Origin: an uncultured Clostridia bacterium
GTDB taxonomy: Bacteria > Bacillota > Clostridia > TANB77 > CAG-508
Direction of reading: 5' to 3'
DNA length: 64,000 nt
Assembly (NCBI GenBank): GCA_944391745.1
Contig: CALXUS010000009.1
Location: 1 to 64,000 of the forward strand
Part shown: one piece after another, positions 1-64,000 of the stretch
How the letters are laid out: every line of letters begins with the position of its first letter
Numbering within the stretch: position 1 is the stretch's first letter
Notes under the pieces: generated by a model
Told to the model about the DNA's origin: nothing
Database searches by the model: none
The model's input: the letters and a program-made list of their open reading frames with translations, nothing else
Made by a program: the position numbers and the translations under genes

Positions 1-82
1 ATAATATATCAAAATTTAAAAGAAAGGGATTAATCAATTAAATAGATTAATATTTCTATATAATTGATTATACGAGAAAATA

Positions 83-640
83 ATGTATTTAATTGTAGGA
101 TTAGGAAACCCTGAACCAGAATATAGTAAAACAAGGCATAATATGGGGTTTGATGTTATAAATGAATTATCAAAAAAATATAATATAGAAGTAAGTAAAA
201 AAGATTTTGAAGGCTTATATGGAATAGGAAAAATAGAAAATGAAAAAGTAATACTATTAAAGCCTCAAACTTATATGAATGAAAGTGGTAAAAGCATTAT
301 CAAAGCGAAAGAATATTACAAAATACCTATAGAAAATATTATTATCATTTATGACGATATAGACTTAGAAGTGGGAGTAGTTAAACTTAGAAAAAAAGGA
401 GGAGCTGGAACCCATAATGGTATGAAATCAGTTTTAGAATATCTAAAATCAGGAAACTTTATACACATTAGAATAGGAACCGGTAAGCCATTATTTAAAG
501 AGTTGCTTATTCCACACGTTATAGGAAAATTAAGTGATGAAGAATATAAAAAATTAATTCCTTCTATAGAAAAAGCTAGTGAATCTATACCTATAATAAT
601 TAAAGAAGGAATTGACATTGCAATGAATAAATTTAATTAA
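83..640 (+). CDS. pth: Peptidyl-tRNA hydrolase
   Basis: Hydrolyses the ester bond of peptidyl-tRNAs released from stalled ribosomes, recycling tRNA in the cytosol. The 185 residues match the family's usual length. The N-terminal GLGNPEPEY signature, catalytic H19, the asparagine of the PQTYMNESG segment (about N66) and the aspartates of YDDID (D91/D92) are all present. The ribosome site is weak (ACGAG just upstream), but this ATG is the only start that keeps the conserved N-terminus. The RNase G gene follows after 12 bp, so the two are probably cotranscribed. Confidence 0.96.
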   Translation: MYLIVGLGNPEPEYSKTRHNMGFDVINELSKKYNIEVSKKDFEGLYGIGKIENEKVILLKPQTYMNESGKSIIKAKEYYKIPIENIIIIYDDIDLEVGVVKLRKKGGAGTHNGMKSVLEYLKSGNFIHIRIGTGKPLFKELLIPHVIGKLSDEEYKKLIPSIEKASESIPIIIKEGIDIAMNKFN

Positions 641-652
641 AAGAGGAATGGA

Positions 653-1813
653 ATGTATAATATTATAATAGATAGAGAAGAAGAAAATACAATAGTTGCA
701 GTAATTGAGAATGGTGAATTAGTAGAATTATATAATGAAAAGAATAAAGAAAAAAGGCTTGAAGGAAATATATATTTAGGAAAAATAAAAAATATAATTC
801 CTGGTATGCAATCTGCTTTTATTGATATTGGAGAAGAAAAAAAAGCATTGGTGCATATAAAAGATATTATCCCCAAAGCTAGTACAGTAACAGGTAATGT
901 ATATGAAGATATGTCGAAATACGATATTACAAAAATAGTGAAATCTGGAGATGAAATATTAGTTCAAGTAAAAAGAGATTGCAATGAGCAAAAAGGACCA
1001 AGAGTTACAAAAGATATAAAGATAAATGGAAAATTAATAATATTAATGCCATACTCAGATTTTGTAACTATCTCACAAAAAATAGAAGATGAAAGCGAAA
1101 TAAAAAGACTAAAAGAAATAGTAAAAAAAGAATTACCAAGCGGATATGGAGCTATAATAAGAACTGCCGCTGAAGGAAAAAGTGAAAATGAAATATTAAG
1201 TGAAGTTAAACTATTAACATCATTTTGGGATAATATATTAAAAAGAGGAAATGAAATTAAAAATAAAAATATAGCACCTATAAAAATATTTGATAATGAT
1301 GGTATAGTGGGAAAAATAATTACAGATTTAGCAGAAAATAATCTTGAAAACATTTATACAAATGATCCAAAGATTAAAGAATCATTTGAAAATATGCAAG
1401 ATAAAATAATTGTTCAAAATGACGTATTAGATAATTTTGATGTTAAAAATAAAATGAAATTAGATAGGAAAATATGGCTAAATTGTGGTGGTTTTATTAC
1501 TATAGACAGAACTGAGGCTTTAACAGCAATAGATGTTAATTCAGGTAAATTCACTGGTAACAAAAACTTAGAAAAAACAGTGTTAAAAGTAAACAAAGAA
1601 GCTACAAAAGAAATAGCTAAACAAATTAGATTAAGAGATATTGGTGGAATAATTATAATTGATTACATTGATATGGAAGATGAAAAAGATAAAGAAGATA
1701 TAAGAAATTATATTATAGAATGTTTTAAAGCAGATAGATCAAAAGTACAAGTACTAGAATTTACAAAATTAGGGCTTTTAGAAATAACCAGAAAACATAT
1801 TTTAGGAAGATGA
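653..1813 (+). CDS. rng: Ribonuclease G/E family protein, short form
   Basis: Endoribonuclease of the RNase E/G family, acting in rRNA and mRNA processing in the cytosol. An S1-like region (about residues 36-120) precedes the DNase I-like catalytic domain. The two metal-binding aspartates are visible as D294 (TAIDVNSG) and D337 (IIIIDYIDMED). The protein ends at LEITRKHILGR, 386 residues, so it lacks the Zn-link cysteines and small domain that follow in E. coli RNase G (about 489 residues). Start ATG is preceded by AAGAGGA. A strong terminator follows immediately. Confidence 0.92.
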   Translation: MYNIIIDREEENTIVAVIENGELVELYNEKNKEKRLEGNIYLGKIKNIIPGMQSAFIDIGEEKKALVHIKDIIPKASTVTGNVYEDMSKYDITKIVKSGDEILVQVKRDCNEQKGPRVTKDIKINGKLIILMPYSDFVTISQKIEDESEIKRLKEIVKKELPSGYGAIIRTAAEGKSENEILSEVKLLTSFWDNILKRGNEIKNKNIAPIKIFDNDGIVGKIITDLAENNLENIYTNDPKIKESFENMQDKIIVQNDVLDNFDVKNKMKLDRKIWLNCGGFITIDRTEALTAIDVNSGKFTGNKNLEKTVLKVNKEATKEIAKQIRLRDIGGIIIIDYIDMEDEKDKEDIRNYIIECFKADRSKVQVLEFTKLGLLEITRKHILGR

Positions 1814-1814
1814 A

Positions 1815-1850
1815 AATAACACGAGAATTTAAATTCCCGTGTTATTTTTT
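1815..1850. terminator. Rho-independent terminator between convergent genes
   Basis: An inverted repeat (AATAACACG arm, paired with CGTGTTATT; the GAATTT/AAATTC part extends it) is flanked by A-rich sequence on the left and a T-run on the right. It lies between the convergent RNase G and ligase genes and can serve both strands. Confidence 0.85.
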
Positions 1851-3552
1851 AATTTTCATTTGATTGAATTTTCTTCAATTCTTCGCTTCTCTTAATTTTC
1901 TGAGTAGTTGTTTTTATAATTGGCTCAGTTGAAATTAATATACGTCTAATATATTTATAAGCAGGCATTTGCTTATTAATTTTTGTTTTAATATCATTCC
2001 ATATTGTATCACAATATTCATTATCTTTTATATTAGGATAAGTTTTTAATAATTCATCTTCATCATAAATAATTTCTGCACAAATTGTTACATCTGTATT
2101 TCTATCTTGCTTAGAATCATCAAGGGAACCGAAAACCATACTTTCTTTAACATAAGGAAGTTTATTTATTAAAATTTCTATTTCTTCTGGAAAGATCTTT
2201 TTACCATTTTTAAGAACAATCATATCCTTTTTTCTACCAGTTATAAATATAAAACCTTCATTATCTATATAACCTAAATCACCAGTATGGAACCATCCAT
2301 TTTTAATAACTTCTTTAGTGGCTTCATCATCTTTATAATAACCAAGCATTATGGCAGGAGTTTTAGCAACTATTTCTCCAATACCATTTTCATCAGGGTT
2401 ATCAATATTAATTTCTATAGTAGGTAAAGGAAAACCTACAGAACCTGTTTTCTTAGCAAAGCTATTTTCACCAGCTAAAACTGGAGCTGTTTCGGTCAAT
2501 CCATAACCTTGATGAACATCAAAACCAAAATCATTATAACCTTGAATAGTTTCTTTATCCATAGGAGCTCCACCAGCAATTATTGTACGTAGTTTACCAC
2601 CTAAACCATCTATGATTGACTTAAATATCTTTCTTTTAGTTTCAATATTAGAATGTCTAAATAAAACTCTCATAATTTTTACTAAAGTAGTTTTATGTTG
2701 TGATTTAATCTCTTTTAAGATTTTTTTGTACATTATTTCAAGCATAAGAGGAACACAAACAAAACCAGTAACATGATACTCAATCAAATTATTTTGAATA
2801 TATCTTAAACCATCACATATAGCAATTGTAATACCACAAGAAGTTCCAAATAAAAACGTTGTAGTACTTTCAAAAGTGTGATGAAGAGGAAGAAATGATA
2901 AAAACTTATCATCAGTTGTAATATCAATCATTTGACTTAATGCATATAAATCCATACAAATAGCATATTGAGATAGCATAACGGCCTTAGCAATGCTCGT
3001 AGTGCCAGATGTAAATAATATAATGCTCATAGATTTATTATCTAATTTCAAATTATTATAGTCTGTTTTATCTAATTTATAACCTTCTTTTAGTAATTTA
3101 GAATAAGAAAGGAATTCATTCTTATCTTTTGAATAATCCATGCATATTTTAACTTTGCAATCAGCTTTTTTTAAAGAATTAGAATATTTGTCACTGAATA
3201 TTATTCCATCAGCTTCACTACGTTGTATCAAGTCAAGAAGTTCATTGTCTGGTAAAGATTTATCAAGAGGAACAACAACTAATCCAGCAGTAGTGATAGC
3301 CAAATAACTTGTGCACCATTCATATCTATTATCAGATATAATAGCGATACGTGAGCAATTTAATTGCATCAACCTTGAAGCTAATGCCTCAATATCTTTA
3401 GCAAATTGATTATAAGTTATTTGAATATGATCTTTACTATCAGGAGTTTCTTTATATTCAAAAGCAATTAAATCTTTATATTTAGTCTTATATAAATTAA
3501 CTAATTCTCTAAAATCATTTAACTTTTGACCATCATACAATTTATTTTTCAT
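1849..3552 (-). CDS. AMP-dependent synthetase/ligase (long-chain acyl-CoA synthetase-like)
   Basis: ANL-superfamily adenylating enzyme that activates a carboxylate with ATP, most likely a fatty acid to acyl-CoA. Visible are the P-loop motif LFTSGTTSIAKAVML, the YGLTETAP motif, the GWFHTGDLGY hinge-region motif and a C-terminal lobe with GRKKDMIVLKNGKKIFPEEIE. The length (567) fits AMP-binding enzymes without extra carrier domains. Start ATG is preceded by GGAG at about 9 bp. It is monocistronic and convergent to rng. Exact substrate cannot be read from sequence; membrane-lipid acyl recycling is a guess. Confidence 0.88.
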   Translation of the reverse strand: MKNKLYDGQKLNDFRELVNLYKTKYKDLIAFEYKETPDSKDHIQITYNQFAKDIEALASRLMQLNCSRIAIISDNRYEWCTSYLAITTAGLVVVPLDKSLPDNELLDLIQRSEADGIIFSDKYSNSLKKADCKVKICMDYSKDKNEFLSYSKLLKEGYKLDKTDYNNLKLDNKSMSIILFTSGTTSIAKAVMLSQYAICMDLYALSQMIDITTDDKFLSFLPLHHTFESTTTFLFGTSCGITIAICDGLRYIQNNLIEYHVTGFVCVPLMLEIMYKKILKEIKSQHKTTLVKIMRVLFRHSNIETKRKIFKSIIDGLGGKLRTIIAGGAPMDKETIQGYNDFGFDVHQGYGLTETAPVLAGENSFAKKTGSVGFPLPTIEINIDNPDENGIGEIVAKTPAIMLGYYKDDEATKEVIKNGWFHTGDLGYIDNEGFIFITGRKKDMIVLKNGKKIFPEEIEILINKLPYVKESMVFGSLDDSKQDRNTDVTICAEIIYDEDELLKTYPNIKDNEYCDTIWNDIKTKINKQMPAYKYIRRILISTEPIIKTTTQKIKRSEELKKIQSNEN

Positions 3553-3663
3553 AACTGTGCTCCAATCTACATTTAAATTATATGTATTGTATTACAAAAA
3601 TAGGAAATTTTCAAGCCTAAATTTCAGTGAAAACCGTGTAATGATTGTATTTGAAGAAAATAA

Positions 3664-3692
3664 TTGAAAATAAAAAATTTTTATGATATAAA
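3664..3692 (+). promoter_or_regulatory. Promoter of the prepilin-like/FGE gene
   Basis: TTGAAA (3664-3669), 17-bp spacer, then TATAAA (3687-3692) with an extended TGA just before it. It lies about 40 bp upstream of the ATG at 3731. Confidence 0.7.
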
Positions 3693-3730
3693 ATATAAAG
3701 ATTGGATAAAATATCACAAAGGAGGAAAAT

Positions 3731-5116
3731 ATGTATAATAAAAAACATGAGAGAGGAATAACGCTTTTGGCTCTGATTGTAACTGTTATAGTACTAATAA
3801 TATTAGCAAGTGTAACAATTGGACTCATTGTAGGTGATAATGGAATAATAAATAAAAGTCAGAATGCAGCCGATGAGTATGAAAAAGTTAGCCAAAATGA
3901 AGTAGCTAGTTTAGAAGAAAGTACTGACGAAATAAGAAATATATTAAATGGAGTTAATGTAAGTGCTGAAGGAGATTTTGATATAGATATAAGTTACACA
4001 ACAGAAACAATATCAGTAAAAATTAATGAAAATAATTTAAATGATAATACAGAATATGAGTATTTTGTTAATAAAGAATCTAAAGGAAAAACAAAAGAAA
4101 AAGAAATGACAATAAATATAAACTTACAAAATAAAAATCCATATATACCAGAAGGATTTGAGTATTATGAAGGAGATATTAATACTGGATATGTAATAAA
4201 AGATACTAGTAATGGAAATGAATTTGTATGGGTTCCTATGAAATCAGGAAAATTTAATGTATATGTAGAAGCAACAACAGAAGATGGAAAAAAATCCAAA
4301 TCTGATGAAAAAGAAATACAAATTTCAGAATTGACTAGAGAACCAAAATATACAGATTTAAGATATACCGATTGGTATGAAAATGAAGGAGATGTTACTG
4401 ACAAAAAAAGTGTAGCGTATTTTAAGAAAAGCGTTGCTGAAAATGCAGGATTTTATATGGGAAGATATGAAATGGGAATGCCTGGGCAAAAAAGTGGAGA
4501 AGCGCCAGTTTTAGATATAGATGAAAGAAATATTACTGGAGTTCCAGTTTGTATTCCACGAGTAATTCCTTGGACAAATATTGATTATTCAAAAGCAAAA
4601 GACAATCTAGAAAGTATGTATAATGGTGAAGTACAAAGTGCAATGATGAATAGCTATGCAAGAGTATCTACTTTAAATTGGATACATGAAACAAGCGGAA
4701 TAAATTATTTTGGAAATTATGAAAATGTAACAGGTAATACAGAAGAGCATTTATATGTTAAAGGACATTTCGAAAAACAGGACTTATACGAAAAATCTTT
4801 TACATTAGATGATTATGAAGATGCATGGTATATTATAAATGGATGGGCTGGTGGAGTATCAGGTATGTTATTAGAAACTTGTGCTGATATACAAGGTGGT
4901 AATAGATTTGTAAATAACAATATTTATGATTTAGGAGGAAATGCAGGTGAATGGATGACTGAAATATACATTTCAGGTAATGGTCATAGAATAACAGGAG
5001 GAAATTGTACAAATTATAGTTTAGCTCACCCAATAGTAGATTCTAATGTTTCTTTTGTTACCTATGGATTAAATGCAGAATTTTATACATCATCAAGACC
5101 AATATTATATAAATAA
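3731..5116 (+). CDS. Surface protein: prepilin-like N-terminus fused to an FGE/SUMF1-like domain
   Basis: Residues 1-45 form a class III prepilin-like signal: a basic ERG, then ITLLALIV and a long hydrophobic helix, with the usual Glu+5 replaced by Ala. A variable Glu/Asn-rich region follows. From about residue 140 a formylglycine-generating-enzyme-like fold appears, with FVWVPM, FYMGRYEMG, DLGGNAGEWMTE, ITGGNC and a terminal SSRPILY. FGE-fold proteins include sulfatase activators but also ligand-binding and diversified surface proteins; here the fold is more likely used for binding. The strong site AAAGGAGG precedes the ATG. No pilus assembly genes are nearby. The domain combination is clear, the role unknown. 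Confidence 0.8.
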   Translation: MYNKKHERGITLLALIVTVIVLIILASVTIGLIVGDNGIINKSQNAADEYEKVSQNEVASLEESTDEIRNILNGVNVSAEGDFDIDISYTTETISVKINENNLNDNTEYEYFVNKESKGKTKEKEMTININLQNKNPYIPEGFEYYEGDINTGYVIKDTSNGNEFVWVPMKSGKFNVYVEATTEDGKKSKSDEKEIQISELTREPKYTDLRYTDWYENEGDVTDKKSVAYFKKSVAENAGFYMGRYEMGMPGQKSGEAPVLDIDERNITGVPVCIPRVIPWTNIDYSKAKDNLESMYNGEVQSAMMNSYARVSTLNWIHETSGINYFGNYENVTGNTEEHLYVKGHFEKQDLYEKSFTLDDYEDAWYIINGWAGGVSGMLLETCADIQGGNRFVNNNIYDLGGNAGEWMTEIYISGNGHRITGGNCTNYSLAHPIVDSNVSFVTYGLNAEFYTSSRPILYK

Positions 5117-5123
5117 AAAAATA

Positions 5124-5165
5124 AACTAGAAAATATTTGATTATATTTTCTAGTTCTTTCTTTAT
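5124..5165 (+). terminator. Rho-independent terminator
   Basis: A perfect 13-bp stem (5124-5136 with 5143-5155, core CTAGAAAATAT) is followed by a T-rich tail. It ends the prepilin-like/FGE transcription unit. Confidence 0.85.
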
Positions 5166-5195
5166 TATAATACAAAATTATGTTCACTAAAAAAC

Positions 5196-5224
5196 TTGTA
5201 AAAAAAGTAAAAATATAGTATAAT
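5196..5224 (+). promoter_or_regulatory. Promoter of the CapA-like gene
   Basis: TTGTAA (5196-5201), 17-bp spacer, TATAAT (5219-5224), about 47 bp before the ATG. Confidence 0.7.
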
Positions 5225-5270
5225 TTATGAAGTTTATTTATAAATTAATTTATTCGAAAGGAATAGAATT

Positions 5271-6473
5271 ATGGCTAATAACAGAAGAAGAAAAACAAGA
5301 AAAAGAAACATAATAAAAGATACAATTAGCAATAAAAATTTTATAATAATAACATTTATACTGTTAGCTATAATAATATTTTGCATAATAATAAATATAA
5401 TATTAAAAATAAATGAAAACAATAAAATAGCAAAAGAACAACAACGAATTGCAGAACATGTTGAAGAAATATATTCATCAATAGAAGCGGATATTAGTTC
5501 AATAAATAATTATAAATCCGATTCTATAATTAGAATCTCAGCAGTAGGAGATATTCTATTAGGAAATAAATTAAAAGAAAATGGAAAGAACAGTGATGGA
5601 TTATACAATGAAATTTTTACTGATATATCAAAATATTTAACAGATTCTGATATTATTCTTGGAACCTATGAAACAGATGTAACTGATGAAACAAAATTAT
5701 TTGCAAATGCGGTTAAAGAAGCGGGAATCAATTTTGTATCTCTTGCACATAATCATGCATTAGATAATGGAATAGAAGCATTAAATCAAACAGAAAATTA
5801 TCTTGAATCAATAGGTATGCAAACTGTTGGAATTTACAGTAATGAAGTGAGCAATAGAGTAAAGATAACTGAGGAAAAAGGAATAAAAATAGCAGTTTTA
5901 GCTTATTCCTATGATAATAATTCAGAGGGAATAAACATCTTTAGTAAAGAATTAGCAAAACAAGATTTAGATTATGCAAATGAAAATGCAGATTTTACCA
6001 TAGTTTTAATGCATTGGGGAGATGTTTATGTTGAAAGTCCAAATTCTACTCAAAAAGAGCAGGCTAAATTTTTAGTTGATAATGGAGCAGATATGATAAT
6101 AGGTGCTCATCCATCAGTAGTTCAAAATATGGAAATAATACAAAATTCAAAAGGGCAAGACTGTTTGGTAGCATACTCACTAGGAGATTTTACATCGGAT
6201 TTTAAATATGAAAATTCTAATTTGGAATTAATATTAAATATTCAAATCTATTATGATGCAAACAATAATAAAACATCTTTATATAAAGTAGACTATGTAC
6301 CAATTTATATGAATGACTATGGAGTAAGAAAATCAAATGATAGATATAAATTATTAGATATGAAGAAAGAAATTGCTAACTACGGAAAAAAAGATAATAA
6401 ACTTAGTAAAACCACTTATGAAAAACTTGTTAGAGGAATTGACAAATTAAATGAAATTATAGAAAATTCTTAA
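5271..6473 (+). CDS. CapA family (poly-gamma-glutamate synthesis type) metallophosphoesterase-like protein
   Basis: A basic N-terminus and one transmembrane helix (about residues 24-46) anchor an extracytoplasmic CapA domain. Family motifs are visible: SAVGDILLGNKL, GTYETD, SLAHNHALDNG, VLMHWGDVY and GAHPSVVQNME. CapA proteins act in capsule or cell-wall polymer handling; no capBC genes are present here, so poly-glutamate synthesis should not be assumed. Start ATG follows AAAGGA. The rimO gene begins 18 bp downstream and probably shares the transcript. Confidence 0.88.
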   Translation: MANNRRRKTRKRNIIKDTISNKNFIIITFILLAIIIFCIIINIILKINENNKIAKEQQRIAEHVEEIYSSIEADISSINNYKSDSIIRISAVGDILLGNKLKENGKNSDGLYNEIFTDISKYLTDSDIILGTYETDVTDETKLFANAVKEAGINFVSLAHNHALDNGIEALNQTENYLESIGMQTVGIYSNEVSNRVKITEEKGIKIAVLAYSYDNNSEGINIFSKELAKQDLDYANENADFTIVLMHWGDVYVESPNSTQKEQAKFLVDNGADMIIGAHPSVVQNMEIIQNSKGQDCLVAYSLGDFTSDFKYENSNLELILNIQIYYDANNNKTSLYKVDYVPIYMNDYGVRKSNDRYKLLDMKKEIANYGKKDNKLSKTTYEKLVRGIDKLNEIIENS

Positions 6474-6497
6474 TAAAATATAAAGCGAGGAATGAAA

Positions 6498-7781
6498 ATG
6501 AAAGTAGGTTTTGTATCATTAGGATGTAGCAAAAATTTAGTAGATACTGAAATGATGATAGGATTATTTAAAAAACATAATTATGAAATAGTAAATGAGC
6601 CACAAAAGGCAGATATTATAGTAATAAATACTTGTGGTTTCATAGAATCAGCAAAAGAAGAAGCTATTAATACAATTTTAGAAATGGCTGAATATAAAAA
6701 AGAAAATTGCAAGTTTTTAATAGTAACAGGATGCTTAGTAGAAAGATACAAAGAAGAATTAATAAAAGCTATACCAGAAGTAGATTTGTTTATAAAATTT
6801 AGTGAATATGAAAATATATGGGAGCAAATAGAAAATTTAATAAATCATAATAAAGTAGGTAATGAAAAATTAGACTTTTTAAATAGAGTTATTTCGACTG
6901 GAAAAAATTATGCTTATATTAGAATTGCAGAAGGTTGCAATAATTTCTGCACATTTTGTGCTATTCCATATATCAGAGGAAGATTTACAAGTAGAAAAAT
7001 AGAAGATATTTTAGAAGAAGCAAAAATGTTAGCCAATAAAGGTTATAAAGAATTAATAATCATTGCACAAGATACATCAAAATATGGAGTAGATATCTAT
7101 GGAAAACCAATGCTTGCAGAACTTTTACATAAAATAAGTAAAATAGATGGCATAGAATGGATTAGATTTTTATATACTTATCCAGAAACAATTACAGAAG
7201 AACTAATTTCAGAAGTAAAAAATAATGATAAAATATGTAAATATTTTGATATACCAATGCAACACATTTCAGATAAAATTTTAAAGAAAATGAATAGAAA
7301 AAGTACCGGAGAAAGTATTAGAAATTTAATTACAAAGTTGAGAAATGAAATTCCGGGTGTTGTAATAAGAAGTACTTTAATGGTAGGGTTCCCAGGAGAA
7401 ACAGAAGAGGATTTCGAAGAACTATATGAATTTGTAAAATGGGCAAAACTAGATAAATTAGGATGTTTTACGTATTCTAAAGAAGAGGGAACGGCAGCAG
7501 CTAGAATGGATAATCAAGTTCATCCAATGACAAAAAAGAAAAGATATAATAAAATAATGACTCTTCAAAAAGAAATATCAGAAGAAAATATGAAAAAGAA
7601 TATAGGAAGAACATTAAAAGTATTAGTAGAAGATATTGGAATAGGAAGAACTTACATGGATGTACCAGATATTGATGGTGTAGTTTATATAAAAGGAAAC
7701 ACTAAGCCTAATACGTTTATTAATTGCAAAATTACTGATTATAAAGAATATGATTTAGTTGGAGAAGTGATTGAAAGATAA
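6498..7781 (+). CDS. rimO: Ribosomal protein S12 (Asp) methylthiotransferase
   Basis: Radical-SAM enzyme that methylthiolates the conserved aspartate of ribosomal protein S12. The N-terminal MTTase domain binds a second Fe-S cluster through cysteines in SLGCSKN, NTCGF and TGCLVERY. The radical SAM CxxxCxxC motif is EGCNNFCTFCAIP, and a TRAM domain ends the protein. An ATG at 6492 is in frame, but GAGG at 6486-6489 sits too close to it; 6498 gives proper spacing and the family N-terminus MKVGFVSLGC. Its end overlaps the longest possible reading of the next gene. Confidence 0.95.
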   Translation: MKVGFVSLGCSKNLVDTEMMIGLFKKHNYEIVNEPQKADIIVINTCGFIESAKEEAINTILEMAEYKKENCKFLIVTGCLVERYKEELIKAIPEVDLFIKFSEYENIWEQIENLINHNKVGNEKLDFLNRVISTGKNYAYIRIAEGCNNFCTFCAIPYIRGRFTSRKIEDILEEAKMLANKGYKELIIIAQDTSKYGVDIYGKPMLAELLHKISKIDGIEWIRFLYTYPETITEELISEVKNNDKICKYFDIPMQHISDKILKKMNRKSTGESIRNLITKLRNEIPGVVIRSTLMVGFPGETEEDFEELYEFVKWAKLDKLGCFTYSKEEGTAAARMDNQVHPMTKKKRYNKIMTLQKEISEENMKKNIGRTLKVLVEDIGIGRTYMDVPDIDGVVYIKGNTKPNTFINCKITDYKEYDLVGEVIER

Positions 7782-7803
7782 AAATAGTTTAAAGCGAGGA
7801 AAA

Positions 7804-8937
7804 ATGAAAATATTAATAGTAATCGACCAATATGACAATTTAAGCAATGGAACTACAATATCAGCAAAAAGATTTGTAGACGGTTTAAGGAAAAATGGAA
7901 ATGAAGTTCAAATATTAAGTACAGGAAAAGATGGAAAAGATAAATTTTCTTTAAAAACATATAGGTTTCCAAAAATAATAGATAAATATTTTAAAGCTAA
8001 TGAAATGGTATTTGCAAAACCAGATGAAGAAGTTATGAGAAATGTTTTTCAAAATCAAGATGTTATACACTTTTATATGCCATTTAGATTAGCAAAAAAA
8101 GGTGTAAAAATTGCAGAAGAAATGCATATACCACATACTACAGCTTTTCATGTTCAACCTGAGAATATAACTTATGCGGTTGGACTTGGAACACACCATC
8201 ATATAAATGACAAAATATATACATATTTTAGAACATACTATAATAAATTTAGACATATACATTGCCCTAGTAAATTTATAGCAAAACAACTTGAAAATCA
8301 TGGCTATACAGCAAAACTTCATGTAATATCTAATGGAGTCGGGGAAGAATTTAAATTTGATAGAAAAGATAAGCCAGAAGAATTTAAAGATAAAATAGTA
8401 ATCGCTATGGTTGGAAGGTATTCTCCGGAAAAGAGGCAAGATGTTCTTATAGATGCAATTAAGAAATCAAAATATGAAAATAAAATTCAATTAGTACTTG
8501 CCGGAAAGGGACAATGCTTTGAAGAATATAAGAAACAAAGTGAAGGCCTTACAAATAAGCCTATAATGAAATTTTATCCAAAAAACGAATTAGTAAATTT
8601 ATTATCATATACAGATTTATATGTACATAGTGCTGATGCAGAAATAGAAGCTATATCATGTTTGGAAGCTATAGCTTGCGGAAATGTACCAATAATATCA
8701 AATAGTGATGAATCTGCAACAGTACAATTTGCTTTAGATGAAAACAGTTTATTTGAACATGGTAATAGTGAAAATTTGGCTAAAAAAATAGATTACTTTT
8801 TAGATAATCCAAATATATTAGAAGAAAAACGAAAAGAATATGCTGAATTTGCAAATCAATTTAGAATAGAAAATAGTGTAAAACTAATGGAAGAAATGTT
8901 TGAAGAAGAAATACAAGATTATAAAAATGAAAAATAA
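7804..8937 (+). CDS. Family 4 glycosyltransferase, probably glycolipid synthesis
   Basis: GT-B fold glycosyltransferase. Near the start is YDNLSNGTTISAKRFVDGL, typical of the acceptor domain of diacylglycerol glucosyl/mannosyl transferases. The donor domain shows VAMVGRYSPEKRQDVLIDAI, SADAEIEAISCLEAIACG and a final VPIIS loop. The ATG at 7804 is chosen because AAAGCGAGGA lies 4-8 bp upstream; an earlier in-frame ATG at 7771 lies inside rimO without a ribosome site. The adjacent PlsC-like acyltransferase supports a role in membrane lipid or lipid-anchored polymer synthesis. Sugar and acceptor are inferred, not seen. Confidence 0.87.
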   Translation: MKILIVIDQYDNLSNGTTISAKRFVDGLRKNGNEVQILSTGKDGKDKFSLKTYRFPKIIDKYFKANEMVFAKPDEEVMRNVFQNQDVIHFYMPFRLAKKGVKIAEEMHIPHTTAFHVQPENITYAVGLGTHHHINDKIYTYFRTYYNKFRHIHCPSKFIAKQLENHGYTAKLHVISNGVGEEFKFDRKDKPEEFKDKIVIAMVGRYSPEKRQDVLIDAIKKSKYENKIQLVLAGKGQCFEEYKKQSEGLTNKPIMKFYPKNELVNLLSYTDLYVHSADAEIEAISCLEAIACGNVPIISNSDESATVQFALDENSLFEHGNSENLAKKIDYFLDNPNILEEKRKEYAEFANQFRIENSVKLMEEMFEEEIQDYKNEK

Positions 8938-8958
8938 AAGGAAGGAATAAATATTGTA

Positions 8959-9678
8959 ATGAATAAGAATGGGGACTTATTACATCACTCAATAATTTAT
9001 AAAATATTAAGTAGTTTATTATATGTCATAGCATATCCAATTTTATTTCTTTTGACAAAACTATGGCATGGACTAGAAATAGAAGGAAGAGAAAATTTAG
9101 ATAAATTAGGGGATGAATATATTACAGTTGCAAATCATATTAATATGATAGACTGCGCAATGATTGCATTATCAATTTTCCCTAGAATACCATATTTTTT
9201 AACACTTCAATCAAACTTAGAGATACCAGTTATTAAATATATAGTAATGCTTTTAAGGGGAATACCTATACCAAGAAACAAGTCTGGAAAAGAAAAAATG
9301 GTAAATACAATAGATGGATTATTAAAAAAAGGAGAAATAGTAGGAATTTATCCAGAAGGTCACTTAATTCCTTATTATGATGGAATACGCGAATTTAAAA
9401 ATGGGGCATTTAATTTTGCAGTAAGAAATCAAGTTCCTATATTACCAATAGTATTTACATATAGAGAACCAGAAGGAATAATGAGATTAATAAAAAGAAA
9501 GCCATTTATAACATTAACAATATTAGAACCAGAATATCCTAAGCCAGAAATTAATAAAGAAAATGTGCAAGAGTTAAAAGATAGAGTTTATAAGAAAATG
9601 AAATTAGAAAGAAGAATGAAAAAATTATACAACGAAGAAATGAAAAATGAAAATAATATGCAAGAAGAAAAAATATAG
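8959..9678 (+). CDS. 1-acyl-sn-glycerol-3-phosphate acyltransferase (PlsC-like)
   Basis: Membrane-associated acyltransferase of phospholipid synthesis, transferring an acyl group to lysophosphatidate or a related glycerolipid. The HX4D motif is NHINMID; the glycerol-phosphate-binding block is YPEGHLI, and a hydrophobic segment (about residues 12-35) lies ahead of the domain. The ATG at 8959 has AAGGAAGGA about 12 bp upstream; no other usable start is closer. 239 residues is normal. It lies 21 bp after the glycosyltransferase. Confidence 0.9.
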   Translation: MNKNGDLLHHSIIYKILSSLLYVIAYPILFLLTKLWHGLEIEGRENLDKLGDEYITVANHINMIDCAMIALSIFPRIPYFLTLQSNLEIPVIKYIVMLLRGIPIPRNKSGKEKMVNTIDGLLKKGEIVGIYPEGHLIPYYDGIREFKNGAFNFAVRNQVPILPIVFTYREPEGIMRLIKRKPFITLTILEPEYPKPEINKENVQELKDRVYKKMKLERRMKKLYNEEMKNENNMQEEKI

Positions 9679-9695
9679 AAACGTTAGGGGATAAA

Positions 9696-11243
9696 ATGAA
9701 AGATAAAATTTATAATTTTGCCAAAGAGAATTATATCCAAGTTTTGTTTATATTCTTATTACTAATAGGAATAGGTGTTAGAATCTGGAATTTCCCAGAA
9801 GGAATTCCAGAGATTAATATTGATGAAATAATGACAGCTGTTAATGCTAAATCTTTTGCAGAAACAGGAAAAGATATTTTAGGAATAAGCTTTCCCGTGT
9901 ATTTACAAGGTTGGGGAGGACAAAGTGTTATATTAGTATATATTATGACAGTATTTATAAAAATATTTGGATATACACTTTTTGCCGTTAGAATACCAAT
10001 TTTAATAATTAGCGTAATATCACTAGTGGTTTTTTATGATTTTATAAAAAAGATAACGAAAAACAAAAATATTGCATTAATAGGATTAGGACTTTTAGTA
10101 ATATCACCATGGCATATTATGCAATCTATATGGTCTTTAGATTGTAATATGTTTCCGCATTTTTTATTATTTGCAATGGACATATTTTATACAGGTATTC
10201 AAAAAAATAAAAAGTGGATTATATATGTGTCAATGTTCTTCTTTGCATTGACATTGTACTGTTATGGCATTGCAATATATTTTATTCCATTTTTCTTATT
10301 AATCATAGCCATATACTTACTAAAAAAGAAAAAGATAACATTTGTAGATTTAATAATATGCATATCAATATTCATGATTTTTGCATTACCAATAATAATT
10401 ACATTTTTCTTAAATGGATTTGGAATTAATAAAACAATAACAATATTTAATATAACAATTCCTTATTATGAAAATTTAAATAGAACAACAGATATGTTAT
10501 TGTTCTCAGAAAATAAATTGAATCAATTAATAAATAATATAATAGAAACATTTAGAGTTATTATACTTCAAGATGATAAAATATTGTGGAATACAACTGC
10601 CTTATTTGGAACGACTTATCAAATTTCCTTAATTTTTGTAGTTATAGGCATAATAGATATAGTAAAAAAAATAAAGCAGAAAAAAGAAGAAGATAATATT
10701 AGCTCGGTTATGTTAATAACTTGGTTAATATTAAGTATATTAACAGGATTTTTAATAAATCAAACTAATGTAAATAGATTAAATTCGATTTGGTATGTTC
10801 TTATAGCATTAGCAACGCTTGGAATTTATGCAACTTATAAAAAAGTAAAAAATAAAAAGGTATTTAAATATGATGTAATAATTGTATACACAATTTTATT
10901 TATACTATTTTCGGTATATTTTTATAAATACCATGTACCAAAAATAAACTTATCATTCTGTTTTTCAAATGGATTTTATCAAAGTTTATCTTATATAAAA
11001 GATATAGATAAAAAGGAAGTATATTTTGATGATACAGATCCAAGAGGAAGACTAACATATTATTTAACTTTAAATATTGATGAAACAAAAGAGTATATGA
11101 GACTTGTTACAACAGAAGAAGTACAAAATAAAATTAATAATTTACAAGATAATGAAATAATAATTGCTAATGAAAAGTATACTAATTATGAGTCAGAGTA
11201 TAAAAAAGAAAAAATAGGATATTTTGTAATTATATATAAATAA
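9696..11243 (+). CDS. Integral membrane glycosyltransferase, GT39/ArnT-like
   Basis: A polytopic membrane protein with about ten hydrophobic helices. The first extracytoplasmic loop has INIDEIMTAVNAKSF, with the acidic pair expected for lipid-phosphate-sugar-dependent GT-C transferases (PMT/ArnT type). A soluble tail of about 90 residues follows the last helix. Such enzymes use polyprenyl-phosphate sugars to glycosylate proteins or envelope polymers outside the membrane. It is the last gene of the rimO unit, 17 bp after the acyltransferase, and is followed by a strong terminator. Acceptor unknown. Confidence 0.8.
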   Translation: MKDKIYNFAKENYIQVLFIFLLLIGIGVRIWNFPEGIPEINIDEIMTAVNAKSFAETGKDILGISFPVYLQGWGGQSVILVYIMTVFIKIFGYTLFAVRIPILIISVISLVVFYDFIKKITKNKNIALIGLGLLVISPWHIMQSIWSLDCNMFPHFLLFAMDIFYTGIQKNKKWIIYVSMFFFALTLYCYGIAIYFIPFFLLIIAIYLLKKKKITFVDLIICISIFMIFALPIIITFFLNGFGINKTITIFNITIPYYENLNRTTDMLLFSENKLNQLINNIIETFRVIILQDDKILWNTTALFGTTYQISLIFVVIGIIDIVKKIKQKKEEDNISSVMLITWLILSILTGFLINQTNVNRLNSIWYVLIALATLGIYATYKKVKNKKVFKYDVIIVYTILFILFSVYFYKYHVPKINLSFCFSNGFYQSLSYIKDIDKKEVYFDDTDPRGRLTYYLTLNIDETKEYMRLVTTEEVQNKINNLQDNEIIIANEKYTNYESEYKKEKIGYFVIIYK

Positions 11244-11269
11244 AAAGTGAGGAAAGCCTCACTTTTTTA
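11244..11269 (+). terminator. Rho-independent terminator
   Basis: AAAAGTGAGG, loop AAAG, CCTCACTTTT followed by more T. It directly follows the stop codon of the GT39-like gene. Confidence 0.92.
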
Positions 11270-11301
11270 TTTATAAGAAAAAATTACTAAAAATAATTAC
11301 A

Positions 11302-11339
11302 AAACAGATGTTTACAAAACAAGTGTACGGTAGTATAAT
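11302..11339 (+). promoter_or_regulatory. Promoter with two overlapping LexA-like boxes
   Basis: The promoter is TTTACA (11311-11316), 17 bp, TATAAT (11334-11339). AAAC-AGAT-GTTT (11302-11313) overlaps the -35 and AAAC-AAGT-GTAC (11317-11328) fills the spacer. Both resemble the Gram-positive LexA site GAAC-N4-GTTC with two mismatches each. Their position over the promoter of a UvrX/YolD pair supports SOS control. Confidence 0.55.
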
Positions 11340-11378
11340 ATATTAAGTATAAAAATCAAGTAAAAGAGGTGCTTAAAT

Positions 11379-12635
11379 TTGAGTGTATATTTATGTATAG
11401 ATTTAAAAACATTTTATGCTTCCGTAGAATGTGTAGAAAGAAAATTAGACCCTTTTAGCACAAATTTAGTAGTCGCTGATGAATCAAGAGGTAAAGGAAC
11501 TATATGTTTAGCGGTATCACCGAAAATGAAAATGTTAGGAGTAAAAAATAGGTGTAGACTATTTGAAATACCACAAAATATAAAGTATATAATTGCAAAG
11601 CCTAGAATGAAAAAATATATAGAATATTCAGCAAATATTTATGCTATATATTTAAAATATTTTTCAAAAGATGACATATATGTATATTCAATAGATGAAG
11701 CATTTTTAGATGTGACTAACTATTTAAAACTATATAAAATGAGTGCAATAGATTTAGCAAAGAAAATTTTAAAAGAAATATATGATACTTATGGATTAAC
11801 TGCTACTGTTGGTATAGGAACAAACTTATATTTAGCAAAAATTGCTCTAGATATAATGTCAAAACATACACCAACTAATATTGGGTATTTAGATGAAGAA
11901 ATCTATAAAAGTAAATTGTGGCATCATAAACCATTAACAGACTTTTGGCAAATAGGAAAAGGAATAGAAACAAGGCTCAATAAAAAGAAAATTTATGATA
12001 TGTATGATATAGCACATACTAATCCAAAAATATTATATAAAGAATTTGGAGTAAATGCTGAATTTTTAATAGACCATTCATTCGGAAAAGAAAGTTGTAC
12101 AATTAAAGACATAAAAAACTATAAAACAAAAAATATTTCAATATCTGGAAGTCAAGTATTGTTTGAAGATTATAGTTTTGAAAAGGCAATGCTAGTACTT
12201 AAAGAAATGATTGAATTAAATAGTATAAAATTAGTAGAAAAAAATATGATAACAAATACACTAGGATTATATATAGGTTATTCAAAAAATACTATAGACT
12301 CTACTGGTGGAAGTATAAGAATGAAAAGATATACTAACACATATTCAGAATTATTACCATATTTTTTAAAACTATATGATAATACTACAAATAGAATAAT
12401 TCCAATAAGAAGAATAGGAATTAGTTTTAATAGACTAATGAGTGCAGATGAGGAACAATTAAGTTTATTTGAGAACCAAGAGAAAATTGCAAAAGAAAGA
12501 AAATTAGAATTAACAATAAGTAATATAAAGCAAAAAATGGGAAAAAACTCAATCATTAGAGGAATGAATTTAGAAGAAGGAGCTACAACAATACTTAGAA
12601 ATAAATTAATAGGAGGTCATAATGCTTATGATTAG
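11379..12635 (+). CDS. Y-family DNA polymerase, UvrX/YqjW-like
   Basis: Translesion polymerase of the UmuC/DinB superfamily. The palm motifs are CIDLKTFYASVECVERKLDP (metal site and steric-gate region) and YSIDEAFLDVT (catalytic Asp-Glu); helix-hairpin-helix and little-finger regions follow. It ends in a long C-terminal part with EQLSLFE, a plausible beta-clamp-binding motif. The start is TTG at 11379, 7 bp after AGAGGTG. The next gene overlaps its end by 14 bp and is YolD-like, the standard partner of UvrX polymerases. The upstream promoter carries LexA-like boxes. Confidence 0.92.
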   Translation: MSVYLCIDLKTFYASVECVERKLDPFSTNLVVADESRGKGTICLAVSPKMKMLGVKNRCRLFEIPQNIKYIIAKPRMKKYIEYSANIYAIYLKYFSKDDIYVYSIDEAFLDVTNYLKLYKMSAIDLAKKILKEIYDTYGLTATVGIGTNLYLAKIALDIMSKHTPTNIGYLDEEIYKSKLWHHKPLTDFWQIGKGIETRLNKKKIYDMYDIAHTNPKILYKEFGVNAEFLIDHSFGKESCTIKDIKNYKTKNISISGSQVLFEDYSFEKAMLVLKEMIELNSIKLVEKNMITNTLGLYIGYSKNTIDSTGGSIRMKRYTNTYSELLPYFLKLYDNTTNRIIPIRRIGISFNRLMSADEEQLSLFENQEKIAKERKLELTISNIKQKMGKNSIIRGMNLEEGATTILRNKLIGGHNAYD

Positions 12636-12936
12636 GGGAGAAAGAGCAAGGCAGTTTATGCCTTTTGATGCACTTACAGGGTTCAAAGAGGCATTAAAAG
12701 AGAAAGAAAAAGTACATATTACCAGAAAAGAATTATCTGATGAAGTAAATGAAGAATTGTCTATTAAGTTAAATTCTATAAATATAGGAAGAATAGTAGA
12801 AATTACATATTATGATGGAAATACATACATTAAAATAAGAGGGACGGTAAATAAAATAGATAAAATAAACAGAAAAATAGTAATAGAAAATATAAATATT
12901 AGCTTTTGGGATATAATAGGGATTGAAATTATATAA
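12622..12936 (+). CDS. YolD-like protein
   Basis: Small protein (104 residues) of the YolD-like family, which accompanies UvrX/UmuC-type polymerases in Firmicutes plasmids, prophages and chromosomes. The family N-terminus RGERARQFMPFDALTGFKEAL is nearly complete, followed by a beta-rich domain with RIVEITYYDGNTYIKIRG. AGGAGGT (12611-12617) precedes the ATG. The gene overlaps the polymerase by 14 bp, implying translational coupling. The biochemical role of the family is uncertain. Confidence 0.9.
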   Translation: MLMIRGERARQFMPFDALTGFKEALKEKEKVHITRKELSDEVNEELSIKLNSINIGRIVEITYYDGNTYIKIRGTVNKIDKINRKIVIENINISFWDIIGIEII

Positions 12937-12964
12937 TTTTTGTAAAACTAATAAAAGACTTTTA

Positions 12965-13003
12965 TTGAACTTTATGTAAATTTATGCTATAATTTATAGC
13001 ATA
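12965..13003 (+). promoter_or_regulatory. Promoter of the TPM-lemA operon with a dyad over the -10
   Basis: TTGAAC (12965-12970), 17 bp, extended -10 TGC-TATAAT (12988-12993). A perfect dyad, TATGCTATA (12983-12991)-ATT-TATAGCATA (12995-13003), covers the -10, a typical operator position. Whether a repressor binds is not known. Confidence 0.6.
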
Positions 13004-13102
13004 CTCGTAAATTCAACAAAATCCAATTCAAAATTGAAAGGAGATGATTATTTAAGTTTTATAAAAAGAATTCTCAAAAATGTACAGAAGAAAGGTGGAA
13101 CC

Positions 13103-15202
13103 ATGGAGAAGCGTAAAGCAAAAACATTGTGGCGGATGATGCTCACAATAATTATTTCTGCAATGCTCATGTTAACAGCTTGTAGTGATAATGAATATCA
13201 TAATAGTTATGATATTGAAGTAGAAGAGCAAACCAATCAATTCTATGTGAACGATTTTGCTGGAGTATTTTCAGAAGAAGAAAAGCAACAACTGATGGAA
13301 AATGCAGTAAGTCTTGCAGAAGAATATGACGGAATACAGGTTGTGGTTTCAACTGTTACTAGCTTGAAAGGGTATACTATAGAGCAGTATGGATATGCAA
13401 TGTATAACCAATATAAGATAGGAAATGAAAGTATGGGAATATTAATCCTACTTTCAACAGAGGATAGAGAAGTATCAATTGAAACCGGAAAAAATATGCA
13501 AGCATATATAACTGATACAAGATCGGGTCAGTTGCTTGATGACTATGGAATGCAATATTTCAGAAACAATGAATTTGCTGAAGGATTAATTGCAGTTCAG
13601 GAAGCTACAATTAACGAAATAAAAGAGCTTGTTCCAATTGATTGGAATACTCCAAGTAAAATAGCTCAAAGCCAGAGTCCTGAATCTAATATCAATCAAG
13701 AAGAATCCGTTAATGAACAGCAGATTCAAGTTACTGAACAAAATAATTCAAGAATGGGAGCAATAGATATGCTTTTTGCAGTGTTATTCGTTGTGACACT
13801 TATAATTGCAATAGCTTTAGGTCGTTTGGTATATAAGGCAAAAAAACAGCTTGCAGAAGTGCAAGAAGGAAATGAAAAAAATAAAAATGCAATTCACAAA
13901 CTTCTGCAAATAGTCCAAGAGTATAAGGAAAAAAATAATACTCTTGAAAACGACTTGGAAAAATTATCCAATAAGACAAAAAATGAAATAGCAACACTAA
14001 AAAAAGGTAATAAAGACCTTCAAAATAGTAGTGCTGAAGAACGGAAAATGTTGCAAAGTAAGATTAAGAGCCTTGAAGAAAAAAATAACGGGCTTAATAA
14101 TCAAATTGCAGAAATGCAAGAATTTTACGCAAGAGTGTGCAAACTTCATCCTGAGAACGACTTCAAACAAGAAGTTAGCGATATGATTGCTGCTGAATTT
14201 AAAGCAGCAGTTGATGAGGTTGATAGTAAAATTAACTCTGCACTTAATTTGAAACCTAGTAAGGATAATGTAGAGAAATTTGCAGAAGTAATAAGTTTTT
14301 ATGAAAATGCCAGTGATGACGTAAGAAATGCTGTTACTGCTAATATTAATAAAGTAAAACAGTTACAGCAAGAAGCAATAAAATTGCGTCAAAGGGATGA
14401 GGCAGCCACCGAGGCAAAAAAAATTGACAAAATGCTTGAAAAAGTCCTTAATAATAAGGCTAGTAAAGAGAATGTCGATATTTTTGCTAAAGCAATACAA
14501 ACTTATGAAAATGCAAGTGTTCTTACCAAAAACTTTATCAAAACCGATATGAGCAAAATTAAACAACTTTATCAAGAATCTGTTAATTTGCTCAAAAAAT
14601 ACCAAAAAGAGCAAAAACGTATGAAGGATGAAGCAGAAGCCCAGTTGGTTTTTGAAAAAATGGAGAAAATATTCCAAGAAAATTGTCATGGCGAATATGA
14701 TGAGTATCCTAAACTTAATGACGGATACAAATTGTATAGAAACTTGACAGATGAGCAGAAGCATTTCTTCCCCGATATGCAAATGCTGCACGAATATGAA
14801 GCAACTATGCAGAAAGCAAAGGAGGCAGAAGAAGATTACTATAAAGCGCAACAAGCTGAAAAAGAAATAAAATATATTATTGGCCACATCTGGGGAAGTG
14901 CTAGTGAAAACGATTTGAGGGACATCAAAAGGGCATTTTCTTATTATCACGACTTAAGTCAAGCCCAAAGAATGTACTTTAACGATGATCTCTTAAGAAA
15001 GTTGAAACATTACAAAGATGAAGCTGAAAGTGATCGTGATATGAATGAACGTAGAAGAAGAGAAGAAGAAGAGGAGGACGAACGCAGAAGATCTAATTTC
15101 TACCATAATAACTTTGGTGGTGGAGGAACCTTCGGCGGAGGCGGATCGTTTGGCGGCTTTGGTGGTAGTGCTTCCGGTGGTGGCGCATCAAGAAGTTTCT
15201 AA
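13103..15202 (+). CDS. TPM-domain lipoprotein with coiled coil and Gly-rich tail
   Basis: About 699 residues. A lipoprotein signal ends at MLTAC (C27). A TPM domain follows (about 45-180; FYVNDFAGVFSEEEKQQL, GILILLSTEDREVSIETGKN). A transmembrane helix lies near residue 220-240, then a long charged coiled coil with two related blocks (KPSKDNVEKFAEVI and NKASKENVDIFAKAI), and a GGG/SF-rich tail as in YgcG-type proteins. TPM-family members have been linked to photosystem repair, phosphatase and membrane-stress roles, not one clear function. ATG 13103 is chosen for AAAGGTGG 5 bp upstream; the longer in-frame TTG at 13034 lies inside another Shine-Dalgarno. It is unusually long and GC-richer than its neighbours. 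Confidence 0.85.
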   Translation: MEKRKAKTLWRMMLTIIISAMLMLTACSDNEYHNSYDIEVEEQTNQFYVNDFAGVFSEEEKQQLMENAVSLAEEYDGIQVVVSTVTSLKGYTIEQYGYAMYNQYKIGNESMGILILLSTEDREVSIETGKNMQAYITDTRSGQLLDDYGMQYFRNNEFAEGLIAVQEATINEIKELVPIDWNTPSKIAQSQSPESNINQEESVNEQQIQVTEQNNSRMGAIDMLFAVLFVVTLIIAIALGRLVYKAKKQLAEVQEGNEKNKNAIHKLLQIVQEYKEKNNTLENDLEKLSNKTKNEIATLKKGNKDLQNSSAEERKMLQSKIKSLEEKNNGLNNQIAEMQEFYARVCKLHPENDFKQEVSDMIAAEFKAAVDEVDSKINSALNLKPSKDNVEKFAEVISFYENASDDVRNAVTANINKVKQLQQEAIKLRQRDEAATEAKKIDKMLEKVLNNKASKENVDIFAKAIQTYENASVLTKNFIKTDMSKIKQLYQESVNLLKKYQKEQKRMKDEAEAQLVFEKMEKIFQENCHGEYDEYPKLNDGYKLYRNLTDEQKHFFPDMQMLHEYEATMQKAKEAEEDYYKAQQAEKEIKYIIGHIWGSASENDLRDIKRAFSYYHDLSQAQRMYFNDDLLRKLKHYKDEAESDRDMNERRRREEEEEDERRRSNFYHNNFGGGGTFGGGGSFGGFGGSASGGGASRSF

Positions 15203-15228
15203 AGCAAAAGCTTAATGGAGGAAAATCA

Positions 15229-15849
15229 ATGGATAATTACAACGAACGTAGCATTGGAATAGGAAGAATACTCTTTTACGGTGCTATTGCAATGGCTATT
15301 GCTGTAGGAATTGCATTTGTAGCGCTTTTTGCAAGCTGCATTGGAACTTACAATAATCTCATTGATATGAGGGAAAATGTAAGGAATGCTGAAGCTGACG
15401 TTGAGGCAATGATGCAGCGGAGATTGGAAATTATTCCTGATATAGTATCTTCAATAGAATCTTATACACAGCATGAGGAAAACGTAATTCAAGAAATCGC
15501 TAATGCTAGGAAAGCACTAAGTGATAGCCTTGGCACAGGAGACATTGAAAAAATAAGTGAAGCAAATGAGCAAGTAACAGTGGCTCTTGATAATTTTGTG
15601 ACCTTGGTAGAAGATAATCCTGATTTAACTTCAGGAGAACAATACTCCATGCTTATAGATAATATTGAAAGAAGTGCAAATAGAATAACTATTGCACGCG
15701 AAAACTATAATGAAGAAGTCTCTAATTACAACAAAGCTATAAAACATTTCCCGGCATATATATTAGCTGGATTGTTTAACTTTGAAGAAGAAGAGATGTT
15801 CGAAGCAGACAAAGAAGCGAGCAATCCGAATTTGGTAAACTTTGACTAA
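15229..15849 (+). CDS. lemA: LemA family protein
   Basis: Membrane-anchored helical protein of 206 residues. One N-terminal helix (about residues 13-35) is followed by the LemA core, which contains NNLIDMRENVRNAEADVEAM, RRLEIIPDIVSSIESYTQHE and NYNKAIKHFPAYILAGLFNF. It lies 26 bp downstream of the TPM lipoprotein, the standard genomic pairing of LemA with TPM/YgcG proteins, and has a GGAGG ribosome site. Its precise function is unknown. Composition resembles the TPM gene, not the surrounding chromosome. Confidence 0.93.
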   Translation: MDNYNERSIGIGRILFYGAIAMAIAVGIAFVALFASCIGTYNNLIDMRENVRNAEADVEAMMQRRLEIIPDIVSSIESYTQHEENVIQEIANARKALSDSLGTGDIEKISEANEQVTVALDNFVTLVEDNPDLTSGEQYSMLIDNIERSANRITIARENYNEEVSNYNKAIKHFPAYILAGLFNFEEEEMFEADKEASNPNLVNFD

Positions 15850-15878
15850 ACATTTTGAGAAAACAAACTTAAATAATT

Positions 15879-15930
15879 AAAAGAAGACTCTGCAATAAGG
15901 CTGAATGCCATATTGCAGAGATCTTCTTTT
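15879..15930. terminator. Long bidirectional terminator
   Basis: AAAAGAAGA-CTCTGCAATA pairs with TATTGCAGAG-A-TCTTCTTTT around a 13-base loop. It lies between convergent lemA and feoB and is followed by T-rich sequence on each strand. Confidence 0.88.
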
Positions 15931-15944
15931 TATATGTATGAAAG

Positions 15945-17897
15945 TTATATAAATATTAAAACAATATGATAAATCAAATTAATAAGCATACATGATACAA
16001 TACCAATTATAGTAGGAATCAAAAATGAAATAGCAGTCCATCTCCAACTTTTGGTTTCATTTTTAATAGTAAGTAAAGTAGTAGCACAAGGAAAATGTAA
16101 AAGTGAAAATAACATAACATTTATAGCGGTAATTATAGTCCATCCATTTGAAACTAAAATTTCAAATAAATTTTGAATACTACTAGTATCAACTAAACTA
16201 CTAGCACTAGTATAACACATAAGAATAATTGGAAGTACAATTTCATTAGCAGGAATTCCAAGTATAAATGCAGTTAAAATATATCCATCTAGCCCCATTA
16301 ATTTAGCAAATGGGTCAAAAAAAGTTGCAATATAAGTAAGAATACTAATATTATCTATTTGAACATTAGAAAGAATCCAAATTAAGATTCCAGCAGGTAT
16401 AGCAACAGATAAAGCTCTTCCTAAAACAAATAAAGTTCTATCTAATAATGAACGTACAAGTATTTTACCTATTTGAGGTTTCCTATAAGGTGGAAGTTCG
16501 AGCAAAGTACAGTCAGCAGAACCATTTAATACTGTTTTAGAAAGAATATAGGAAACTAAAAAAGTAAAACCAACTCCTATACAAATAATAACAAAAACAA
16601 TAAATGCAGCAATAAGACTGGATTTTAAACTTTCACCAGCTTTAACAGCACTTGTAAAAAATATAGTAGCTATAGTTATTAAAAATGGAAATCTACCATT
16701 ACATGGTACGAAATTATTAGTAAGAATAGCTATTAATCTTTCTCTTTTAGAACTAATAATACGACAGCCAACTACACCAGCAGCATTACAACCAAATCCC
16801 ATACACATAGTAAGAGCTTGCTTACCAGAAGAACAGCATTTTTTAAAACATTTATCTAAATTAAAAGCAATCCTTGGCAAATAACCTAAATCTTCTAATA
16901 AAGTAAAAAGAGGAAAAAATATAGCCATAGGAGGAAGCATAACACTAACTATCCAAGTAACTGTTCTATATATTCCGTCAAAAAGTAAAGAAATAAGCCA
17001 ACTAGGAGTATTAATATAAACAAAAAAACTTTTTATAGGAATCTCAATATTTGTAAATAACATAGAAAGCAATTCAGACGGATAATTAGCACCAATAATG
17101 GTAATCCAAAAAATTAAGCAAAGGAAAAGAATCATGATAGGAATACCAAATTTTTTAGAAGTGAGAACTTTATCTATTTTTTTATCTCTTTCATTATAAT
17201 TTTCATCTTTTATAGTAACAACTTCAGAAACTATTTCGTGAGATTTTTCAAAAATTTTTTTTAATACTTCCTTACTTCCTTCTTCCATATTATTATTGGA
17301 ATCATGAAAAATATTAATATTATTAGGAGAAGGAGAAATTTTTTTATTGCAAACATCTGAAATAGTAGAAATTAAGTTGTTTAAAGTTTTCTTCTTTCTG
17401 GCTATAGTACCTACTACAGGAACACCAAGAAGATTAGAAAGTTTACTTAAATTAATACTAATCCCTTTCTTTTTAGCTTCATCAAGAAGATTTACGCAAA
17501 CAATAACATTTTTTGTTAGGTTCATAATTTGAAAAACCAAATTTAAATTTCTTTCAAGCAAAGTAGCGTCAACAATAACAACAGTAGCGTATGCATTACC
17601 ATTAAGAATAAAATCCCTTGCAATCTTCTCTTCTTCAGAATCAGCAAATAAAGAATAAGTGCCAGGAATGTCTACAAGCAAAAAATTCTGATTATGATAA
17701 TGACATATACCATTAGCATTTTCAACAGTTTTACCAGTCCAATTTCCAGTATGTTGATTAAGGCCAGTTAAACCATTAAAGATAGTAGACTTACCTACAT
17801 TTGGATTACCAGCAATGGCAACAGTAAAATCATAATGAGAAAAATTTTTGGAATTATTAGAAACTTTTTTACCAGTAGAAGAATTAGATAAACCCAT
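15945..17897 (-). CDS. feoB: Ferrous iron transporter B
   Basis: Inner-membrane Fe(II) uptake protein with a cytosolic G-protein domain. The GTPase motifs are GNPNVGKST (G1), GNWTGKTV (G2 region), DIPGTYSL (G3) and NLLDEAKK (G4, an N-x-x-D motif). After a helical spacer come about eight to ten transmembrane helices with the Gate motifs, including GFGCNAAGVVGCRIISSKRE and FVPCNGRFPFL. The length (650) is normal. Start ATG follows GAAAGGA. feoA is on the same strand but separated by an oppositely oriented gene, so the two need separate promoters or a transcript through that gene. Confidence 0.96.
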   Translation of the reverse strand: MGLSNSSTGKKVSNNSKNFSHYDFTVAIAGNPNVGKSTIFNGLTGLNQHTGNWTGKTVENANGICHYHNQNFLLVDIPGTYSLFADSEEEKIARDFILNGNAYATVVIVDATLLERNLNLVFQIMNLTKNVIVCVNLLDEAKKKGISINLSKLSNLLGVPVVGTIARKKKTLNNLISTISDVCNKKISPSPNNINIFHDSNNNMEEGSKEVLKKIFEKSHEIVSEVVTIKDENYNERDKKIDKVLTSKKFGIPIMILFLCLIFWITIIGANYPSELLSMLFTNIEIPIKSFFVYINTPSWLISLLFDGIYRTVTWIVSVMLPPMAIFFPLFTLLEDLGYLPRIAFNLDKCFKKCCSSGKQALTMCMGFGCNAAGVVGCRIISSKRERLIAILTNNFVPCNGRFPFLITIATIFFTSAVKAGESLKSSLIAAFIVFVIICIGVGFTFLVSYILSKTVLNGSADCTLLELPPYRKPQIGKILVRSLLDRTLFVLGRALSVAIPAGILIWILSNVQIDNISILTYIATFFDPFAKLMGLDGYILTAFILGIPANEIVLPIILMCYTSASSLVDTSSIQNLFEILVSNGWTIITAINVMLFSLLHFPCATTLLTIKNETKSWRWTAISFLIPTIIGIVSCMLINLIYHIVLIFI

Positions 17898-18127
17898 AAT
17901 ATAATCCTTTCTTTATATATCTAAATTAGTAAAATACTATGAATAATGATTGTACTAATAGAACAAAAGCGAACAAAAAAATAAACAAAATAATATATAC
18001 AAATAAAAAAATAAGTAGTATAATATGCCTATAAAATAAGCAAAAAAAGAAAAACAAATAATGAAAAGCCGATAAATAAACCATTTTAAAACAAAACAAA
18101 AAATATTTAAAAAGTTTAAAAAAAGTA
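17898..18127. other. Intergenic region between divergent feoB and the metallopeptidase gene
   Basis: About 330 non-coding bases lie between the feoB start and the metallopeptidase start. The sequence is extremely A/T-rich, with several GAAC-containing words (for example 17958-17974). No convincing Fur box was found; AATGATTG near 17945 is only a partial match. No RNA gene or ORF is supported. Confidence 0.5.
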
Positions 18128-18175
18128 TTGACAACTTTAAATAAAAAGAGTAAAATTAAAATCGAACAGAAGTTC
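18128..18175 (+). promoter_or_regulatory. Promoter with a perfect LexA-type box
   Basis: TTGACA (18128-18133), 17 bp, TAAAAT (18151-18156). GAAC-AGAA-GTTC (18164-18175) lies at the expected transcription start and matches both half-sites of the Gram-positive LexA (DinR) consensus. Another GAAC word follows at about 18179. Confidence 0.65.
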
Positions 18176-18229
18176 AAAGAACAAACAACCGAACAAAACC
18201 TAAATTTCAATTTTGAAGGAGGAACTGGT

Positions 18230-18922
18230 ATGAATAAAATAAAATATGAAAACAAAACTATAGCTTATACAGTAAATAGAGCTAAAATTAAAAATTTTTA
18301 TATAACAATTCAAAATGGCGAAGTAGTAATAAAAGCTCCACGTTTTGCTACCAGTTCTCAAATTCAGAATGTAGTAGAAGCAAAAAGACAATGGATAATG
18401 CAAAAATTACAAGAATATAGAGAGTCACCTACAAAAGTAAAAGAATATGCAGATGGAGAGAAATTTCAAATATTAGGAGAAGCATATTATTTAAATATAT
18501 ATTATAAAGATATTAATATGGCAATGCTAAATGTAGAAAATGGAAAAATAGTAATAATATTACCTTTAAGATATGCTGAAGAAGATAATACAGAACAAAT
18601 AAAAAAGATGATTGATAAAATGTACTATATGATAGCAGAAAAAGAAGTAGAAAACTCAATGGAAAAAATGAGAAAACTAGTAGGACTAGCACCAGAAGAA
18701 TATAGAATAAAGAAAACAAAATCAATCTGGGGAAGTTGCTCATCTAATAGAAAAATAACAATTAATCAAAATTTAATGATGTATAGTAGAAAAGCAATAG
18801 ACTATGTTGTATTACACGAAATATGTCATTTAAAATATATGAACCATTCTAAAAAGTTCTGGGCAATGGTTGAAAAATATATGCCAGATTACAAAGAAGC
18901 TGAAAAAGAACTAAAGAAATAG
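18230..18922 (+). CDS. YgjP-type (DUF45, M48-like) metallopeptidase family protein
   Basis: A 230-residue protein of the YgjP/DUF45 family, with the zinc motif VLHEICHLKYMNHSKKFW (HExxH plus downstream His) and the preceding KTKSIWGSCSSNRKITINQN block. E. coli YgjP has been reported to hydrolyse UTP, so a protease activity should not be assumed. ATG 18230 has GAAGGAGG 6 bp upstream. A longer in-frame reading would begin at a TTG that is the -35 element itself, so it is rejected. A LexA-type box at the promoter suggests DNA-damage control. Confidence 0.88.
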   Translation: MNKIKYENKTIAYTVNRAKIKNFYITIQNGEVVIKAPRFATSSQIQNVVEAKRQWIMQKLQEYRESPTKVKEYADGEKFQILGEAYYLNIYYKDINMAMLNVENGKIVIILPLRYAEEDNTEQIKKMIDKMYYMIAEKEVENSMEKMRKLVGLAPEEYRIKKTKSIWGSCSSNRKITINQNLMMYSRKAIDYVVLHEICHLKYMNHSKKFWAMVEKYMPDYKEAEKELKK

Positions 18923-18924
18923 AA

Positions 18925-18960
18925 GTGAAAAATCTACCAATGAATTGGTAGATTTTTCAC
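18925..18960. terminator. Bidirectional terminator
   Basis: A perfect 17-bp stem (18925-18941 with 18944-18960, core AATCTACCAAT) has a two-base nominal loop and sits between the convergent metallopeptidase gene and feoA. The A/T ends of the stem provide a U-run on either strand. Confidence 0.85.
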
Positions 18961-18962
18961 CT

Positions 18963-19193
18963 TTATAAAACTTCTACAAATATATTAGTTGCATCATCAT
19001 TTCTAATAGCAATAATATTACCTCTAAACTCATAAGCTCTTGGGTCACCAAATGGGCTAGAGAATATAGGACAAATTAAAGTATTTTCTAGTAATCCTAA
19101 ATCATATAATCTTCTAGTAATTTTATTATCACAAGAAATTTTTTTTACAACAGCTTTTTCATTCAATTTTAAATTATTTAAAGTCATATACAT
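18963..19193 (-). CDS. feoA: Ferrous iron transport protein A
   Basis: Small cytosolic SH3-like protein (76 residues) that assists FeoB. The family core is visible: GEKAVVKKI-like start (LNEKAVVKKISCD), RRLYDLGLLENT and the central PFGDPRAYEFRGNIIAIR, ending in IFVEVL. AGAGG lies 5 bp before the ATG at 19193; a second in-frame ATG two codons later is possible. feoB is 1 kb downstream on the same strand, beyond the opposing metallopeptidase gene. Confidence 0.93.
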   Translation of the reverse strand: MYMTLNNLKLNEKAVVKKISCDNKITRRLYDLGLLENTLICPIFSSPFGDPRAYEFRGNIIAIRNDDATNIFVEVL

Positions 19194-19225
19194 ACATACC
19201 TCTATATATTTATTTTATGCTATGA

Positions 19226-19254
19226 TTGACATATAAGTTATTATGAATTAAAAT
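19226..19254 (+). promoter_or_regulatory. Promoter of the dUTPase gene
   Basis: TTGACA (19226-19231), 17 bp, TAAAAT (19249-19254), about 85 bp upstream of the preferred ATG. Confidence 0.65.
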
Positions 19255-19339
19255 GTGAATGATAAAAATAATTTTACATTATGCGCAATTACCATATAAT
19301 GTAAATAAAAAATATTATAATATAAAAGGAGAAATTAAC

Positions 19340-19801
19340 ATGGAAAAATTAAGAGGATTTGAAATAGCTAAAGGATGGGAAAATAAAAATATACACTTAC
19401 CAAAAAGATCTACCAAATATGCAGCAGGTTATGATGTAGAAGCAGCAGAAGATACTATTATTCCTGCATTCAAACCTGGTGTAAAGCCAACTTTAATACC
19501 AACAGGACTAAAAGCATATTGTCAAAGAGATGAATGGTACATGTTAGCTAATAGAAGCAGTGGTCCAAAAAAAGGTTTAGTTATGGCAAATAGTATTGGA
19601 ATAATTGATTCAGACTACTATGGAAATGAATCAAATGATGGTCATTTTTATTTTCAATATATAAATATATTAGATCATGACATTGAAATAAAAAAAGGAG
19701 ATATAATTGGACAAGTAATATTCCAAAAATATTTAATAGCAGATAATGACAATGCTGAAGGAGAAAGAAAGGGCGGATTTGGATCAACAGATAAAAAATA
19801 A
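19340..19801 (+). CDS. dut: dUTP diphosphatase (dUTPase)
   Basis: Hydrolyses dUTP to dUMP and pyrophosphate, keeping uracil out of DNA. Trimeric dUTPase motifs are visible: AAGYDVEAAED (motif 1), NRSSGPKKGL (motif 2), NSIGIIDSDYYG (motif 3), GQVIFQKY (motif 4) and the terminal RKGGFGSTDK (motif 5). ATG 19340 follows AAAAGGAG; upstream in-frame codons lack a ribosome site. The spacer between motif 3 and the QY strand is longer than in E. coli Dut. The product is 153 residues. Confidence 0.93.
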   Translation: MEKLRGFEIAKGWENKNIHLPKRSTKYAAGYDVEAAEDTIIPAFKPGVKPTLIPTGLKAYCQRDEWYMLANRSSGPKKGLVMANSIGIIDSDYYGNESNDGHFYFQYINILDHDIEIKKGDIIGQVIFQKYLIADNDNAEGERKGGFGSTDKK

Positions 19802-19816
19802 AGAAAGGAAAATACA

Positions 19817-20353
19817 ATGAAATTATTAATTGCTTCAGATATACATGGCTCAAGTTATTATGCACAAAAACTAAAAGAATTAGTAAAAGAGGAAACCGCA
19901 GATAAATTAATCCTATTAGGGGATTTATATTATCATGGACCAAGAAATCCATTACCAAAAGAATATAATCCTGCAAAAGTATGTGAAATTTTAAATTCTA
20001 TGAAAGATATAATTCGTTGTGTTAAGGGGAACTGCGATGCAGAGGTAGATGAAATGATATCAGAATTTAAGTTTGAAGATGAAATTGAAATGGTAATAAA
20101 TGATAAAGTAACTATATTTACACATGGACAAAAATATAATATAAATAATTTACCAAAAAAGAATTTCGATGTATTAGTATATGGGCATTTTCACACAGGA
20201 TTTATTCAAAGTCAAGATGGACTTTTATTTTTAAATCCAGGCTCAATATCATTACCAAAAGAAAATACCAAAAATAGTTATATGATGTGGGAAGATAACT
20301 TAATACAATTAAAAGATATAGATGGTAATGTAATAGATCAAAGAAAACTGTAA
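19817..20353 (+). CDS. YfcE/MJ0936-type phosphodiesterase
   Basis: Calcineurin-fold metallophosphoesterase, 178 residues. Metal ligands are in SDIHGS, LLGDLYYHGPRN, KGNCDAEVD, FTHGQKY and YGHFHTGF. The DLYYHGPRN insertion and length match E. coli YfcE, which hydrolyses artificial phosphodiesters; the natural substrate is unknown. It follows dut by 15 bp with AAAGGA at the start, so it is probably in the same transcript. Confidence 0.92.
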   Translation: MKLLIASDIHGSSYYAQKLKELVKEETADKLILLGDLYYHGPRNPLPKEYNPAKVCEILNSMKDIIRCVKGNCDAEVDEMISEFKFEDEIEMVINDKVTIFTHGQKYNINNLPKKNFDVLVYGHFHTGFIQSQDGLLFLNPGSISLPKENTKNSYMMWEDNLIQLKDIDGNVIDQRKL

Positions 20354-20415
20354 TATAAAATTATTAAATGGTAATAATAAAAGTAATATAAATTAACTTT
20401 TATGTGGAGGAAATG

Positions 20416-21990
20416 TTGAAAACAATATTATATAATGCAAATATAATTACAATGAGTAAAAAAGATGAAATAAATAAAAAACCTCAAATTAAAAGTGCAA
20501 TAATTTATGAAAACGGAATAATTTTAAACGTTGGGGAAGATGAAGAAATATTAAAATTAAAAGATAATAAAACTAAAATAATAAATATGGAAGGAAAAAC
20601 TATCCTTCCTAGTTTTATTGATTCACATAGTCACTTTTCAGCTGTTGCCAATTCTTTTTTACAAATAAATTTGAATAATTGTAAGTCATTTGAAGAAATA
20701 AAAAATAAAATATTAAAATATATTAAACAAAACAATATTAGTGATGATGAATGGATAATAGCAGAGGGGTATGACAATAACAATTTACAAGAAAAATCAC
20801 ATCCGGATATTAATTTTTTTAAAAGTCTAAAAATTAATAATCCAATAGTTTTAAAACATAAATCAGGACATTTAGGTGTATTTAATGAAAAGGCTTTGAA
20901 AGAATTGAATGTAAATGAAAAAACAATTTCTCCAGAAGGTGGAAAAATTGAAGTGAAAAATAATCAACTAACAGGATATATGGAAGAAAATGCATTCTTA
21001 TATTTTTTAAAACAAGTACCATTACCTGATATTGAAAGCTTAATGAAAGCCTATGAACTAGCACAAGAAAAATATTTATCCTATGGAATTACAACAATTC
21101 AAGAAGGATATATGTCAAAAGAATTAATATATATATATAATGAACTCTTGAAAAGAAATAAGTTAAAATTAGATATAGTAGGTTATCCAGAATATGAAAG
21201 TATAGAGAAATATAAAAACAAATTTCCAAACTCATATAAAAAATATGATAAACATTTTAAAATACAAGGAATAAAAATGATACTTGATGGATCTCCACAA
21301 GGTAAAACAGCATGGATGAAAGAACCTTATGAATCAGAAAAAGCTACAGGTTATAAAGGATATCCTACTATGAAACATGAAGACATACTAAAAAATATAG
21401 AATATGCTAAAGAAAATGACTTACAAATATTAGCACATTGTAATGGAGATGCTGCAATCGAAGAATATATAAAAGATTGTAAAGAAATAGGAGACGTAAG
21501 AAAATTAAGACCAGTAATAATACATTCACAATTAATAACAAAAGAGGAACTAATAGAGGCAAAGAAAATTGGATTAATTCCATCTTTTTTTATAGGTCAT
21601 GTATATTATTGGGGAGATACACATATAAAAAACATGGGAATAGATAGAGCAAATAAAATTAGTCCAGTAAAAGAAGCCATAAAAAATGATATGATATTTA
21701 CTTTACATCAAGATGCACCGATAATTGAACCTAATATGTTAGAAACAATATGGTGCTCAGCAAAAAGACAAACAAAAAATAATGTTATATTAGGTGAAGA
21801 AGAGAGAATATCTGTATATGAAGCGTTAAAGGGAATAACAATAAATGCAGCCTATAGCTATTTTGAGGAAAATGAAAAGGGCTCAATAGAAAGTGGAAAA
21901 AAAGCCAATTTAGTAATATTAGATAAAAATCCACTAAATGAGCCTATAGATGAAATTCCGAAAATTAAAATATTAAAAACAATATATTAA
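20416..21990 (+). CDS. Amidohydrolase family 3 (YtcJ-like) metal-dependent hydrolase
   Basis: TIM-barrel amidohydrolase of 524 residues. Metal-site motifs are IDSHSHF near the N-terminus, KLDIVGYPEYE, LAHCNGDAAIEEY, VIIHSQL and LHQDAPIIEP near the C-terminus; the flanking beta-sandwich starts with ILYNANIITM. Family members cleave amides such as N-formyl or N-acyl groups; the substrate is unknown. GGAGG (20406-20410) best fits TTG 20416, five bases downstream; GTG 20404 would overlap the ribosome site and ATG 20413 is only two bases away. No partner gene is evident. Confidence 0.87.
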   Translation: MKTILYNANIITMSKKDEINKKPQIKSAIIYENGIILNVGEDEEILKLKDNKTKIINMEGKTILPSFIDSHSHFSAVANSFLQINLNNCKSFEEIKNKILKYIKQNNISDDEWIIAEGYDNNNLQEKSHPDINFFKSLKINNPIVLKHKSGHLGVFNEKALKELNVNEKTISPEGGKIEVKNNQLTGYMEENAFLYFLKQVPLPDIESLMKAYELAQEKYLSYGITTIQEGYMSKELIYIYNELLKRNKLKLDIVGYPEYESIEKYKNKFPNSYKKYDKHFKIQGIKMILDGSPQGKTAWMKEPYESEKATGYKGYPTMKHEDILKNIEYAKENDLQILAHCNGDAAIEEYIKDCKEIGDVRKLRPVIIHSQLITKEELIEAKKIGLIPSFFIGHVYYWGDTHIKNMGIDRANKISPVKEAIKNDMIFTLHQDAPIIEPNMLETIWCSAKRQTKNNVILGEEERISVYEALKGITINAAYSYFEENEKGSIESGKKANLVILDKNPLNEPIDEIPKIKILKTIY

Positions 21991-22054
21991 TTATTATAAT
22001 AATATTTAGTAACATTAAATTAAAAAAGACATACTATATAATAAGGGGGATTTT

Positions 22055-22504
22055 ATGTTACTAAATATGGCAAAAGCCGAAATAAAGGGTGGAAAAAATT
22101 ACCCGAAAATTAGAGGAATAGTAAATTTAAGACAAACTGGTAAAGGAGTTTTAATTACTGCAAAAATATATAATTTGCCTACAACAATTGGAAATTGCAA
22201 TAAAAGGATATTTGGATTTCATATTCATGAAGGAAATTCATGTACTGGAAATAAAGAATATGAATTTGCAAATACTTTATCACATTATAATCCTGGTAAT
22301 TGTAATCATCCGCATCATGCAGGAGATTTACCTCCATTATTTGAAAACAAAGGGTTTGCTTACATGAATTTCTTAACAGATAGAATAACATTAAAAGAAG
22401 TAATAGGAAAAGCTGTAGTTATTCATAGTATGCCAGATGATTTTACAAGTCAACCATCAGGAAATTCAGAAGAAAAAATTGCCTGCGGAATAATAAAAAG
22501 ATAG
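22055..22504 (+). CDS. sodC: Cu/Zn superoxide dismutase, apparently cytosolic
   Basis: Disproportionates superoxide to oxygen and peroxide. Copper and zinc ligands are present in GFHIHEGNSC, LSHYNPGN, CNHPHHAGDLP and VIHSMPDDFTSQPSGNSEEK, and the ACGII terminus is conserved. Unlike most bacterial SodC proteins there is no signal peptide; the first residues are polar MAKAEIKGG. The ribosome site is AGGGGG. A shorter start at the second Met (22067) is possible. It is monocistronic with a terminator directly downstream. Confidence 0.93.
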   Translation: MLLNMAKAEIKGGKNYPKIRGIVNLRQTGKGVLITAKIYNLPTTIGNCNKRIFGFHIHEGNSCTGNKEYEFANTLSHYNPGNCNHPHHAGDLPPLFENKGFAYMNFLTDRITLKEVIGKAVVIHSMPDDFTSQPSGNSEEKIACGIIKR

Positions 22505-22535
22505 CAGTTACTCAGTTAATTGAGTAACTGTTTAT
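22505..22535 (+). terminator. Terminator after sodC
   Basis: CAGTTACTCA (22505-22514), six-base loop, TGAGTAACTG (22521-22530), then TTTATT. Confidence 0.75.
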
Positions 22536-22580
22536 TAAAATAAAAGTCGAATTGTGTAATACAAAAAGTTATAAAAAGTA

Positions 22581-22609
22581 TTGACAAAAAATGGAAAAGA
22601 TTGTATTAT
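22581..22609 (+). promoter_or_regulatory. Orphan consensus promoter without an ORF downstream
   Basis: TTGACA (22581-22586), 17 bp, TATTAT (22604-22609). No coding sequence on the plus strand begins for 900 bp; the next gene, rlmH, is on the other strand. Confidence 0.6.
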
Positions 22610-22615
22610 ATCAAT

Positions 22616-22861
22616 ATGATATTTCATTTAATTTTATTTATTTCAATTTTTTTTATTGTAAAAACCATTCTTATAAAAGTGTTAGCAAAATGTATAAGTA
22701 AAAACAAAATTAATCAAGTTATTACTTTTGTAGAGGACAAGGTATTATAAAAAATTCTTTCTATTTTTATAAATAATTCAATATATTTATATATAAAATT
22801 TATTCTTAAATTATAAAGCTCCCCCTATAAAAGAAAATATCCTCTACAAAATAAAAATACA
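22616..22861 (+). ncRNA. Candidate noncoding RNA or long inverted repeat
   Basis: The region between the orphan promoter and rlmH has no ORF. TTTTGTAGAGGA (22728-22739) and TCCTCTACAAAA (22842-22853) are perfectly complementary 12-mers that would enclose about 100 nt of AU-rich sequence. CTCCCCC (22820-22826) is a striking GC patch in this AT background. No known RNA family is recognised, and either strand could be the transcribed one. Confidence 0.3.
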
Positions 22862-23341
22862 TTACTTATGATAAACCTCACCATTATTAATTTTAAAAGC
22901 CCTATATATTTGTTCAAGTAAAAAAACTCGAATTAATTGGTGAGGAAAGGTCATTTTTGAAAAACATATAGATTCATTAGATACTTTTCTTACATTATCA
23001 TTGAATCCCAAAGACCCACCTATAACAAAAGTTATACTACTATTAATTAATTGAATATCATTTAACTTTTGAGCGAATTCTTCAGATGAATATTGTTTAC
23101 CTTTTAAATCTAAACAAATTGTATAAGAATCTTTTGATAAATGAGATATAATATCTAAACTTTCAGAATTTTTTATTTGAAGCTCTAGAGAAGAATTTGA
23201 TTTATCTGGTATTTTTTTATCTCCTAATTCAATAACTTTTAAAACACAATATTTTGAAAGTCTTTTAGAATATTCACTAATAGCATCTTTTAAATATTGC
23301 TCCTTAATTTTCCCTACACAAACTATATTAATATGAACCAT
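22862..23341 (-). CDS. rlmH: 23S rRNA (pseudouridine1915-N3)-methyltransferase
   Basis: SPOUT methyltransferase modifying helix 69 of 23S rRNA. The 159 residues equal the family's standard length. Motifs include VGKIKEQYLKDAISEYSKRL, LDLKGKQYSSEEFA, FVIGGSLGF and FPHQLIRVFLLEQIYRAFKI. The start at 23341 is supported by GGAG 7 bp upstream; a longer reading from 23407 has no ribosome site. It ends in GEVYHK as usual. Confidence 0.95.
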   Translation of the reverse strand: MVHINIVCVGKIKEQYLKDAISEYSKRLSKYCVLKVIELGDKKIPDKSNSSLELQIKNSESLDIISHLSKDSYTICLDLKGKQYSSEEFAQKLNDIQLINSSITFVIGGSLGFNDNVRKVSNESICFSKMTFPHQLIRVFLLEQIYRAFKINNGEVYHK

Positions 23342-23434
23342 ATTTTCTCCTAAATACAAATTTACCTTATTATATAGCATTTTTACAAAATAAACAACAA
23401 TAAGCACTAATGAATGTAATTAATTAAAAGAATG

Positions 23435-23463
23435 TTGTATTATTTTTTTTGTTATGCTATAGT
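23435..23463 (+). promoter_or_regulatory. Promoter of the NQ-repeat membrane protein gene
   Basis: TTGTAT (23435-23440), 17 bp, extended TGC then TATAGT (23458-23463); start codon 44 bp downstream. Confidence 0.6.
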
Positions 23464-23506
23464 TTATGTAGAAGTATAAATCAAAAGAAAATTAGGGGGA
23501 ATAATA

Positions 23507-24277
23507 ATGGGGGAACAAGAGAATAGATTAGAGCAAAATAATTTGAATGGCTCTGAACAAAAAAACGAAGTAGGAAAAATACTAGAAAGCACAAATTTTA
23601 CGAATCAAGCTGAAACAGCAAATCAATCAAATATAAATAATCAAGGATATCAATCTAATGTGCAAGGAACTATGACAAACCAAAATAATATGCAAGAATC
23701 AATGACGAATCAATATAATATGCAAGGAAGTATGGTAAACCAAAACAATATGCAAGATACAATGGCAAATCAATATAATATGCAAGATACAATGACAAGT
23801 CAATATAATATGCAAGAGCAAGCAAAAGTATTAAATTCTCAAAATCAATTTAAAGCAGGGAATCCTAATTATGAGCAACAGAAAGCTGAATACCAAATAA
23901 CAAAAAGACGCAGTAACTATATTTTAATATTTGGAATTATAGCTATTATATTGGTCGTTTTAGTATTTGTTTTTTGTGGAGATATAAAATTTAGGGTAAT
24001 AACAGAAGACAACATTGAAGAGATTATAGATGAATTAGCTGAAAATAATGAAGATGATTTCTGTTATTTTGCTTACGATTGGATTTACTATGCTAAAATG
24101 GAGATAGATGCTGGAAATGTTAGTAGTAAGGCTACATTAGGTGATGAAAAAATACTCCAAAACCTTTATGGAAAAAGAGTGGGAAAAATAATACAAGAGG
24201 GAAAAGAAAGACTAGAGGAAAGTAGCTGGACATTAGAATCTTTTAAACGTGCATTAGTTCAAATTATATTATATTAG
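23507..24277 (+). CDS. Repeat-rich single-pass membrane protein of unknown function
   Basis: Not recognised as a known family. The first 135 residues are Asn/Gln/Met-rich and carry a tandem 10-residue repeat (NMQxTMTNQY type, about 5.6 copies, DNA period 30 bp). One transmembrane helix (about residues 144-165) follows. The C-terminal 90 residues are acidic and helical with EDNIEEIIDELAENNEDDFCY, and may form a small folded domain. The layout suggests a cytosolic disordered N-tail and an outside domain, or the reverse. The DUF975-like protein near 61.7 kb has a comparable NQ-rich repeat tract. It follows AGGGGG and its own promoter. Confidence 0.7.
   Translation: MGEQENRLEQNNLNGSEQKNEVGKILESTNFTNQAETANQSNINNQGYQSNVQGTMTNQNNMQESMTNQYNMQGSMVNQNNMQDTMANQYNMQDTMTSQYNMQEQAKVLNSQNQFKAGNPNYEQQKAEYQITKRRSNYILIFGIIAIILVVLVFVFCGDIKFRVITEDNIEEIIDELAENNEDDFCYFAYDWIYYAKMEIDAGNVSSKATLGDEKILQNLYGKRVGKIIQEGKERLEESSWTLESFKRALVQIILY
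23651..23818 (+). repeat. 30-bp tandem repeat in coding sequence
   Basis: About 5.6 copies of a 30-bp unit beginning CAATATAATATGCAAGATAC, in frame, encoding the NMQ-rich decapeptides. Copies differ by several substitutions, so the array is diverged rather than recent. Confidence 0.85.
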
Positions 24278-24324
24278 TTTATATATCAAAAACATAAAAA
24301 ATAACAAAAAAAAGACCAAAAGGC

Positions 24325-24353
24325 TTGACAAATTAGTAAAAATGGTGTAAAGT
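24325..24353 (+). promoter_or_regulatory. Promoter of the ylxM-ffh operon
   Basis: TTGACA (24325-24330), 17 bp, TAAAGT (24348-24353), 88 bp before ylxM. Confidence 0.65.
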
Positions 24354-24377
24354 ATATATGCTTTACACTTATTTTTT
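24345..24377 (+). terminator. Dyad with T-run overlapping the ylxM promoter
   Basis: GTGTAAAG (24345-24352), eight bases, CTTTACAC (24361-24368), then TTATTTTTT. It can terminate the upstream membrane-protein transcript, while its left arm covers the -10 of the ylxM promoter, so it may equally be an operator. Confidence 0.5.
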
Positions 24378-24440
24378 CGCTTTTAGAAAAAATAATCTAA
24401 AACTTGTTATAAAATTAAATATAATATGTGAGGATAATAT

Positions 24441-24788
24441 ATGGATAAACATATTGAAATAAGTATGCTATGGCAAATATATGGTAAATTATTAACAGAT
24501 AAACAATATAAGGTTATAAATGATTACTATAATAATGATTTATCTTTGTCAGAAATTGCAGAAAATTATCACATATCAAGACAGGGAGTAAGAGATATTA
24601 TAATGAAAGGAGAAAGTAAGCTTTTCGAATATGAAGAAAAGCTAGCAATCATGAAAAAGACACAAAAACAAGAAGATCAAATTCAACTGATATTATCTCA
24701 ATTAAGTGAAATTAAAGACAATTCATCAGATAAAAAAATTGAGAAAATATTAAATGAAGTTCAAAAAGAATTAAGCGTTCTAGCATAG
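24441..24788 (+). CDS. ylxM: YlxM/p13-like HTH protein, SRP-associated
   Basis: A 115-residue helix-turn-helix protein like sigma-70 region 4 (TDKQYKVINDYYNNDLSLSE, NYHISRQGVRDIIMKGESKL), followed by a helical tail. YlxM members are encoded beside ffh and in streptococci modulate the signal recognition particle. Here ffh begins 39 bp downstream. The ribosome site is GTGAGGA. Confidence 0.92.
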   Translation: MDKHIEISMLWQIYGKLLTDKQYKVINDYYNNDLSLSEIAENYHISRQGVRDIIMKGESKLFEYEEKLAIMKKTQKQEDQIQLILSQLSEIKDNSSDKKIEKILNEVQKELSVLA

Positions 24789-24827
24789 GAAAAGGTATTT
24801 ATTCATAAGAAAAGGAGGATTTAACCA

Positions 24828-26213
24828 ATGGCTTTTGAAGGATTATCAGAAAAGTTACAAGCTTTTACAAAAAAACTTAGAGGTAAAGCAAGGATTACTG
24901 AATCTGATCTTAATGAAATGTTAAGAGAAGTAAAATTAGCATTACTAGAAGCGGATGTTAATTATAAAGTAGTAAAAGAATTCATAAACTCTATCCATGA
25001 TAAAGCATTGGGGCAGGATGTTCTAAAATCATTAACGCCTGGACAACAAGTTGTAAAAATAGTAAAAGATGAGTTAATTGAACTTTTAGGTGGAACAGAT
25101 AGCAAAATAGCCTTTTCTCCTAATCCACCTACAATTGTTATGTTAGTGGGTTTGCAAGGTTCAGGAAAAACAACAACAGCAGGAAAATTAGCAAACTTGC
25201 TAAGAAAGCAAGGCAAAAAGCCACTATTAGTAGCAGCTGATGTTTATAGACCAGCAGCTATAAAACAATTACAAGTGGTAGGTAATGAATTAAATATTCC
25301 GGTTTATGCAAATGAAACAGAAAAGGACGTAGTAAAAATTGCAAAACAAGCTAAAGAAATTGCAATCAGCAAATTAAACGATGTAGTAATACTTGATACA
25401 GCTGGTAGATTGCAAATTGATGAAAAGCTAATGCAAGAATTAAAAAATGTAAAATTAAATGTAAAGCCTCATGAAATTTTATTAGTTGTAGATTCAATGA
25501 CAGGTCAGGAAGCAGTTAATGTAGCCACAAAATTTAATGAAGATTTAGGAATAGATGGTGTTATATTAACAAAGCTAGATGGCGATGCACGTGGTGGTGC
25601 AGCTATTTCAGTTAAGAAAGTTACAGGAAAGCCAATAAAATATGTTGGTACTGGAGAAAAATTAAATGAAATAGAAGAGTTTCATCCAGATAGAATGGCA
25701 TCAAGAATTCTTGGAATGGGAGATGTGCTTTCTATAATTGAACAAGCTGAAGAAGCATTTGATAAAGAAGAAGCTGAAAAATTGGAAAAAAAGCTAAAAA
25801 AGAATAAGGACTTAGATTTAAACGATTACTTAGTTCAATTAAAGCAAGTAAAGAAAATGGGTTCATTCTCATCTTTATTAAAAATGATTCCTGGAATGAA
25901 TAAATTAGATGTCGATATTGATGATAAAGAATTCTTAAGAATAGAAGCAATAATAAGTTCTATGACTAATGAAGAAAGAGAAAATCCAAAGCTTTTAAAT
26001 GCATCTAGAAGAGTTAGAATTGCAAATGGTAGTGGAACACAAGTGCAAGAAATAAATAAATTTATGAAATCATTTGAATTAACTCAAAATATGATGAAAA
26101 AAATGAGAAATGGAACATTAGATCCAAGAATGAAGAAAATGATGAAAGGCCTAAACTTAGATAAGATGTCAGAAGAGGATTTAAAGAGTTTAGAAGAAAA
26201 GCTTGGTAAATAA
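24828..26213 (+). CDS. ffh: Signal recognition particle protein Ffh
   Basis: SRP GTPase that delivers nascent membrane proteins to FtsY and the translocon with the 4.5S/scRNA. The N domain is followed by the G domain with GLQGSGKTTTAGKLA (P-loop), VAADVYRPAA, LDTAGRL, TKLDGDARGG and the GTGEKL closing loop. The Met-rich M domain contains KKMGSFSSLLKMIPGM and MKKMRNGTLDPRMKKMMKG. It is full-length (461) and preceded by AAAGGAGG. Confidence 0.98.
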   Translation: MAFEGLSEKLQAFTKKLRGKARITESDLNEMLREVKLALLEADVNYKVVKEFINSIHDKALGQDVLKSLTPGQQVVKIVKDELIELLGGTDSKIAFSPNPPTIVMLVGLQGSGKTTTAGKLANLLRKQGKKPLLVAADVYRPAAIKQLQVVGNELNIPVYANETEKDVVKIAKQAKEIAISKLNDVVILDTAGRLQIDEKLMQELKNVKLNVKPHEILLVVDSMTGQEAVNVATKFNEDLGIDGVILTKLDGDARGGAAISVKKVTGKPIKYVGTGEKLNEIEEFHPDRMASRILGMGDVLSIIEQAEEAFDKEEAEKLEKKLKKNKDLDLNDYLVQLKQVKKMGSFSSLLKMIPGMNKLDVDIDDKEFLRIEAIISSMTNEERENPKLLNASRRVRIANGSGTQVQEINKFMKSFELTQNMMKKMRNGTLDPRMKKMMKGLNLDKMSEEDLKSLEEKLGK

Positions 26214-26260
26214 GATATTAAATTTAAATAATATATATACATTTATTAGGAGGTGATACC

Positions 26261-26494
26261 ATGGTAAAAATAAGATTACAAAGAGTAGGAGCAAAAAAAG
26301 CACCTTTCTATCACATTGTTGTAGCTGACTCAAGAGTTGCTAGAGATGGAAAAATAATTGAACAAATAGGAACATATGATCCAATGACAAATCCATCAAC
26401 AATAGTACTTGATAAAGAAAAAGCAGAAAAATGGATAAAAAATGGCGCAAAACCTACTGATACAGTAAAAGCTTTAATTGCTAAAGCAAAATAA
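26261..26494 (+). CDS. rpsP: 30S ribosomal protein S16
   Basis: A 77-residue S16 with the signature [38 protein letters not shown] and [17 protein letters not shown]. Located 47 bp after ffh with AGGAGGTGA before the ATG, in the standard Firmicutes order. Confidence 0.98.
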
Positions 26495-26506
26495 GGAGAA
26501 TGTCAA

Positions 26507-26743
26507 ATGGAAGAAGTATTAAGAACAATACTAGAAAATTTAGTAGAAAACAAAAAAGCAATATCAATTGAACTTCAACAAGAAGAAGGAAAAGATATTT
26601 ACGTAGTTAAAGTAGCACAAGATGAAGAAGGAAAAGTAATTGGTAGACAAGGCAGAATTGCTAAAGCAATAAAAACTATTACAAAGGCATTAGGTGCAAA
26701 AGAAGGTAGAAAAGTTGAAGTAGTTTTTCCTTTTAAAAAATAA
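26507..26743 (+). CDS. khpA: KhpA-type KH-domain RNA-binding protein
   Basis: A 78-residue single type II KH domain with the GxxG-type loop in VIGRQGRIAKAIKTI. KhpA forms a complex with KhpB/Jag and binds many RNAs, affecting cell size in Gram-positives. It lies 12 bp after rpsP, with AAGGAG upstream. Confidence 0.95.
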   Translation: MEEVLRTILENLVENKKAISIELQQEEGKDIYVVKVAQDEEGKVIGRQGRIAKAIKTITKALGAKEGRKVEVVFPFKK

Positions 26744-26781
26744 TATCAAAACTTAAGTTAAATACTTAGGAAGGATAAGTA

Positions 26782-27273
26782 ATGCAGGAAAGATTTGAAA
26801 TTGGAAAAATAGTTAATACACATGGTATAAAAGGCGAAGTAAAAGTAGCAATGTACACTGATAATATTAACAATTTTAAGAAAAATAATATAATATATGT
26901 AGACAATAATGAATATGTAATTGAAACTTCAAGACTTCAAAAAAATATGATAATTTTAAAACTAAAAAATGTAGATAATATGAATGATGCAGAAAATTTA
27001 AGAAACTGTATTATAACTATAGAAAGAAGTAAAAAGAAATTACCTGAAGGAACATATTATATAGCTGATTTAGTTGGATTAGAAGTATATACAGATGAAG
27101 GAAAATTATTAGGAAAAGTTGCCGATATATATAATACAGGAGCCAATGATATTTATACTGTAAAAACAATAGAAGGAAAAGAAATTTTACTTCCAGCAAT
27201 AAAAGATGTTATAAAAAATATTGACTTGGAAAATAAAAAAATAATAGTTCACTTATTGAAAGGACTAATATAA
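26782..27273 (+). CDS. rimM: Ribosome maturation factor RimM
   Basis: Binds S19 and assists maturation of the 30S head. The N-terminal RimM domain has IGKIVNTHGIKGEVKV and the C-terminal PRC-barrel has DLVGLEVYTDEGKLLGKVAD and ILLPAIKDVIKNID. At 163 residues it has the normal length. Its stop codon overlaps the trmD start (TAATG), indicating coupling. Confidence 0.96.
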   Translation: MQERFEIGKIVNTHGIKGEVKVAMYTDNINNFKKNNIIYVDNNEYVIETSRLQKNMIILKLKNVDNMNDAENLRNCIITIERSKKKLPEGTYYIADLVGLEVYTDEGKLLGKVADIYNTGANDIYTVKTIEGKEILLPAIKDVIKNIDLENKKIIVHLLKGLI

Positions 27274-27972
27274 TGAAATTTAATATATTAACGCTATTCC
27301 CAGAAATGTTTGAGCCAATTAAATATAGTATAATTGAAAGAGCATGTAAAAAGAACCTTATTGAAATTAATCTAATAAATATAAGAGACTTTTCTACAGA
27401 TAAACACAAACATGTAGATGACACACCTTATGGTGGTGGCGCAGGAATGGTAATAAAGCCAGATGTGATATATGATGCTTATAAATCTGTAAAAGAGGAA
27501 AATACAAAAGTAATCTATTTATCACCTAAAGGCAAAGTATTAAATCAAAAAATAGTTAAAGAACTTTCAAAAGAAAAAAATTTAGTTTTACTTTGTGGAC
27601 ATTATGAAGGAATAGACCAAAGAGTATTAGATGAAATAGTTGATGAAGAAATTTCTATAGGTGATTATGTACTTACTCGGAGGAGAATTACCAGCAATGG
27701 TATTAATAGACTCTGTTAGTAGATATGTAGATGGAGTGCTAAGTGAAGATTCAACAAAAGAAGAATCTTTTAGTTCTAACTTATTAGAATATCCTCAATA
27801 TACTAGACCTGAAATATTCCATGGTCAAAAAGTACCAGATATTTTGACATCTGGTAATCATCAGAAAATTAATGATTGGAGAAAAGAACAATCTTTAAAA
27901 ATAACATATTTAAAAAGACCAGAATTACTAAGTGAAGAAGAGAAAAATCTGGCAAAAAAATTATTAAATTAA
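27273..27972 (+). CDS. trmD: tRNA (guanine37-N1)-methyltransferase, interrupted by a +1 frameshift
   Basis: Makes m1G37 on tRNAs, which prevents +1 frameshifting. Two frames are needed: frame 1 runs from ATG 27273 to GDYVLT and then diverges to RRRITSN and a stop at 27719; the rest ([19 protein letters not shown] to KKLLN) lies in the +1 frame to 27972. Skipping the single C at 27678 restores TGGELPAM, the conserved SAM-binding knot loop, and a 232-residue protein of normal length. The site reads CTT-ACT-CGG-AGG, with a CGG codon uncommon in this AGA-using genome. It may be a sequence error, a real mutation, or programmed frameshifting; an ATG at 27667 in the second frame, preceded by AGGTG, could also start a separate C-terminal chain. 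Confidence 0.9.
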
Positions 27973-27988
27973 AGAAAGGAGTTAAATC

Positions 27989-28477
27989 ATGGATATTATT
28001 AAATCAATAGAACATGAGCAATTAAAAAGTAAAGTTCCTGATATTCGTGTTGGTAATACTGTAAGGGTACACCAAAGAATAAAAGAAGGAAACAGACAAA
28101 GAATCCAAGTATTTGAAGGAATTGTCATTAAAAAACAAAATGGTGGATTAAATGAAACATTCACAGTAAGAAGAGTAGCTTACGGAGTAGGAGTTGAAAA
28201 AACATTTTTATTAAACTCTCCATTAATAGAAAAGGTAGAAACTGTTAGAGTTGGTAAAGCTAGAAGAGCTAAACTATATTATTTAAGAGATAGATTAGGA
28301 AAAGCTGCTAAGACAAAGGAAAATGTAGGAGCAAGAATCGAAAACAAAGAGATAATTGTTAAAGAAGAAGTTCCTGCTACAGAAGAAGTAGAAACACCAG
28401 CTGAAACAACTACTGTAGAAACACCAGTTGAAGAAGTAAAAGCAGAAACAAGTGCTGAAGAAACAAAAAAAGACTAA
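27989..28477 (+). CDS. rplS: 50S ribosomal protein L19 with an acidic C-terminal extension
   Basis: The first 115 residues are a standard L19 ([57 protein letters not shown]-like). A further 45 residues rich in Glu, Thr, Ala and Val (VETPAE type repeats) follow; typical L19 stops near 115. Located 16 bp after trmD with AAAGGAG upstream, and followed by a terminator. Confidence 0.96.
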
Positions 28478-28484
28478 TATAAAT

Positions 28485-28525
28485 AAAAAAGATATTAATT
28501 TTTAAAATTAATATCTTTTTTTATG
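28485..28525. terminator. Bidirectional terminator after rplS
   Basis: GATATTAATT (28491-28500) pairs with AATTAATATC (28506-28515); A6 precedes it and T7 follows. It ends rplS and, on the other strand, the unknown gene that starts at 29447. Confidence 0.88.
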
Positions 28526-29447
28526 CATTTACAACATTTTTCTCAGTTTTTACTGGAGTAGGTGGTATTTCATATCTAATATTAAATATATCAAAATCAC
28601 CAAGTTGATTATCATCTAAACATGATAAATATATATCTAATTCATCAACATTTTTACAAGCAGCAATAATTGCAGGGTGTAAATTATAATTAAACAACAT
28701 TTCTAGTCCAAGAGATAAAGCATTACGCTTAGTACCATTTTCTCTTTTTCTAATTAATTTATATGCCTCTTTAAATCTAGCAATAGAAAAAGGCTTAAAT
28801 TTAGAGATAGGATAAGTATAATTTTCTTGAACAACCTGTTCTATACTAGAATATTTGTCTGAATTATTTTGATAAAACAATTTAACATTTTCTAAGTTAT
28901 AAGGAAGTATAACCTCTTTCCTAATTTCAGAAATTATCAAAGTATTATTAACAAGTGAATTATATGCACATTTAGTATCTGATGAAATAAGTGTATCATC
29001 AAAATTTCTTGTTATAGCAGATTCTTTTATATTTTCTTTCTCTGATTCTTTTTCTTCACTAACAGAAGCTACATCAACCATTTCTAATGATAGATTATGA
29101 ATAAATTCTTCTATTTTATTAGTATAGGAAAATGTAGTGGTTATGTAATTAGAGTATAGAGAATTATAATCATTTATATAAGCATTTAATCCATCATCAG
29201 TTAAAAATCCCATAGTCTCTTTTAAATTATTTAATACATCTAAAAGATTATTTAAAAGACATATATTATGTTTTAATCTATTTAAATTAACAACAGCTTT
29301 ATCAACATCAAGTTTATCAACTTTAGAGTTGATAAAAACACCTAGCTGTTCAGCTAAGGCGGTTTGCATATACAAATAAGAATTAATAATTTGAGCTTCT
29401 GAATCAATTGAATCATGCAATTTACGTTTACTCGTATATTTAATCAT
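28521..29447 (-). CDS. Hypothetical cytosolic protein, 308 residues
   Basis: Not recognised. There is no signal peptide or membrane segment. The N-terminal 140 residues are predicted helical and coiled-coil-like (SIDSEAQIINSYLYMQTAL, LNRLKHNICLLNNLLDVL); an acidic linker (EEKESEKENIKE) separates a second helical half with FSIARFKEAYKLIRKREN. GGAGG precedes the ATG. It is a single-gene unit divergent from the signal-peptidase/TasA-like locus; no function is assigned. Confidence 0.7.
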   Translation of the reverse strand: MIKYTSKRKLHDSIDSEAQIINSYLYMQTALAEQLGVFINSKVDKLDVDKAVVNLNRLKHNICLLNNLLDVLNNLKETMGFLTDDGLNAYINDYNSLYSNYITTTFSYTNKIEEFIHNLSLEMVDVASVSEEKESEKENIKESAITRNFDDTLISSDTKCAYNSLVNNTLIISEIRKEVILPYNLENVKLFYQNNSDKYSSIEQVVQENYTYPISKFKPFSIARFKEAYKLIRKRENGTKRNALSLGLEMLFNYNLHPAIIAACKNVDELDIYLSCLDDNQLGDFDIFNIRYEIPPTPVKTEKNVVNA

Positions 29448-29521
29448 TTGTTTCCTCCAAAGTATATCGATTTAATTATATCCATTAGAAGAAAAAAAAT
29501 CAAGAAAAAAGTTGAAAAAAG

Positions 29522-29550
29522 TTGAAAAAGAAAATTTGTTATGATATATT
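29522..29550 (+). promoter_or_regulatory. Promoter of the SipW/TasA-like operon
   Basis: TTGAAA (29522-29527), 17 bp, TATATT (29545-29550), about 41 bp before the first gene. No other comparable promoter was noticed until past 38.7 kb. Confidence 0.6.
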
Positions 29551-29591
29551 TTTTATGGATAGTTTTACTTATGAAAATTTAGGAGGACAAA

Positions 29592-30194
29592 ATGAAAAGA
29601 ATTATAGGAAACATTATATTCGTAATTTATGCCGCAATCGCAGTATTCGTAACGGTTTGCTTATTGTCTTATAATGAGTATAAAATAACCGAATTTGGAA
29701 ATGAATCTTTATTAATAATTGATAATAATAGTTTAGAACCAGATTTCTATAGTGGAGATTTAGTAATTGTTAATCGTAACGATAAAATAGAGATAGGTGA
29801 TAATATCTTCTTTTATAACACTGCTGAAGACACCGTAGAAGTAACATTAGGAAAAGTAACTGATGCAGAATTAGTTACAAGTAAACAAATTACATATACA
29901 ATTAATGATCAATTATCACTATCAAGTGATTATGTAATTGGCTCAGCAAAAAGTGCTAGTAGAATAGCAGGAGTAGGAACAGTACTTACTGTATTAGAAT
30001 CAAAATGGGGATTTTTATTTATAATTGTATTCCCATCACTAATAGCATTCATTTATGAAATATATATTGTTATTATGGAAGTAAAAGATAGCAATGAAGA
30101 AACAAAAAAGAAAAAAAGTAAGAGTAAAGCTAAAAATGAAAACAAAGATAAGGAAAAAAAGAGCAAAAGTACTAGTGATGAAGAGGAAGAATAA
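29592..30194 (+). CDS. Signal peptidase I-like protein, SipW type, lacking the usual His
   Basis: A 200-residue membrane protein with an N-terminal helix (about 7-26), a SipW-like extracytoplasmic domain, a C-terminal helix near residues 137-158 and a Lys/Glu-rich cytosolic tail. The nucleophile region is NNSLEPDFYSGDLVIV (S47), but where active ER-type peptidases have a TH(R/Q) motif this protein reads EDTVEVTLGKVT, with no His. It may be a pseudo-enzyme or use another residue. It overlaps the next gene's start and opens the operon. Confidence 0.75.
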   Translation: MKRIIGNIIFVIYAAIAVFVTVCLLSYNEYKITEFGNESLLIIDNNSLEPDFYSGDLVIVNRNDKIEIGDNIFFYNTAEDTVEVTLGKVTDAELVTSKQITYTINDQLSLSSDYVIGSAKSASRIAGVGTVLTVLESKWGFLFIIVFPSLIAFIYEIYIVIMEVKDSNEETKKKKSKSKAKNENKDKEKKSKSTSDEEEE

Positions 30195-30796
30195 TGAAAA
30201 GAAAAGTATTAATTTTAATTTCTACACTTGTACTGATTGTAACTATCGCAATTATAACAATAACTTATGCAATCTTTGAAAGTAGACTGGAAGGAAATAT
30301 TACAGTAGAAAGTGCCACATGGAAAATCTTAGTTAACAGAACAGATATATCTTCAGGGCAAACTCAGGAGTTTGTGGTTGATAGAATCAACATAAATGGA
30401 GATTCACATACAACAGAAGGAAAAATTGCGCCAGGACAATCAGGAAGTTTTGATATTTTGATTGATCCAAATAACACTGATGTTTCAGTCAGATATGATA
30501 TACAATTAGATTTGTCATTTATAGAAGATACAAAAATGGAAATTACTTCAATAGAAGAAACTGAAAAAAAAGCAACTCTAATTAAAACAGCTGAAAATAC
30601 ATATACAGGAGTAATTCCTTTAAATGAAATAAGATATGGAACAAGAAACAATATTCGAATTAGTCTTATGTGGTATGAAGACGAATCAACAAATGAAAGA
30701 GATACTGAAATTGGAAGTGTAGAAAATAATGCAATTAATATTCCAATAAGTGTAAAAGTAACACAATATCTTGGAGAAGAAATACAATCAATATGA
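30194..30796 (+). CDS. TasA/camelysin-like secreted protein
   Basis: A 200-residue protein with a SipW-type signal peptide: basic MKRK, hydrophobic stretch, then TITYAIFESRLEGN with likely cleavage after A26. The mature part is beta-rich (VESATWKILVNRTD, GKIAPGQSGSFDILIDP, VRYDIQLDLSF), the layout of TasA/CalY-type fibre subunits. No anchor motif. The start overlaps the preceding stop, and it is followed directly by a signal peptidase. Family assignment rests on architecture, not a strong signature. Confidence 0.7.
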   Translation: MKRKVLILISTLVLIVTIAIITITYAIFESRLEGNITVESATWKILVNRTDISSGQTQEFVVDRININGDSHTTEGKIAPGQSGSFDILIDPNNTDVSVRYDIQLDLSFIEDTKMEITSIEETEKKATLIKTAENTYTGVIPLNEIRYGTRNNIRISLMWYEDESTNERDTEIGSVENNAINIPISVKVTQYLGEEIQSI

Positions 30797-30803
30797 GGAA
30801 AAA

Positions 30804-31334
30804 ATGAAAAAAACATTAAAAATAATTTGTGAAGGCATACTTAATATATTAGTAATAATTGCAATAATAATATTAATTTTTTCAGTTTATATAATCTATC
30901 AAGTGAAAATACAAAATAAGCAATATGCTACAATTTTGGGATATACAGCTTTAGAAGTTATAACAGGGAGTATGGCTGGAACAATAGATATTGGAGATTT
31001 AGTAATAGTCGAAGAAACCCAAGACGTAAATGTTAATGATATTATAGTATATAGAAAAGATGAAGATTTAATAACACATAGAATTGTAAAAAAAGATGGT
31101 GAAACAATTATAACAAAAGGTGATGCAAACAACACAGAAGATGATCCAATAACAATTCAAGATGTTGTTGGTAAAGTTAGATTTACAATAAAGAATGTAG
31201 GAATTTGGAAAGATGTATTTTCATCTCCAGTGGTATTAGCTTGCATTACAGTTACAATAATATTATTTGGAATAGCTATAATGTATAAACCAAAAAATAA
31301 AATGGAGGAAAATCAAGAAAGTGGCAAAGAATAA
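30804..31334 (+). CDS. Signal peptidase I, SipW/ER type
   Basis: Membrane serine peptidase that likely processes the neighbouring TasA-like proteins. The N-terminal helix (about 9-33) is followed by EVITGSMAGTIDIGDLVIV (nucleophile S56), DLITHRIVKK (H92) and IITKGDANNTEDDPI, the full ER-type Ser-His set. A second helix near 150-168 ends the domain. ATG 30804 is preceded by GAGGA; a longer in-frame reading from 30771 lies inside the previous gene. 176 residues. Confidence 0.88.
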   Translation: MKKTLKIICEGILNILVIIAIIILIFSVYIIYQVKIQNKQYATILGYTALEVITGSMAGTIDIGDLVIVEETQDVNVNDIIVYRKDEDLITHRIVKKDGETIITKGDANNTEDDPITIQDVVGKVRFTIKNVGIWKDVFSSPVVLACITVTIILFGIAIMYKPKNKMEENQESGKE

Positions 31335-31881
31335 AAAAATTAAACTATACGTAAAATTAATAATACTTGTAATATGCTTTATATTGGTTATTCAAATTTT
31401 TGCTATCACAATATCAAGATATGAAAGCAACTCAACCTCTAATGCAGATATAGACATAGCTTTTTATGTAGTTAATGAAGATTATCAAACATTAACATTT
31501 ACTTTAGAAGACATAGTGCCACGAACAGAACCTTATGTTTATAATTTTACAGTATCAAATGAAAAAGATGGTAAAACAGCAGAAGTAGATATAGAATATG
31601 AATTAAATGTAAGAACAACTACAAATTTACCATTACAATATGAATTATATAAAACAGAAGATGGAAATCAAGCAAAAGCAAATGAAGAATTAATTCAAGA
31701 TGAAGATGGAACAATATTTAATAATTTAACAGCAAATACTTATACTTTCTATTATGATACACCTAGGGTAGATATGTATACTTTAAGGGTATATTTCCCA
31801 GAAGAATATAATACTGAAAATTACCAAGATATATTAGAATTAATTGAAGTGAACGTTAATGCTAGACAAATAGTTGATTAG
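31321..31881 (+). CDS. Secreted or membrane-anchored TasA-like protein
   Basis: A 186-residue protein starting with GTG, 10 bp after GGAGGA, and overlapping the signal peptidase by 14 bp. A basic N-terminus and hydrophobic helix (about 9-30, ending IFAITISRY) are followed by a beta-rich domain (DIDIAFYVVNEDYQTLTFTL, YVYNFTVSNEKDGKTAEVDI, YTLRVYFPEEY). The topology matches other small subunits in this locus; the family is not firmly recognised. Confidence 0.65.
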   Translation: MAKNKKIKLYVKLIILVICFILVIQIFAITISRYESNSTSNADIDIAFYVVNEDYQTLTFTLEDIVPRTEPYVYNFTVSNEKDGKTAEVDIEYELNVRTTTNLPLQYELYKTEDGNQAKANEELIQDEDGTIFNNLTANTYTFYYDTPRVDMYTLRVYFPEEYNTENYQDILELIEVNVNARQIVD

Positions 31882-31896
31882 ACAAAAGAGGAGGAA

Positions 31897-32841
31897 ATGG
31901 TGAAAAAACAGAAAAAAAAGAAACAAAATATAAACAAAATAAGACTTATAATAATTGTTTCTGTTATAGCAGTAATCTGTATTTCATTAATTGCAGTATT
32001 AGCAAGATATGTTACACAATCAATAAATGATTCAATAATGACCAGTAAAGAATTTTATTTTTATAGTGATAAACTAAAAGAAAATAAAGAAATATATCAA
32101 ATAAACAATTGGTCTGGGGTTGAAGATTACACTATAACAATAAATATGAATAGTACTGAAAACAACCTAAAAAAAGTATCTTATGATATACCTTATAGTA
32201 TTAGTTATCAATGCTCTTCAAACATACTATGTCAATTAAGCAAAACAGAAGGAATAATATATTCATCAACAAATGCAGATACATTTACATTAAAAATAAC
32301 TCCAAATGCAGTTTACAGAAATGGAGATGAAGTTTGGGTAGATATATTTGCACAATCTGAAGGCGAATATAAAAAAGAGTTACAAGCAAGATTTGTGTTA
32401 GTAGTAGGAAGAGAAAATGTAACTTATGAAATTGACGATAGTGCAAATTCATTATATTTTGAACTAAATGTTACAAACACACAATCATATTATACTGTAG
32501 CTGAAGCATTTGATAATTACTCTGTGGGACAAAGAATTGATATGAGCGTCTATTCAACTCTTTCAGAAGCAAATAAAGAAAAGTGTTATTCTGGAGAGAT
32601 AACTCTTAGCTTTAACCCAAATGAAGTAAGAATGGATATGACTGATGCATCATATTTAAATGCTAGCAACATAAAAACAACTAGAATAAATGGATATACA
32701 TATATAAGTGGAATGACAATAGAAATAGATGCATTGTCCAGCGAAAATATAAGATTTTATAAAGTAGATAAAACTAAAAACTACACTTACCCAATTGTAA
32801 ATAATGATTCAATAATAGATGTTACAATAAGAGATGCATAG
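31897..32841 (+). CDS. Membrane-anchored extracellular protein of unknown family
   Basis: A 314-residue protein with a very basic start (KKQKKKKQ), a helix at about 15-36 and a beta-rich extracytoplasmic part with two repeated ~110-residue halves suggested by similar strand patterns. Cysteines at QCSSNILCQ and EKCYSG are notable. GAGGAGG precedes the ATG. It may be an accessory fibre or base subunit; function unassigned. Confidence 0.65.
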   Translation: MVKKQKKKKQNINKIRLIIIVSVIAVICISLIAVLARYVTQSINDSIMTSKEFYFYSDKLKENKEIYQINNWSGVEDYTITINMNSTENNLKKVSYDIPYSISYQCSSNILCQLSKTEGIIYSSTNADTFTLKITPNAVYRNGDEVWVDIFAQSEGEYKKELQARFVLVVGRENVTYEIDDSANSLYFELNVTNTQSYYTVAEAFDNYSVGQRIDMSVYSTLSEANKEKCYSGEITLSFNPNEVRMDMTDASYLNASNIKTTRINGYTYISGMTIEIDALSSENIRFYKVDKTKNYTYPIVNNDSIIDVTIRDA

Positions 32842-32855
32842 AAAGGAAAAAGAAA

Positions 32856-33860
32856 ATGACAATTAATGTAATGGATGAATATCTAGAACTAACAAAAGAT
32901 TATATAGTAAAATATATGAAGTTAATTATGGGAAACAAATACAACAAAGAAGTTTGTGATCGATTAACTAAAAAATATATTGAAACAAGATATAACAATT
33001 TCTATGAAGATGAAGTTGAAAAAGGGCTTCCAATAAGAAAAAGAATAATGAGTGAAATAAAAGATTTATCTAGCAGATTAATAGAAAATGGAATTGCAGA
33101 AAAAGAATTAGTGGACAATATGTGTATATTCTTCTATTATGTTCTTTACTTTGATAATTTAGTATTAACAAAAAATATGACAAATGAAATATATAATATA
33201 CATAAATTAAGAAAAAAGTTACTTAATAAAGATGAAGATGATTTTTCTGAAAAATTGAAAAATTTAATAACAGAATGGCAAGAAAATATTTCAAAAGAAT
33301 TAGAAAAATATGACACTAAAGAATTTTTACTTAAGTTTTCATCATATAAAAATGTTAGAAATGTTTCTAGAGTTAATATAGAATATAATATAAAACTACC
33401 GGTAATTTACAGTGAATTTGCAATTAATAAAGCTTTTAACAGTGGGGTTGTAAATGAGGATAAGCTCTATATTGAGTATTATTTAATTGCTGTAAGAATT
33501 ATAAGAAATATAATAAGACAAGATTTCAAAAGACATTACATAGTAGAATTTGCTGGAAGTTTATTGGAAAAAAATAAAAAAATCAAGGGAATAATTAATA
33601 TAATAAGTAATTCAGCTATACAAGACAAACTTAGCTTAAAAATAAGATACAATGACTTTTTAAATAATAAAGAAGCGGTTTATGAACTAATGAGAAGTGG
33701 CTTTAAAATAGCTATTATAATAGACAAGTCCTTTGAAATAAGCTATGAAAATATAGAAAAATTAGATATGTTTTCTTATGTATTGATTAGCAAAGATTCA
33801 GAAATATATGACAAAATAATGAAAACAAATAATAAAATAAAAAACTTAATAGAAATATAA
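32856..33860 (+). CDS. Hypothetical cytosolic protein between subunit and ATPase genes
   Basis: No signal peptide or membrane segment in 334 residues. The N-terminal 200 residues are helical (DEYLELTKDYIVKYMKLIMG, IYNIHKLRKKLLNKDEDDF). The C-terminus has alternating strands and helices (GIINIISNSAIQDKLSLKIR, ELMRSGFKIAIIIDKSFEIS) reminiscent of a degenerate TIM-barrel such as EAL, but no catalytic motif is seen. It lies 15 bp before or 18 bp from its neighbours in one operon. Not recognised. Confidence 0.6.
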   Translation: MTINVMDEYLELTKDYIVKYMKLIMGNKYNKEVCDRLTKKYIETRYNNFYEDEVEKGLPIRKRIMSEIKDLSSRLIENGIAEKELVDNMCIFFYYVLYFDNLVLTKNMTNEIYNIHKLRKKLLNKDEDDFSEKLKNLITEWQENISKELEKYDTKEFLLKFSSYKNVRNVSRVNIEYNIKLPVIYSEFAINKAFNSGVVNEDKLYIEYYLIAVRIIRNIIRQDFKRHYIVEFAGSLLEKNKKIKGIINIISNSAIQDKLSLKIRYNDFLNNKEAVYELMRSGFKIAIIIDKSFEISYENIEKLDMFSYVLISKDSEIYDKIMKTNNKIKNLIEI

Positions 33861-33877
33861 GAAAGGTGAGGTAAAAA

Positions 33878-35398
33878 ATGGAAACATTTACACGATTTTT
33901 ATATGAATTTTTAGCACAGTTTTTCTCGGGAATAGGAGAAATATTCAAAGGACTATGGGGTGGAATTACACAAATATTTAATTTTGGTGCATATAAAGAC
34001 ATATTAGGGCATTATTCAGAAGATTTTTCAATTCCAGAATGGATATTAGTAATTATTGCTATTGTATTATTAGTAGGTGTAGTAGCATTAGTAATATTCT
34101 TATTATATTTACTTTTAAGAAAATACTTAAAGTTTAGAAAAGCAGCAATAGAGCAAGATGAACTATTAGAAGAAGTTGCAAATTTAAATAGAAAAGTAGC
34201 TGACCTTATGAAGGAAAAAGATGAAATATTAGCTATGAAAGTTTCGCAATTAGGTTTAAAACCAGGCGAATCACCAGAGCTAGAAGGTAATGAAGAGCAA
34301 CAAGATGAGGCTGGAGAAGGAATCAGATTCCCTAAACTAAATGCAATAGATGAAGAATTTAAAGATTACAAAATTAAAAATTATGGAGATAGCTTTACTT
34401 TACCAGAATTATGTGAGAACTTTAGAAACTTTGCTGCTTCACAATTAAAATTATATTATTCATTAGATATGATGAGATTATTTATAGCAGCTTTATCATC
34501 AACAAAACTAGTTATATTACAAGGTATTTCTGGTACTGGTAAAACATCTTTAGCGTATGCATGGGGAAAATTTTTAAAACATGATTCATGTGTTGCTTCA
34601 GTTCAACCATCATGGAGAGATAGAACGGAACTTTTTGGATACTTTAACGAATTTACAAAGAAATTTAATGAAACAGATGTATTAGCTGAAATGTATAAAG
34701 CAGGATACACAGATGATGTATATACAATAATACTAGATGAAATGAACATTTCTCGTGTTGAATATTATTTCGCAGAAATGCTATCAATACTAGAAATGCC
34801 AAATCAAGATGAATGGATTGTAGAGCTTGTACCAAATAGTTGGAAATCAGACCCTAAGAGAGTTGTAGGAGGAAAATTAAGAATACCACCAAACTTATGG
34901 TATATAGGAACAATAAACAATGATGATTCAACATTCATGGTAACAGATAAGGTTTATGATAGAGCTATGCCAATTGATATAAATGATAAAGGAAAAGCAT
35001 TTAAACCAGTAGAACAAGAAGCAATGGATATCAATTATAGTTACTTAGAAACTTTATTTACATCAGCAATACAAGAATATGAAATTTCTCCAGAAACCAT
35101 AGAGAAAATAGAAAAAATGGATGATTATGTAATTAGACATTTCCGTATAGCTTTTGGTAACCGTATTGTTGCACACATGAAAAAATTTGTTCCAGTATAT
35201 GTTGCATGTGGAGGAGACGAAATAAGTGGTGTTGATTACTTTATTGCAAAGAAAATATTAAGAAAGTTTGAACAACTTAACATATCTTATATTAGAGATG
35301 AATTAGACCCATTTATAGAATATCTAGACGACACATTTGGAAAAGATAAAATGAAAGAATGTAAAGATTACATAACAAGACTTAAAAAATTAACATAG
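33878..35398 (+). CDS. Membrane-anchored McrB-like AAA+ ATPase
   Basis: A 506-residue protein. An amphipathic N-terminus and a single transmembrane helix (about 55-81) precede a coiled coil (90-120) and an AAA+ domain. Walker A is GISGTGKTS (about 216-224), Walker B IILDEMNISR (about 283-292) and sensor 1 IGTINNDDS (about 343-351). The DEMN Walker B and following ISRVEYYFAEML match the McrB/MoxR group. McrB-type ATPases usually power type IV restriction, but membrane anchoring and neighbours point instead to remodelling of surface proteins. The partner DUF2357 gene follows. Confidence 0.85.
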   Translation: METFTRFLYEFLAQFFSGIGEIFKGLWGGITQIFNFGAYKDILGHYSEDFSIPEWILVIIAIVLLVGVVALVIFLLYLLLRKYLKFRKAAIEQDELLEEVANLNRKVADLMKEKDEILAMKVSQLGLKPGESPELEGNEEQQDEAGEGIRFPKLNAIDEEFKDYKIKNYGDSFTLPELCENFRNFAASQLKLYYSLDMMRLFIAALSSTKLVILQGISGTGKTSLAYAWGKFLKHDSCVASVQPSWRDRTELFGYFNEFTKKFNETDVLAEMYKAGYTDDVYTIILDEMNISRVEYYFAEMLSILEMPNQDEWIVELVPNSWKSDPKRVVGGKLRIPPNLWYIGTINNDDSTFMVTDKVYDRAMPIDINDKGKAFKPVEQEAMDINYSYLETLFTSAIQEYEISPETIEKIEKMDDYVIRHFRIAFGNRIVAHMKKFVPVYVACGGDEISGVDYFIAKKILRKFEQLNISYIRDELDPFIEYLDDTFGKDKMKECKDYITRLKKLT

Positions 35399-35408
35399 GT
35401 GATTGAAA

Positions 35409-36521
35409 ATGGAAGATTTAAAAATAGTAGATGTATATGAAAAATCTAACGAAAGAAAAACAAAGAAATTTAATGACAATGTAAATTCTTCAATGAGAAT
35501 ATTAATAGATTATGAAAAAACTGTTAAGGATACTGAATGGATAGATATGATGGAATTAACAATACCATATATAGATAACATATTTAGAAATCCTAATAGA
35601 TTCATAATAAATGAAGAAGAAATTGTAAAAATAGAATTAGCCAGAAGGATAACTGTAGATAGTATAAAACATCTTGCAAAACATACAAATTTTATACAAG
35701 AAATAGATAAGAAAAATGGAGATGTAAAACCATCAAAAATCTTAAATATTAACAAAGAAGAAAGCTACAATACTTATGAAAATAGGTTGATTTATACATT
35801 AGTACAGAATATGAAAGCATTTGTTAATCAAAAGAAAGAAATTTTAGCAAATACAAAAAAATCACCTTTTAAAGATGAAAAGCTTGTTGAATATCAAGGA
35901 AATAGTAATTCTGGAAATGAAGAAATCGAAATGACATTTAGTATAAAAACTAGAGCAACTGTTGATAAAAGTCAAAGTAGCGAAGAAGGAATAGAAGCCA
36001 GAATAGAAAGACTTGAACAAAAAATAAGAGACTTAACAAGCACAGAAGTTTATAAGATTCTAGAAAAAGAACATGTAGCTTTAGTTAGACCGCCAATCAG
36101 AAAAACAAATGTTATATTAAAAAATGTAAACTTTCAATATGCAGTAAAATTATGGAATTATCTACAAGATAATTTAGAAGATAGTACTAAGAAAATTAAA
36201 GACAAAAAAGATTATATGGAAGAAGGAGAACTTAGAAACCTAGCTAATGAAACATTTTTACTTGATTATCTTATTGTCAACAAATTAAACAAAGATGAAC
36301 AGGAAAATGAAGAAGAAAATGAAGAGGCTAAAGATGAATTAATAGACAAATTATTAGGAAAAATACTAGATTTAGATTTAGGACTTAGTGAAGATCAATT
36401 AAAAGACATGATAGGAAGAAAATTTGCAATAATAAAATATAAGAAAATGGCGACAATGCAAGAAATACAAAAAATATTTAGTACACATATTGACAAATAC
36501 TTAGAGAAAATAGAAGGATAA
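35409..36521 (+). CDS. DUF2357-like partner of the McrB-type ATPase, no nuclease motif
   Basis: A 370-residue cytosolic protein. It carries the ESYNTYENRLIYTLVQNM segment typical of DUF2357 proteins, which are encoded next to McrB-like ATPases in McrBC-like systems. I see no PD-(D/E)xK nuclease motif, which McrC proteins have at the C-terminus. ATG 35409 has AGGTGA spaced 6 bp upstream; an in-frame TTG at 35403 is possible. The stop of the ATPase overlaps the ribosome site, implying coupled translation. Confidence 0.7.
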   Translation: MEDLKIVDVYEKSNERKTKKFNDNVNSSMRILIDYEKTVKDTEWIDMMELTIPYIDNIFRNPNRFIINEEEIVKIELARRITVDSIKHLAKHTNFIQEIDKKNGDVKPSKILNINKEESYNTYENRLIYTLVQNMKAFVNQKKEILANTKKSPFKDEKLVEYQGNSNSGNEEIEMTFSIKTRATVDKSQSSEEGIEARIERLEQKIRDLTSTEVYKILEKEHVALVRPPIRKTNVILKNVNFQYAVKLWNYLQDNLEDSTKKIKDKKDYMEEGELRNLANETFLLDYLIVNKLNKDEQENEEENEEAKDELIDKLLGKILDLDLGLSEDQLKDMIGRKFAIIKYKKMATMQEIQKIFSTHIDKYLEKIEG

Positions 36522-36567
36522 TAATAACTTAAGAAAAGTCATACTTATACAGAAAAGAGGTAAGGCA

Positions 36568-37416
36568 ATGCTAAAAAAAATAAGAGATAACAAAGTTATT
36601 AAAATAATAGGAAATATTTTATATGCATTAGCATTTATTCTTGTTTTACTTATTCTTATTGTTGTTGCTATTCAAAGATTTTCTAATAATGATATTGCAA
36701 TATTTGGAATAAGATTCTTTTATGTAGCATCAGGAAGTATGCTTCCACAATATGGAGTTGGGGATATATTAATTTCACAAGAAACAGATCCTGAAAATAT
36801 TAATGTTGGAGATGCAATTACATATCTAGGTAATAAAGGAAGCATGAATGGAATGATAGTAACTCATCAAGTCGTAGAAAAAAATATGACTGAGGATGGA
36901 AAATATACTTTTGTTACAAAAGGAACAGCTAATACAATAGTAGACCCTGCTGTATCAGAGGATCAAGTTTATGGAAAAGTATTAGGAAAATCACAAATAT
37001 TGAGTTTTATATGTAAACTACTTCAAAATATATATGGATTTTATTTTATAATAATAGTACCATTGGGAATTATTCTCGCGAAATTTATATTTAACTTTTT
37101 AGTAAGTAGAGAAGAAAAGAAAAGTAGTATGGAAGAAGATGATAATTCGGAAGACTCAGAAGAGGATATTAATGAAGAGACAATAGAAGAAAGCAATAAT
37201 GAAGATAAAGACAAAGAAAATAATAAATCAAAAGAAAAAGATAAGCATAAGGAAAAAGAAGAAAATGCAAAAACTAACAAAAGCCTAATGAAATATTTTA
37301 CAAAATTAAAAAGCAAAAAATCATCTAAAAATAAAAAGGATGATGACAAATCTGAAGAAGAAAAAAATATAACTAAAGGAAACGATAGTGAAGAAAGTGA
37401 AAATGGAAAAGATTAA
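36568..37416 (+). CDS. Signal peptidase I, SipW type, with a long charged C-terminal tail
   Basis: Ser-His dyad signal peptidase: helix at about 11-37, VASGSMLPQYGVGDIL (S57), MIVTHQVVEK (H100) and FVTKGTANTIVDPAV. After a second helix (about 150-175) comes an unusual ~100-residue Lys/Glu/Ser/Asp-rich cytosolic tail (KKSSKNKKDDDK type). It overlaps the next subunit gene by 29 bp. It probably processes the adjacent TasA-like protein. Confidence 0.85.
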   Translation: MLKKIRDNKVIKIIGNILYALAFILVLLILIVVAIQRFSNNDIAIFGIRFFYVASGSMLPQYGVGDILISQETDPENINVGDAITYLGNKGSMNGMIVTHQVVEKNMTEDGKYTFVTKGTANTIVDPAVSEDQVYGKVLGKSQILSFICKLLQNIYGFYFIIIVPLGIILAKFIFNFLVSREEKKSSMEEDDNSEDSEEDINEETIEESNNEDKDKENNKSKEKDKHKEKEENAKTNKSLMKYFTKLKSKKSSKNKKDDDKSEEEKNITKGNDSEESENGKD

Positions 37417-38068
37417 GAAAGAAAAGGAAAAGAAATTTAATAAAGAAGAATTAAAACAGAAAGTATTAAATGTTTTAAAATCAATAATGAATTTATTAAA
37501 GAAAATTAAACTTAGACACTTAATTGTTTTAGTTGCATTATTGATGTTTAATACCTATGCTTGGTTTTTATATGCAACAGAAGTTTCTACATCTTTAACA
37601 GCTCATGTAACTTCATGGAATGTAGAATTTACAAATGAGGATGGAGAAAGTATTTCAAATATAGTAATAGATGTATCTCAAATATATCCAGGAATGGAAG
37701 ATTATGAAAGAACAATAATTGTTCATAACAGAGGTGAAAGTAATGCTAGTTTAAGTTATGAAATTCAATCTGTAGAAATATTAGGAGATACTTATGAATT
37801 AGGAGATGCATATACTTCTGATGATTTAGAAAATTTATTAAATAATAATTATCCATTTAAAATAACAATAGAAAAAAGTGAAGGTGAACTAGAAAGTGGA
37901 ACTGGAGATGGCAGTTTTACTATAAGAATAACATGGCCTTACGAGTCTGGAGATGACGAATTAGATACATATTGGGGTAAGAGAGCTTATGAATATTATC
38001 AGCAAAATCCAGATGGAAAAAGTGTATACATTAAAATGAAACTAGAGGCAACACAACATAATAATTAA
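37388..38068 (+). CDS. TasA/camelysin-like secreted protein
   Basis: A 226-residue protein with an unusually long basic N-region (about 43 residues), a hydrophobic helix and NTYAWFLYATEVS, with a likely SipW-type cleavage after TYA (near A58). The mature part has beta strands such as TAHVTSWNVEFTNEDG, YPGMEDYERTIIVHNRGE and SVYIKMKLEATQ. The GTG start at 37388 has AAAGGA 6 bp upstream and overlaps the preceding gene; ATG 37403 is an alternative. Confidence 0.72.
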   Translation: MKKVKMEKIKKEKEKKFNKEELKQKVLNVLKSIMNLLKKIKLRHLIVLVALLMFNTYAWFLYATEVSTSLTAHVTSWNVEFTNEDGESISNIVIDVSQIYPGMEDYERTIIVHNRGESNASLSYEIQSVEILGDTYELGDAYTSDDLENLLNNNYPFKITIEKSEGELESGTGDGSFTIRITWPYESGDDELDTYWGKRAYEYYQQNPDGKSVYIKMKLEATQHNN

Positions 38069-38070
38069 GA

Positions 38071-38107
38071 TAAAAAAAGAATGTATATAAGAAATTATAT
38101 ACATTCT
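38071..38107 (-). terminator. Terminator for the minus-strand TasA-like gene
   Basis: A perfect 13-bp stem (38078-38090 with 38095-38107, core GAATGTATATAA) is followed on the minus strand by T7. On the plus strand only A-rich sequence follows, so it should not stop transcripts coming from the upstream operon well. Confidence 0.75.
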
Positions 38108-38116
38108 AAATATAAA

Positions 38117-38701
38117 TTATACTATTTGTTTAAAGGTAATATTAACTTTAAAAATAGCTGGAGTATTAGAAGTTGTAGCAATAGTATCATCTTGATTATT
38201 CATAGTAGCATTACCATCATCAATCCATTTAACATAGATTCTAATATTTCTTGTTGTAACATTGCTATCAAGTAAAATATCTTCACTAATTATATTAGTA
38301 TCAGTTAAATCAACTCGCATACCATTATCTATTGAATAACCAACAATTACGAAATCTTTAACAGGGCTAGAATCATCAACAGTACTTTCTATTGTATAAT
38401 TAAAAGATACATCAACATCGTCGAAATCAAACACTAAATCAAAATAACCTTCTGCTGTGGGAGCGATAATATCACTAGCTATATTTTCATTACCAGGAAA
38501 AACTGGTGTAATAGTTCCAGAAATATCAGTATTTTCTGTGATAGATAGATCATTTACTTTAATGTTCCACCTAGCAATGTTAACAGTAGTTTGACCTTCA
38601 GCAGAACTCAAATATTTAGCATAAGTTTGTGCTACTAAAAAAATTGTTATACACAATAATATAAATGCAAGCAAAAGAATAAATTTCTTATTTATTTTCA
38701 T
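38117..38701 (-). CDS. TasA/camelysin-like secreted protein, opposite strand
   Basis: A 194-residue protein with a SipW-type signal: MKINKK, hydrophobic helix, AQTYAKYLSSAEG with cleavage after TYA (A28). Strands such as TTVNIARWNIKVNDLSITE, GYFDLVFDFDDVDVSFNYT and NIRIYVKWIDDG resemble the 30194 protein. It is the only gene of the locus on the minus strand and has its own terminator, so it is regulated separately. GGAG precedes the ATG. Confidence 0.72.
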   Translation of the reverse strand: MKINKKFILLLAFILLCITIFLVAQTYAKYLSSAEGQTTVNIARWNIKVNDLSITENTDISGTITPVFPGNENIASDIIAPTAEGYFDLVFDFDDVDVSFNYTIESTVDDSSPVKDFVIVGYSIDNGMRVDLTDTNIISEDILLDSNVTTRNIRIYVKWIDDGNATMNNQDDTIATTSNTPAIFKVNITFKQIV

Positions 38702-38811
38702 TGTTAATCTCCTATAAATAAATTTTATGGTATAATAAATTTATATCACAAGAATTAATATAAATCAATATTTTAATTGATTAAAAAATTAATAAAAAAG
38801 GAATGATAAAA

Positions 38812-39588
38812 ATGCCAAAATTAAAAGAAAAAAGTAATGAACAAATGACAAAAAATAAGACAAATACTAAAAAAGGAAAAATGAATAATTATGAAAAAAA
38901 TTTAAAATCAGATAAGATAAGAGAAAGAGAAATAAAAATTAAGTTTCTAAAAATAGCTATCCTTATTGCAATATTATTTTTAGTAATAATTTATTTTATT
39001 CTTAGAGTAGTATATCAATTAGGCGATTTTACAATTACGCTAGATCCACAAGGTGGCTTAAGAAGTGGATTAGTAATGTATGAAAGTTTGCAAGATAAAC
39101 AAGAAAAGGAAATTCTTAAAGCAGATGAATTAGAATTTATGGATAATATATCAGTAAATTGGTTACCAGATAATTTAAATGATGAAGCAGATGGTGGACA
39201 TAATGGAGAAAACTATATAGCCTATACATTTTATTTGGAGAACCAAGGACCAGATCCAATAGATTACTGGTATAATATACATATAGATGATGTAGTTAGA
39301 AATGTTGATAAGGCAGTAAGAGTAATGCTATATTTAAATGGAGAAGCTACAATATATGCAAAACCTAATGAAACAACAGGAGATGCTGAAACAGGAACTG
39401 AAAAGTTTTATTCAGATGAATATGTTGTTATGAAGGAAAGAGCAGGATTTAATCCTGGAGAAATAGATAAGTTTACAATAGTAATATGGATTGAAGGCGA
39501 TGACCCAGATTGCTTGGATCCATTAATAGGTGGAGAAATGAAAATGACAATGCAAATAACTGAAGAGCATAACAAAATAACAGAATAA
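38812..39588 (+). CDS. Membrane-anchored TasA-like extracellular protein
   Basis: A 258-residue protein with a 45-residue basic cytosolic region, a transmembrane helix (about 46-66) and an extracytoplasmic beta domain (FTITLDPQGGLRSGLVMYES, YIAYTFYLENQGPDPIDYWY, KFTIVIWIEGDDPDC). The helix lacks a clear TYA cleavage site, so it may stay as a membrane-bound anchor or initiator for the fibre. ATG 38812 is better spaced from AAAAAGG than the in-frame ATG at 38803. Cys in DPDCLDP resembles VDCENS in the next protein. Confidence 0.68.
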   Translation: MPKLKEKSNEQMTKNKTNTKKGKMNNYEKNLKSDKIREREIKIKFLKIAILIAILFLVIIYFILRVVYQLGDFTITLDPQGGLRSGLVMYESLQDKQEKEILKADELEFMDNISVNWLPDNLNDEADGGHNGENYIAYTFYLENQGPDPIDYWYNIHIDDVVRNVDKAVRVMLYLNGEATIYAKPNETTGDAETGTEKFYSDEYVVMKERAGFNPGEIDKFTIVIWIEGDDPDCLDPLIGGEMKMTMQITEEHNKITE

Positions 39589-39648
39589 TAAAACAATGTT
39601 ACAAAAGAATTACAATAATTACACTTTTTTTACATTTATTTACATTCA

Positions 39649-39677
39649 TTGACAATTAAATCGTGGTATGGTAAAAA
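39649..39677 (+). promoter_or_regulatory. Dedicated promoter of the putative major subunit gene
   Basis: TTGACA (39649-39654), 17 bp, TAAAAA (39672-39677) within TGGTAAAAA, 37 bp before the ATG. Confidence 0.6.
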
Positions 39678-39713
39678 TAATTAAGAGAATAACTTGAGGA
39701 GGAGAAAAACAAG

Positions 39714-40691
39714 ATGACTAAAGATAATCAAAAAAGAAAAGGAAATTTAAAATATTCAATTCTATTATTGCTTTTACTAGCAATCTTATTGATAACTTCA
39801 ACTTATGCATGGTTTACTGCAAACCAAGTTGTACAAGTAAGTACATTAGATGTACATGTTGAAGCACAAAATGGTTTACAAATATCTGCTGATGCAACAA
39901 ACTGGAAAACAGTTTTATTAAAAGAAGATATAACTGGAGCAACATATCCAGGAGTTAGAAATCAAATACCAGCAATATTAAATGCAGTATCAACAGCTGG
40001 AGATGTAACTTCAGGATTTATGCAAATGTTCTTAGGAGCATTAGATTCAGATGATGATGGTAATCAAACATTAACTGCACAAGCACAAGCAGATGGTACA
40101 GGAAATGTTTCAACTGGTAATTATATAGCATTTGATATGTATTTAAAGGTAGATACTCAATCAACAATAGTATTAACACCAAACTCTGGTGTTACTTATG
40201 CAGGAGCATCTAATAGAGGCTTACAAAATGCAGCAAGAGTAGCTTTTATTGTTGAAGGTAATTCATCTGGTGAAGCACAAGCATCAGAAATACAACAAAA
40301 ATATGAAGGAACAAAAAGCATAATATGGGAACCAAACTATGATGTTCATACTGCAGCTGCTGTAACTCATGCAGAACAAACTTATGGAATACATGGATTA
40401 CAACAATCAGGTGCATCAAGATTAGATTATGATGGTGTTTTTGCTGCTATAAATGATGGAATAAAATTAGAAGAAACAAATGCAGATGATAATCCTACAT
40501 ATTTCAAAGCTGTAGATCCAGATATAACAACCCCTCAAACTAATACATCTGATTCAACATTTATAGATCTTGAGGCTGGTGTAACAAAAATAAGAGTATA
40601 CTTCTGGGTTGAAGGACAAGATGTTGACTGTGAAAATAGCGCTTCTGGTTCAGATATGGCATTAAATATGGAATTCAAAATTCAAGAATAA
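39714..40691 (+). CDS. Putative major TasA-like fibre subunit
   Basis: A 325-residue secreted protein. The signal peptide ends TSTYAWFTANQVVQV, with likely SipW-type cleavage after A32. The mature part begins DVHVEAQNGLQISADATNWK and is rich in Ala, Gly, Thr and Asp, ending with IRVYFWVEGQDVDC and LNMEFKIQE, a TasA-like beta sandwich. It has a consensus promoter, GAGGAGG ribosome site and strong terminator of its own, the pattern of an abundant structural protein. Polymerisation is inferred. Confidence 0.78.
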   Translation: MTKDNQKRKGNLKYSILLLLLLAILLITSTYAWFTANQVVQVSTLDVHVEAQNGLQISADATNWKTVLLKEDITGATYPGVRNQIPAILNAVSTAGDVTSGFMQMFLGALDSDDDGNQTLTAQAQADGTGNVSTGNYIAFDMYLKVDTQSTIVLTPNSGVTYAGASNRGLQNAARVAFIVEGNSSGEAQASEIQQKYEGTKSIIWEPNYDVHTAAAVTHAEQTYGIHGLQQSGASRLDYDGVFAAINDGIKLEETNADDNPTYFKAVDPDITTPQTNTSDSTFIDLEAGVTKIRVYFWVEGQDVDCENSASGSDMALNMEFKIQE

Positions 40692-40713
40692 TTGAGATAA
40701 AAATAAATTAAAA

Positions 40714-40742
40714 GGAGTAACCAGAAATGGTTACTTTTTTTT
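40714..40742 (+). terminator. Terminator after the putative major subunit
   Basis: AGTAACC (40716-40722), loop AGAAAT, GGTTACT (40729-40735), then T8. Confidence 0.9.
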
Positions 40743-40751
40743 CTACAAATA

Positions 40752-40779
40752 TAGACATTAATAATTATTTTGTGATAAT
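40752..40779 (+). promoter_or_regulatory. Promoter of the giant-protein operon
   Basis: TAGACA (40752-40757), 16 bp, extended TGT then GATAAT (40774-40779), 35 bp before the small ORF at 40815. Confidence 0.45.
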
Positions 40780-40814
40780 ATATTATTGAATTATAAGATG
40801 GAGGAATTATGTAA

Positions 40815-40922
40815 ATGGAAACATCAAATTTAACAAATGAACAATTAATTGATATGTATTATAAAGTATCAGAGTTCATAAAAAATCTAGAAAAAAATAA
40901 AAAAGAAGAAGAGGAAAATTAA
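40815..40922 (+). CDS. Small 35-residue acidic/charged protein
   Basis: METSNLTNEQLIDMYYKVSE begins a 35-residue ORF ending in KNKKEEEEN and TAA. GGAGG (40800-40804) lies about 10 bp upstream, and the next gene starts one base after its stop, so it is tightly coupled. It looks like one helix; it could be an adaptor peptide or an upstream coupling ORF. Confidence 0.55.
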   Translation: METSNLTNEQLIDMYYKVSEFIKNLEKNKKEEEEN

Positions 40923-40923
40923 T

Positions 40924-42468
40924 ATGGAAAATATAATTGAAAAAATGAATGCATATCAAGAAGTTTTATCAACAATGCCGACAAACAATAAGAAAAATAT
41001 TGAAAAATATAATGAAAAAATTGATGAGATACTAGTAGAGTATCAACAATATCAAAATGCATTATTAGAAGAAATAAAAAGAAGATTTAGTAATGAAACA
41101 AATATTGCAACAAATGATAATATTGCAAGAATTAAACAAGATTTAAATAATTATGAAATGGTTTTTGATAATATCAATACTATAAAATCTTCTTATGAAA
41201 AATCTAACTTAGATAAAGAAGTATACAAATTAGGAAAATTCTATAAAGAAAATCTTGAAAATGTCAATTTACAAATACAATCTTGTATTAATATTTTTAG
41301 AAATATGGGTATTGAAATTACAGATGCAGAATTTGAATCAAGCCCTTGCGCAAAAGAATATATGCAAGTATTTTTAGCTGAGATGAGAAATGGAAATGTA
41401 AATTCTGACATTATAAAAAGAAAGTTCGAAGAGATATTTTGGAGATGCCCAGATATTATTGTGCATATAGAAGTAAGTATGAACAATATTTATTTAAAAC
41501 ATCAAAAAGAAATAGATAGATTTTTTGAGCAAAGAAAAGAAGATACATTAAGAAGATTTTCTATTAACGAGCAAGCTTTAACATCACAATATCAAGAAGA
41601 ACAAAGACAATTAGATATATTAGAATCTACAGATAAAAAAATATTAATAGATAAATTTTTATCTGGAGAATTAAATATAAAAGATTTTGAAGAAGAGAAA
41701 ATAGACAAAATATTAAAGAAGTTCGTAAATTCAAATATTGTAAACCAAATTGAACAAAATGATGTAGAAGCCAAAAAAGAATTAAGTGTAAATGTAGTTA
41801 AATTTATAAATAGCATAAATGAATATAAATATTATTTAAAATATAAATTTATATTAGATAGTATTAGAGAAAAATATAAAGTAAGAGAAGAAAATAAGAA
41901 TAAAGTAAAAGAAAACATAAAAGAAATTGAAGCAATGGAAAAGAAAATTAGTAGAACAGGATTATTTGGCAAAAAAGATGTAAATATTTCAGAGGTCAAT
42001 GAAACTTATGTTAGCATGAAAGAAAAGTATAGAGAAGTATCAAAAAATGCTATTTATAATAAAATTGCAGAAAATTTAACAGACAATTCAAGTATACTTG
42101 ATGTATTTAAATTTGCAGGATGCTTTTACAAATTCTTAGTAGATGAAATTATAGATGAAATTAAAGGAATACCACAAAATGAAATAGATCAATTCATTGA
42201 TGAATTTATAAATAATATTAAATCTCCATATTTCACTATAATAAATAATATAAAAATTCTTGAAAATAAAGATATTGCATTAATAATTAAAGATAGATAT
42301 AAATTACTTAATTTTAATATAGAAAAATCTGATTTATCAGAAGACAATTTAGATAATATTATTAAAGATTTAGAAAAACTAAAAATTAAAGATGACATCG
42401 AAAAGGCAGGATTAACAATAAACCAAATTAAAAGTATTTGCGAATACGAAAAAATATTGAATAAATAA
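40924..42468 (+). CDS. Hypothetical coiled-coil cytosolic protein, 514 residues
   Basis: Not recognised. No signal or membrane segment; nearly entirely helical, Lys/Glu/Asn-rich, with coiled-coil stretches (EIDRFFEQRKEDTLRRFSIN, NKVKENIKEIEAMEKKISRT). Short motif RTGLFGKKDVNIS interrupts the coils. GAGGAAAATTAAT precedes the ATG. It lies 19 bp upstream of the giant surface protein in the same operon; it could be a cytosolic assembly or scaffold factor. Confidence 0.62.
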   Translation: MENIIEKMNAYQEVLSTMPTNNKKNIEKYNEKIDEILVEYQQYQNALLEEIKRRFSNETNIATNDNIARIKQDLNNYEMVFDNINTIKSSYEKSNLDKEVYKLGKFYKENLENVNLQIQSCINIFRNMGIEITDAEFESSPCAKEYMQVFLAEMRNGNVNSDIIKRKFEEIFWRCPDIIVHIEVSMNNIYLKHQKEIDRFFEQRKEDTLRRFSINEQALTSQYQEEQRQLDILESTDKKILIDKFLSGELNIKDFEEEKIDKILKKFVNSNIVNQIEQNDVEAKKELSVNVVKFINSINEYKYYLKYKFILDSIREKYKVREENKNKVKENIKEIEAMEKKISRTGLFGKKDVNISEVNETYVSMKEKYREVSKNAIYNKIAENLTDNSSILDVFKFAGCFYKFLVDEIIDEIKGIPQNEIDQFIDEFINNIKSPYFTIINNIKILENKDIALIIKDRYKLLNFNIEKSDLSEDNLDNIIKDLEKLKIKDDIEKAGLTINQIKSICEYEKILNK

Positions 42469-42487
42469 GCAATATGAGGAGAACCAA

Positions 42488-45400
42488 ATGAAGAAAATTA
42501 ATAAGAAAAAAATAATTGCATTAATTTTACTAGTTTTGATAATTATTATAGAGATTGTTGCTTTTAGAAATTCTAGAGCTAATAGAATTATTGAAATGAA
42601 TGTAAGTTTAATAGACGCAGACCAAGAGTTAGAAGATAATCTTCTAACTTGGTCTGCTATAAGCAGTGAAGATTCTTATTATATTGAGCTCCCAGAATAT
42701 GTGGGCGATTTTCGTGTTAAAGAATATAAAGTATCAGCTATAGGTCCTAGCACAAGTGCACCAGAAAGCTCTTCTGGAAGTGGCACAATAAATGAAACTG
42801 TAGAAAATAATACATCTACTGAAAATAGTGTTAATAGTGAAAATACAACTACTGAAGAAAATATAACAGAAGAGAATACTACAGTAGAAGAAAATGTAGA
42901 AAGCCCAAATAGCAAAGAAAATGAACCTTTAGAAGATAATTCAGAAGATACAACTAATTCAATGCCACAAAATGAAAATCAAGAAAATACATCAAATGAA
43001 AATATTGAAGTAGAAGAAACAGTAACAACAAGTTCAATTAAAGATATAAGAGCATATAGTAGTGGAAGTACAGAACAAGCAAGTAATCAAATTGAAGAAT
43101 ATACAATGAGAAATACTACTTATAAGCCAGGAGATAAAATATATTTAAATGAACAAGAAATAGAAAGCCAAGAAATAAAAATTACAGTTGAATATGATTA
43201 TAAGTTTTTCGAAGAAGAAAAATTATACTATAAAAATATTACTTCAGAGATTGATGATAGAAGAGTGCAAGCTGAAGGATATATGCCAGTAGAGTCAACT
43301 TTAAATGTTTCAAAGGTTGAGCAAGAGGACATAGAAGAAAAATTAGATTTATTCCTTATAAATAATGTTGAATTTAATACTGCTTATGATATTAAAGTAA
43401 TGACTGGTGATATAGAATATGAGCCAAAGAATTACAATGAAGAATTGAAAGTGACAATAACAAATATCGTTAAAGATGAAAATACAGCATATAGAGTTGT
43501 ACATATTGATGAAGAAAGCAAAGAAGTTACAAATGTAGAAGTAACAGGAGAAGATGTAAAGTTTAATGCCAAAGAATTTTCAATATATGCAGTATTAGCA
43601 GAACCAAATGCAGAGCTTACAACTTATGCTGCAGGTGACAATACTAGAGAAGCTGATATTTGGGAAGGTGACACAGCAAGAGGATTTATGTGGGGAGATG
43701 GAAGCGAAAATAGCCCATATTTAATTTCAACTGGAGCAGAATTAAGTTATTTAGCAGAGCAAGTGAATTCAGGAAATTCTTATCAAAATGTATATTTTCA
43801 AATAGCAAGAGATATAGACTTAAATGGAATAGAATGGACTCCAATAGGAACAACATCTAATTCATTCAGAGGAATAATAGATGGAGCTGGACACATAATT
43901 TCAAATACTCAAATCATAATAAGTACTGTTCCTAATAGTTTAATAGAATCCTATGGTATCTTTGGAAGTATTGGTGGAGGAAATTCTACCACTGAAATTA
44001 AAAATATTGAATTTAATGATATAACAATTTCAATACAAGCAAGTGGAAATACTGGTACAAGAGTATGGAATGATGAAGGCTTAAATGTAGGTATTGTTTC
44101 AGGAGCAATGTATAGAAATTCTAAAATTATAAATTGTATAACAAATAATTGCGCAATTAATGATAATGGAAATATAACTATACAAAGTTCAGATTTTAGA
44201 TATGCAGTAGGTGGTTTAGTAGGATATGCACAATATGGCGAAGGCAGTACTACTGACCCAGGTGCAAATTCAAGATATGAAATTAATAATTGCTTTGTTA
44301 ATACAGATATAAATTTAAGTGCAGATCCAAGTGAAACGCAAGGTTGGTGGTCAACAGATAATCAAACAAATGCTGGACAATATCAAACCGGAGGAATAAT
44401 AGGAACTATTAATAACCAAGGAAAATGGCCTGAAAATTCACTTTATGTAGGAACAATTGATTCAAATGGTTTTATAGGACCAATTTTTGGTGGATTAGTA
44501 AATGGAACAAATTATGATTCAACAAACAACTATGCTACTATATGGAATGGTAATGGCTCAGGAAATCTTACAATGACAAGTTACTATAGCGGTTTTACTG
44601 CTAATAGAAGAACATTTAATGCAACAGTTACTACAGGTACATCTACTAATAGATTAAGCGGATCAAGTGATGATATTGGTAGAGTACAAGGTGTTAACAA
44701 AGGTATTTATCAAGTTGATATATCTGCTTTATTAACTAATTTTAATAGTTATGCAAATAGTAATGGATATATGACATGGAATTATTCAAATGGAACATAT
44801 ACATTTATAAAAAGATTCGAAACAAGTGTAGATGATTCTAATAAACCAACTTATGTTATTAATATAGATAATGCCTATTCAAGTGGTCCTTATACTTATG
44901 AGTGGTATTTAGATGGACAAGAGGTAACAGAACTAGAAAATCAAAATCAAATAACACAAGACCCTATATGGGATTATGATTATGATTATTATATATTAAT
45001 TAGTGATGGAGAATATTATTCAATAGAAAATATTTTTATTGAAAGACTATCATTAGAAATAGTATTTGATATTGATTACCAAAATGATAGAGTAACAGCT
45101 TCTTTGGCAGGAACAGCTTTGCCATATATTAATTTGGATGATTATACTTATCAATGGTATACAATTGATATAGCTGGACTTAATACCGAAATAATAGAAG
45201 GAGAAACATCAACAATACTTGAAAATTTAGAAGAGGGACAAGAATACCAATTAGTTGCAACTAATAATTCTAACTACTCTTTAAATGTACAGAATTCATT
45301 TATATATGGTGATAGAAATGTTGTATATGTAAGTTACAGTAACGGAAATGATAGAAATGACGGATATTCACCAGAAAGACCAGTTAAAAATTTAAGCACA

Positions 45401-48400
45401 GCTTATGGAAAATTAGAATCGGGAGCTTCTAGAACAAAAAATATAATTGTTGTAATGGGAAGATATTCAAATTATAATATATATAATTCTCAAACAGGAA
45501 CAACTTATGCAAAAAATGCAACTTTAACAGGAATTTATGCTGGTATAAATTATAATGGTGTTCTATATATGAGTGGAAATAACAGTACATATAGATATTT
45601 AAATGGAGATACAACATTCCAATATTTAACTTTATATGGTAGTTACAGTTCTTTATATTTATATTTACAAGGATATAGCTTGACAATGGGTGAGCAAGTA
45701 ACAATGGAAAATTACTCAAGAGCAAATTCAAACCAGGGATTACTAGGAAATAATGCACCAGCATTTCACATAATATGTGGTTGGTTAAGATATAATTATT
45801 CAAGACTTCCAAGAGATGAAGCTGAAGTAATAATAAAAAGTGGGTCTTACGGAAGAATAATTGGTGGAGGAAGCCCAGGTACAACAGGAGCTCAAAACTT
45901 ACAAAATAATACTTCACATAATTTTATGGGGTCATCTATGGATGATAGTTTTAAAATAACCATAACAATAGATATTGAAAATTCAACGACTCCAGATAAT
46001 TATGATTACGATGTTAACCTACTTGTTGGTGGATCAGCCTGTGGAAATAACTATTCTGTAGTTACTGAAAATATAATTTCAGGAACTGTAGGAAGACTTT
46101 GCGGAGGTAGTATAGGAGATTCAAGTACTGTACCTTCAAGATGGAATTATCCAATAAATACATTCTTAGGAGAAGTAACAATAAATATTTCTGGTGGATC
46201 AGTAGATGAACTCTATGGTGGATGCTTAGGAAGAAATATGAATGCTATTGGTGGAAGTGATAGAAATCCAAGACTTTGTGATTCATATTTTTATGGTACA
46301 GCGACTATTAATATATCTGGTGGAGAAGTGCTAAGTAACATATATGGAGCAGGAGCCGGAGGTGTTACTGGTTATAGTGCAAACTCTTCAGATGATTATA
46401 AAAGCTATGGTAGAGACTTTGATACAAGTGTAAATATAAATATTTCTGGTGGAAGAATAGCAGGAAATATTTATGGCGGAGGATATGGTTATACAGAATA
46501 TTTAACACAAAATTCAACAGCAGATGATAGTGGTACACTATATGGCGATAGCCATATAACTATTACAGGTAGCCCTACTATAGAAGGAGATATATATGGA
46601 GCTGGTTGTGGATATAACTTATCAAGAAAACCAAACTTAGCTCAATTAGAAGGAACTTCAACAATAGACATTTCAGGATCTCCAAAAATTTATGGAACAA
46701 TATATGGCGCAGGAGCAGGTCTTGCAAGATATGAAGAAATGGCTAAGTTAACAGGTACATCTACAATAAATATTTCAGCAAGCTTATCATCAGAAGTGTA
46801 TGGTGGAGGTAATAATGCTAAAGTTGAAGGAAGCACAACAATAAACATTAATTCAGGTACACATACAGGTGATATATATGCAGGAGGAAATTTAGGAGAA
46901 ATTGTTGGAGATACAACAGTTAATATAAATGGAGGCTCACCAAGAAGAGTATTTGCAGGAGGAAACCAAGCAGATGTTACTTCATCAGTTACAAATATTT
47001 TAGGTGGTAATGCAAATGAAGTATATGGTGGAGGTAATGAAGCTTTAGTTACAGATGCAACAGTATACATTGATGCTGGAAACACAGGAAGTGTATATGG
47101 AGGAGGAAATCAAGCGGCAGTTACAACTCCAAGAATATACATTAGAGGCGGTGTTACTGATAATGTATATGGTGGTTCAAATGTAAATGGACAAATAAAC
47201 CAAAGTTATATAGAAATGACTGGTGGTGAAACTGGTAATATATTTGGTGGAAATAATCAAGGCGGTACAACAACTAATACTAATATTCTTATAAATGGTG
47301 GATCAGTTACTGATTCAGTATATGGTGGTGGAAATAGAGCTAATACTGAAACAAGTACAATTAATTTAAATAGCTCAGATGGACTAATAACTAATGTTTA
47401 TGGTGGTGGATATTCAGCTAATGTTACTACTTCTAATGTAACATTAAATGGCGCTACTGCAGGAAGTATATATGGTGGTTCAAATACGGAAGGAACAGTC
47501 AATGAAAGTAATGTAATAATACAAGCAGGAAAAGCTACAGACGTATATGGCGGTAACAATCAAGGTGGACGAACAAATACTACAAATGTAAATGTTTATG
47601 AAACTGGAGAAGTTACAAACGTATATGGTGGTGGCGACCAAGCAACAAGTGGAACAACTAATTTAAACATAAGAGGAACAGTAAATGGAAGCATTTATGG
47701 TGGTGGAAATAGAGCAGGAGTAGACTATGATACTCATCTAGACATAGAAAATGCTAACATATTACAAAGCGCTTATGGTGGAGGAAATGAAGGAACTGTC
47801 ACTGGAAATACCTATGTACATGTAAAGAATTCTAATCTATCTGAAAGCATTTATTCAGGAGGAAATGGTGCAACTGCAGTTGTATATGGTACAACAAACC
47901 TTAATATAGATGGTACAAGTACAGTAATAGGAAAAAATGTATTTGGTGGTGGTAATAAATCTGCTACTGGAGATGAAACAAGCAATAACTCAGTAAGTAC
48001 TGTAAACATTGTCGGAGGAGAAATTCACGGAAATGTTTATGGAGGTGCAAATACTTCAGTTGTATATGGATATACACAAACAAATATAGGATATGATGCA
48101 GTAAATGACCAATCACTTGAAAAAGGTGATATACATATTTATGGAACAGTATTTGGTGGAGGAGAAGCCAATGAAGCTGGTTCAGAAATATTTGACTATT
48201 CTTTCATAAGTGTTACAGAAGGAATAGATATTCAAATAAATGGAAATGGTTATGAAAACTTTGATATAGACGGAAGTATATTTGGCTCAGGAAACGCATC
48301 TAGTACTAGTGGTGACAGTAATATAACTATTCAAAACTATGGAACAGTTAATGATCCAAAGAGTAATGTATCTATACAGAGAACAGATTGTGCAACCTTA

Positions 48401-50890
48401 AGTAATTCAGCAATTGCATTATCAGGAGCAACAGATAGAACAAACGAATATTCAGAAGAATATTACACAATAAGTAGGGTAGACGTATTAAAATTAAAAA
48501 ATAATTCTACACTTTATCTAAATTATGGAGCAAACCTTCTTACAGTATTCGAAAGCTTAGTAGATGTTAATGGACAAGAAGTAAAAGAAGCTGTTGAAAT
48601 AAACCCAGATACAAATGAGATGACAAGAAATGTAGATAATAGAATTTATATGGCAGAAGGAAGAAACTTAAATGTTGCAACAAACGAGCAGGCAACAGCA
48701 TTTGGACAAGTACATGGAATGACATTCTTTGGATTATTTACAAATAAAATGAATCCAGAAACAAGTACAGGATTATATAACGCAAATTATCAAAATGGTG
48801 ATACAATTACTAATGCAGGAACATTCTCATCTAACTCTTATGTTAGAGCACAACACATGGATAACCACGATATAACAGTAGATGGTTTTTATACAAACTA
48901 TGATGAAGATGGAATAATAAAGGTAGACTATATTGGTGTAACACCAGAAGATGACGTTTATTATATATGGGTAGTAGGTGAAGCTATGGATGTTACAACA
49001 TTTGAAATAACATTAACAGCTTCAAAATATGCTACATTAGGTACTTATGAGTTATCACTAATAGGATTTTCTAATCCAAACATTGTATTTAACTTAACAG
49101 GTTTTTCTGCAGGATTGGATGATGGAATATCTTTAATAAGGTCAGACGATATTGAACAAATAGCAGAAAATGAAGAAGATGCAAATAGCATATTTGGTCT
49201 TACAATGGAAGCCGGAAAAAACGGTTGGAATAATGCAGGTGAAACAGAATTTTTAACAGCTGATGGTGGATCTTATGAAGGAGAAAATACATATAGAAAA
49301 GACAACTCATCATTTACACCAACACTGAACTTCTATTTATTCCACTCATCTAACTTAACAGAGGAAAAACTGTTAGGAGATGTAAAAATAAGATTCCAGA
49401 CATTAATTCCAGTAGATGATTTAAATTATAGAATAGCATATATAGATATAATAGTTACAATGAATACAGCCTTATATCAGGATGACTACTATGAAGCGGC
49501 AATTACTCCAGGAGAAGAATATGGACTATTTACATCTACACCAACAAGTATTACAGAAAGAAGTGCATTTTCAGCATATTATTCATTATATATAAATGAA
49601 TTTTCAACAACAGATTATTATGAAGACATAAGCACTGATTATAGAGTTTTAATATCTAGAGATTCATCAGATAGACCTTATGTTTTCCCAGAAAATACAA
49701 GAATTGTTATGCTAGATTTAGCAGCCAATAAACAGTACTATTATGTAGTAACTGCAGATGATGTAGCAAATAACAAATATGAATTTAGACTTACTGATTT
49801 TATTGTAATGGGAAGCACTGATGAGCACTATAGAGAAGACGAAATGCTGAATACTTATTATAATCAAAATCAAGATATATTATTTGAAAATTATATATTC
49901 CATGTAAAATTCTCAGAAGCTAATTTACAGAATGATATAGTAAATAATAGTTTGCTGATGGAATTAAGAAACATGGATGATGAAACATTAATTGGTGTTT
50001 TAGGTATTCAAAGAGATGTAATGAGATATAGTGTATATAGAAATAGAAATGCTCAAATAGGAGTTTCTGCAACAATAGATGACACAACATATTTAGGAAA
50101 TCCAATTAATTTACAAGTATCAACAGATTTCAAACAAGAAATAGTAAACTCAGTAACAATTTTTGATACACAATATTTCGAACAGAAAATGGGAATTATA
50201 CTTACTATTTATGATATAAATGGCAATGCACTAAGCTTAGATAGTTTATTTGGTATAAATTTTGAAATAGATGGAACAAGATACTATCCAAGAATAGACG
50301 GAACAACAAGAATTAAAATAGCTGACAAAGTATCTAATGTTCTTTCTAAAATTAAAATAAATACAGATGGAAATACTACTCTGGCGACAGGAACATATAC
50401 AATAAAAATAGAAAGCTTTGGTTCACCAGATGGAATCTATTTTGGATTGGAATCATCAGCAACTACAGAAGTAAAGACAACAATTATTAATTCTAATTAT
50501 GGTTTAAAAGCAAAATTAGATAATGCTTACAAAGTAATAAATAAAGATACAGGACTAAATAAAAACGATTCTAATACTATTAGTGTAAATCTAGAATATT
50601 CATCAGGATTAGCAAATCCTAATATTACAGTATCATTATATAGAAGAAAATATGATGAAACATATTCTCAAGAATATGAACTAGTAAATATGCAAGATTA
50701 CATAACAGATACATTAACACCAGCTACAAATACAAATGAATATGTAGTAACATCAAATCCTACAGCTAGTTCACAATATAATTATACATTTAAGGATAAT
50801 TTAAAATCAGGAACTTATAAAATAGTATATGAATTATACGATGGAGAAAATTATATTGGAGAAGATTCTGAACAAATTGTTATAAAATAA
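42488..50890 (+). CDS. Giant (2,800-residue) surface protein with YGGG beta-helix repeats
   Basis: An N-terminal basic/hydrophobic signal or signal-anchor (about 1-26), then a Ser/Thr/Glu/Asn-rich linker (about 80-200) and a domain up to about 375. A GLUG/DGSGTEDDP-like region (DGSENSPYLISTGAELSYL) and a DUF1565-like start (VYVSYSNGNDRNDGYSPERP) open a beta-helix. About 24 YGGG-type repeats of roughly 22 residues follow (about 1,235-1,890; VYGGGNEA, VYGGGNQA, IFGGNNQG). The last 900 residues are non-repetitive beta domains. No LPXTG motif or C-terminal helix is seen, so anchoring may be N-terminal or via the TasA-like partners. GAGGAG precedes the ATG. Adhesin or matrix scaffold is inferred. 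Confidence 0.82.
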   Translation: MKKINKKKIIALILLVLIIIIEIVAFRNSRANRIIEMNVSLIDADQELEDNLLTWSAISSEDSYYIELPEYVGDFRVKEYKVSAIGPSTSAPESSSGSGTINETVENNTSTENSVNSENTTTEENITEENTTVEENVESPNSKENEPLEDNSEDTTNSMPQNENQENTSNENIEVEETVTTSSIKDIRAYSSGSTEQASNQIEEYTMRNTTYKPGDKIYLNEQEIESQEIKITVEYDYKFFEEEKLYYKNITSEIDDRRVQAEGYMPVESTLNVSKVEQEDIEEKLDLFLINNVEFNTAYDIKVMTGDIEYEPKNYNEELKVTITNIVKDENTAYRVVHIDEESKEVTNVEVTGEDVKFNAKEFSIYAVLAEPNAELTTYAAGDNTREADIWEGDTARGFMWGDGSENSPYLISTGAELSYLAEQVNSGNSYQNVYFQIARDIDLNGIEWTPIGTTSNSFRGIIDGAGHIISNTQIIISTVPNSLIESYGIFGSIGGGNSTTEIKNIEFNDITISIQASGNTGTRVWNDEGLNVGIVSGAMYRNSKIINCITNNCAINDNGNITIQSSDFRYAVGGLVGYAQYGEGSTTDPGANSRYEINNCFVNTDINLSADPSETQGWWSTDNQTNAGQYQTGGIIGTINNQGKWPENSLYVGTIDSNGFIGPIFGGLVNGTNYDSTNNYATIWNGNGSGNLTMTSYYSGFTANRRTFNATVTTGTSTNRLSGSSDDIGRVQGVNKGIYQVDISALLTNFNSYANSNGYMTWNYSNGTYTFIKRFETSVDDSNKPTYVINIDNAYSSGPYTYEWYLDGQEVTELENQNQITQDPIWDYDYDYYILISDGEYYSIENIFIERLSLEIVFDIDYQNDRVTASLAGTALPYINLDDYTYQWYTIDIAGLNTEIIEGETSTILENLEEGQEYQLVATNNSNYSLNVQNSFIYGDRNVVYVSYSNGNDRNDGYSPERPVKNLSTAYGKLESGASRTKNIIVVMGRYSNYNIYNSQTGTTYAKNATLTGIYAGINYNGVLYMSGNNSTYRYLNGDTTFQYLTLYGSYSSLYLYLQGYSLTMGEQVTMENYSRANSNQGLLGNNAPAFHIICGWLRYNYSRLPRDEAEVIIKSGSYGRIIGGGSPGTTGAQNLQNNTSHNFMGSSMDDSFKITITIDIENSTTPDNYDYDVNLLVGGSACGNNYSVVTENIISGTVGRLCGGSIGDSSTVPSRWNYPINTFLGEVTINISGGSVDELYGGCLGRNMNAIGGSDRNPRLCDSYFYGTATINISGGEVLSNIYGAGAGGVTGYSANSSDDYKSYGRDFDTSVNINISGGRIAGNIYGGGYGYTEYLTQNSTADDSGTLYGDSHITITGSPTIEGDIYGAGCGYNLSRKPNLAQLEGTSTIDISGSPKIYGTIYGAGAGLARYEEMAKLTGTSTINISASLSSEVYGGGNNAKVEGSTTININSGTHTGDIYAGGNLGEIVGDTTVNINGGSPRRVFAGGNQADVTSSVTNILGGNANEVYGGGNEALVTDATVYIDAGNTGSVYGGGNQAAVTTPRIYIRGGVTDNVYGGSNVNGQINQSYIEMTGGETGNIFGGNNQGGTTTNTNILINGGSVTDSVYGGGNRANTETSTINLNSSDGLITNVYGGGYSANVTTSNVTLNGATAGSIYGGSNTEGTVNESNVIIQAGKATDVYGGNNQGGRTNTTNVNVYETGEVTNVYGGGDQATSGTTNLNIRGTVNGSIYGGGNRAGVDYDTHLDIENANILQSAYGGGNEGTVTGNTYVHVKNSNLSESIYSGGNGATAVVYGTTNLNIDGTSTVIGKNVFGGGNKSATGDETSNNSVSTVNIVGGEIHGNVYGGANTSVVYGYTQTNIGYDAVNDQSLEKGDIHIYGTVFGGGEANEAGSEIFDYSFISVTEGIDIQINGNGYENFDIDGSIFGSGNASSTSGDSNITIQNYGTVNDPKSNVSIQRTDCATLSNSAIALSGATDRTNEYSEEYYTISRVDVLKLKNNSTLYLNYGANLLTVFESLVDVNGQEVKEAVEINPDTNEMTRNVDNRIYMAEGRNLNVATNEQATAFGQVHGMTFFGLFTNKMNPETSTGLYNANYQNGDTITNAGTFSSNSYVRAQHMDNHDITVDGFYTNYDEDGIIKVDYIGVTPEDDVYYIWVVGEAMDVTTFEITLTASKYATLGTYELSLIGFSNPNIVFNLTGFSAGLDDGISLIRSDDIEQIAENEEDANSIFGLTMEAGKNGWNNAGETEFLTADGGSYEGENTYRKDNSSFTPTLNFYLFHSSNLTEEKLLGDVKIRFQTLIPVDDLNYRIAYIDIIVTMNTALYQDDYYEAAITPGEEYGLFTSTPTSITERSAFSAYYSLYINEFSTTDYYEDISTDYRVLISRDSSDRPYVFPENTRIVMLDLAANKQYYYVVTADDVANNKYEFRLTDFIVMGSTDEHYREDEMLNTYYNQNQDILFENYIFHVKFSEANLQNDIVNNSLLMELRNMDDETLIGVLGIQRDVMRYSVYRNRNAQIGVSATIDDTTYLGNPINLQVSTDFKQEIVNSVTIFDTQYFEQKMGIILTIYDINGNALSLDSLFGINFEIDGTRYYPRIDGTTRIKIADKVSNVLSKIKINTDGNTTLATGTYTIKIESFGSPDGIYFGLESSATTEVKTTIINSNYGLKAKLDNAYKVINKDTGLNKNDSNTISVNLEYSSGLANPNITVSLYRRKYDETYSQEYELVNMQDYITDTLTPATNTNEYVVTSNPTASSQYNYTFKDNLKSGTYKIVYELYDGENYIGEDSEQIVIK
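46190..48165 (+). repeat. Degenerate YGGG repeat array in the giant protein gene
   Basis: About 24 coding repeats, most spaced near 66 bp, each encoding (I/V)(Y/F)GGG(N/S) followed by a Thr/Asn-rich strand. The units are diverged at DNA level, so the array is old and selected at protein level rather than a recent expansion. Confidence 0.8.
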
Positions 50891-50896
50891 TAAATG

Positions 50897-50924
50897 GATA
50901 AAGAAGCTATAAAGCTTCTTTATC
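50897..50924 (+). terminator. Hairpin with weak U-tract after the giant protein gene
   Basis: A perfect 11-bp stem, GATAAAGAAGC (50897-50907) and GCTTCTTTATC (50914-50924), is followed by TTACAATAT rather than a T-run. It lies between the giant gene and its signal peptidase; it may be a partial terminator or an RNA-processing site that sets their ratio. Confidence 0.5.
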
Positions 50925-50946
50925 TTACAATATAATTAAGGAAGAA

Positions 50947-51552
50947 ATGGCAATGAAATTTGATGAAACATCGATATTAAAAAGAAAGAAAAGAGCAAAA
51001 GCTATTAAAATAGCACTATTTATAGTTTTAATATTAATTTTATACAATGTCATTTTAGTTGGAATTTCATCAATTAACAAAGATAATAGTTGGAGCATTT
51101 TCGGATATAAAGCATTTATAATTACATCAGAAAGTATGCAACCAAATATAAATGTTGGAGATGTAATAATAACAAAAAACATATCTCAAGATGAAATAAA
51201 AATAGAAGACATAATTACTTTTCGAAGAAATGAAGAATTAACAACTACACATAGAGTAGTAGATATAAAAGATGATGACAAAGGAAATAAACAATTTATA
51301 ACCAAAGGTGACAATAATAAAACAGGTGACGAAGAAAGCGTTGCATATAATCAAATTGAAGGAAAAGTAGTGTTAAGAATACCTTATTTAGGAAATTTAA
51401 TAAACTTTTTAGAAGACAATATAGTTATACTTATTATAATACTTATACTATTAATAATATTATTAATTTACATTAGTAATAATGAAAGAAAAGATAAGAG
51501 GAGAAGAAAAAGGGAAGTTGAAAGCAAAAAGGAACAATCAAAGAAATACTAA
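50947..51552 (+). CDS. Signal peptidase I, SipW type
   Basis: A 201-residue Ser-His signal peptidase. Helix at about 20-40, FIITSESMQPNINVGDVII (S63), LTTTHRVVDIK (H102) and FITKGDNNKTGDEESV, then a C-terminal helix and a basic tail (RRRKREVESKKE). AAGGA lies 5 bp before the ATG. It follows the giant gene by 56 bp and overlaps a second signal-peptidase-like gene. Confidence 0.85.
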   Translation: MAMKFDETSILKRKKRAKAIKIALFIVLILILYNVILVGISSINKDNSWSIFGYKAFIITSESMQPNINVGDVIITKNISQDEIKIEDIITFRRNEELTTTHRVVDIKDDDKGNKQFITKGDNNKTGDEESVAYNQIEGKVVLRIPYLGNLINFLEDNIVILIIILILLIILLIYISNNERKDKRRRKREVESKKEQSKKY

Positions 51553-52153
51553 AAGTAAAAAAATATTTAACAATATAAAAAAATATTTACTTATAATTAT
51601 TTGTATAATATTAATTGTTTATAGCTTAATGTATAATTTTAATGATATATTTTTTAATAAAAAAGAAGTAAACTTAGGATCAATTACATTACTTACAGAA
51701 AGTGATTCAGATTCTATGAAGCCTTTAATAACAGAAACACAATTGATTATAACAAAAAAGGAAAGAATAAATAAAATAGATATAGGCGATATAATTGCTT
51801 ATTACAATATAAATAGTAGAGAGGAAAATAATATAAAAATCCAAACTGTAAAAAACATAAAACAGGATAATGGAAGAACATATATTATTACAAAAGGCGA
51901 AAACTACATGTATTCTAATAATGAAGAAGTAGAAGACGATGAAATAGTAGGAACAGTTATAGTAAAGATACCTATTCTAGGGCTTTTAGCAAAATTATTA
52001 CAAATGAAATTAATGTTAATAGTATATTTAGCAATAATAGTATTTTTAATAGTACAAAAATATAAAAAAGAAAAAGCTGTAAAGAAAATCATAGAAAAGC
52101 AAGATAGACAAATAAAAAGAAGAAATGAAAAATTGAAAAATATTGACAAATAA
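51482..52153 (+). CDS. Signal peptidase I-like protein without the catalytic His
   Basis: A 223-residue relative of the preceding protein. It has a helix (about 33-51), TESDSDSMKPLITETQLII (S78) and YIITKGENYMYSNNEEV, but the dyad region reads IKIQTVKNIKQ, with Gln in place of the TH motif's Thr-His pair. A C-terminal helix and charged tail follow. It overlaps the preceding gene by 71 bp with no clear ribosome site at the first ATG; TTG 51515 is an alternative start. It runs into the dinB promoter. Likely a pseudo-protease or regulator, but this is inference. Confidence 0.68.
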   Translation: MKEKIRGEEKGKLKAKRNNQRNTKSKKIFNNIKKYLLIIICIILIVYSLMYNFNDIFFNKKEVNLGSITLLTESDSDSMKPLITETQLIITKKERINKIDIGDIIAYYNINSREENNIKIQTVKNIKQDNGRTYIITKGENYMYSNNEEVEDDEIVGTVIVKIPILGLLAKLLQMKLMLIVYLAIIVFLIVQKYKKEKAVKKIIEKQDRQIKRRNEKLKNIDK

Positions 52154-52171
52154 AAACAAACGTTCTATAAT
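52143..52171 (+). promoter_or_regulatory. dinB promoter with an embedded LexA-like box
   Basis: TTGACA (52143-52148), 17 bp, TATAAT (52166-52171). AAAC-AAAC-GTTC (52154-52165) fills the spacer and differs from GAAC-N4-GTTC only at its first base. Confidence 0.65.
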
Positions 52172-52187
52172 AAAGTCGGTGAATATT

Positions 52188-53378
52188 ATGGAACGTTTGA
52201 TTTTTCATATAGATGTAAATAATGCATTTTTATCTTGGACAGCTGTAGAAATGTTGAAAAATGGCTCAAAACTAGATATAAGAACTATACCGTCAATTAT
52301 TGGAGGAGATGAAAGTAAAAGACATGGCGTAGTTTTAGCTAAAAGTAATATAGCAAAGCAATTTGGAATTAAAACTGGTGAACCAATATATTTTGCTAGA
52401 AAAAAATGTCCTAATATAGAAGTTTTTGAATCGAATCATAAAATGTATAGGGAATATTCTAATAAATTATATGAACTCTTTAAAGAATATACTAATATAA
52501 TAGAGCGATTCTCCATAGACGAGTGTTTTTTAGACATGACAAATTTTATAGGAAAAAATGAAGAAATTTTAACTATAGCAAAAGAGATTTCTACAAGGGT
52601 AAAAGAAGAACAGGGATTTACAGTAAATGTAGGTATTGCACATAATAAATTATTAGCCAAAATGGCTTCAGATTTTGAAAAACCAGACAAAATACATACT
52701 TTATGGGATTACGAAATAAAAACAAAAATGTGGCCATTAAAAGTTAGTGAATTATTAATGGTTGGTAAAAAAAGTATTCCTAAGTTAGAAAAAATGGGAA
52801 TTAGAACAATTGGTGATTTAGCAAATTACAATAAAGAATTAATATATAAAGCTTTTGGAAAATTTGGAAAAACAATATGGGAATATGCTAATGGAATAGA
52901 TAATTCTCCAGTAAATTATAAAGAAGAGAAACCTAAGGGGATAGGAAATTCAATTACATTACCACAAGATTTAACAAATATTAATGAAATTAATAGAATT
53001 TTATTAGAACTTACTGAACAAGTGACATATAGATTAAGAAAAGAAAAAATGATTGCAAATGTTGTAAATGTGCAAATAAAAGATTCAAACTTTAGAGTAT
53101 TTTCACATCAAAAAAAATTAGAAACTGCAACATCTAGTACTAAAATAATATTTGAACTAGCAAAAAAATTAATGGAAGAATTATATTCAAAAGGAACTAG
53201 AGTAAGATTGATAGGTGTAAGAGTAGATGATTTATTAGATGAAAAAGATAAACAAATATCACTTTTTGATAACAATCAAGTAGAAAAGCAAGAGAAAATA
53301 GATGATATAGTAGACAAACTTAGAGATAAGATGGGTTATGGTGCAATTAAAAGAGCAGGAGAAATTATAAAAAAATAG
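52188..53378 (+). CDS. dinB: DNA polymerase IV
   Basis: Error-prone Y-family polymerase for lesion bypass. Palm motifs are FHIDVNNAFLSW (metal Asp and steric-gate region), GVVLAKSNIAKQFGIKTGEP and RFSIDECFLDMT. The KLLAKMASDFEKPDKIH block and thumb HhH (MGIRTIGDLANY) follow, and QISLFD near the C-terminus matches beta-clamp binding. ATG 52188 is chosen over an in-frame TTG that lies in the -35 of its own promoter; GGTGA is upstream. Product 396 residues. Confidence 0.95.
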   Translation: MERLIFHIDVNNAFLSWTAVEMLKNGSKLDIRTIPSIIGGDESKRHGVVLAKSNIAKQFGIKTGEPIYFARKKCPNIEVFESNHKMYREYSNKLYELFKEYTNIIERFSIDECFLDMTNFIGKNEEILTIAKEISTRVKEEQGFTVNVGIAHNKLLAKMASDFEKPDKIHTLWDYEIKTKMWPLKVSELLMVGKKSIPKLEKMGIRTIGDLANYNKELIYKAFGKFGKTIWEYANGIDNSPVNYKEEKPKGIGNSITLPQDLTNINEINRILLELTEQVTYRLRKEKMIANVVNVQIKDSNFRVFSHQKKLETATSSTKIIFELAKKLMEELYSKGTRVRLIGVRVDDLLDEKDKQISLFDNNQVEKQEKIDDIVDKLRDKMGYGAIKRAGEIIKK

Positions 53379-53389
53379 TAAAAATAATG

Positions 53390-53419
53390 CCACGCTGACG
53401 CGAAATCGCATCAGCGTGG
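53390..53419. terminator. Bidirectional terminator between dinB and the S1-domain gene
   Basis: CCACGCTGA (53390-53398) pairs with TCAGCGTGG (53411-53419) around a loop that itself has a short GCGA/TCGC stem. GC-rich for this genome; T-rich sequence follows on both sides. Confidence 0.85.
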
Positions 53420-53443
53420 TATTTGGTTTTTAGCTTTGCAAAT

Positions 53444-54145
53444 TTATTGTACGAAACTCAAAAAATCGAGTTTCAAACCTTTAGGGGTAACTCTTCTAAC
53501 TCTACACCGTACTTTGTCCCCATATTTGAACATGGAGGGGTCATTGCAGTTCATGATGCCGGAAACTCTGGGGGAAATTTCAATGAAAAGACCGTCATTA
53601 AAATAAGTGACTTCAGAGGTAACTTTTCCAATGACAATATCATAACTGTTGTAATTATTAAGATTATCGCTGAAACACCTTTTATAGGAAACGATAATGT
53701 AGGACGAGGGATCAGATTTCTGAATTACCTTAACGAAAACTTTATGATACAGTTTAAAATATTCGTGTGCATCGTAAAACCGAGAATCAGAAATCTCCTT
53801 AAAGGGAATAAACAACGTAAGACCTTTATATTTAAGCAATACGGAAATACGTGTTATCCTAATAACAGTTGCTTTAATCACATCACCTACATTCAGAGCA
53901 TTGAATTCATTTAACATACATGCGGAGTGAGAAAAACTACCATCGGATTTTTGGATTAGTGAAATAGGCTTCCCGAGAAGATTAAATACTTCATAGGGAA
54001 TGGTATGATTTTTACCGCTTTTTGCTGTTGAATAAATTGATATGTCTTCTTCTTTTAACCTAACAAAACTGTCTTTATCAGGAACCTCAACATCTAATGT
54101 TTTACTTATTGGATTCCATGTCCGTGCTATTCCTTGTACTGTCAA
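53444..54145 (-). CDS. Two-S1-domain (RpsA-like) RNA-binding protein
   Basis: A 233-residue protein. An N-terminal region of about 70 residues (TWNPISKTLDVEVPDKDSFV) is followed by two S1/OB motifs: NVGDVIKATVIRITRISVLL (about 85-155) and YDIVIGKVTSEVTYFNDGLF (about 165-230). S1-domain proteins bind single-stranded RNA in translation, decay or transcription. The start is TTG at 54145, with AAAGGAAGG 6 bp upstream. Codon use is GC-richer than the surroundings, resembling the TPM-lemA pair. Role not determined. Confidence 0.72.
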   Translation of the reverse strand: MTVQGIARTWNPISKTLDVEVPDKDSFVRLKEEDISIYSTAKSGKNHTIPYEVFNLLGKPISLIQKSDGSFSHSACMLNEFNALNVGDVIKATVIRITRISVLLKYKGLTLFIPFKEISDSRFYDAHEYFKLYHKVFVKVIQKSDPSSYIIVSYKRCFSDNLNNYNSYDIVIGKVTSEVTYFNDGLFIEISPRVSGIMNCNDPSMFKYGDKVRCRVRRVTPKGLKLDFLSFVQ

Positions 54146-54277
54146 TTTAATTCCTTCCTTTCAAATTTTTTGATAAATATTCTAAATATGCAAAACGTTT
54201 CACCTCTTTCAAAAAAATAATATAGAGATAACTCTACATAATATCTATTTTACCATAAAAAGAAAAAAAAAGCAAAT
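54146..54277. other. Intergenic leader between the S1 gene and the vWA terminator
   Basis: AT-rich sequence holding the leader and likely promoter of the minus-strand S1 gene. AAACGTTTC at 54192-54200 is a small palindrome of uncertain meaning. No RNA gene was seen. Confidence 0.4.
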
Positions 54278-54313
54278 AAAACGACATTGAGAATTTTAAC
54301 TCAATGCCGTTTT
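54278..54313 (-). terminator. Terminator of the vWA gene
   Basis: 14-bp stem (54278-54291 with 54300-54313, core CATTGAG) with one wobble pair, followed by T-rich sequence on the minus strand. Confidence 0.82.
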
Positions 54314-54327
54314 ATTAATTTTAATAA

Positions 54328-55743
54328 TTAAAATCTATTTCTTTTAACAAGTTTATAACTTGCAAATCCAATTATAGCAATTACAGAAGTAATTCCAGCA
54401 ACATATAAACCAGTATAAAAACCAGTGTTTGGAATATCAACTTGTGGTAATACATCTAAGGCAATAATTGGACAATCATCATTCTCTTCAAATCCTGGAG
54501 TTCCATTTTCATCGTATGTTATTTCTACATTTTCATTTGTAGGTAAATTAATTCCAACAATTTCTTCATCAAATTCATCATTTAATGAAATTCTGTATGA
54601 AAATGTAGCTTCTTCACCAGGTCCTAATGAAGGAATAGTCCATGTTATTGAATTATCATTAGTATTTACTTCTGCAGTAACTTCTCCAATATTAGACTTA
54701 GTTAATTGTGCATAAGTAAAGTTATCTATAATGTTCTGTGGGAAGTAATCTTTAATTACAATATTATCTAAAATATATTGTTCTTGGATTAAACTTGCAT
54801 ATATTTGATTTGTAACAGTATCTTCAACTTCTTCATCAGATACATAATATACTTCTCCAGCTGTAGGAGCTGTTACAGTACCAAATATTTTCTCTGCTAC
54901 TTCTTTATAAGTAGGTTTAGGATCTTCAGTAGATACTTCAATTTCACTATCACTTAATTCAATTAACATAGAAATTAAGTTAACACCAGCTTTATCAAGT
55001 TCTAATATTTTATTTCTAGTAGGAACTTGAGTAGCTTCTGAATAAGTATCCATTGTTACGCCTCTAGCTGTATTAGGTATAGCATCTGTTAAGGTAATGA
55101 TATATTTTTCAGTATCTGGATCATCATTTGTTTGTAATAAAGCATAAGCAGCATCTAAACCAACTTCTAGATTAGTTCTTGCACCCATAACATCTTCTGA
55201 TACAGTATTTAATGCATCTGTAATAGTAGTAGGGTCATTTGTTAATTCAGAAGTTATAGTCTTTGCATCTAAATCTGTTCCTTCAATTGTATAACCAGTA
55301 TCAGGATCAGTTTCAGTTGAAGTTGCAAATTCAACTATACCAATTTTAATATTAGGATTAGCTGAAATTAATTTATCTACCAATGTTTGAGCAGATTGAA
55401 GAACAGCTTCCTTTCTTGTCATTTTTTCACCATCAATTAAAACTTCATTTGTTGACATGCTTCTTGAAGAATCAATTAATAATACAACGTCAGCTTTTTT
55501 ATCCTCTAATTCTTCTGCATTATTTCTAACAGTTAATTGAATATCAACATATTTTTCAGTAGTATTACATTCAATCATTTTTTTCTCAAATTCACCATAT
55601 TGACCGAAAATAATATTACATGTATTATCTTCAACCAAAGTCATAGTTGCATCAGCTTTAGCAACTGTGGCTGCAAAAGAAGAAGTACAAGTGAAAAGTA
55701 CGATAAATAAAGCAATAAAAATACCATAAATAGTCTTTTTCAT
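54328..55743 (-). CDS. Cell-wall-anchored von Willebrand factor A protein
   Basis: A 471-residue secreted protein. The signal peptide ends near SSFAATVAKA (about residue 26). A vWA domain (about 80-330) has the MIDAS signature VVLLIDSSRSMSTNE, MGARTNLEVGL and ITLTDAIPNTARG. A beta-sandwich domain follows (about 330-430), then a sortase-type signal: IPNTG (about 437-441), a hydrophobic helix and terminal KLVKRNRF. IPNTG is a variant of LPXTG, so class C- or B-like anchoring is likely, but no sortase is in the window. GGAG precedes the ATG. Possible adhesin. Confidence 0.85.
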   Translation of the reverse strand: MKKTIYGIFIALFIVLFTCTSSFAATVAKADATMTLVEDNTCNIIFGQYGEFEKKMIECNTTEKYVDIQLTVRNNAEELEDKKADVVLLIDSSRSMSTNEVLIDGEKMTRKEAVLQSAQTLVDKLISANPNIKIGIVEFATSTETDPDTGYTIEGTDLDAKTITSELTNDPTTITDALNTVSEDVMGARTNLEVGLDAAYALLQTNDDPDTEKYIITLTDAIPNTARGVTMDTYSEATQVPTRNKILELDKAGVNLISMLIELSDSEIEVSTEDPKPTYKEVAEKIFGTVTAPTAGEVYYVSDEEVEDTVTNQIYASLIQEQYILDNIVIKDYFPQNIIDNFTYAQLTKSNIGEVTAEVNTNDNSITWTIPSLGPGEEATFSYRISLNDEFDEEIVGINLPTNENVEITYDENGTPGFEENDDCPIIALDVLPQVDIPNTGFYTGLYVAGITSVIAIIGFASYKLVKRNRF

Positions 55744-55959
55744 AATTAAATCTCCTTTATTATATTTTGTACAAAATTATAAATTTAATACTTTCTACAT
55801 TATAATACATATAATTTTAAAATTCAACAAAAAATATAAAAAAGAATTTTCAGTTTGAAAGAACAATAAATGGGAATTTTTTTATGCAAAAAAATCTACC
55901 AAAAATAAATTACTTGTGTTAAAATACATTAAGAAAATTTTATTTGAAAGGTGAAGAAA

Positions 55960-56808
55960 ATGGCAATAATAATTGATGGAAAAAACTTAGCAAAAAATAT
56001 AAGACAGGATTTAAAATTAGAAGCAGATAAATTAAAAGAAAGAGGAATTATTCCACACTTAGCAGTTATTATGGTAGGAGATAATGATGCATCAAAAGTT
56101 TATGTCAGAAATAAGAGTAGAGCTTGTGAAGAAATAGGAATAGAATTTAAAGAATATATATTACCTAGTACAACTAAGCAAAAGGAACTTTTAGAACTAA
56201 TAAATAACTTAAATAATGATAGAAAAGTAAATGGAATACTTCTACAAAGCCCTATTCCAAAGCCATTAAAAATACAAGAAGCATTTAATAGCATAAGTCC
56301 AGAAAAAGACGTAGATGGATTTAATCCACAAAATGTGGGAAATTTGTGCATTGGACAAGATGGATTTATTCCATGTACACCACTTGGAATTGTGATTATG
56401 CTAGAAAAATATAATATAAAAATAGATGGTGAAAAAGTAGCGATTATAGGAAGAAGCAATATAGTAGGTAAACCAATGGCACAATGTATGCTATCTAAAA
56501 ATGCTACAGTAACAATATGTCATTCTAGAACTAAAGAATTAAAAAAAGAATTAAAAGATGCAGATATAATAATTTCAGCAGCAGGAAAAAGAAATATGGT
56601 AACTGCAGATATGGTTAAAGATGGAGTTGTTATTATAGATGTTGGAATGAATAGAAATGATGAAGGCAAACTTTGTGGAGACGTTGATTTTGAAAATGTA
56701 AAAGAAAAAGCATCATATATTACTCCAGTCCCTGGCGGAGTTGGACCAATGACAATAGCAATGTTAATGTCAAATGTAATAAAGGCAGCAAAAAAACAAA
56801 ATAAATAA
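55960..56808 (+). CDS. folD: Methylenetetrahydrofolate dehydrogenase/cyclohydrolase
   Basis: Bifunctional one-carbon enzyme converting 5,10-methylene-THF to 10-formyl-THF with NADP(H). Motifs include VMVGDNDASKVYVRNKSRA (catalytic Tyr-Lys), LQSPIPK, IPCTPLG, GRSNIVGKPMAQ and PVPGGVGPMT. ATG 55960 is chosen for AAAGGTG upstream; an in-frame GTG at 55951 overlaps that site. 282 residues. It opens a run of housekeeping genes through fmt. Confidence 0.95.
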   Translation: MAIIIDGKNLAKNIRQDLKLEADKLKERGIIPHLAVIMVGDNDASKVYVRNKSRACEEIGIEFKEYILPSTTKQKELLELINNLNNDRKVNGILLQSPIPKPLKIQEAFNSISPEKDVDGFNPQNVGNLCIGQDGFIPCTPLGIVIMLEKYNIKIDGEKVAIIGRSNIVGKPMAQCMLSKNATVTICHSRTKELKKELKDADIIISAAGKRNMVTADMVKDGVVIIDVGMNRNDEGKLCGDVDFENVKEKASYITPVPGGVGPMTIAMLMSNVIKAAKKQNK

Positions 56809-56842
56809 TATGAGAAGATAGAAATAAAAAAGAGAGGAAAAA

Positions 56843-59062
56843 ATGGTCGCAGAAATAATAATTGAATCAACAGTAAAAACACTTAACAGAATATTTGATT
56901 ATGAAATACCTGAAAACTTAAATGTTAAAATAGGTAGTAGAGTTTTTGTACCATTTGGAAATAAAAAGACGCCCGAAGAAGGGATTGTAATAGGCATTAA
57001 AGAAAAATCAGATTATAAAATAAAACCAATTATAAATGTGCAGGAAGCAAGTATAAAAGAAGAATATATAAATTTAGCAAAGTGGATGGCAAAAAGATAC
57101 ATTTGTAATGTTTCAGATTGTTTAAGATTAATGCTCGCTCCAGGTACTACAAGCAAAAATATTGAATCAAGAGTTAAAGATAGAACAATAAATCTAATAT
57201 ATTTAGCTAAAGATAAAGATGAAATAGAAGAAGATATAGAAAATGGAACAATAAAATCTGAAAAGCAAAAAAATATATTAGATTTTTTAATGAGAAATGA
57301 TTCCGCAACTATGCAGGATATAGAAATTTTTACAGATGGTACAAGAAGTATAGTAAACACTTTAGTAAAAAATGGATATCTAGAAATAAATGAGCAAAAA
57401 GTAGAAAGAAATCCATTTATGCATAAAGTAGAAAACAAAACTCATGATTTAAAACTTACAGAAGAGCAACAAATAGCAATTAATCAAATAAAAAGTAATG
57501 GTGAATATTTACTATATGGTGTAACTGGTTCAGGAAAAACAGAAATATATTTGCAGTTAATCGAAAAAAAACTAAAAGAAAATAAAAGCAGTATAATGCT
57601 AGTTCCAGAAATCTCATTAACACCTCAAACAGTAGATCGATTTATTGCAAGATTTGGTGAAGAACAAATTGCGGTTTTACATAGTAAACTATCTATAGGG
57701 GAAAGATATGACCAGTGGAATAAAATTAAAGAAGGAAAAGCTAAAATAATAATTGGTGCAAGGTCTGCAATTTTTGCACCGGCTGTAAATTTGGGTCTAA
57801 TAATTATTGATGAAGAACATGATGAATCTTATCAGTCCGAAATGAGTCCAAGATATGATGCAAGAGAAGTAGCAGAGTATTTGGCAAAAGCCAATAATAT
57901 TCCACTTTTACTTGGTAGTGCAACACCAGATATGAAATCATATTATAAAGCGCAAAATGGAGAAATTACACTTTTAACTCTTACAAAAAGAGCAAATAAT
58001 GCAAATCTTCCAGCAGTAAAAGTAGTTGATTTAAGGCAAGAATTAGCAAATGGCAATAAATCAATGATAAGTGAAAGCTTAAAAGAAGAAATTGAAAAAA
58101 ATTTATTAACAAAAACTCAAACTATTTTGTTCTTGAATAGAAGAGGATTTTCAACATTCATTATGTGCAGAGATTGTGGATACACAGTTAAATGCAAAAG
58201 ATGTAATATAACAATGACATATCATAAAAATGAAAATAAACTAAAATGTCACTATTGCGGTTATGAAGAGCCTGTAGTAAAAACTTGTCCAGAATGCCAC
58301 AGTCCTAATATTAAATATTTTGGAGCGGGAACTCAAAGGTTAGAAGATGAGGTGCACAATCTTTTCCCAGAAGCCACAACAATTAGAATGGATGTGGATA
58401 CAGTCTCAAAAAAGAATTCACACGAAGAAATATTAGATAAATTTAGAAATGAAAATATAGATATTTTAATTGGAACTCAGATGGTTGTGAAGGGACACCA
58501 TTTCCCTAATGTAACTTTAGTTGGAGTTATTGCAGCAGATAGCAGTTTGAATTTCGGTGACTATAGAGCAAATGAAAGAACATTTCAAACATTAACCCAA
58601 GTAGCGGGTAGAGCAGGCAGAGGAGAATATGAAGGAAGAGTGATTATTCAAACATACAATCCAGATAATTATGCAATAGAATATTCAAAAGCACAAGATT
58701 ATGATCTATTTTATAATACCGAAATTGAACTAAGAAAACAATTGAAATATCCACCATTTTGCGATATAATAGTAATAGATATGTCTGCAAAAAATATGGC
58801 AGAGCTTAAAAAAGTTGCAAAAGATTTGCACACATATTTAAAACAAAGAGTAATAAATGAAAAATTTGGATTACTTCTATATAGTCCAGTACCTTCACCA
58901 ATAGATAAAATCAAAGATAGATATAGATGGCGTATGTTAATAAAATGTAAATATGATGATAGAGTAAATAGCTTACTCACAGATGCTTATGATACATTTT
59001 TAAATATGAAAACCAAAACAGCAAGAGTTAATATAGAATTGAATCCAAATAATATGTTATAA
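56843..59062 (+). CDS. priA: Primosomal protein N', replication restart helicase
   Basis: Superfamily 2 helicase that rebuilds replication forks. A PriA-type DNA-binding start (VAEIIIESTVKTLNRIFDYE) precedes the helicase with GVTGSGKTEIYLQL (Walker A), IIIDEEHDESYQSE (DEEH box) and GSATPDMKSYY. Zinc-binding cysteines lie in CRDCGYTVKCKRC and CHYCGYEE-CPEC, and QVAGRAGRGEYEGRVIIQT closes it. 739 residues. AAGAGAGGA precedes the ATG. Confidence 0.96.
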   Translation: MVAEIIIESTVKTLNRIFDYEIPENLNVKIGSRVFVPFGNKKTPEEGIVIGIKEKSDYKIKPIINVQEASIKEEYINLAKWMAKRYICNVSDCLRLMLAPGTTSKNIESRVKDRTINLIYLAKDKDEIEEDIENGTIKSEKQKNILDFLMRNDSATMQDIEIFTDGTRSIVNTLVKNGYLEINEQKVERNPFMHKVENKTHDLKLTEEQQIAINQIKSNGEYLLYGVTGSGKTEIYLQLIEKKLKENKSSIMLVPEISLTPQTVDRFIARFGEEQIAVLHSKLSIGERYDQWNKIKEGKAKIIIGARSAIFAPAVNLGLIIIDEEHDESYQSEMSPRYDAREVAEYLAKANNIPLLLGSATPDMKSYYKAQNGEITLLTLTKRANNANLPAVKVVDLRQELANGNKSMISESLKEEIEKNLLTKTQTILFLNRRGFSTFIMCRDCGYTVKCKRCNITMTYHKNENKLKCHYCGYEEPVVKTCPECHSPNIKYFGAGTQRLEDEVHNLFPEATTIRMDVDTVSKKNSHEEILDKFRNENIDILIGTQMVVKGHHFPNVTLVGVIAADSSLNFGDYRANERTFQTLTQVAGRAGRGEYEGRVIIQTYNPDNYAIEYSKAQDYDLFYNTEIELRKQLKYPPFCDIIVIDMSAKNMAELKKVAKDLHTYLKQRVINEKFGLLLYSPVPSPIDKIKDRYRWRMLIKCKYDDRVNSLLTDAYDTFLNMKTKTARVNIELNPNNML

Positions 59063-59081
59063 AAATAGAAAGGAAGTAAAA

Positions 59082-59570
59082 ATGGCAATAAGAGAAATAA
59101 GAAAAGAAGGAGACGAAATCTTAAGAAAAAAATCAAGAGAAGTCGAAGTTGTAGATGACAGAATTAGAGAACTTCTTGATGATATGGTTGAAACAATGCA
59201 TTCAGCAAACGGTGTAGGAATTTCAGCAGTACAAGTAGGTATATTAAAAAGACTAGTTGCCATAGATTTATATGATGGAAATAAGCCTTTAAAATTAGTA
59301 AATCCTGTAATAGTGAAATCAAAAGGAGAACAAGAAGTCGAAGAAGGATGTTTAAGTTTTCCAAATCAATTTGCTAAAGTAATTAGACCAATGGAGGTTA
59401 CTGTTAAAGCTTTAGATGAAAATGGAAAGAAGATAACAGTTAAAGGAAAAGGATTATTAGCACAAGCATTAGCACATGAATTAGATCATTTAGATGGAAA
59501 TTTATTTATAGATATAATGGAACCGGGAACATTACAATATATTGAACCAGAAAATAATCAAAATAAATAA
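59082..59570 (+). CDS. def: Peptide deformylase
   Basis: Metalloenzyme removing the formyl group from nascent proteins. Motifs are NGVGISAVQVG (motif 1, with Ile-Ser where Leu/Ala-Ala is usual), EEGCLSFP (metal Cys) and LAHELDHLDG (HExxH). 162 residues. Located 19 bp after priA and followed by fmt, the functional partner that adds the formyl group. Confidence 0.96.
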   Translation: MAIREIRKEGDEILRKKSREVEVVDDRIRELLDDMVETMHSANGVGISAVQVGILKRLVAIDLYDGNKPLKLVNPVIVKSKGEQEVEEGCLSFPNQFAKVIRPMEVTVKALDENGKKITVKGKGLLAQALAHELDHLDGNLFIDIMEPGTLQYIEPENNQNK

Positions 59571-59590
59571 TTAAGATTAAACAATTAAGA

Positions 59591-59612
59591 ATCCCATGTA
59601 AGTACATGGGAT
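59591..59612 (+). other. Hairpin between def and fmt
   Basis: ATCCCATGTA-agt-ACATGGGAT is a near-perfect inverted repeat without a clean T-run downstream. It could be a weak terminator, attenuator or processing site. Confidence 0.5.
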
Positions 59613-59641
59613 AAATTATTTTATATAAAAGGAGGATAAGA

Positions 59642-60661
59642 ATGAAAATCGTTTTTATGGGAACACCTGATTTTGCAAAAGAATCATTAGAAGCACTTTA
59701 TAATAGTAATAATGAAATATTAGCTGTTGTTACAAACCCAGATAAACCAAAAGGAAGAGGAATGAAAATGATTGCTTCTCCTGTAAAAGAATTTGCCTTA
59801 GAAAAAAATTTGAAAATTTATCAACCAACAAAAGTAAGAAACAACACAGAATTTATCACAGAAATTCAAAATTTAAATCCTGATTTATTATGTGTTGTTG
59901 CTTATGGAAAAATATTACCAAAAGAAATTTTAGACATTCCAAAGTATGGAGCAATAAATGTTCATGGTTCACTACTTCCAGAGTATAGGGGTGCTGCACC
60001 AATTCAATGGGCAGTATTAAATGGAGATAAAAAAACAGGAGTCACTACAATGTTTATGGACATTGGAATGGACACAGGAGACATGATTTTAAAAGAAGAA
60101 ACAGAAATAGGCGAAGACGAAACAACTGGAGAATTATGGAATAGATTATCTAAAATAGGAGCTAATTTACTTGTAAAGACTATTGAGAAAATAGAAGCTA
60201 TTCCAGATAAAGAAAATAAAACATTAGACGAAATAAAATTAGCCGTGGGTGCAGAAAAACAAGGAGAAGACTATACTTTAGCACCAATGCTAGAAAAAGA
60301 AATGGCGAAAATAGATTGGAAAAAAACATCTAAAGAAATAAAAAATTTAGTTAGAGGTCTAAATCCTATAATGGGAGCATATTCTTTTTTAGACGGTAGA
60401 AAAATAAAATTTTGGAAAATTGAAATAATAACACTAGAAGAATTAGAAAAAATATTCCCTGAAATAGCAGAATATGAAAGTAGAATGAAAAAATTAGAAC
60501 CAGGAACAATTGCTTTTGCTGATAATAAAAAAGGTATATTCATAAAAACACGAGATGGATTTATTAAAGTACTTGAAATTCAAGGAGAAAATGCAAAGAA
60601 AATGGATTACAAGAGCTTTTTAAATGGTAATAAATTACAAGCAGGTGAAATATTAGAATAA
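59642..60661 (+). CDS. fmt: Methionyl-tRNA formyltransferase
   Basis: Formylates initiator Met-tRNA using 10-formyl-THF supplied by FolD. The N-terminal formyltransferase domain has KIVFMGTPDFA, NVHGSLLPEYRGAAPIQWAV and MDIGMDTGDM; a C-terminal OB-like domain follows (TIAFADNKKGIFIKTRDGF). 339 residues; slightly longer C-domain linkers. AAAGGAGG precedes the ATG. Confidence 0.95.
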   Translation: MKIVFMGTPDFAKESLEALYNSNNEILAVVTNPDKPKGRGMKMIASPVKEFALEKNLKIYQPTKVRNNTEFITEIQNLNPDLLCVVAYGKILPKEILDIPKYGAINVHGSLLPEYRGAAPIQWAVLNGDKKTGVTTMFMDIGMDTGDMILKEETEIGEDETTGELWNRLSKIGANLLVKTIEKIEAIPDKENKTLDEIKLAVGAEKQGEDYTLAPMLEKEMAKIDWKKTSKEIKNLVRGLNPIMGAYSFLDGRKIKFWKIEIITLEELEKIFPEIAEYESRMKKLEPGTIAFADNKKGIFIKTRDGFIKVLEIQGENAKKMDYKSFLNGNKLQAGEILE

Positions 60662-60677
60662 AATAATTACTAAGCTA

Positions 60678-60720
60678 TTGATAAATATAAAATGTTATTA
60701 TAAAATGTTATTATAAAATA
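60678..60720 (+). promoter_or_regulatory. Promoter within a 13-bp tandem repeat
   Basis: TTGATA (60678-60683), 17 bp, TAAAAT (60701-60706). The -10 lies in a 13-bp direct repeat, TATAAAATGTTAT, present 2.7 times at 60686-60720, so alternative -10 sites are available. Confidence 0.5.
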
Positions 60721-60751
60721 ATTATATATTTAAACAGGGGAGGAAAATAAA

Positions 60752-62200
60752 ATGATTCACTCAAAAGAAGCGAGATTTGAAGCAAGAGAGTCTTTAAAAG
60801 GAAATTGGGGTAAAGCCATTGGAATATCTGTGATTGATACATTAATATCAGTAGTTTCAGAGGTCATAATTAACTTTATATTTTCAATAATTGCAGGAGA
60901 ATTAGGTACTCTTTTAGCAACTATATGTAATCTATTAATTACAATACCTTTAACTTATGGAATTACAGATTCTTTTTATAAAATGAAAAATGGACAACAA
61001 GTAGAATTATTTGACTTTATTACAGTAGGTTTTAAAAATTTTAAACGTAGCATAGGTGTAGCATTAAGAATATTTACAAAAGTATGGTATTATATTTTAA
61101 TACCTTTTGCAATATTAATTATTCTATTAATTGTTGGCTTAGTATTTACCGCTGTAGGTAATATTGCTGAAGTTAATGAAATAGATAGATTAACACCAAT
61201 GTATGTATCACCTTATGATGATTCAGACTATAGTTTTGGAAATAGAAATTCTAGTTACACAATTGATGATGAAATGAACGTATCATCTATACAAACAGCT
61301 GCAACAGCAGTTATGGGAATGGGAATAATAGTATTTGTTGTAGCTATTGTTTATATAGTAATAGCAATATTCTTTATAAAGAAGATGTACTTATATGCAT
61401 TAGCATATTATGTAGCAGTAGCAAAGCCAAATATTGATCCTAAATCAGCAGTAGAAGAAAGTGCTGAATTAATGATGGGAAATAGAGGAAGATTATTTGG
61501 AATACAATTATCATATTTTGGATGGTTTGTCGTTCTTTACATAGGAGCAATGATTTGTTCAGTGATTCCTTTTATAGGATTTATACTAATAATAGTATTT
61601 GTAGTAGGTGGAGCATCTGCACTAAATGTATATATTAATTTCGGTACATTAGCTTTCTACAGGGATTTAGTAGGTGGAAGTATGCCTCAAAATTTCAATA
61701 ACATAGGAGGTCAAAACGGTCAAGTAAATTATCAACAAAATGGTGGATTTGTTGCAGGTGGATATAACCAAAATCCAGGAATGCAAAACAATGGATATCA
61801 AATAAATCAAAATCCAGGAATGCAAAACAATGGATACCAAATAAATCAAAATCCAGGAATGCAAAACAATGGATATCAAGTAAATCAAAATCCAGGAATG
61901 CAAAATAATGGATACCAAGTAAATCAAAATCCAGGAATGCAAAATAATGGATATCAAGTAAATCAAAATCCAGGAATGCAAAATAACGGATACCAAGTAA
62001 ATCAAAATCCAGGAATGCAAAATAACGGATACCAAGTAAATCAAAATCCAGGAATGCAAAACAATGGATACCAAGTAAATCAAAATGAAGGAATACAAAA
62101 CAATGGGGCTATGCCACAAGTAAAATATTGTAAAAGATGTGGTGCAGAAAACGCAGAAAATTCAGAATACTGTGTAAATTGTGGTGCAAGACTAGACTAA
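60752..62200 (+). CDS. DUF975-like membrane protein with NQ-rich repeats and a C-terminal zinc ribbon
   Basis: The first 300 residues form a polytopic membrane domain of the DUF975/YesL-like kind, opening SKEARFEARESLKGNWGKAI and with about six helices. From about residue 340 come eight near-identical 13-residue repeats (NPGMQNNGYQVNQ) plus a decayed ninth, encoded by 39-bp tandem repeats. The last 25 residues form a zinc ribbon, CKRCGAENAENSEYCVNCGA. Zinc-ribbon plus repeat tails are common on Firmicutes membrane proteins; function unknown. GGGGAGG precedes the ATG. Confidence 0.85.
   Translation: MIHSKEARFEARESLKGNWGKAIGISVIDTLISVVSEVIINFIFSIIAGELGTLLATICNLLITIPLTYGITDSFYKMKNGQQVELFDFITVGFKNFKRSIGVALRIFTKVWYYILIPFAILIILLIVGLVFTAVGNIAEVNEIDRLTPMYVSPYDDSDYSFGNRNSSYTIDDEMNVSSIQTAATAVMGMGIIVFVVAIVYIVIAIFFIKKMYLYALAYYVAVAKPNIDPKSAVEESAELMMGNRGRLFGIQLSYFGWFVVLYIGAMICSVIPFIGFILIIVFVVGGASALNVYINFGTLAFYRDLVGGSMPQNFNNIGGQNGQVNYQQNGGFVAGGYNQNPGMQNNGYQINQNPGMQNNGYQINQNPGMQNNGYQVNQNPGMQNNGYQVNQNPGMQNNGYQVNQNPGMQNNGYQVNQNPGMQNNGYQVNQNPGMQNNGYQVNQNEGIQNNGAMPQVKYCKRCGAENAENSEYCVNCGARLD
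61771..62109 (+). repeat. 39-bp in-frame tandem repeat
   Basis: Eight full 39-bp units (61771-62082) beginning AATCCAGGAATGCAA and a degenerate ninth (62083-62109). Units differ mainly by silent T/C changes (AAT/AAC, TAT/TAC) and one I/V switch, indicating recent amplification and a length that may vary between strains. Confidence 0.95.
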
Positions 62201-62212
62201 TTAAATAAAAAC

Positions 62213-62241
62213 AAAAGAAGGATTTCTAAATCCTTCTTTTT
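62213..62241. terminator. Bidirectional terminator
   Basis: AAAAGAAGGATTT, two-base loop region, AAATCCTTCTTTT with T-run either side, between convergent genes. Confidence 0.9.
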
Positions 62242-62246
62242 CTTAT

Positions 62247-62858
62247 CTATAAAAATGCATTTAACTTATTAATATTTTCTCTTTGAAACTTATTAAAATC
62301 CTTTATAAGTTCAGTAGTACTTTTAGCTACGTCAAGATTACAGTTTAGAATTTTTTGACATTCTATTATTCCCATTAATGTTCCTTGAATCATAATTTCA
62401 GCAATATGTGAATTACTACGATCTTTTAAAGTATTAAATTGTACTCCAGCAAAACTCATCATTTTATCCTTAATAGGAGTAGAATCTGGAATTTCACCAT
62501 ATTTCTCAAAGTGTTGATTAATTTGACTTTGAGTATTTCCATATTGAGAATATATTGCAACTAATACTTTTCTCATTTCTTTATCTGAAACCTTTGGCGC
62601 TAAATAAGAAATTGAATCCATACCCATTTTAGCTATTTTACTAACTTCATTTAATACCGCAAGATCAAGCTGGAAAGTGTTAGTGTTAAAAGTTGAGTTA
62701 TTAGACTCATTAGCTGATTTAGAATCGGAATGTTCATCATCATATTTAGGTTTTGAATCAGAATCAGAAGTGTTAACTTTATAGCCCTGTTCCTGAAGTG
62801 ATTGTGTAACCATATTGCTATCTTTATTTTCATTTTTGAGATTTTTATCTTTATCCAT
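62247..62858 (-). CDS. Hypothetical protein with a helical (ferritin-like/coat-like) C-terminal domain
   Basis: A 203-residue cytosolic protein. The first 65 residues are disordered and Asp/Ser/Asn/Lys-rich. The rest is helical (LAVLNEVSKIAKMGMDSISY, HFEKYGEIPDSTPIKDKM, AEIMIQGTLMGIIECQKILN) and resembles ferritin-like or spore-coat-associated four-helix bundles, without clear metal ligands in the pattern. The annotated ATG lacks a nearby Shine-Dalgarno; AAAGGAG lies 30 bp upstream, before a 7-codon ORF. Identity uncertain. Confidence 0.6.
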   Translation of the reverse strand: MDKDKNLKNENKDSNMVTQSLQEQGYKVNTSDSDSKPKYDDEHSDSKSANESNNSTFNTNTFQLDLAVLNEVSKIAKMGMDSISYLAPKVSDKEMRKVLVAIYSQYGNTQSQINQHFEKYGEIPDSTPIKDKMMSFAGVQFNTLKDRSNSHIAEIMIQGTLMGIIECQKILNCNLDVAKSTTELIKDFNKFQRENINKLNAFL

Positions 62859-62863
62859 AAATA

Positions 62864-62887
62864 TTACAATGACAAATAAATTGCCAT
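62864..62887 (-). other. Seven-codon upstream ORF (MAIYLSL)
   Basis: After AAAGGAG, an ATG at 62887 opens MAIYLSL and a stop; the downstream gene starts 5 bases after that stop, in another frame. Its ATG lacks its own Shine-Dalgarno, so translation may depend on termination-reinitiation. Confidence 0.4.
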
Positions 62888-63054
62888 AATCTCCTTTCTT
62901 TAATAATTTTTAATATTTTAACCATATATGAGAAAAATATTTATAAATAGATAAAAAATAAAAAATTACAATAACTTTCAAAATTAAACAATTATTGAAA
63001 AAACAGTAAAAATAATATATAATGAACAAAAAATAAAGAAAGGGCAAATTACAA

Positions 63055-64000
63055 ATGTCAGAAAGAAAATGGACTACAGAACAAATGCAGGCTATAAAAC
63101 TAAAAGGTGCAAATATATTAGTTTCAGCAGCAGCAGGAAGTGGTAAAACATCAGTATTAGTTGAAAGAATAGTAAATAAAATAATAAATGATGGTGTAGA
63201 TATAGATAAAATATTAGTTGTTACATTTACAAATGCAGCAGCGAGTGAAATGCGTCAAAGATTAATGGATGCAATTTATAAAAAAATAGATGAAAATCCT
63301 AATGATGAAAATTTACAAAGACAATTAATGCTTATAAACAAAGCTAATATTAGTACTATTCATTCCTTCTGTTTAAATGTAATTAGAAATAATTTCTTTG
63401 AAATAGGGATAAGCAATAATTTTAGGGTAGCTGATGAAACTGAAATTGAAATAATGAAACAAGAAATTATTGAAGACATATTTGAAGACGAATATGAAGC
63501 TAATTCAAAAGATTTTCAAGATTTATTAGAAAAGTATACAACTTATAGAGATGATACACCTTTAAAAGATTTAATAATACGAATTTATGAATTTATTCAA
63601 AGTGATCCATTTCCAGAAAAATGGCTAAATAACGCTGTAGAAGATTATAATATAGAAATAAATGATTTTATAGATACAAAATGGGGGAAAATAGTTTTAA
63701 ATCAAACTGAAGAAGATTTGAAAGAATGCAAAGAAAAACTACAAGAAGCACTTCAAGAAGTAGATACATATCCCGATTTAATAGATAATGCTACTATGCT
63801 AAGAGATGATTTAGCGTACATAGAGAAAATAACATTAGATAGCTGGAATAACATATATCAAGAACTTAATTCAAAAACATGGAAAGCTTGGCAAGGTAGA
63901 AAAAAAGTAGATGAAGAATCAAAAGAAGCTAGAGATAGAGCAAAGGATATAAGAAATTTAGCAAAAGAAAATTTCGAAAATTCTAGAAAATTATTTAAAT
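63055..64000 (+). CDS. addA: ATP-dependent nuclease/helicase AddA, N-terminal part
   Basis: Start of the AddA subunit of the AddAB recombination helicase-nuclease, which processes double-strand breaks. The first 315 residues show the UvrD-type opening WTTEQMQAIKLKGANILVSA, Walker A AAAGSGKTSVLVERI, VVTFTNAAASEMRQRL and NISTIHSFCLNVI. The gene continues beyond the window. AAAGAAAGGG lies upstream of the ATG. No addB is seen here. Confidence 0.92.
   Translation, partial: MSERKWTTEQMQAIKLKGANILVSAAAGSGKTSVLVERIVNKIINDGVDIDKILVVTFTNAAASEMRQRLMDAIYKKIDENPNDENLQRQLMLINKANISTIHSFCLNVIRNNFFEIGISNNFRVADETEIEIMKQEIIEDIFEDEYEANSKDFQDLLEKYTTYRDDTPLKDLIIRIYEFIQSDPFPEKWLNNAVEDYNIEINDFIDTKWGKIVLNQTEEDLKECKEKLQEALQEVDTYPDLIDNATMLRDDLAYIEKITLDSWNNIYQELNSKTWKAWQGRKKVDEESKEARDRAKDIRNLAKENFENSRKLFK

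Follow-up and report, generated by a model that had tools for sequence, protein, structure and literature searches.

The window, the whole 64,000-nucleotide stretch of DNA that was analysed, holds all the genes that the original prediction had listed between positions 29592 and 52153 (table 1). Eighty loci of Clostridia and Bacilli, chosen by similarity to the AAA+ protein g7 as the sole criterion, served for comparison.

Table 1. Genes of the locus, with coordinates in the window and assignments; loci are those of the 80-locus sample
Gene	Coordinates	Strand	Assignment	Support
g0	28521..29447	-	Divergent, without TM helix; probable accessory or regulator	Conserved C-terminal domain
g1	29592..30194	+	SipW-like membrane protein without catalytic site; predicted pseudo-peptidase	Weak TIGR02228 and SipW matches
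g2	30194..30796	+	TasA-like subunit, TYA-type signal end	Profile match to g11, 100% probability
g3	30771..31334	+	SipW-type signal peptidase, predicted active	TIGR02228 75 bits; Ser + His in 32/32
g4	31321..31881	+	TapA-like, same superfamily	g2-g4 profile probability 97%
g5	31897..32841	+	Extracytoplasmic protein, N-terminal TM helix	Conserved in 73/80 loci
g6	32856..33860	+	Conserved, without TM helix; adjoins AAA+ gene g7	69/80 loci
g7	33878..35398	+	Membrane-anchored McrB-like AAA+	TM 47-86, Walker A 216-224, Walker B 286-290, NxD 347-349
g8	35403..36521	+	DUF2357 (McrC N-terminal type)	PF09823 1e-10
g9	36568..37416	+	SipW-type signal peptidase, predicted active	TIGR02228 85 bits; Ser + His in 76/76
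g10	37388..38068	+	TasA-like secreted subunit, TYA-type end	Profile match to g2, 96%; 73/80 loci
g11	38117..38701	-	TasA-like subunit, separate transcript, likely SipW substrate	AF2 pLDDT 87
g12	38803..39588	+	Membrane-anchored relative of g13, probably uncleaved	C-terminal match to g13, 93%
g13	39714..40691	+	Secreted beta-rich subunit, TYA-type signal end, likely SipW substrate	
g14	40924..42468	+	Conserved, without TM helix	22/80 loci
g15	42488..50890	+	2,800-residue secreted protein, N-terminal TM, YGGG repeats	
g16	50947..51552	+	SipW-type signal peptidase, predicted active	TIGR02228 107 bits; Ser + His in 10/10
g17	51482..52153	+	SipW-like	Ser kept, catalytic His absent; TIGR02228 53.6 bits

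A conserved gene neighbourhood

Across the sampled loci the order g1 to g13 is mostly constant, with g11 reversed relative to the cluster in 63 of 66. Gene g8 follows g7 immediately in 79/80 loci, and a SipW-family peptidase gene is likewise present in 79/80. In 20 control loci, which carry the closest soluble relatives (McrB-like, NxD), these surface genes are all absent. These counts favour the proposed linkage of SipW peptidase, DUF2357 and membrane McrB-like genes; the contrary outcome, an AAA+/DUF2357 pair residing mostly in unrelated contexts, did not occur. Many distant homologues retain a reduced set consisting of g12, g13, a SipW peptidase, g7 and g8. A tandem AAA-DUF2357-AAA form of the g7 clade is seen without SipW genes (loci L162-L165), and thus a pair of the g7/g8 type is not bound to SipW substrates everywhere. 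Within the genome itself, five of the six SipW-type matches fall inside this locus. The gene g0 occurs in all seven genomes with the system and in 9 of 88 genomes without it, and is linked in 15 of the 80 loci. Neither g6 nor g14 belongs to a known family (Pfam, NCBIfam), and profiles of g2, g6, g8, g11 and g13 gave nothing convincing against the PDB. On gene content and order, one conserved unit emerges: SipW-type peptidases with intact catalytic residues, a number of TasA-like proteins whose signal ends are of the SipW type, the predicted uncleaved anchor g12, and g7 with g8.

Peptidases and their candidate substrates

Five signal-peptidase-like genes had been predicted. All are present (g1, g3, g9, g16, and g17), yet only three encode both the catalytic Ser and His. 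Four of the five proteins exceed the TIGR02228 cut-off of 51.85 bits, g1 lying below it at 24.7 bits. In g1 the Ser and His columns are not conserved, a single one of 60 homologues fitting the active pattern; judged from its sequence, g1 is a conserved pseudo-peptidase, and activity in all five SipW-like proteins is not possible given their predicted catalytic residues. A weak Sigma_reg_N match on g16 was discarded, because the signal-peptidase match of this protein is much stronger.

The expectation of at least four proteins with TYA-type SipW signal ends is borne out by g2, g10, g11, and g13. A TYA-like cleavage motif recurs in 54 of 62 g11 homologues and in all 48 of g13; it is found in only 2 of 42 homologues of g12 and is often missing from those of g5. 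Against TIGR04087 (TapA), g4 attains an E-value of 6.4e-7, but its 29.2 bits fall under the cut-off of 80, and g13 reaches 18.6 bits against TIGR04088, slightly below the cut-off of 19. Where the locus departs from the TasA family is in sequence: none of its proteins has a TasA/camelysin match (Pfam, NCBIfam; PDB profiles). Weak matches to the rifin, connexin and Piezo families (Pfam, NCBIfam), caused by TM or charged stretches, were discarded.

At the level of predicted structure, the best PDB match of the g11 model by Foldseek is the TasA fibre 8aur (E 2.7e-4), followed by the donor-strand pilins FimG/PapG and archaeal bundling pili; its VIA Z against TasA is 5.9. For g13, with weaker matches than g11, the TasA fibre and a Sulfolobus thread filament tie as best (Z 5.5), with FimA next. 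All these matches are modest (Z < 8, TM-score < 0.4 over the query), under the level that proves kinship. Folds unlike TasA, the result that would have spoken against the original prediction, did not emerge for g11 and g13, TasA and donor-strand fibres being the best matches, if weak. In both models the residues directly after the SipW site are unpaired; TasA assembles through an N-terminal donor strand, namely residues 28-38, just after its SipW site (PMC9674648).

The giant YGGG-repeat protein, foreseen at 2,800 residues, is a single open frame with nine exact YGGG motifs and without an LPXTG end. Similar proteins are linked in 46 of the 80 loci, and g15 is probably an adhesin or a cargo.

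Could these products instead be displayed separately, as anchored beta-proteins and a giant adhesin, with no polymer formed and with g7 and g8 acting in quality control or extraction of membrane-tethered substrates? AAA+ proteins at membranes frequently extract or degrade their clients, g12 and often g5 lack a cleavage motif and appear anchored, and the frequent linkage of the giant protein fits display too. However, the several TasA-like paralogues, the N-terminus left free after the SipW site, and the donor-strand fibres among the best folds point to polymerisation, and no protease domain is recognised in g6, g7, or g8 (Pfam, NCBIfam). We consider separate display unlikely, though the most serious of the alternatives. 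Far less probable still is a sensing role, in which the surface proteins would be sensors and g7/g8 would pass the signal inward. The single-pass anchor of g7 (from hydropathy), its conserved extracytoplasmic N-terminus, and the conserved proteins without TM helices (g0, g6, and g14) would suit such a role, but it would not account for several SipW peptidases or for TasA-like proteins whose signal ends are of the SipW type.

The McrB-like protein and its DUF2357 partner

The predicted McrB-like ATPase with a TM helix is recovered in g7, whose profile, run against the PDB, matches McrB alone (E about 1e-4). In a set of 81 g7 proteins, 93% or more retain Walker A, Walker B, and NxD. The NxD region reads GTINNDDST and is invariant among close relatives; soluble NxD relatives have GTVNMDETT at the same place. 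The g7 protein also matches an FtsL family weakly (E 6e-4, below cut-off). The DUF2357 assignment of g8 holds, with 41.8 bits against a PF09823 cut-off of 23.3.

Homology to McrB raises the question of whether the pair serves in defence, as a module resembling Type IV restriction that a surface locus has kept by chance. The AAA domain of g7 is homologous to the PADLOC defence candidate PDC-M26A (E 1e-34), and its soluble relatives on plasmids lie in islands with a kinase or an extra AAA gene, one with an annotated DUF2357 gene; these islands look like CoCoNuT defence. Against this, g8 has no nuclease family match (Pfam, NCBIfam) and no D..(D/E)xK at conserved positions among 79 homologues, g7 carries a TM anchor at its N-terminus and matches no DNA-binding domain (Pfam, NCBIfam), and the SipW/TasA genes accompany the pair in 79 of the 80 loci and are absent from the controls. 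Given the missing nuclease and the surface-gene context, restriction was set aside as the role of g7/g8, and the defence explanation appears improbable. A mobile-element origin was also rejected: the matches, to five plasmids and one phage record, are partial and confined to the AAA domain, none spanning most of g7. CoCoNuT and McrBC Type IV systems share with the locus a homologous AAA+ domain (with an NxD motif in CoCoNuTs) and a DUF2357 partner; yet they are soluble and tied to nucleases or other defence genes in the part of Bell et al. 2024 that treats them (PMC11090510), whereas in this locus the AAA+ protein is anchored by a TM helix and no nuclease is recognised.

The combination had been thought previously unknown, and here the original prediction needs correcting: a brief precedent exists in CoCoPALM, a system named, and left uncharacterised, in one paragraph of an eLife article (Bell et al. 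2024; PMC11090510). As outlined there, it unites an NxD McrB-like domain, a TM N-terminus with a coiled-coil region homologous to FtsB, a McrC/DUF2357 partner, and linked genes of the signal-peptidase family. Compared by description, the likeness lies in the NxD in place of NxxD in g7, its N-terminal TM segment, the adjacent DUF2357 gene, and the near-constant signal peptidases. That paragraph does not go through the genes one by one and mentions no TasA-like subunits, pseudo-peptidase, uncleaved anchor, reversed g11, or giant protein.

A candidate fibre-building system

We propose, with a probability of roughly 0.6, that the locus produces a protein fibre and assembles it at the cell surface by donor-strand exchange, with an McrB-like AAA+ ring and a DUF2357 regulator as its membrane platform. 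The fibre and SipW parts of this proposal are well supported; the motor role we infer. Subunits would reach the membrane via Sec and remain tethered through their signal helices until cleaved after TYA by g3, g9, or g16, and each released N-terminus would then donate its strand to the next subunit, the way TasA subunits do. Placed with its N-terminus out and its C-terminus in, g7 would form a ring like McrB, g8 being inserted into it as McrC is in McrB, and the two would spend NTP on collecting, feeding in, or releasing the tethered subunits. Holding subunits without cutting them may be the task of the pseudo-peptidase g1, and g15 may be an adhesin or cargo carried by the fibre.

The proposed parts recall the tapA-sipW-tasA operon of Bacillus subtilis and sipW-bsaA of Clostridium perfringens, in which a SipW peptidase is likewise paired with secreted fibre proteins that depend on it; TapA helps the TasA fibre system (PMC10151520), and BsaA requires SipW (PMC7395162). 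As described, however, these lack an AAA+/DUF2357 pair, several intact peptidases with a pseudo-peptidase, and a giant repeat protein. An AAA+ pair had been predicted to replace or supplement known assembly factors. A dedicated, conserved surface-fibre locus with its own pair is supported. Replacement of a known factor by the pair is poorly founded, because the TapA-like g4 and the SipW peptidases are still there; "supplements" suits better. Chaperone-usher pili (Fim, Pap) offer a further parallel, since their donor-strand subunits rank high among the fold matches and the proposed mechanism is analogous. These pili are Gram-negative and are assembled at an outer-membrane usher; this locus has no recognisable homologue of a chaperone or an usher (Pfam, NCBIfam). 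More tentatively, and with somewhat less than even confidence, we suggest that a restriction-type McrB motor has been co-opted to power a Gram-positive fibre machine working by donor-strand exchange, in which the membrane AAA+ ring, a DUF2357 stalk, a pseudo-peptidase holder, and a SipW trigger would do the work of chaperone and usher.

Overall, the cluster is conserved in uncultured Clostridia and Bacilli, joins Bacillus-type fibre parts to a membrane-anchored McrB-related motor, and is probably a surface fibre builder. If so, it would provide the first defined gene set for CoCoPALM systems, merely named in 2024, and would connect surface assembly with one branch of the McrBC family of defence systems. 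It would also suggest an NTP-driven machine behind the TasA-like fibres of many uncultured bacteria from gut and rumen, and how Gram-positive donor-strand fibre assembly is powered and controlled becomes a directly testable question.

Organization of the locus and its surroundings

The window derives from a draft genome of 1.65 Mb, 94% complete, in which it lies on contig C9. Every gene listed in the original prediction was recovered at the position assigned to it there. Genes are numbered g1 to g17 by their order along the locus, with g0 as the divergent gene immediately upstream. Judging from the sequences of its neighbours, we take the locus to be flanked by housekeeping genes: on the upstream side ffh, rimM, trmD, and rplS, and on the downstream side a Y-family DNA polymerase, folD, and priA. 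Genes g1–g10, on the + strand, overlap or are separated by <50 bases. Since g11 occupies the opposite strand and gaps of 101, 125, and 232 bases precede g12, g13, and g14, respectively, the fibre-subunit-like genes g11 and g13 may each be transcribed on their own.

Several other features of the window, a small genome's, are listed in the table. The split of trmD is a frameshift, either real or an assembly error, and the VWA protein close to the locus resembles a pilus tip protein of the sortase-anchored kind.

Coordinates of additional features in the window and in two homologous loci
Feature	Sequence	Position	Strand	Description
trmD	window	27273-27972		split into overlapping frames of 148 and 103 aa
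trmD relative	L010	12848-13546		single 232-aa frame
Y-family DNA polymerase gene, first of two	window	11379-12635
Y-family DNA polymerase gene, second of two	window	52143-53378		11-base overlap with the end of g17 (SipW-like)
VWA protein	window	54328-55743	(-)	GBS104-like tip-pilin Ig domain (PF21426, above cut-off); C-terminal IPNTG-type end, then TM helix
Prepilin-like protein	window	3731-5116		prepilin-like N-terminus (ERGITLLALIVTVIVL), large C-terminal domain
Two relatives of the prepilin-like protein	L018	14825-17683		adjoin a giant repeat protein
Tandem repeat of NPGMQNNGYQVNQ	window	61600-62120		in frame, in a multi-pass membrane protein whose C-terminal end is zinc-ribbon-like

SipW-like peptidases and their putative substrates

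Of the five SipW-like proteins, all but g1 score above the cut-off of the signal peptidase model TIGR02228. Genome-wide the model has six matches, five of them in this locus and the sixth weak and partial. Among homologues from 80 loci, the catalytic Ser and His are invariably kept in g3 (32/32), g9 (76/76), and g16 (10/10). The g17 of this locus has the Ser and lacks the His. In g1 homologues neither position shows a conserved residue, and the active pattern fits only 1 of 60. Given its occurrence in 66 of the 80 loci, g1 is a conserved pseudo-peptidase rather than a gene in decay.

A TYA-like, SipW-type end of the signal helix is found in 48/48 homologues of g13 and 54/62 of g11, in 30 to 50% of g2, g4, g5, and g10 proteins, and in only 2/42 g12 proteins. 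Thus, g11 and g13 are the surest predicted SipW substrates of the locus, and g12 appears to be an anchor that escapes cleavage. Profile comparison places g2, g11, g4, and g10 in one superfamily (g2-g11 100%, g2-g4 97%, g2-g10 96%) and relates g12 to g13 through their C-terminal ends (93%). Pfam and NCBIfam searches returned no TasA-family match among the locus proteins, and g4 matched the TapA model far under its cut-off.

Among PDB structures, the best Foldseek match to the g11 model (pLDDT 87) is the TasA fibre 8aur (E 2.7e-4), ahead of the donor-strand pilins FimG and PapG and Pyrobaculum bundling pili; in VIA-align, the PapG pilin domain scores Z 7.0 and TasA Z 5.9. For g13 (pLDDT 87), no Foldseek match with E <0.001 was found; in VIA its highest-ranked matches were the TasA fibre and the Sulfolobus thread filament, each at Z 5.5, with FimA next. 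Taken singly, each score is low enough that a chance match between beta-sandwiches of a common arrangement is possible; that models of two separate families point to donor-strand fibres is a stronger argument than any single score. The residues following the SipW site are unpaired in both models; the corresponding stretch of TasA, residues 28–38, is the donor strand (PMC9674648).

The membrane AAA+/DUF2357 pair and its distribution

Against the PDB, the profile of the AAA+ protein g7 matches McrB only, and its Walker A, Walker B, and NxD motifs are each retained by no fewer than 93% of the 81 homologues. A positively charged segment after its TM stretch (47–86) suggests an N-out, C-in topology. 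Its partner g8 is a DUF2357 protein in which no nuclease was recognized, either by Pfam and NCBIfam searches or from the conserved positions of homologues.

The pair occurs in 7 of 95 genomes, namely the source genome of the window and six relatives, which together span three genera of the family; all six relatives keep the core gene order as far as contig ends permit. Of 490 g7 relatives found in genome contigs, the best 80 were analysed: 79 of these loci have g8 directly after g7, 79 contain a SipW-family gene, and 75 show the peptidase active-site pattern. Gene g11 runs in the opposite direction in 63/66, and a giant resembling the YGGG-repeat protein g15 lies within the fetched stretch in 46. 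More distant homologues retain a smaller unit of g12-like and g13-like proteins, a SipW peptidase, g7, and g8; an additional peptidase is common. The deepest (L162–L165) have a tandem AAA-DUF2357-AAA arrangement without SipW genes, with TM helices in both AAA copies and, in some, adjoining long secreted-looking proteins; this is a second kind of McrBC-like membrane system. At L166, only the pair is present. As a control, the nearest soluble NxD relatives showed surface genes in 0/20 loci. In a quick tree, whose root is not fixed, a fully supported branch sets all membrane-bound proteins on one side, and those with SipW context group together (95% support). Prevalence within the class, tandem type included, is 21/393 genomes, a patchiness that suggests frequent loss or lateral gain. 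Gene g0 is found in 7/7 genomes with the system versus 9/88 without, a count that is not independent as the genomes are related; it is thus probably part of the system.

Relation to known systems and a possible mechanism

Bell et al. (2024; PMC11090510) devote one paragraph, which defers further study, to a group they name CoCoPALM: a clade of NxD GTPases that carry a fused TM and coiled-coil region resembling FtsB and are associated with proteins of the signal peptidase family. In the literature searched, the name led to no later study. The locus agrees with this description in the NxD motif, the adjoining DUF2357 gene, and the link to signal-peptidase-family genes, and is thus very probably a member. 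Its fibre side resembles TasA/SipW systems (PMC9674648, PMC10151520, PMC7395162), although by sequence its proteins fall outside the TasA family. The union of SipW/fibre and AAA+ halves had been hinted at previously; as far as we could find, the anatomy of the locus, the pseudo-peptidase, the anchor, and the TasA-like subunits are new.

Gene content, catalytic residues, signal ends, TM anchor, motif conservation, and linkage are established for the locus. In the mechanism we propose, its products would form a fibre whose subunits join by donor-strand exchange; g7 would form a ring into which g8 inserts, tethered subunits being handled in an NTP-driven manner, while g1 would hold subunits and g15 may act as an adhesin.
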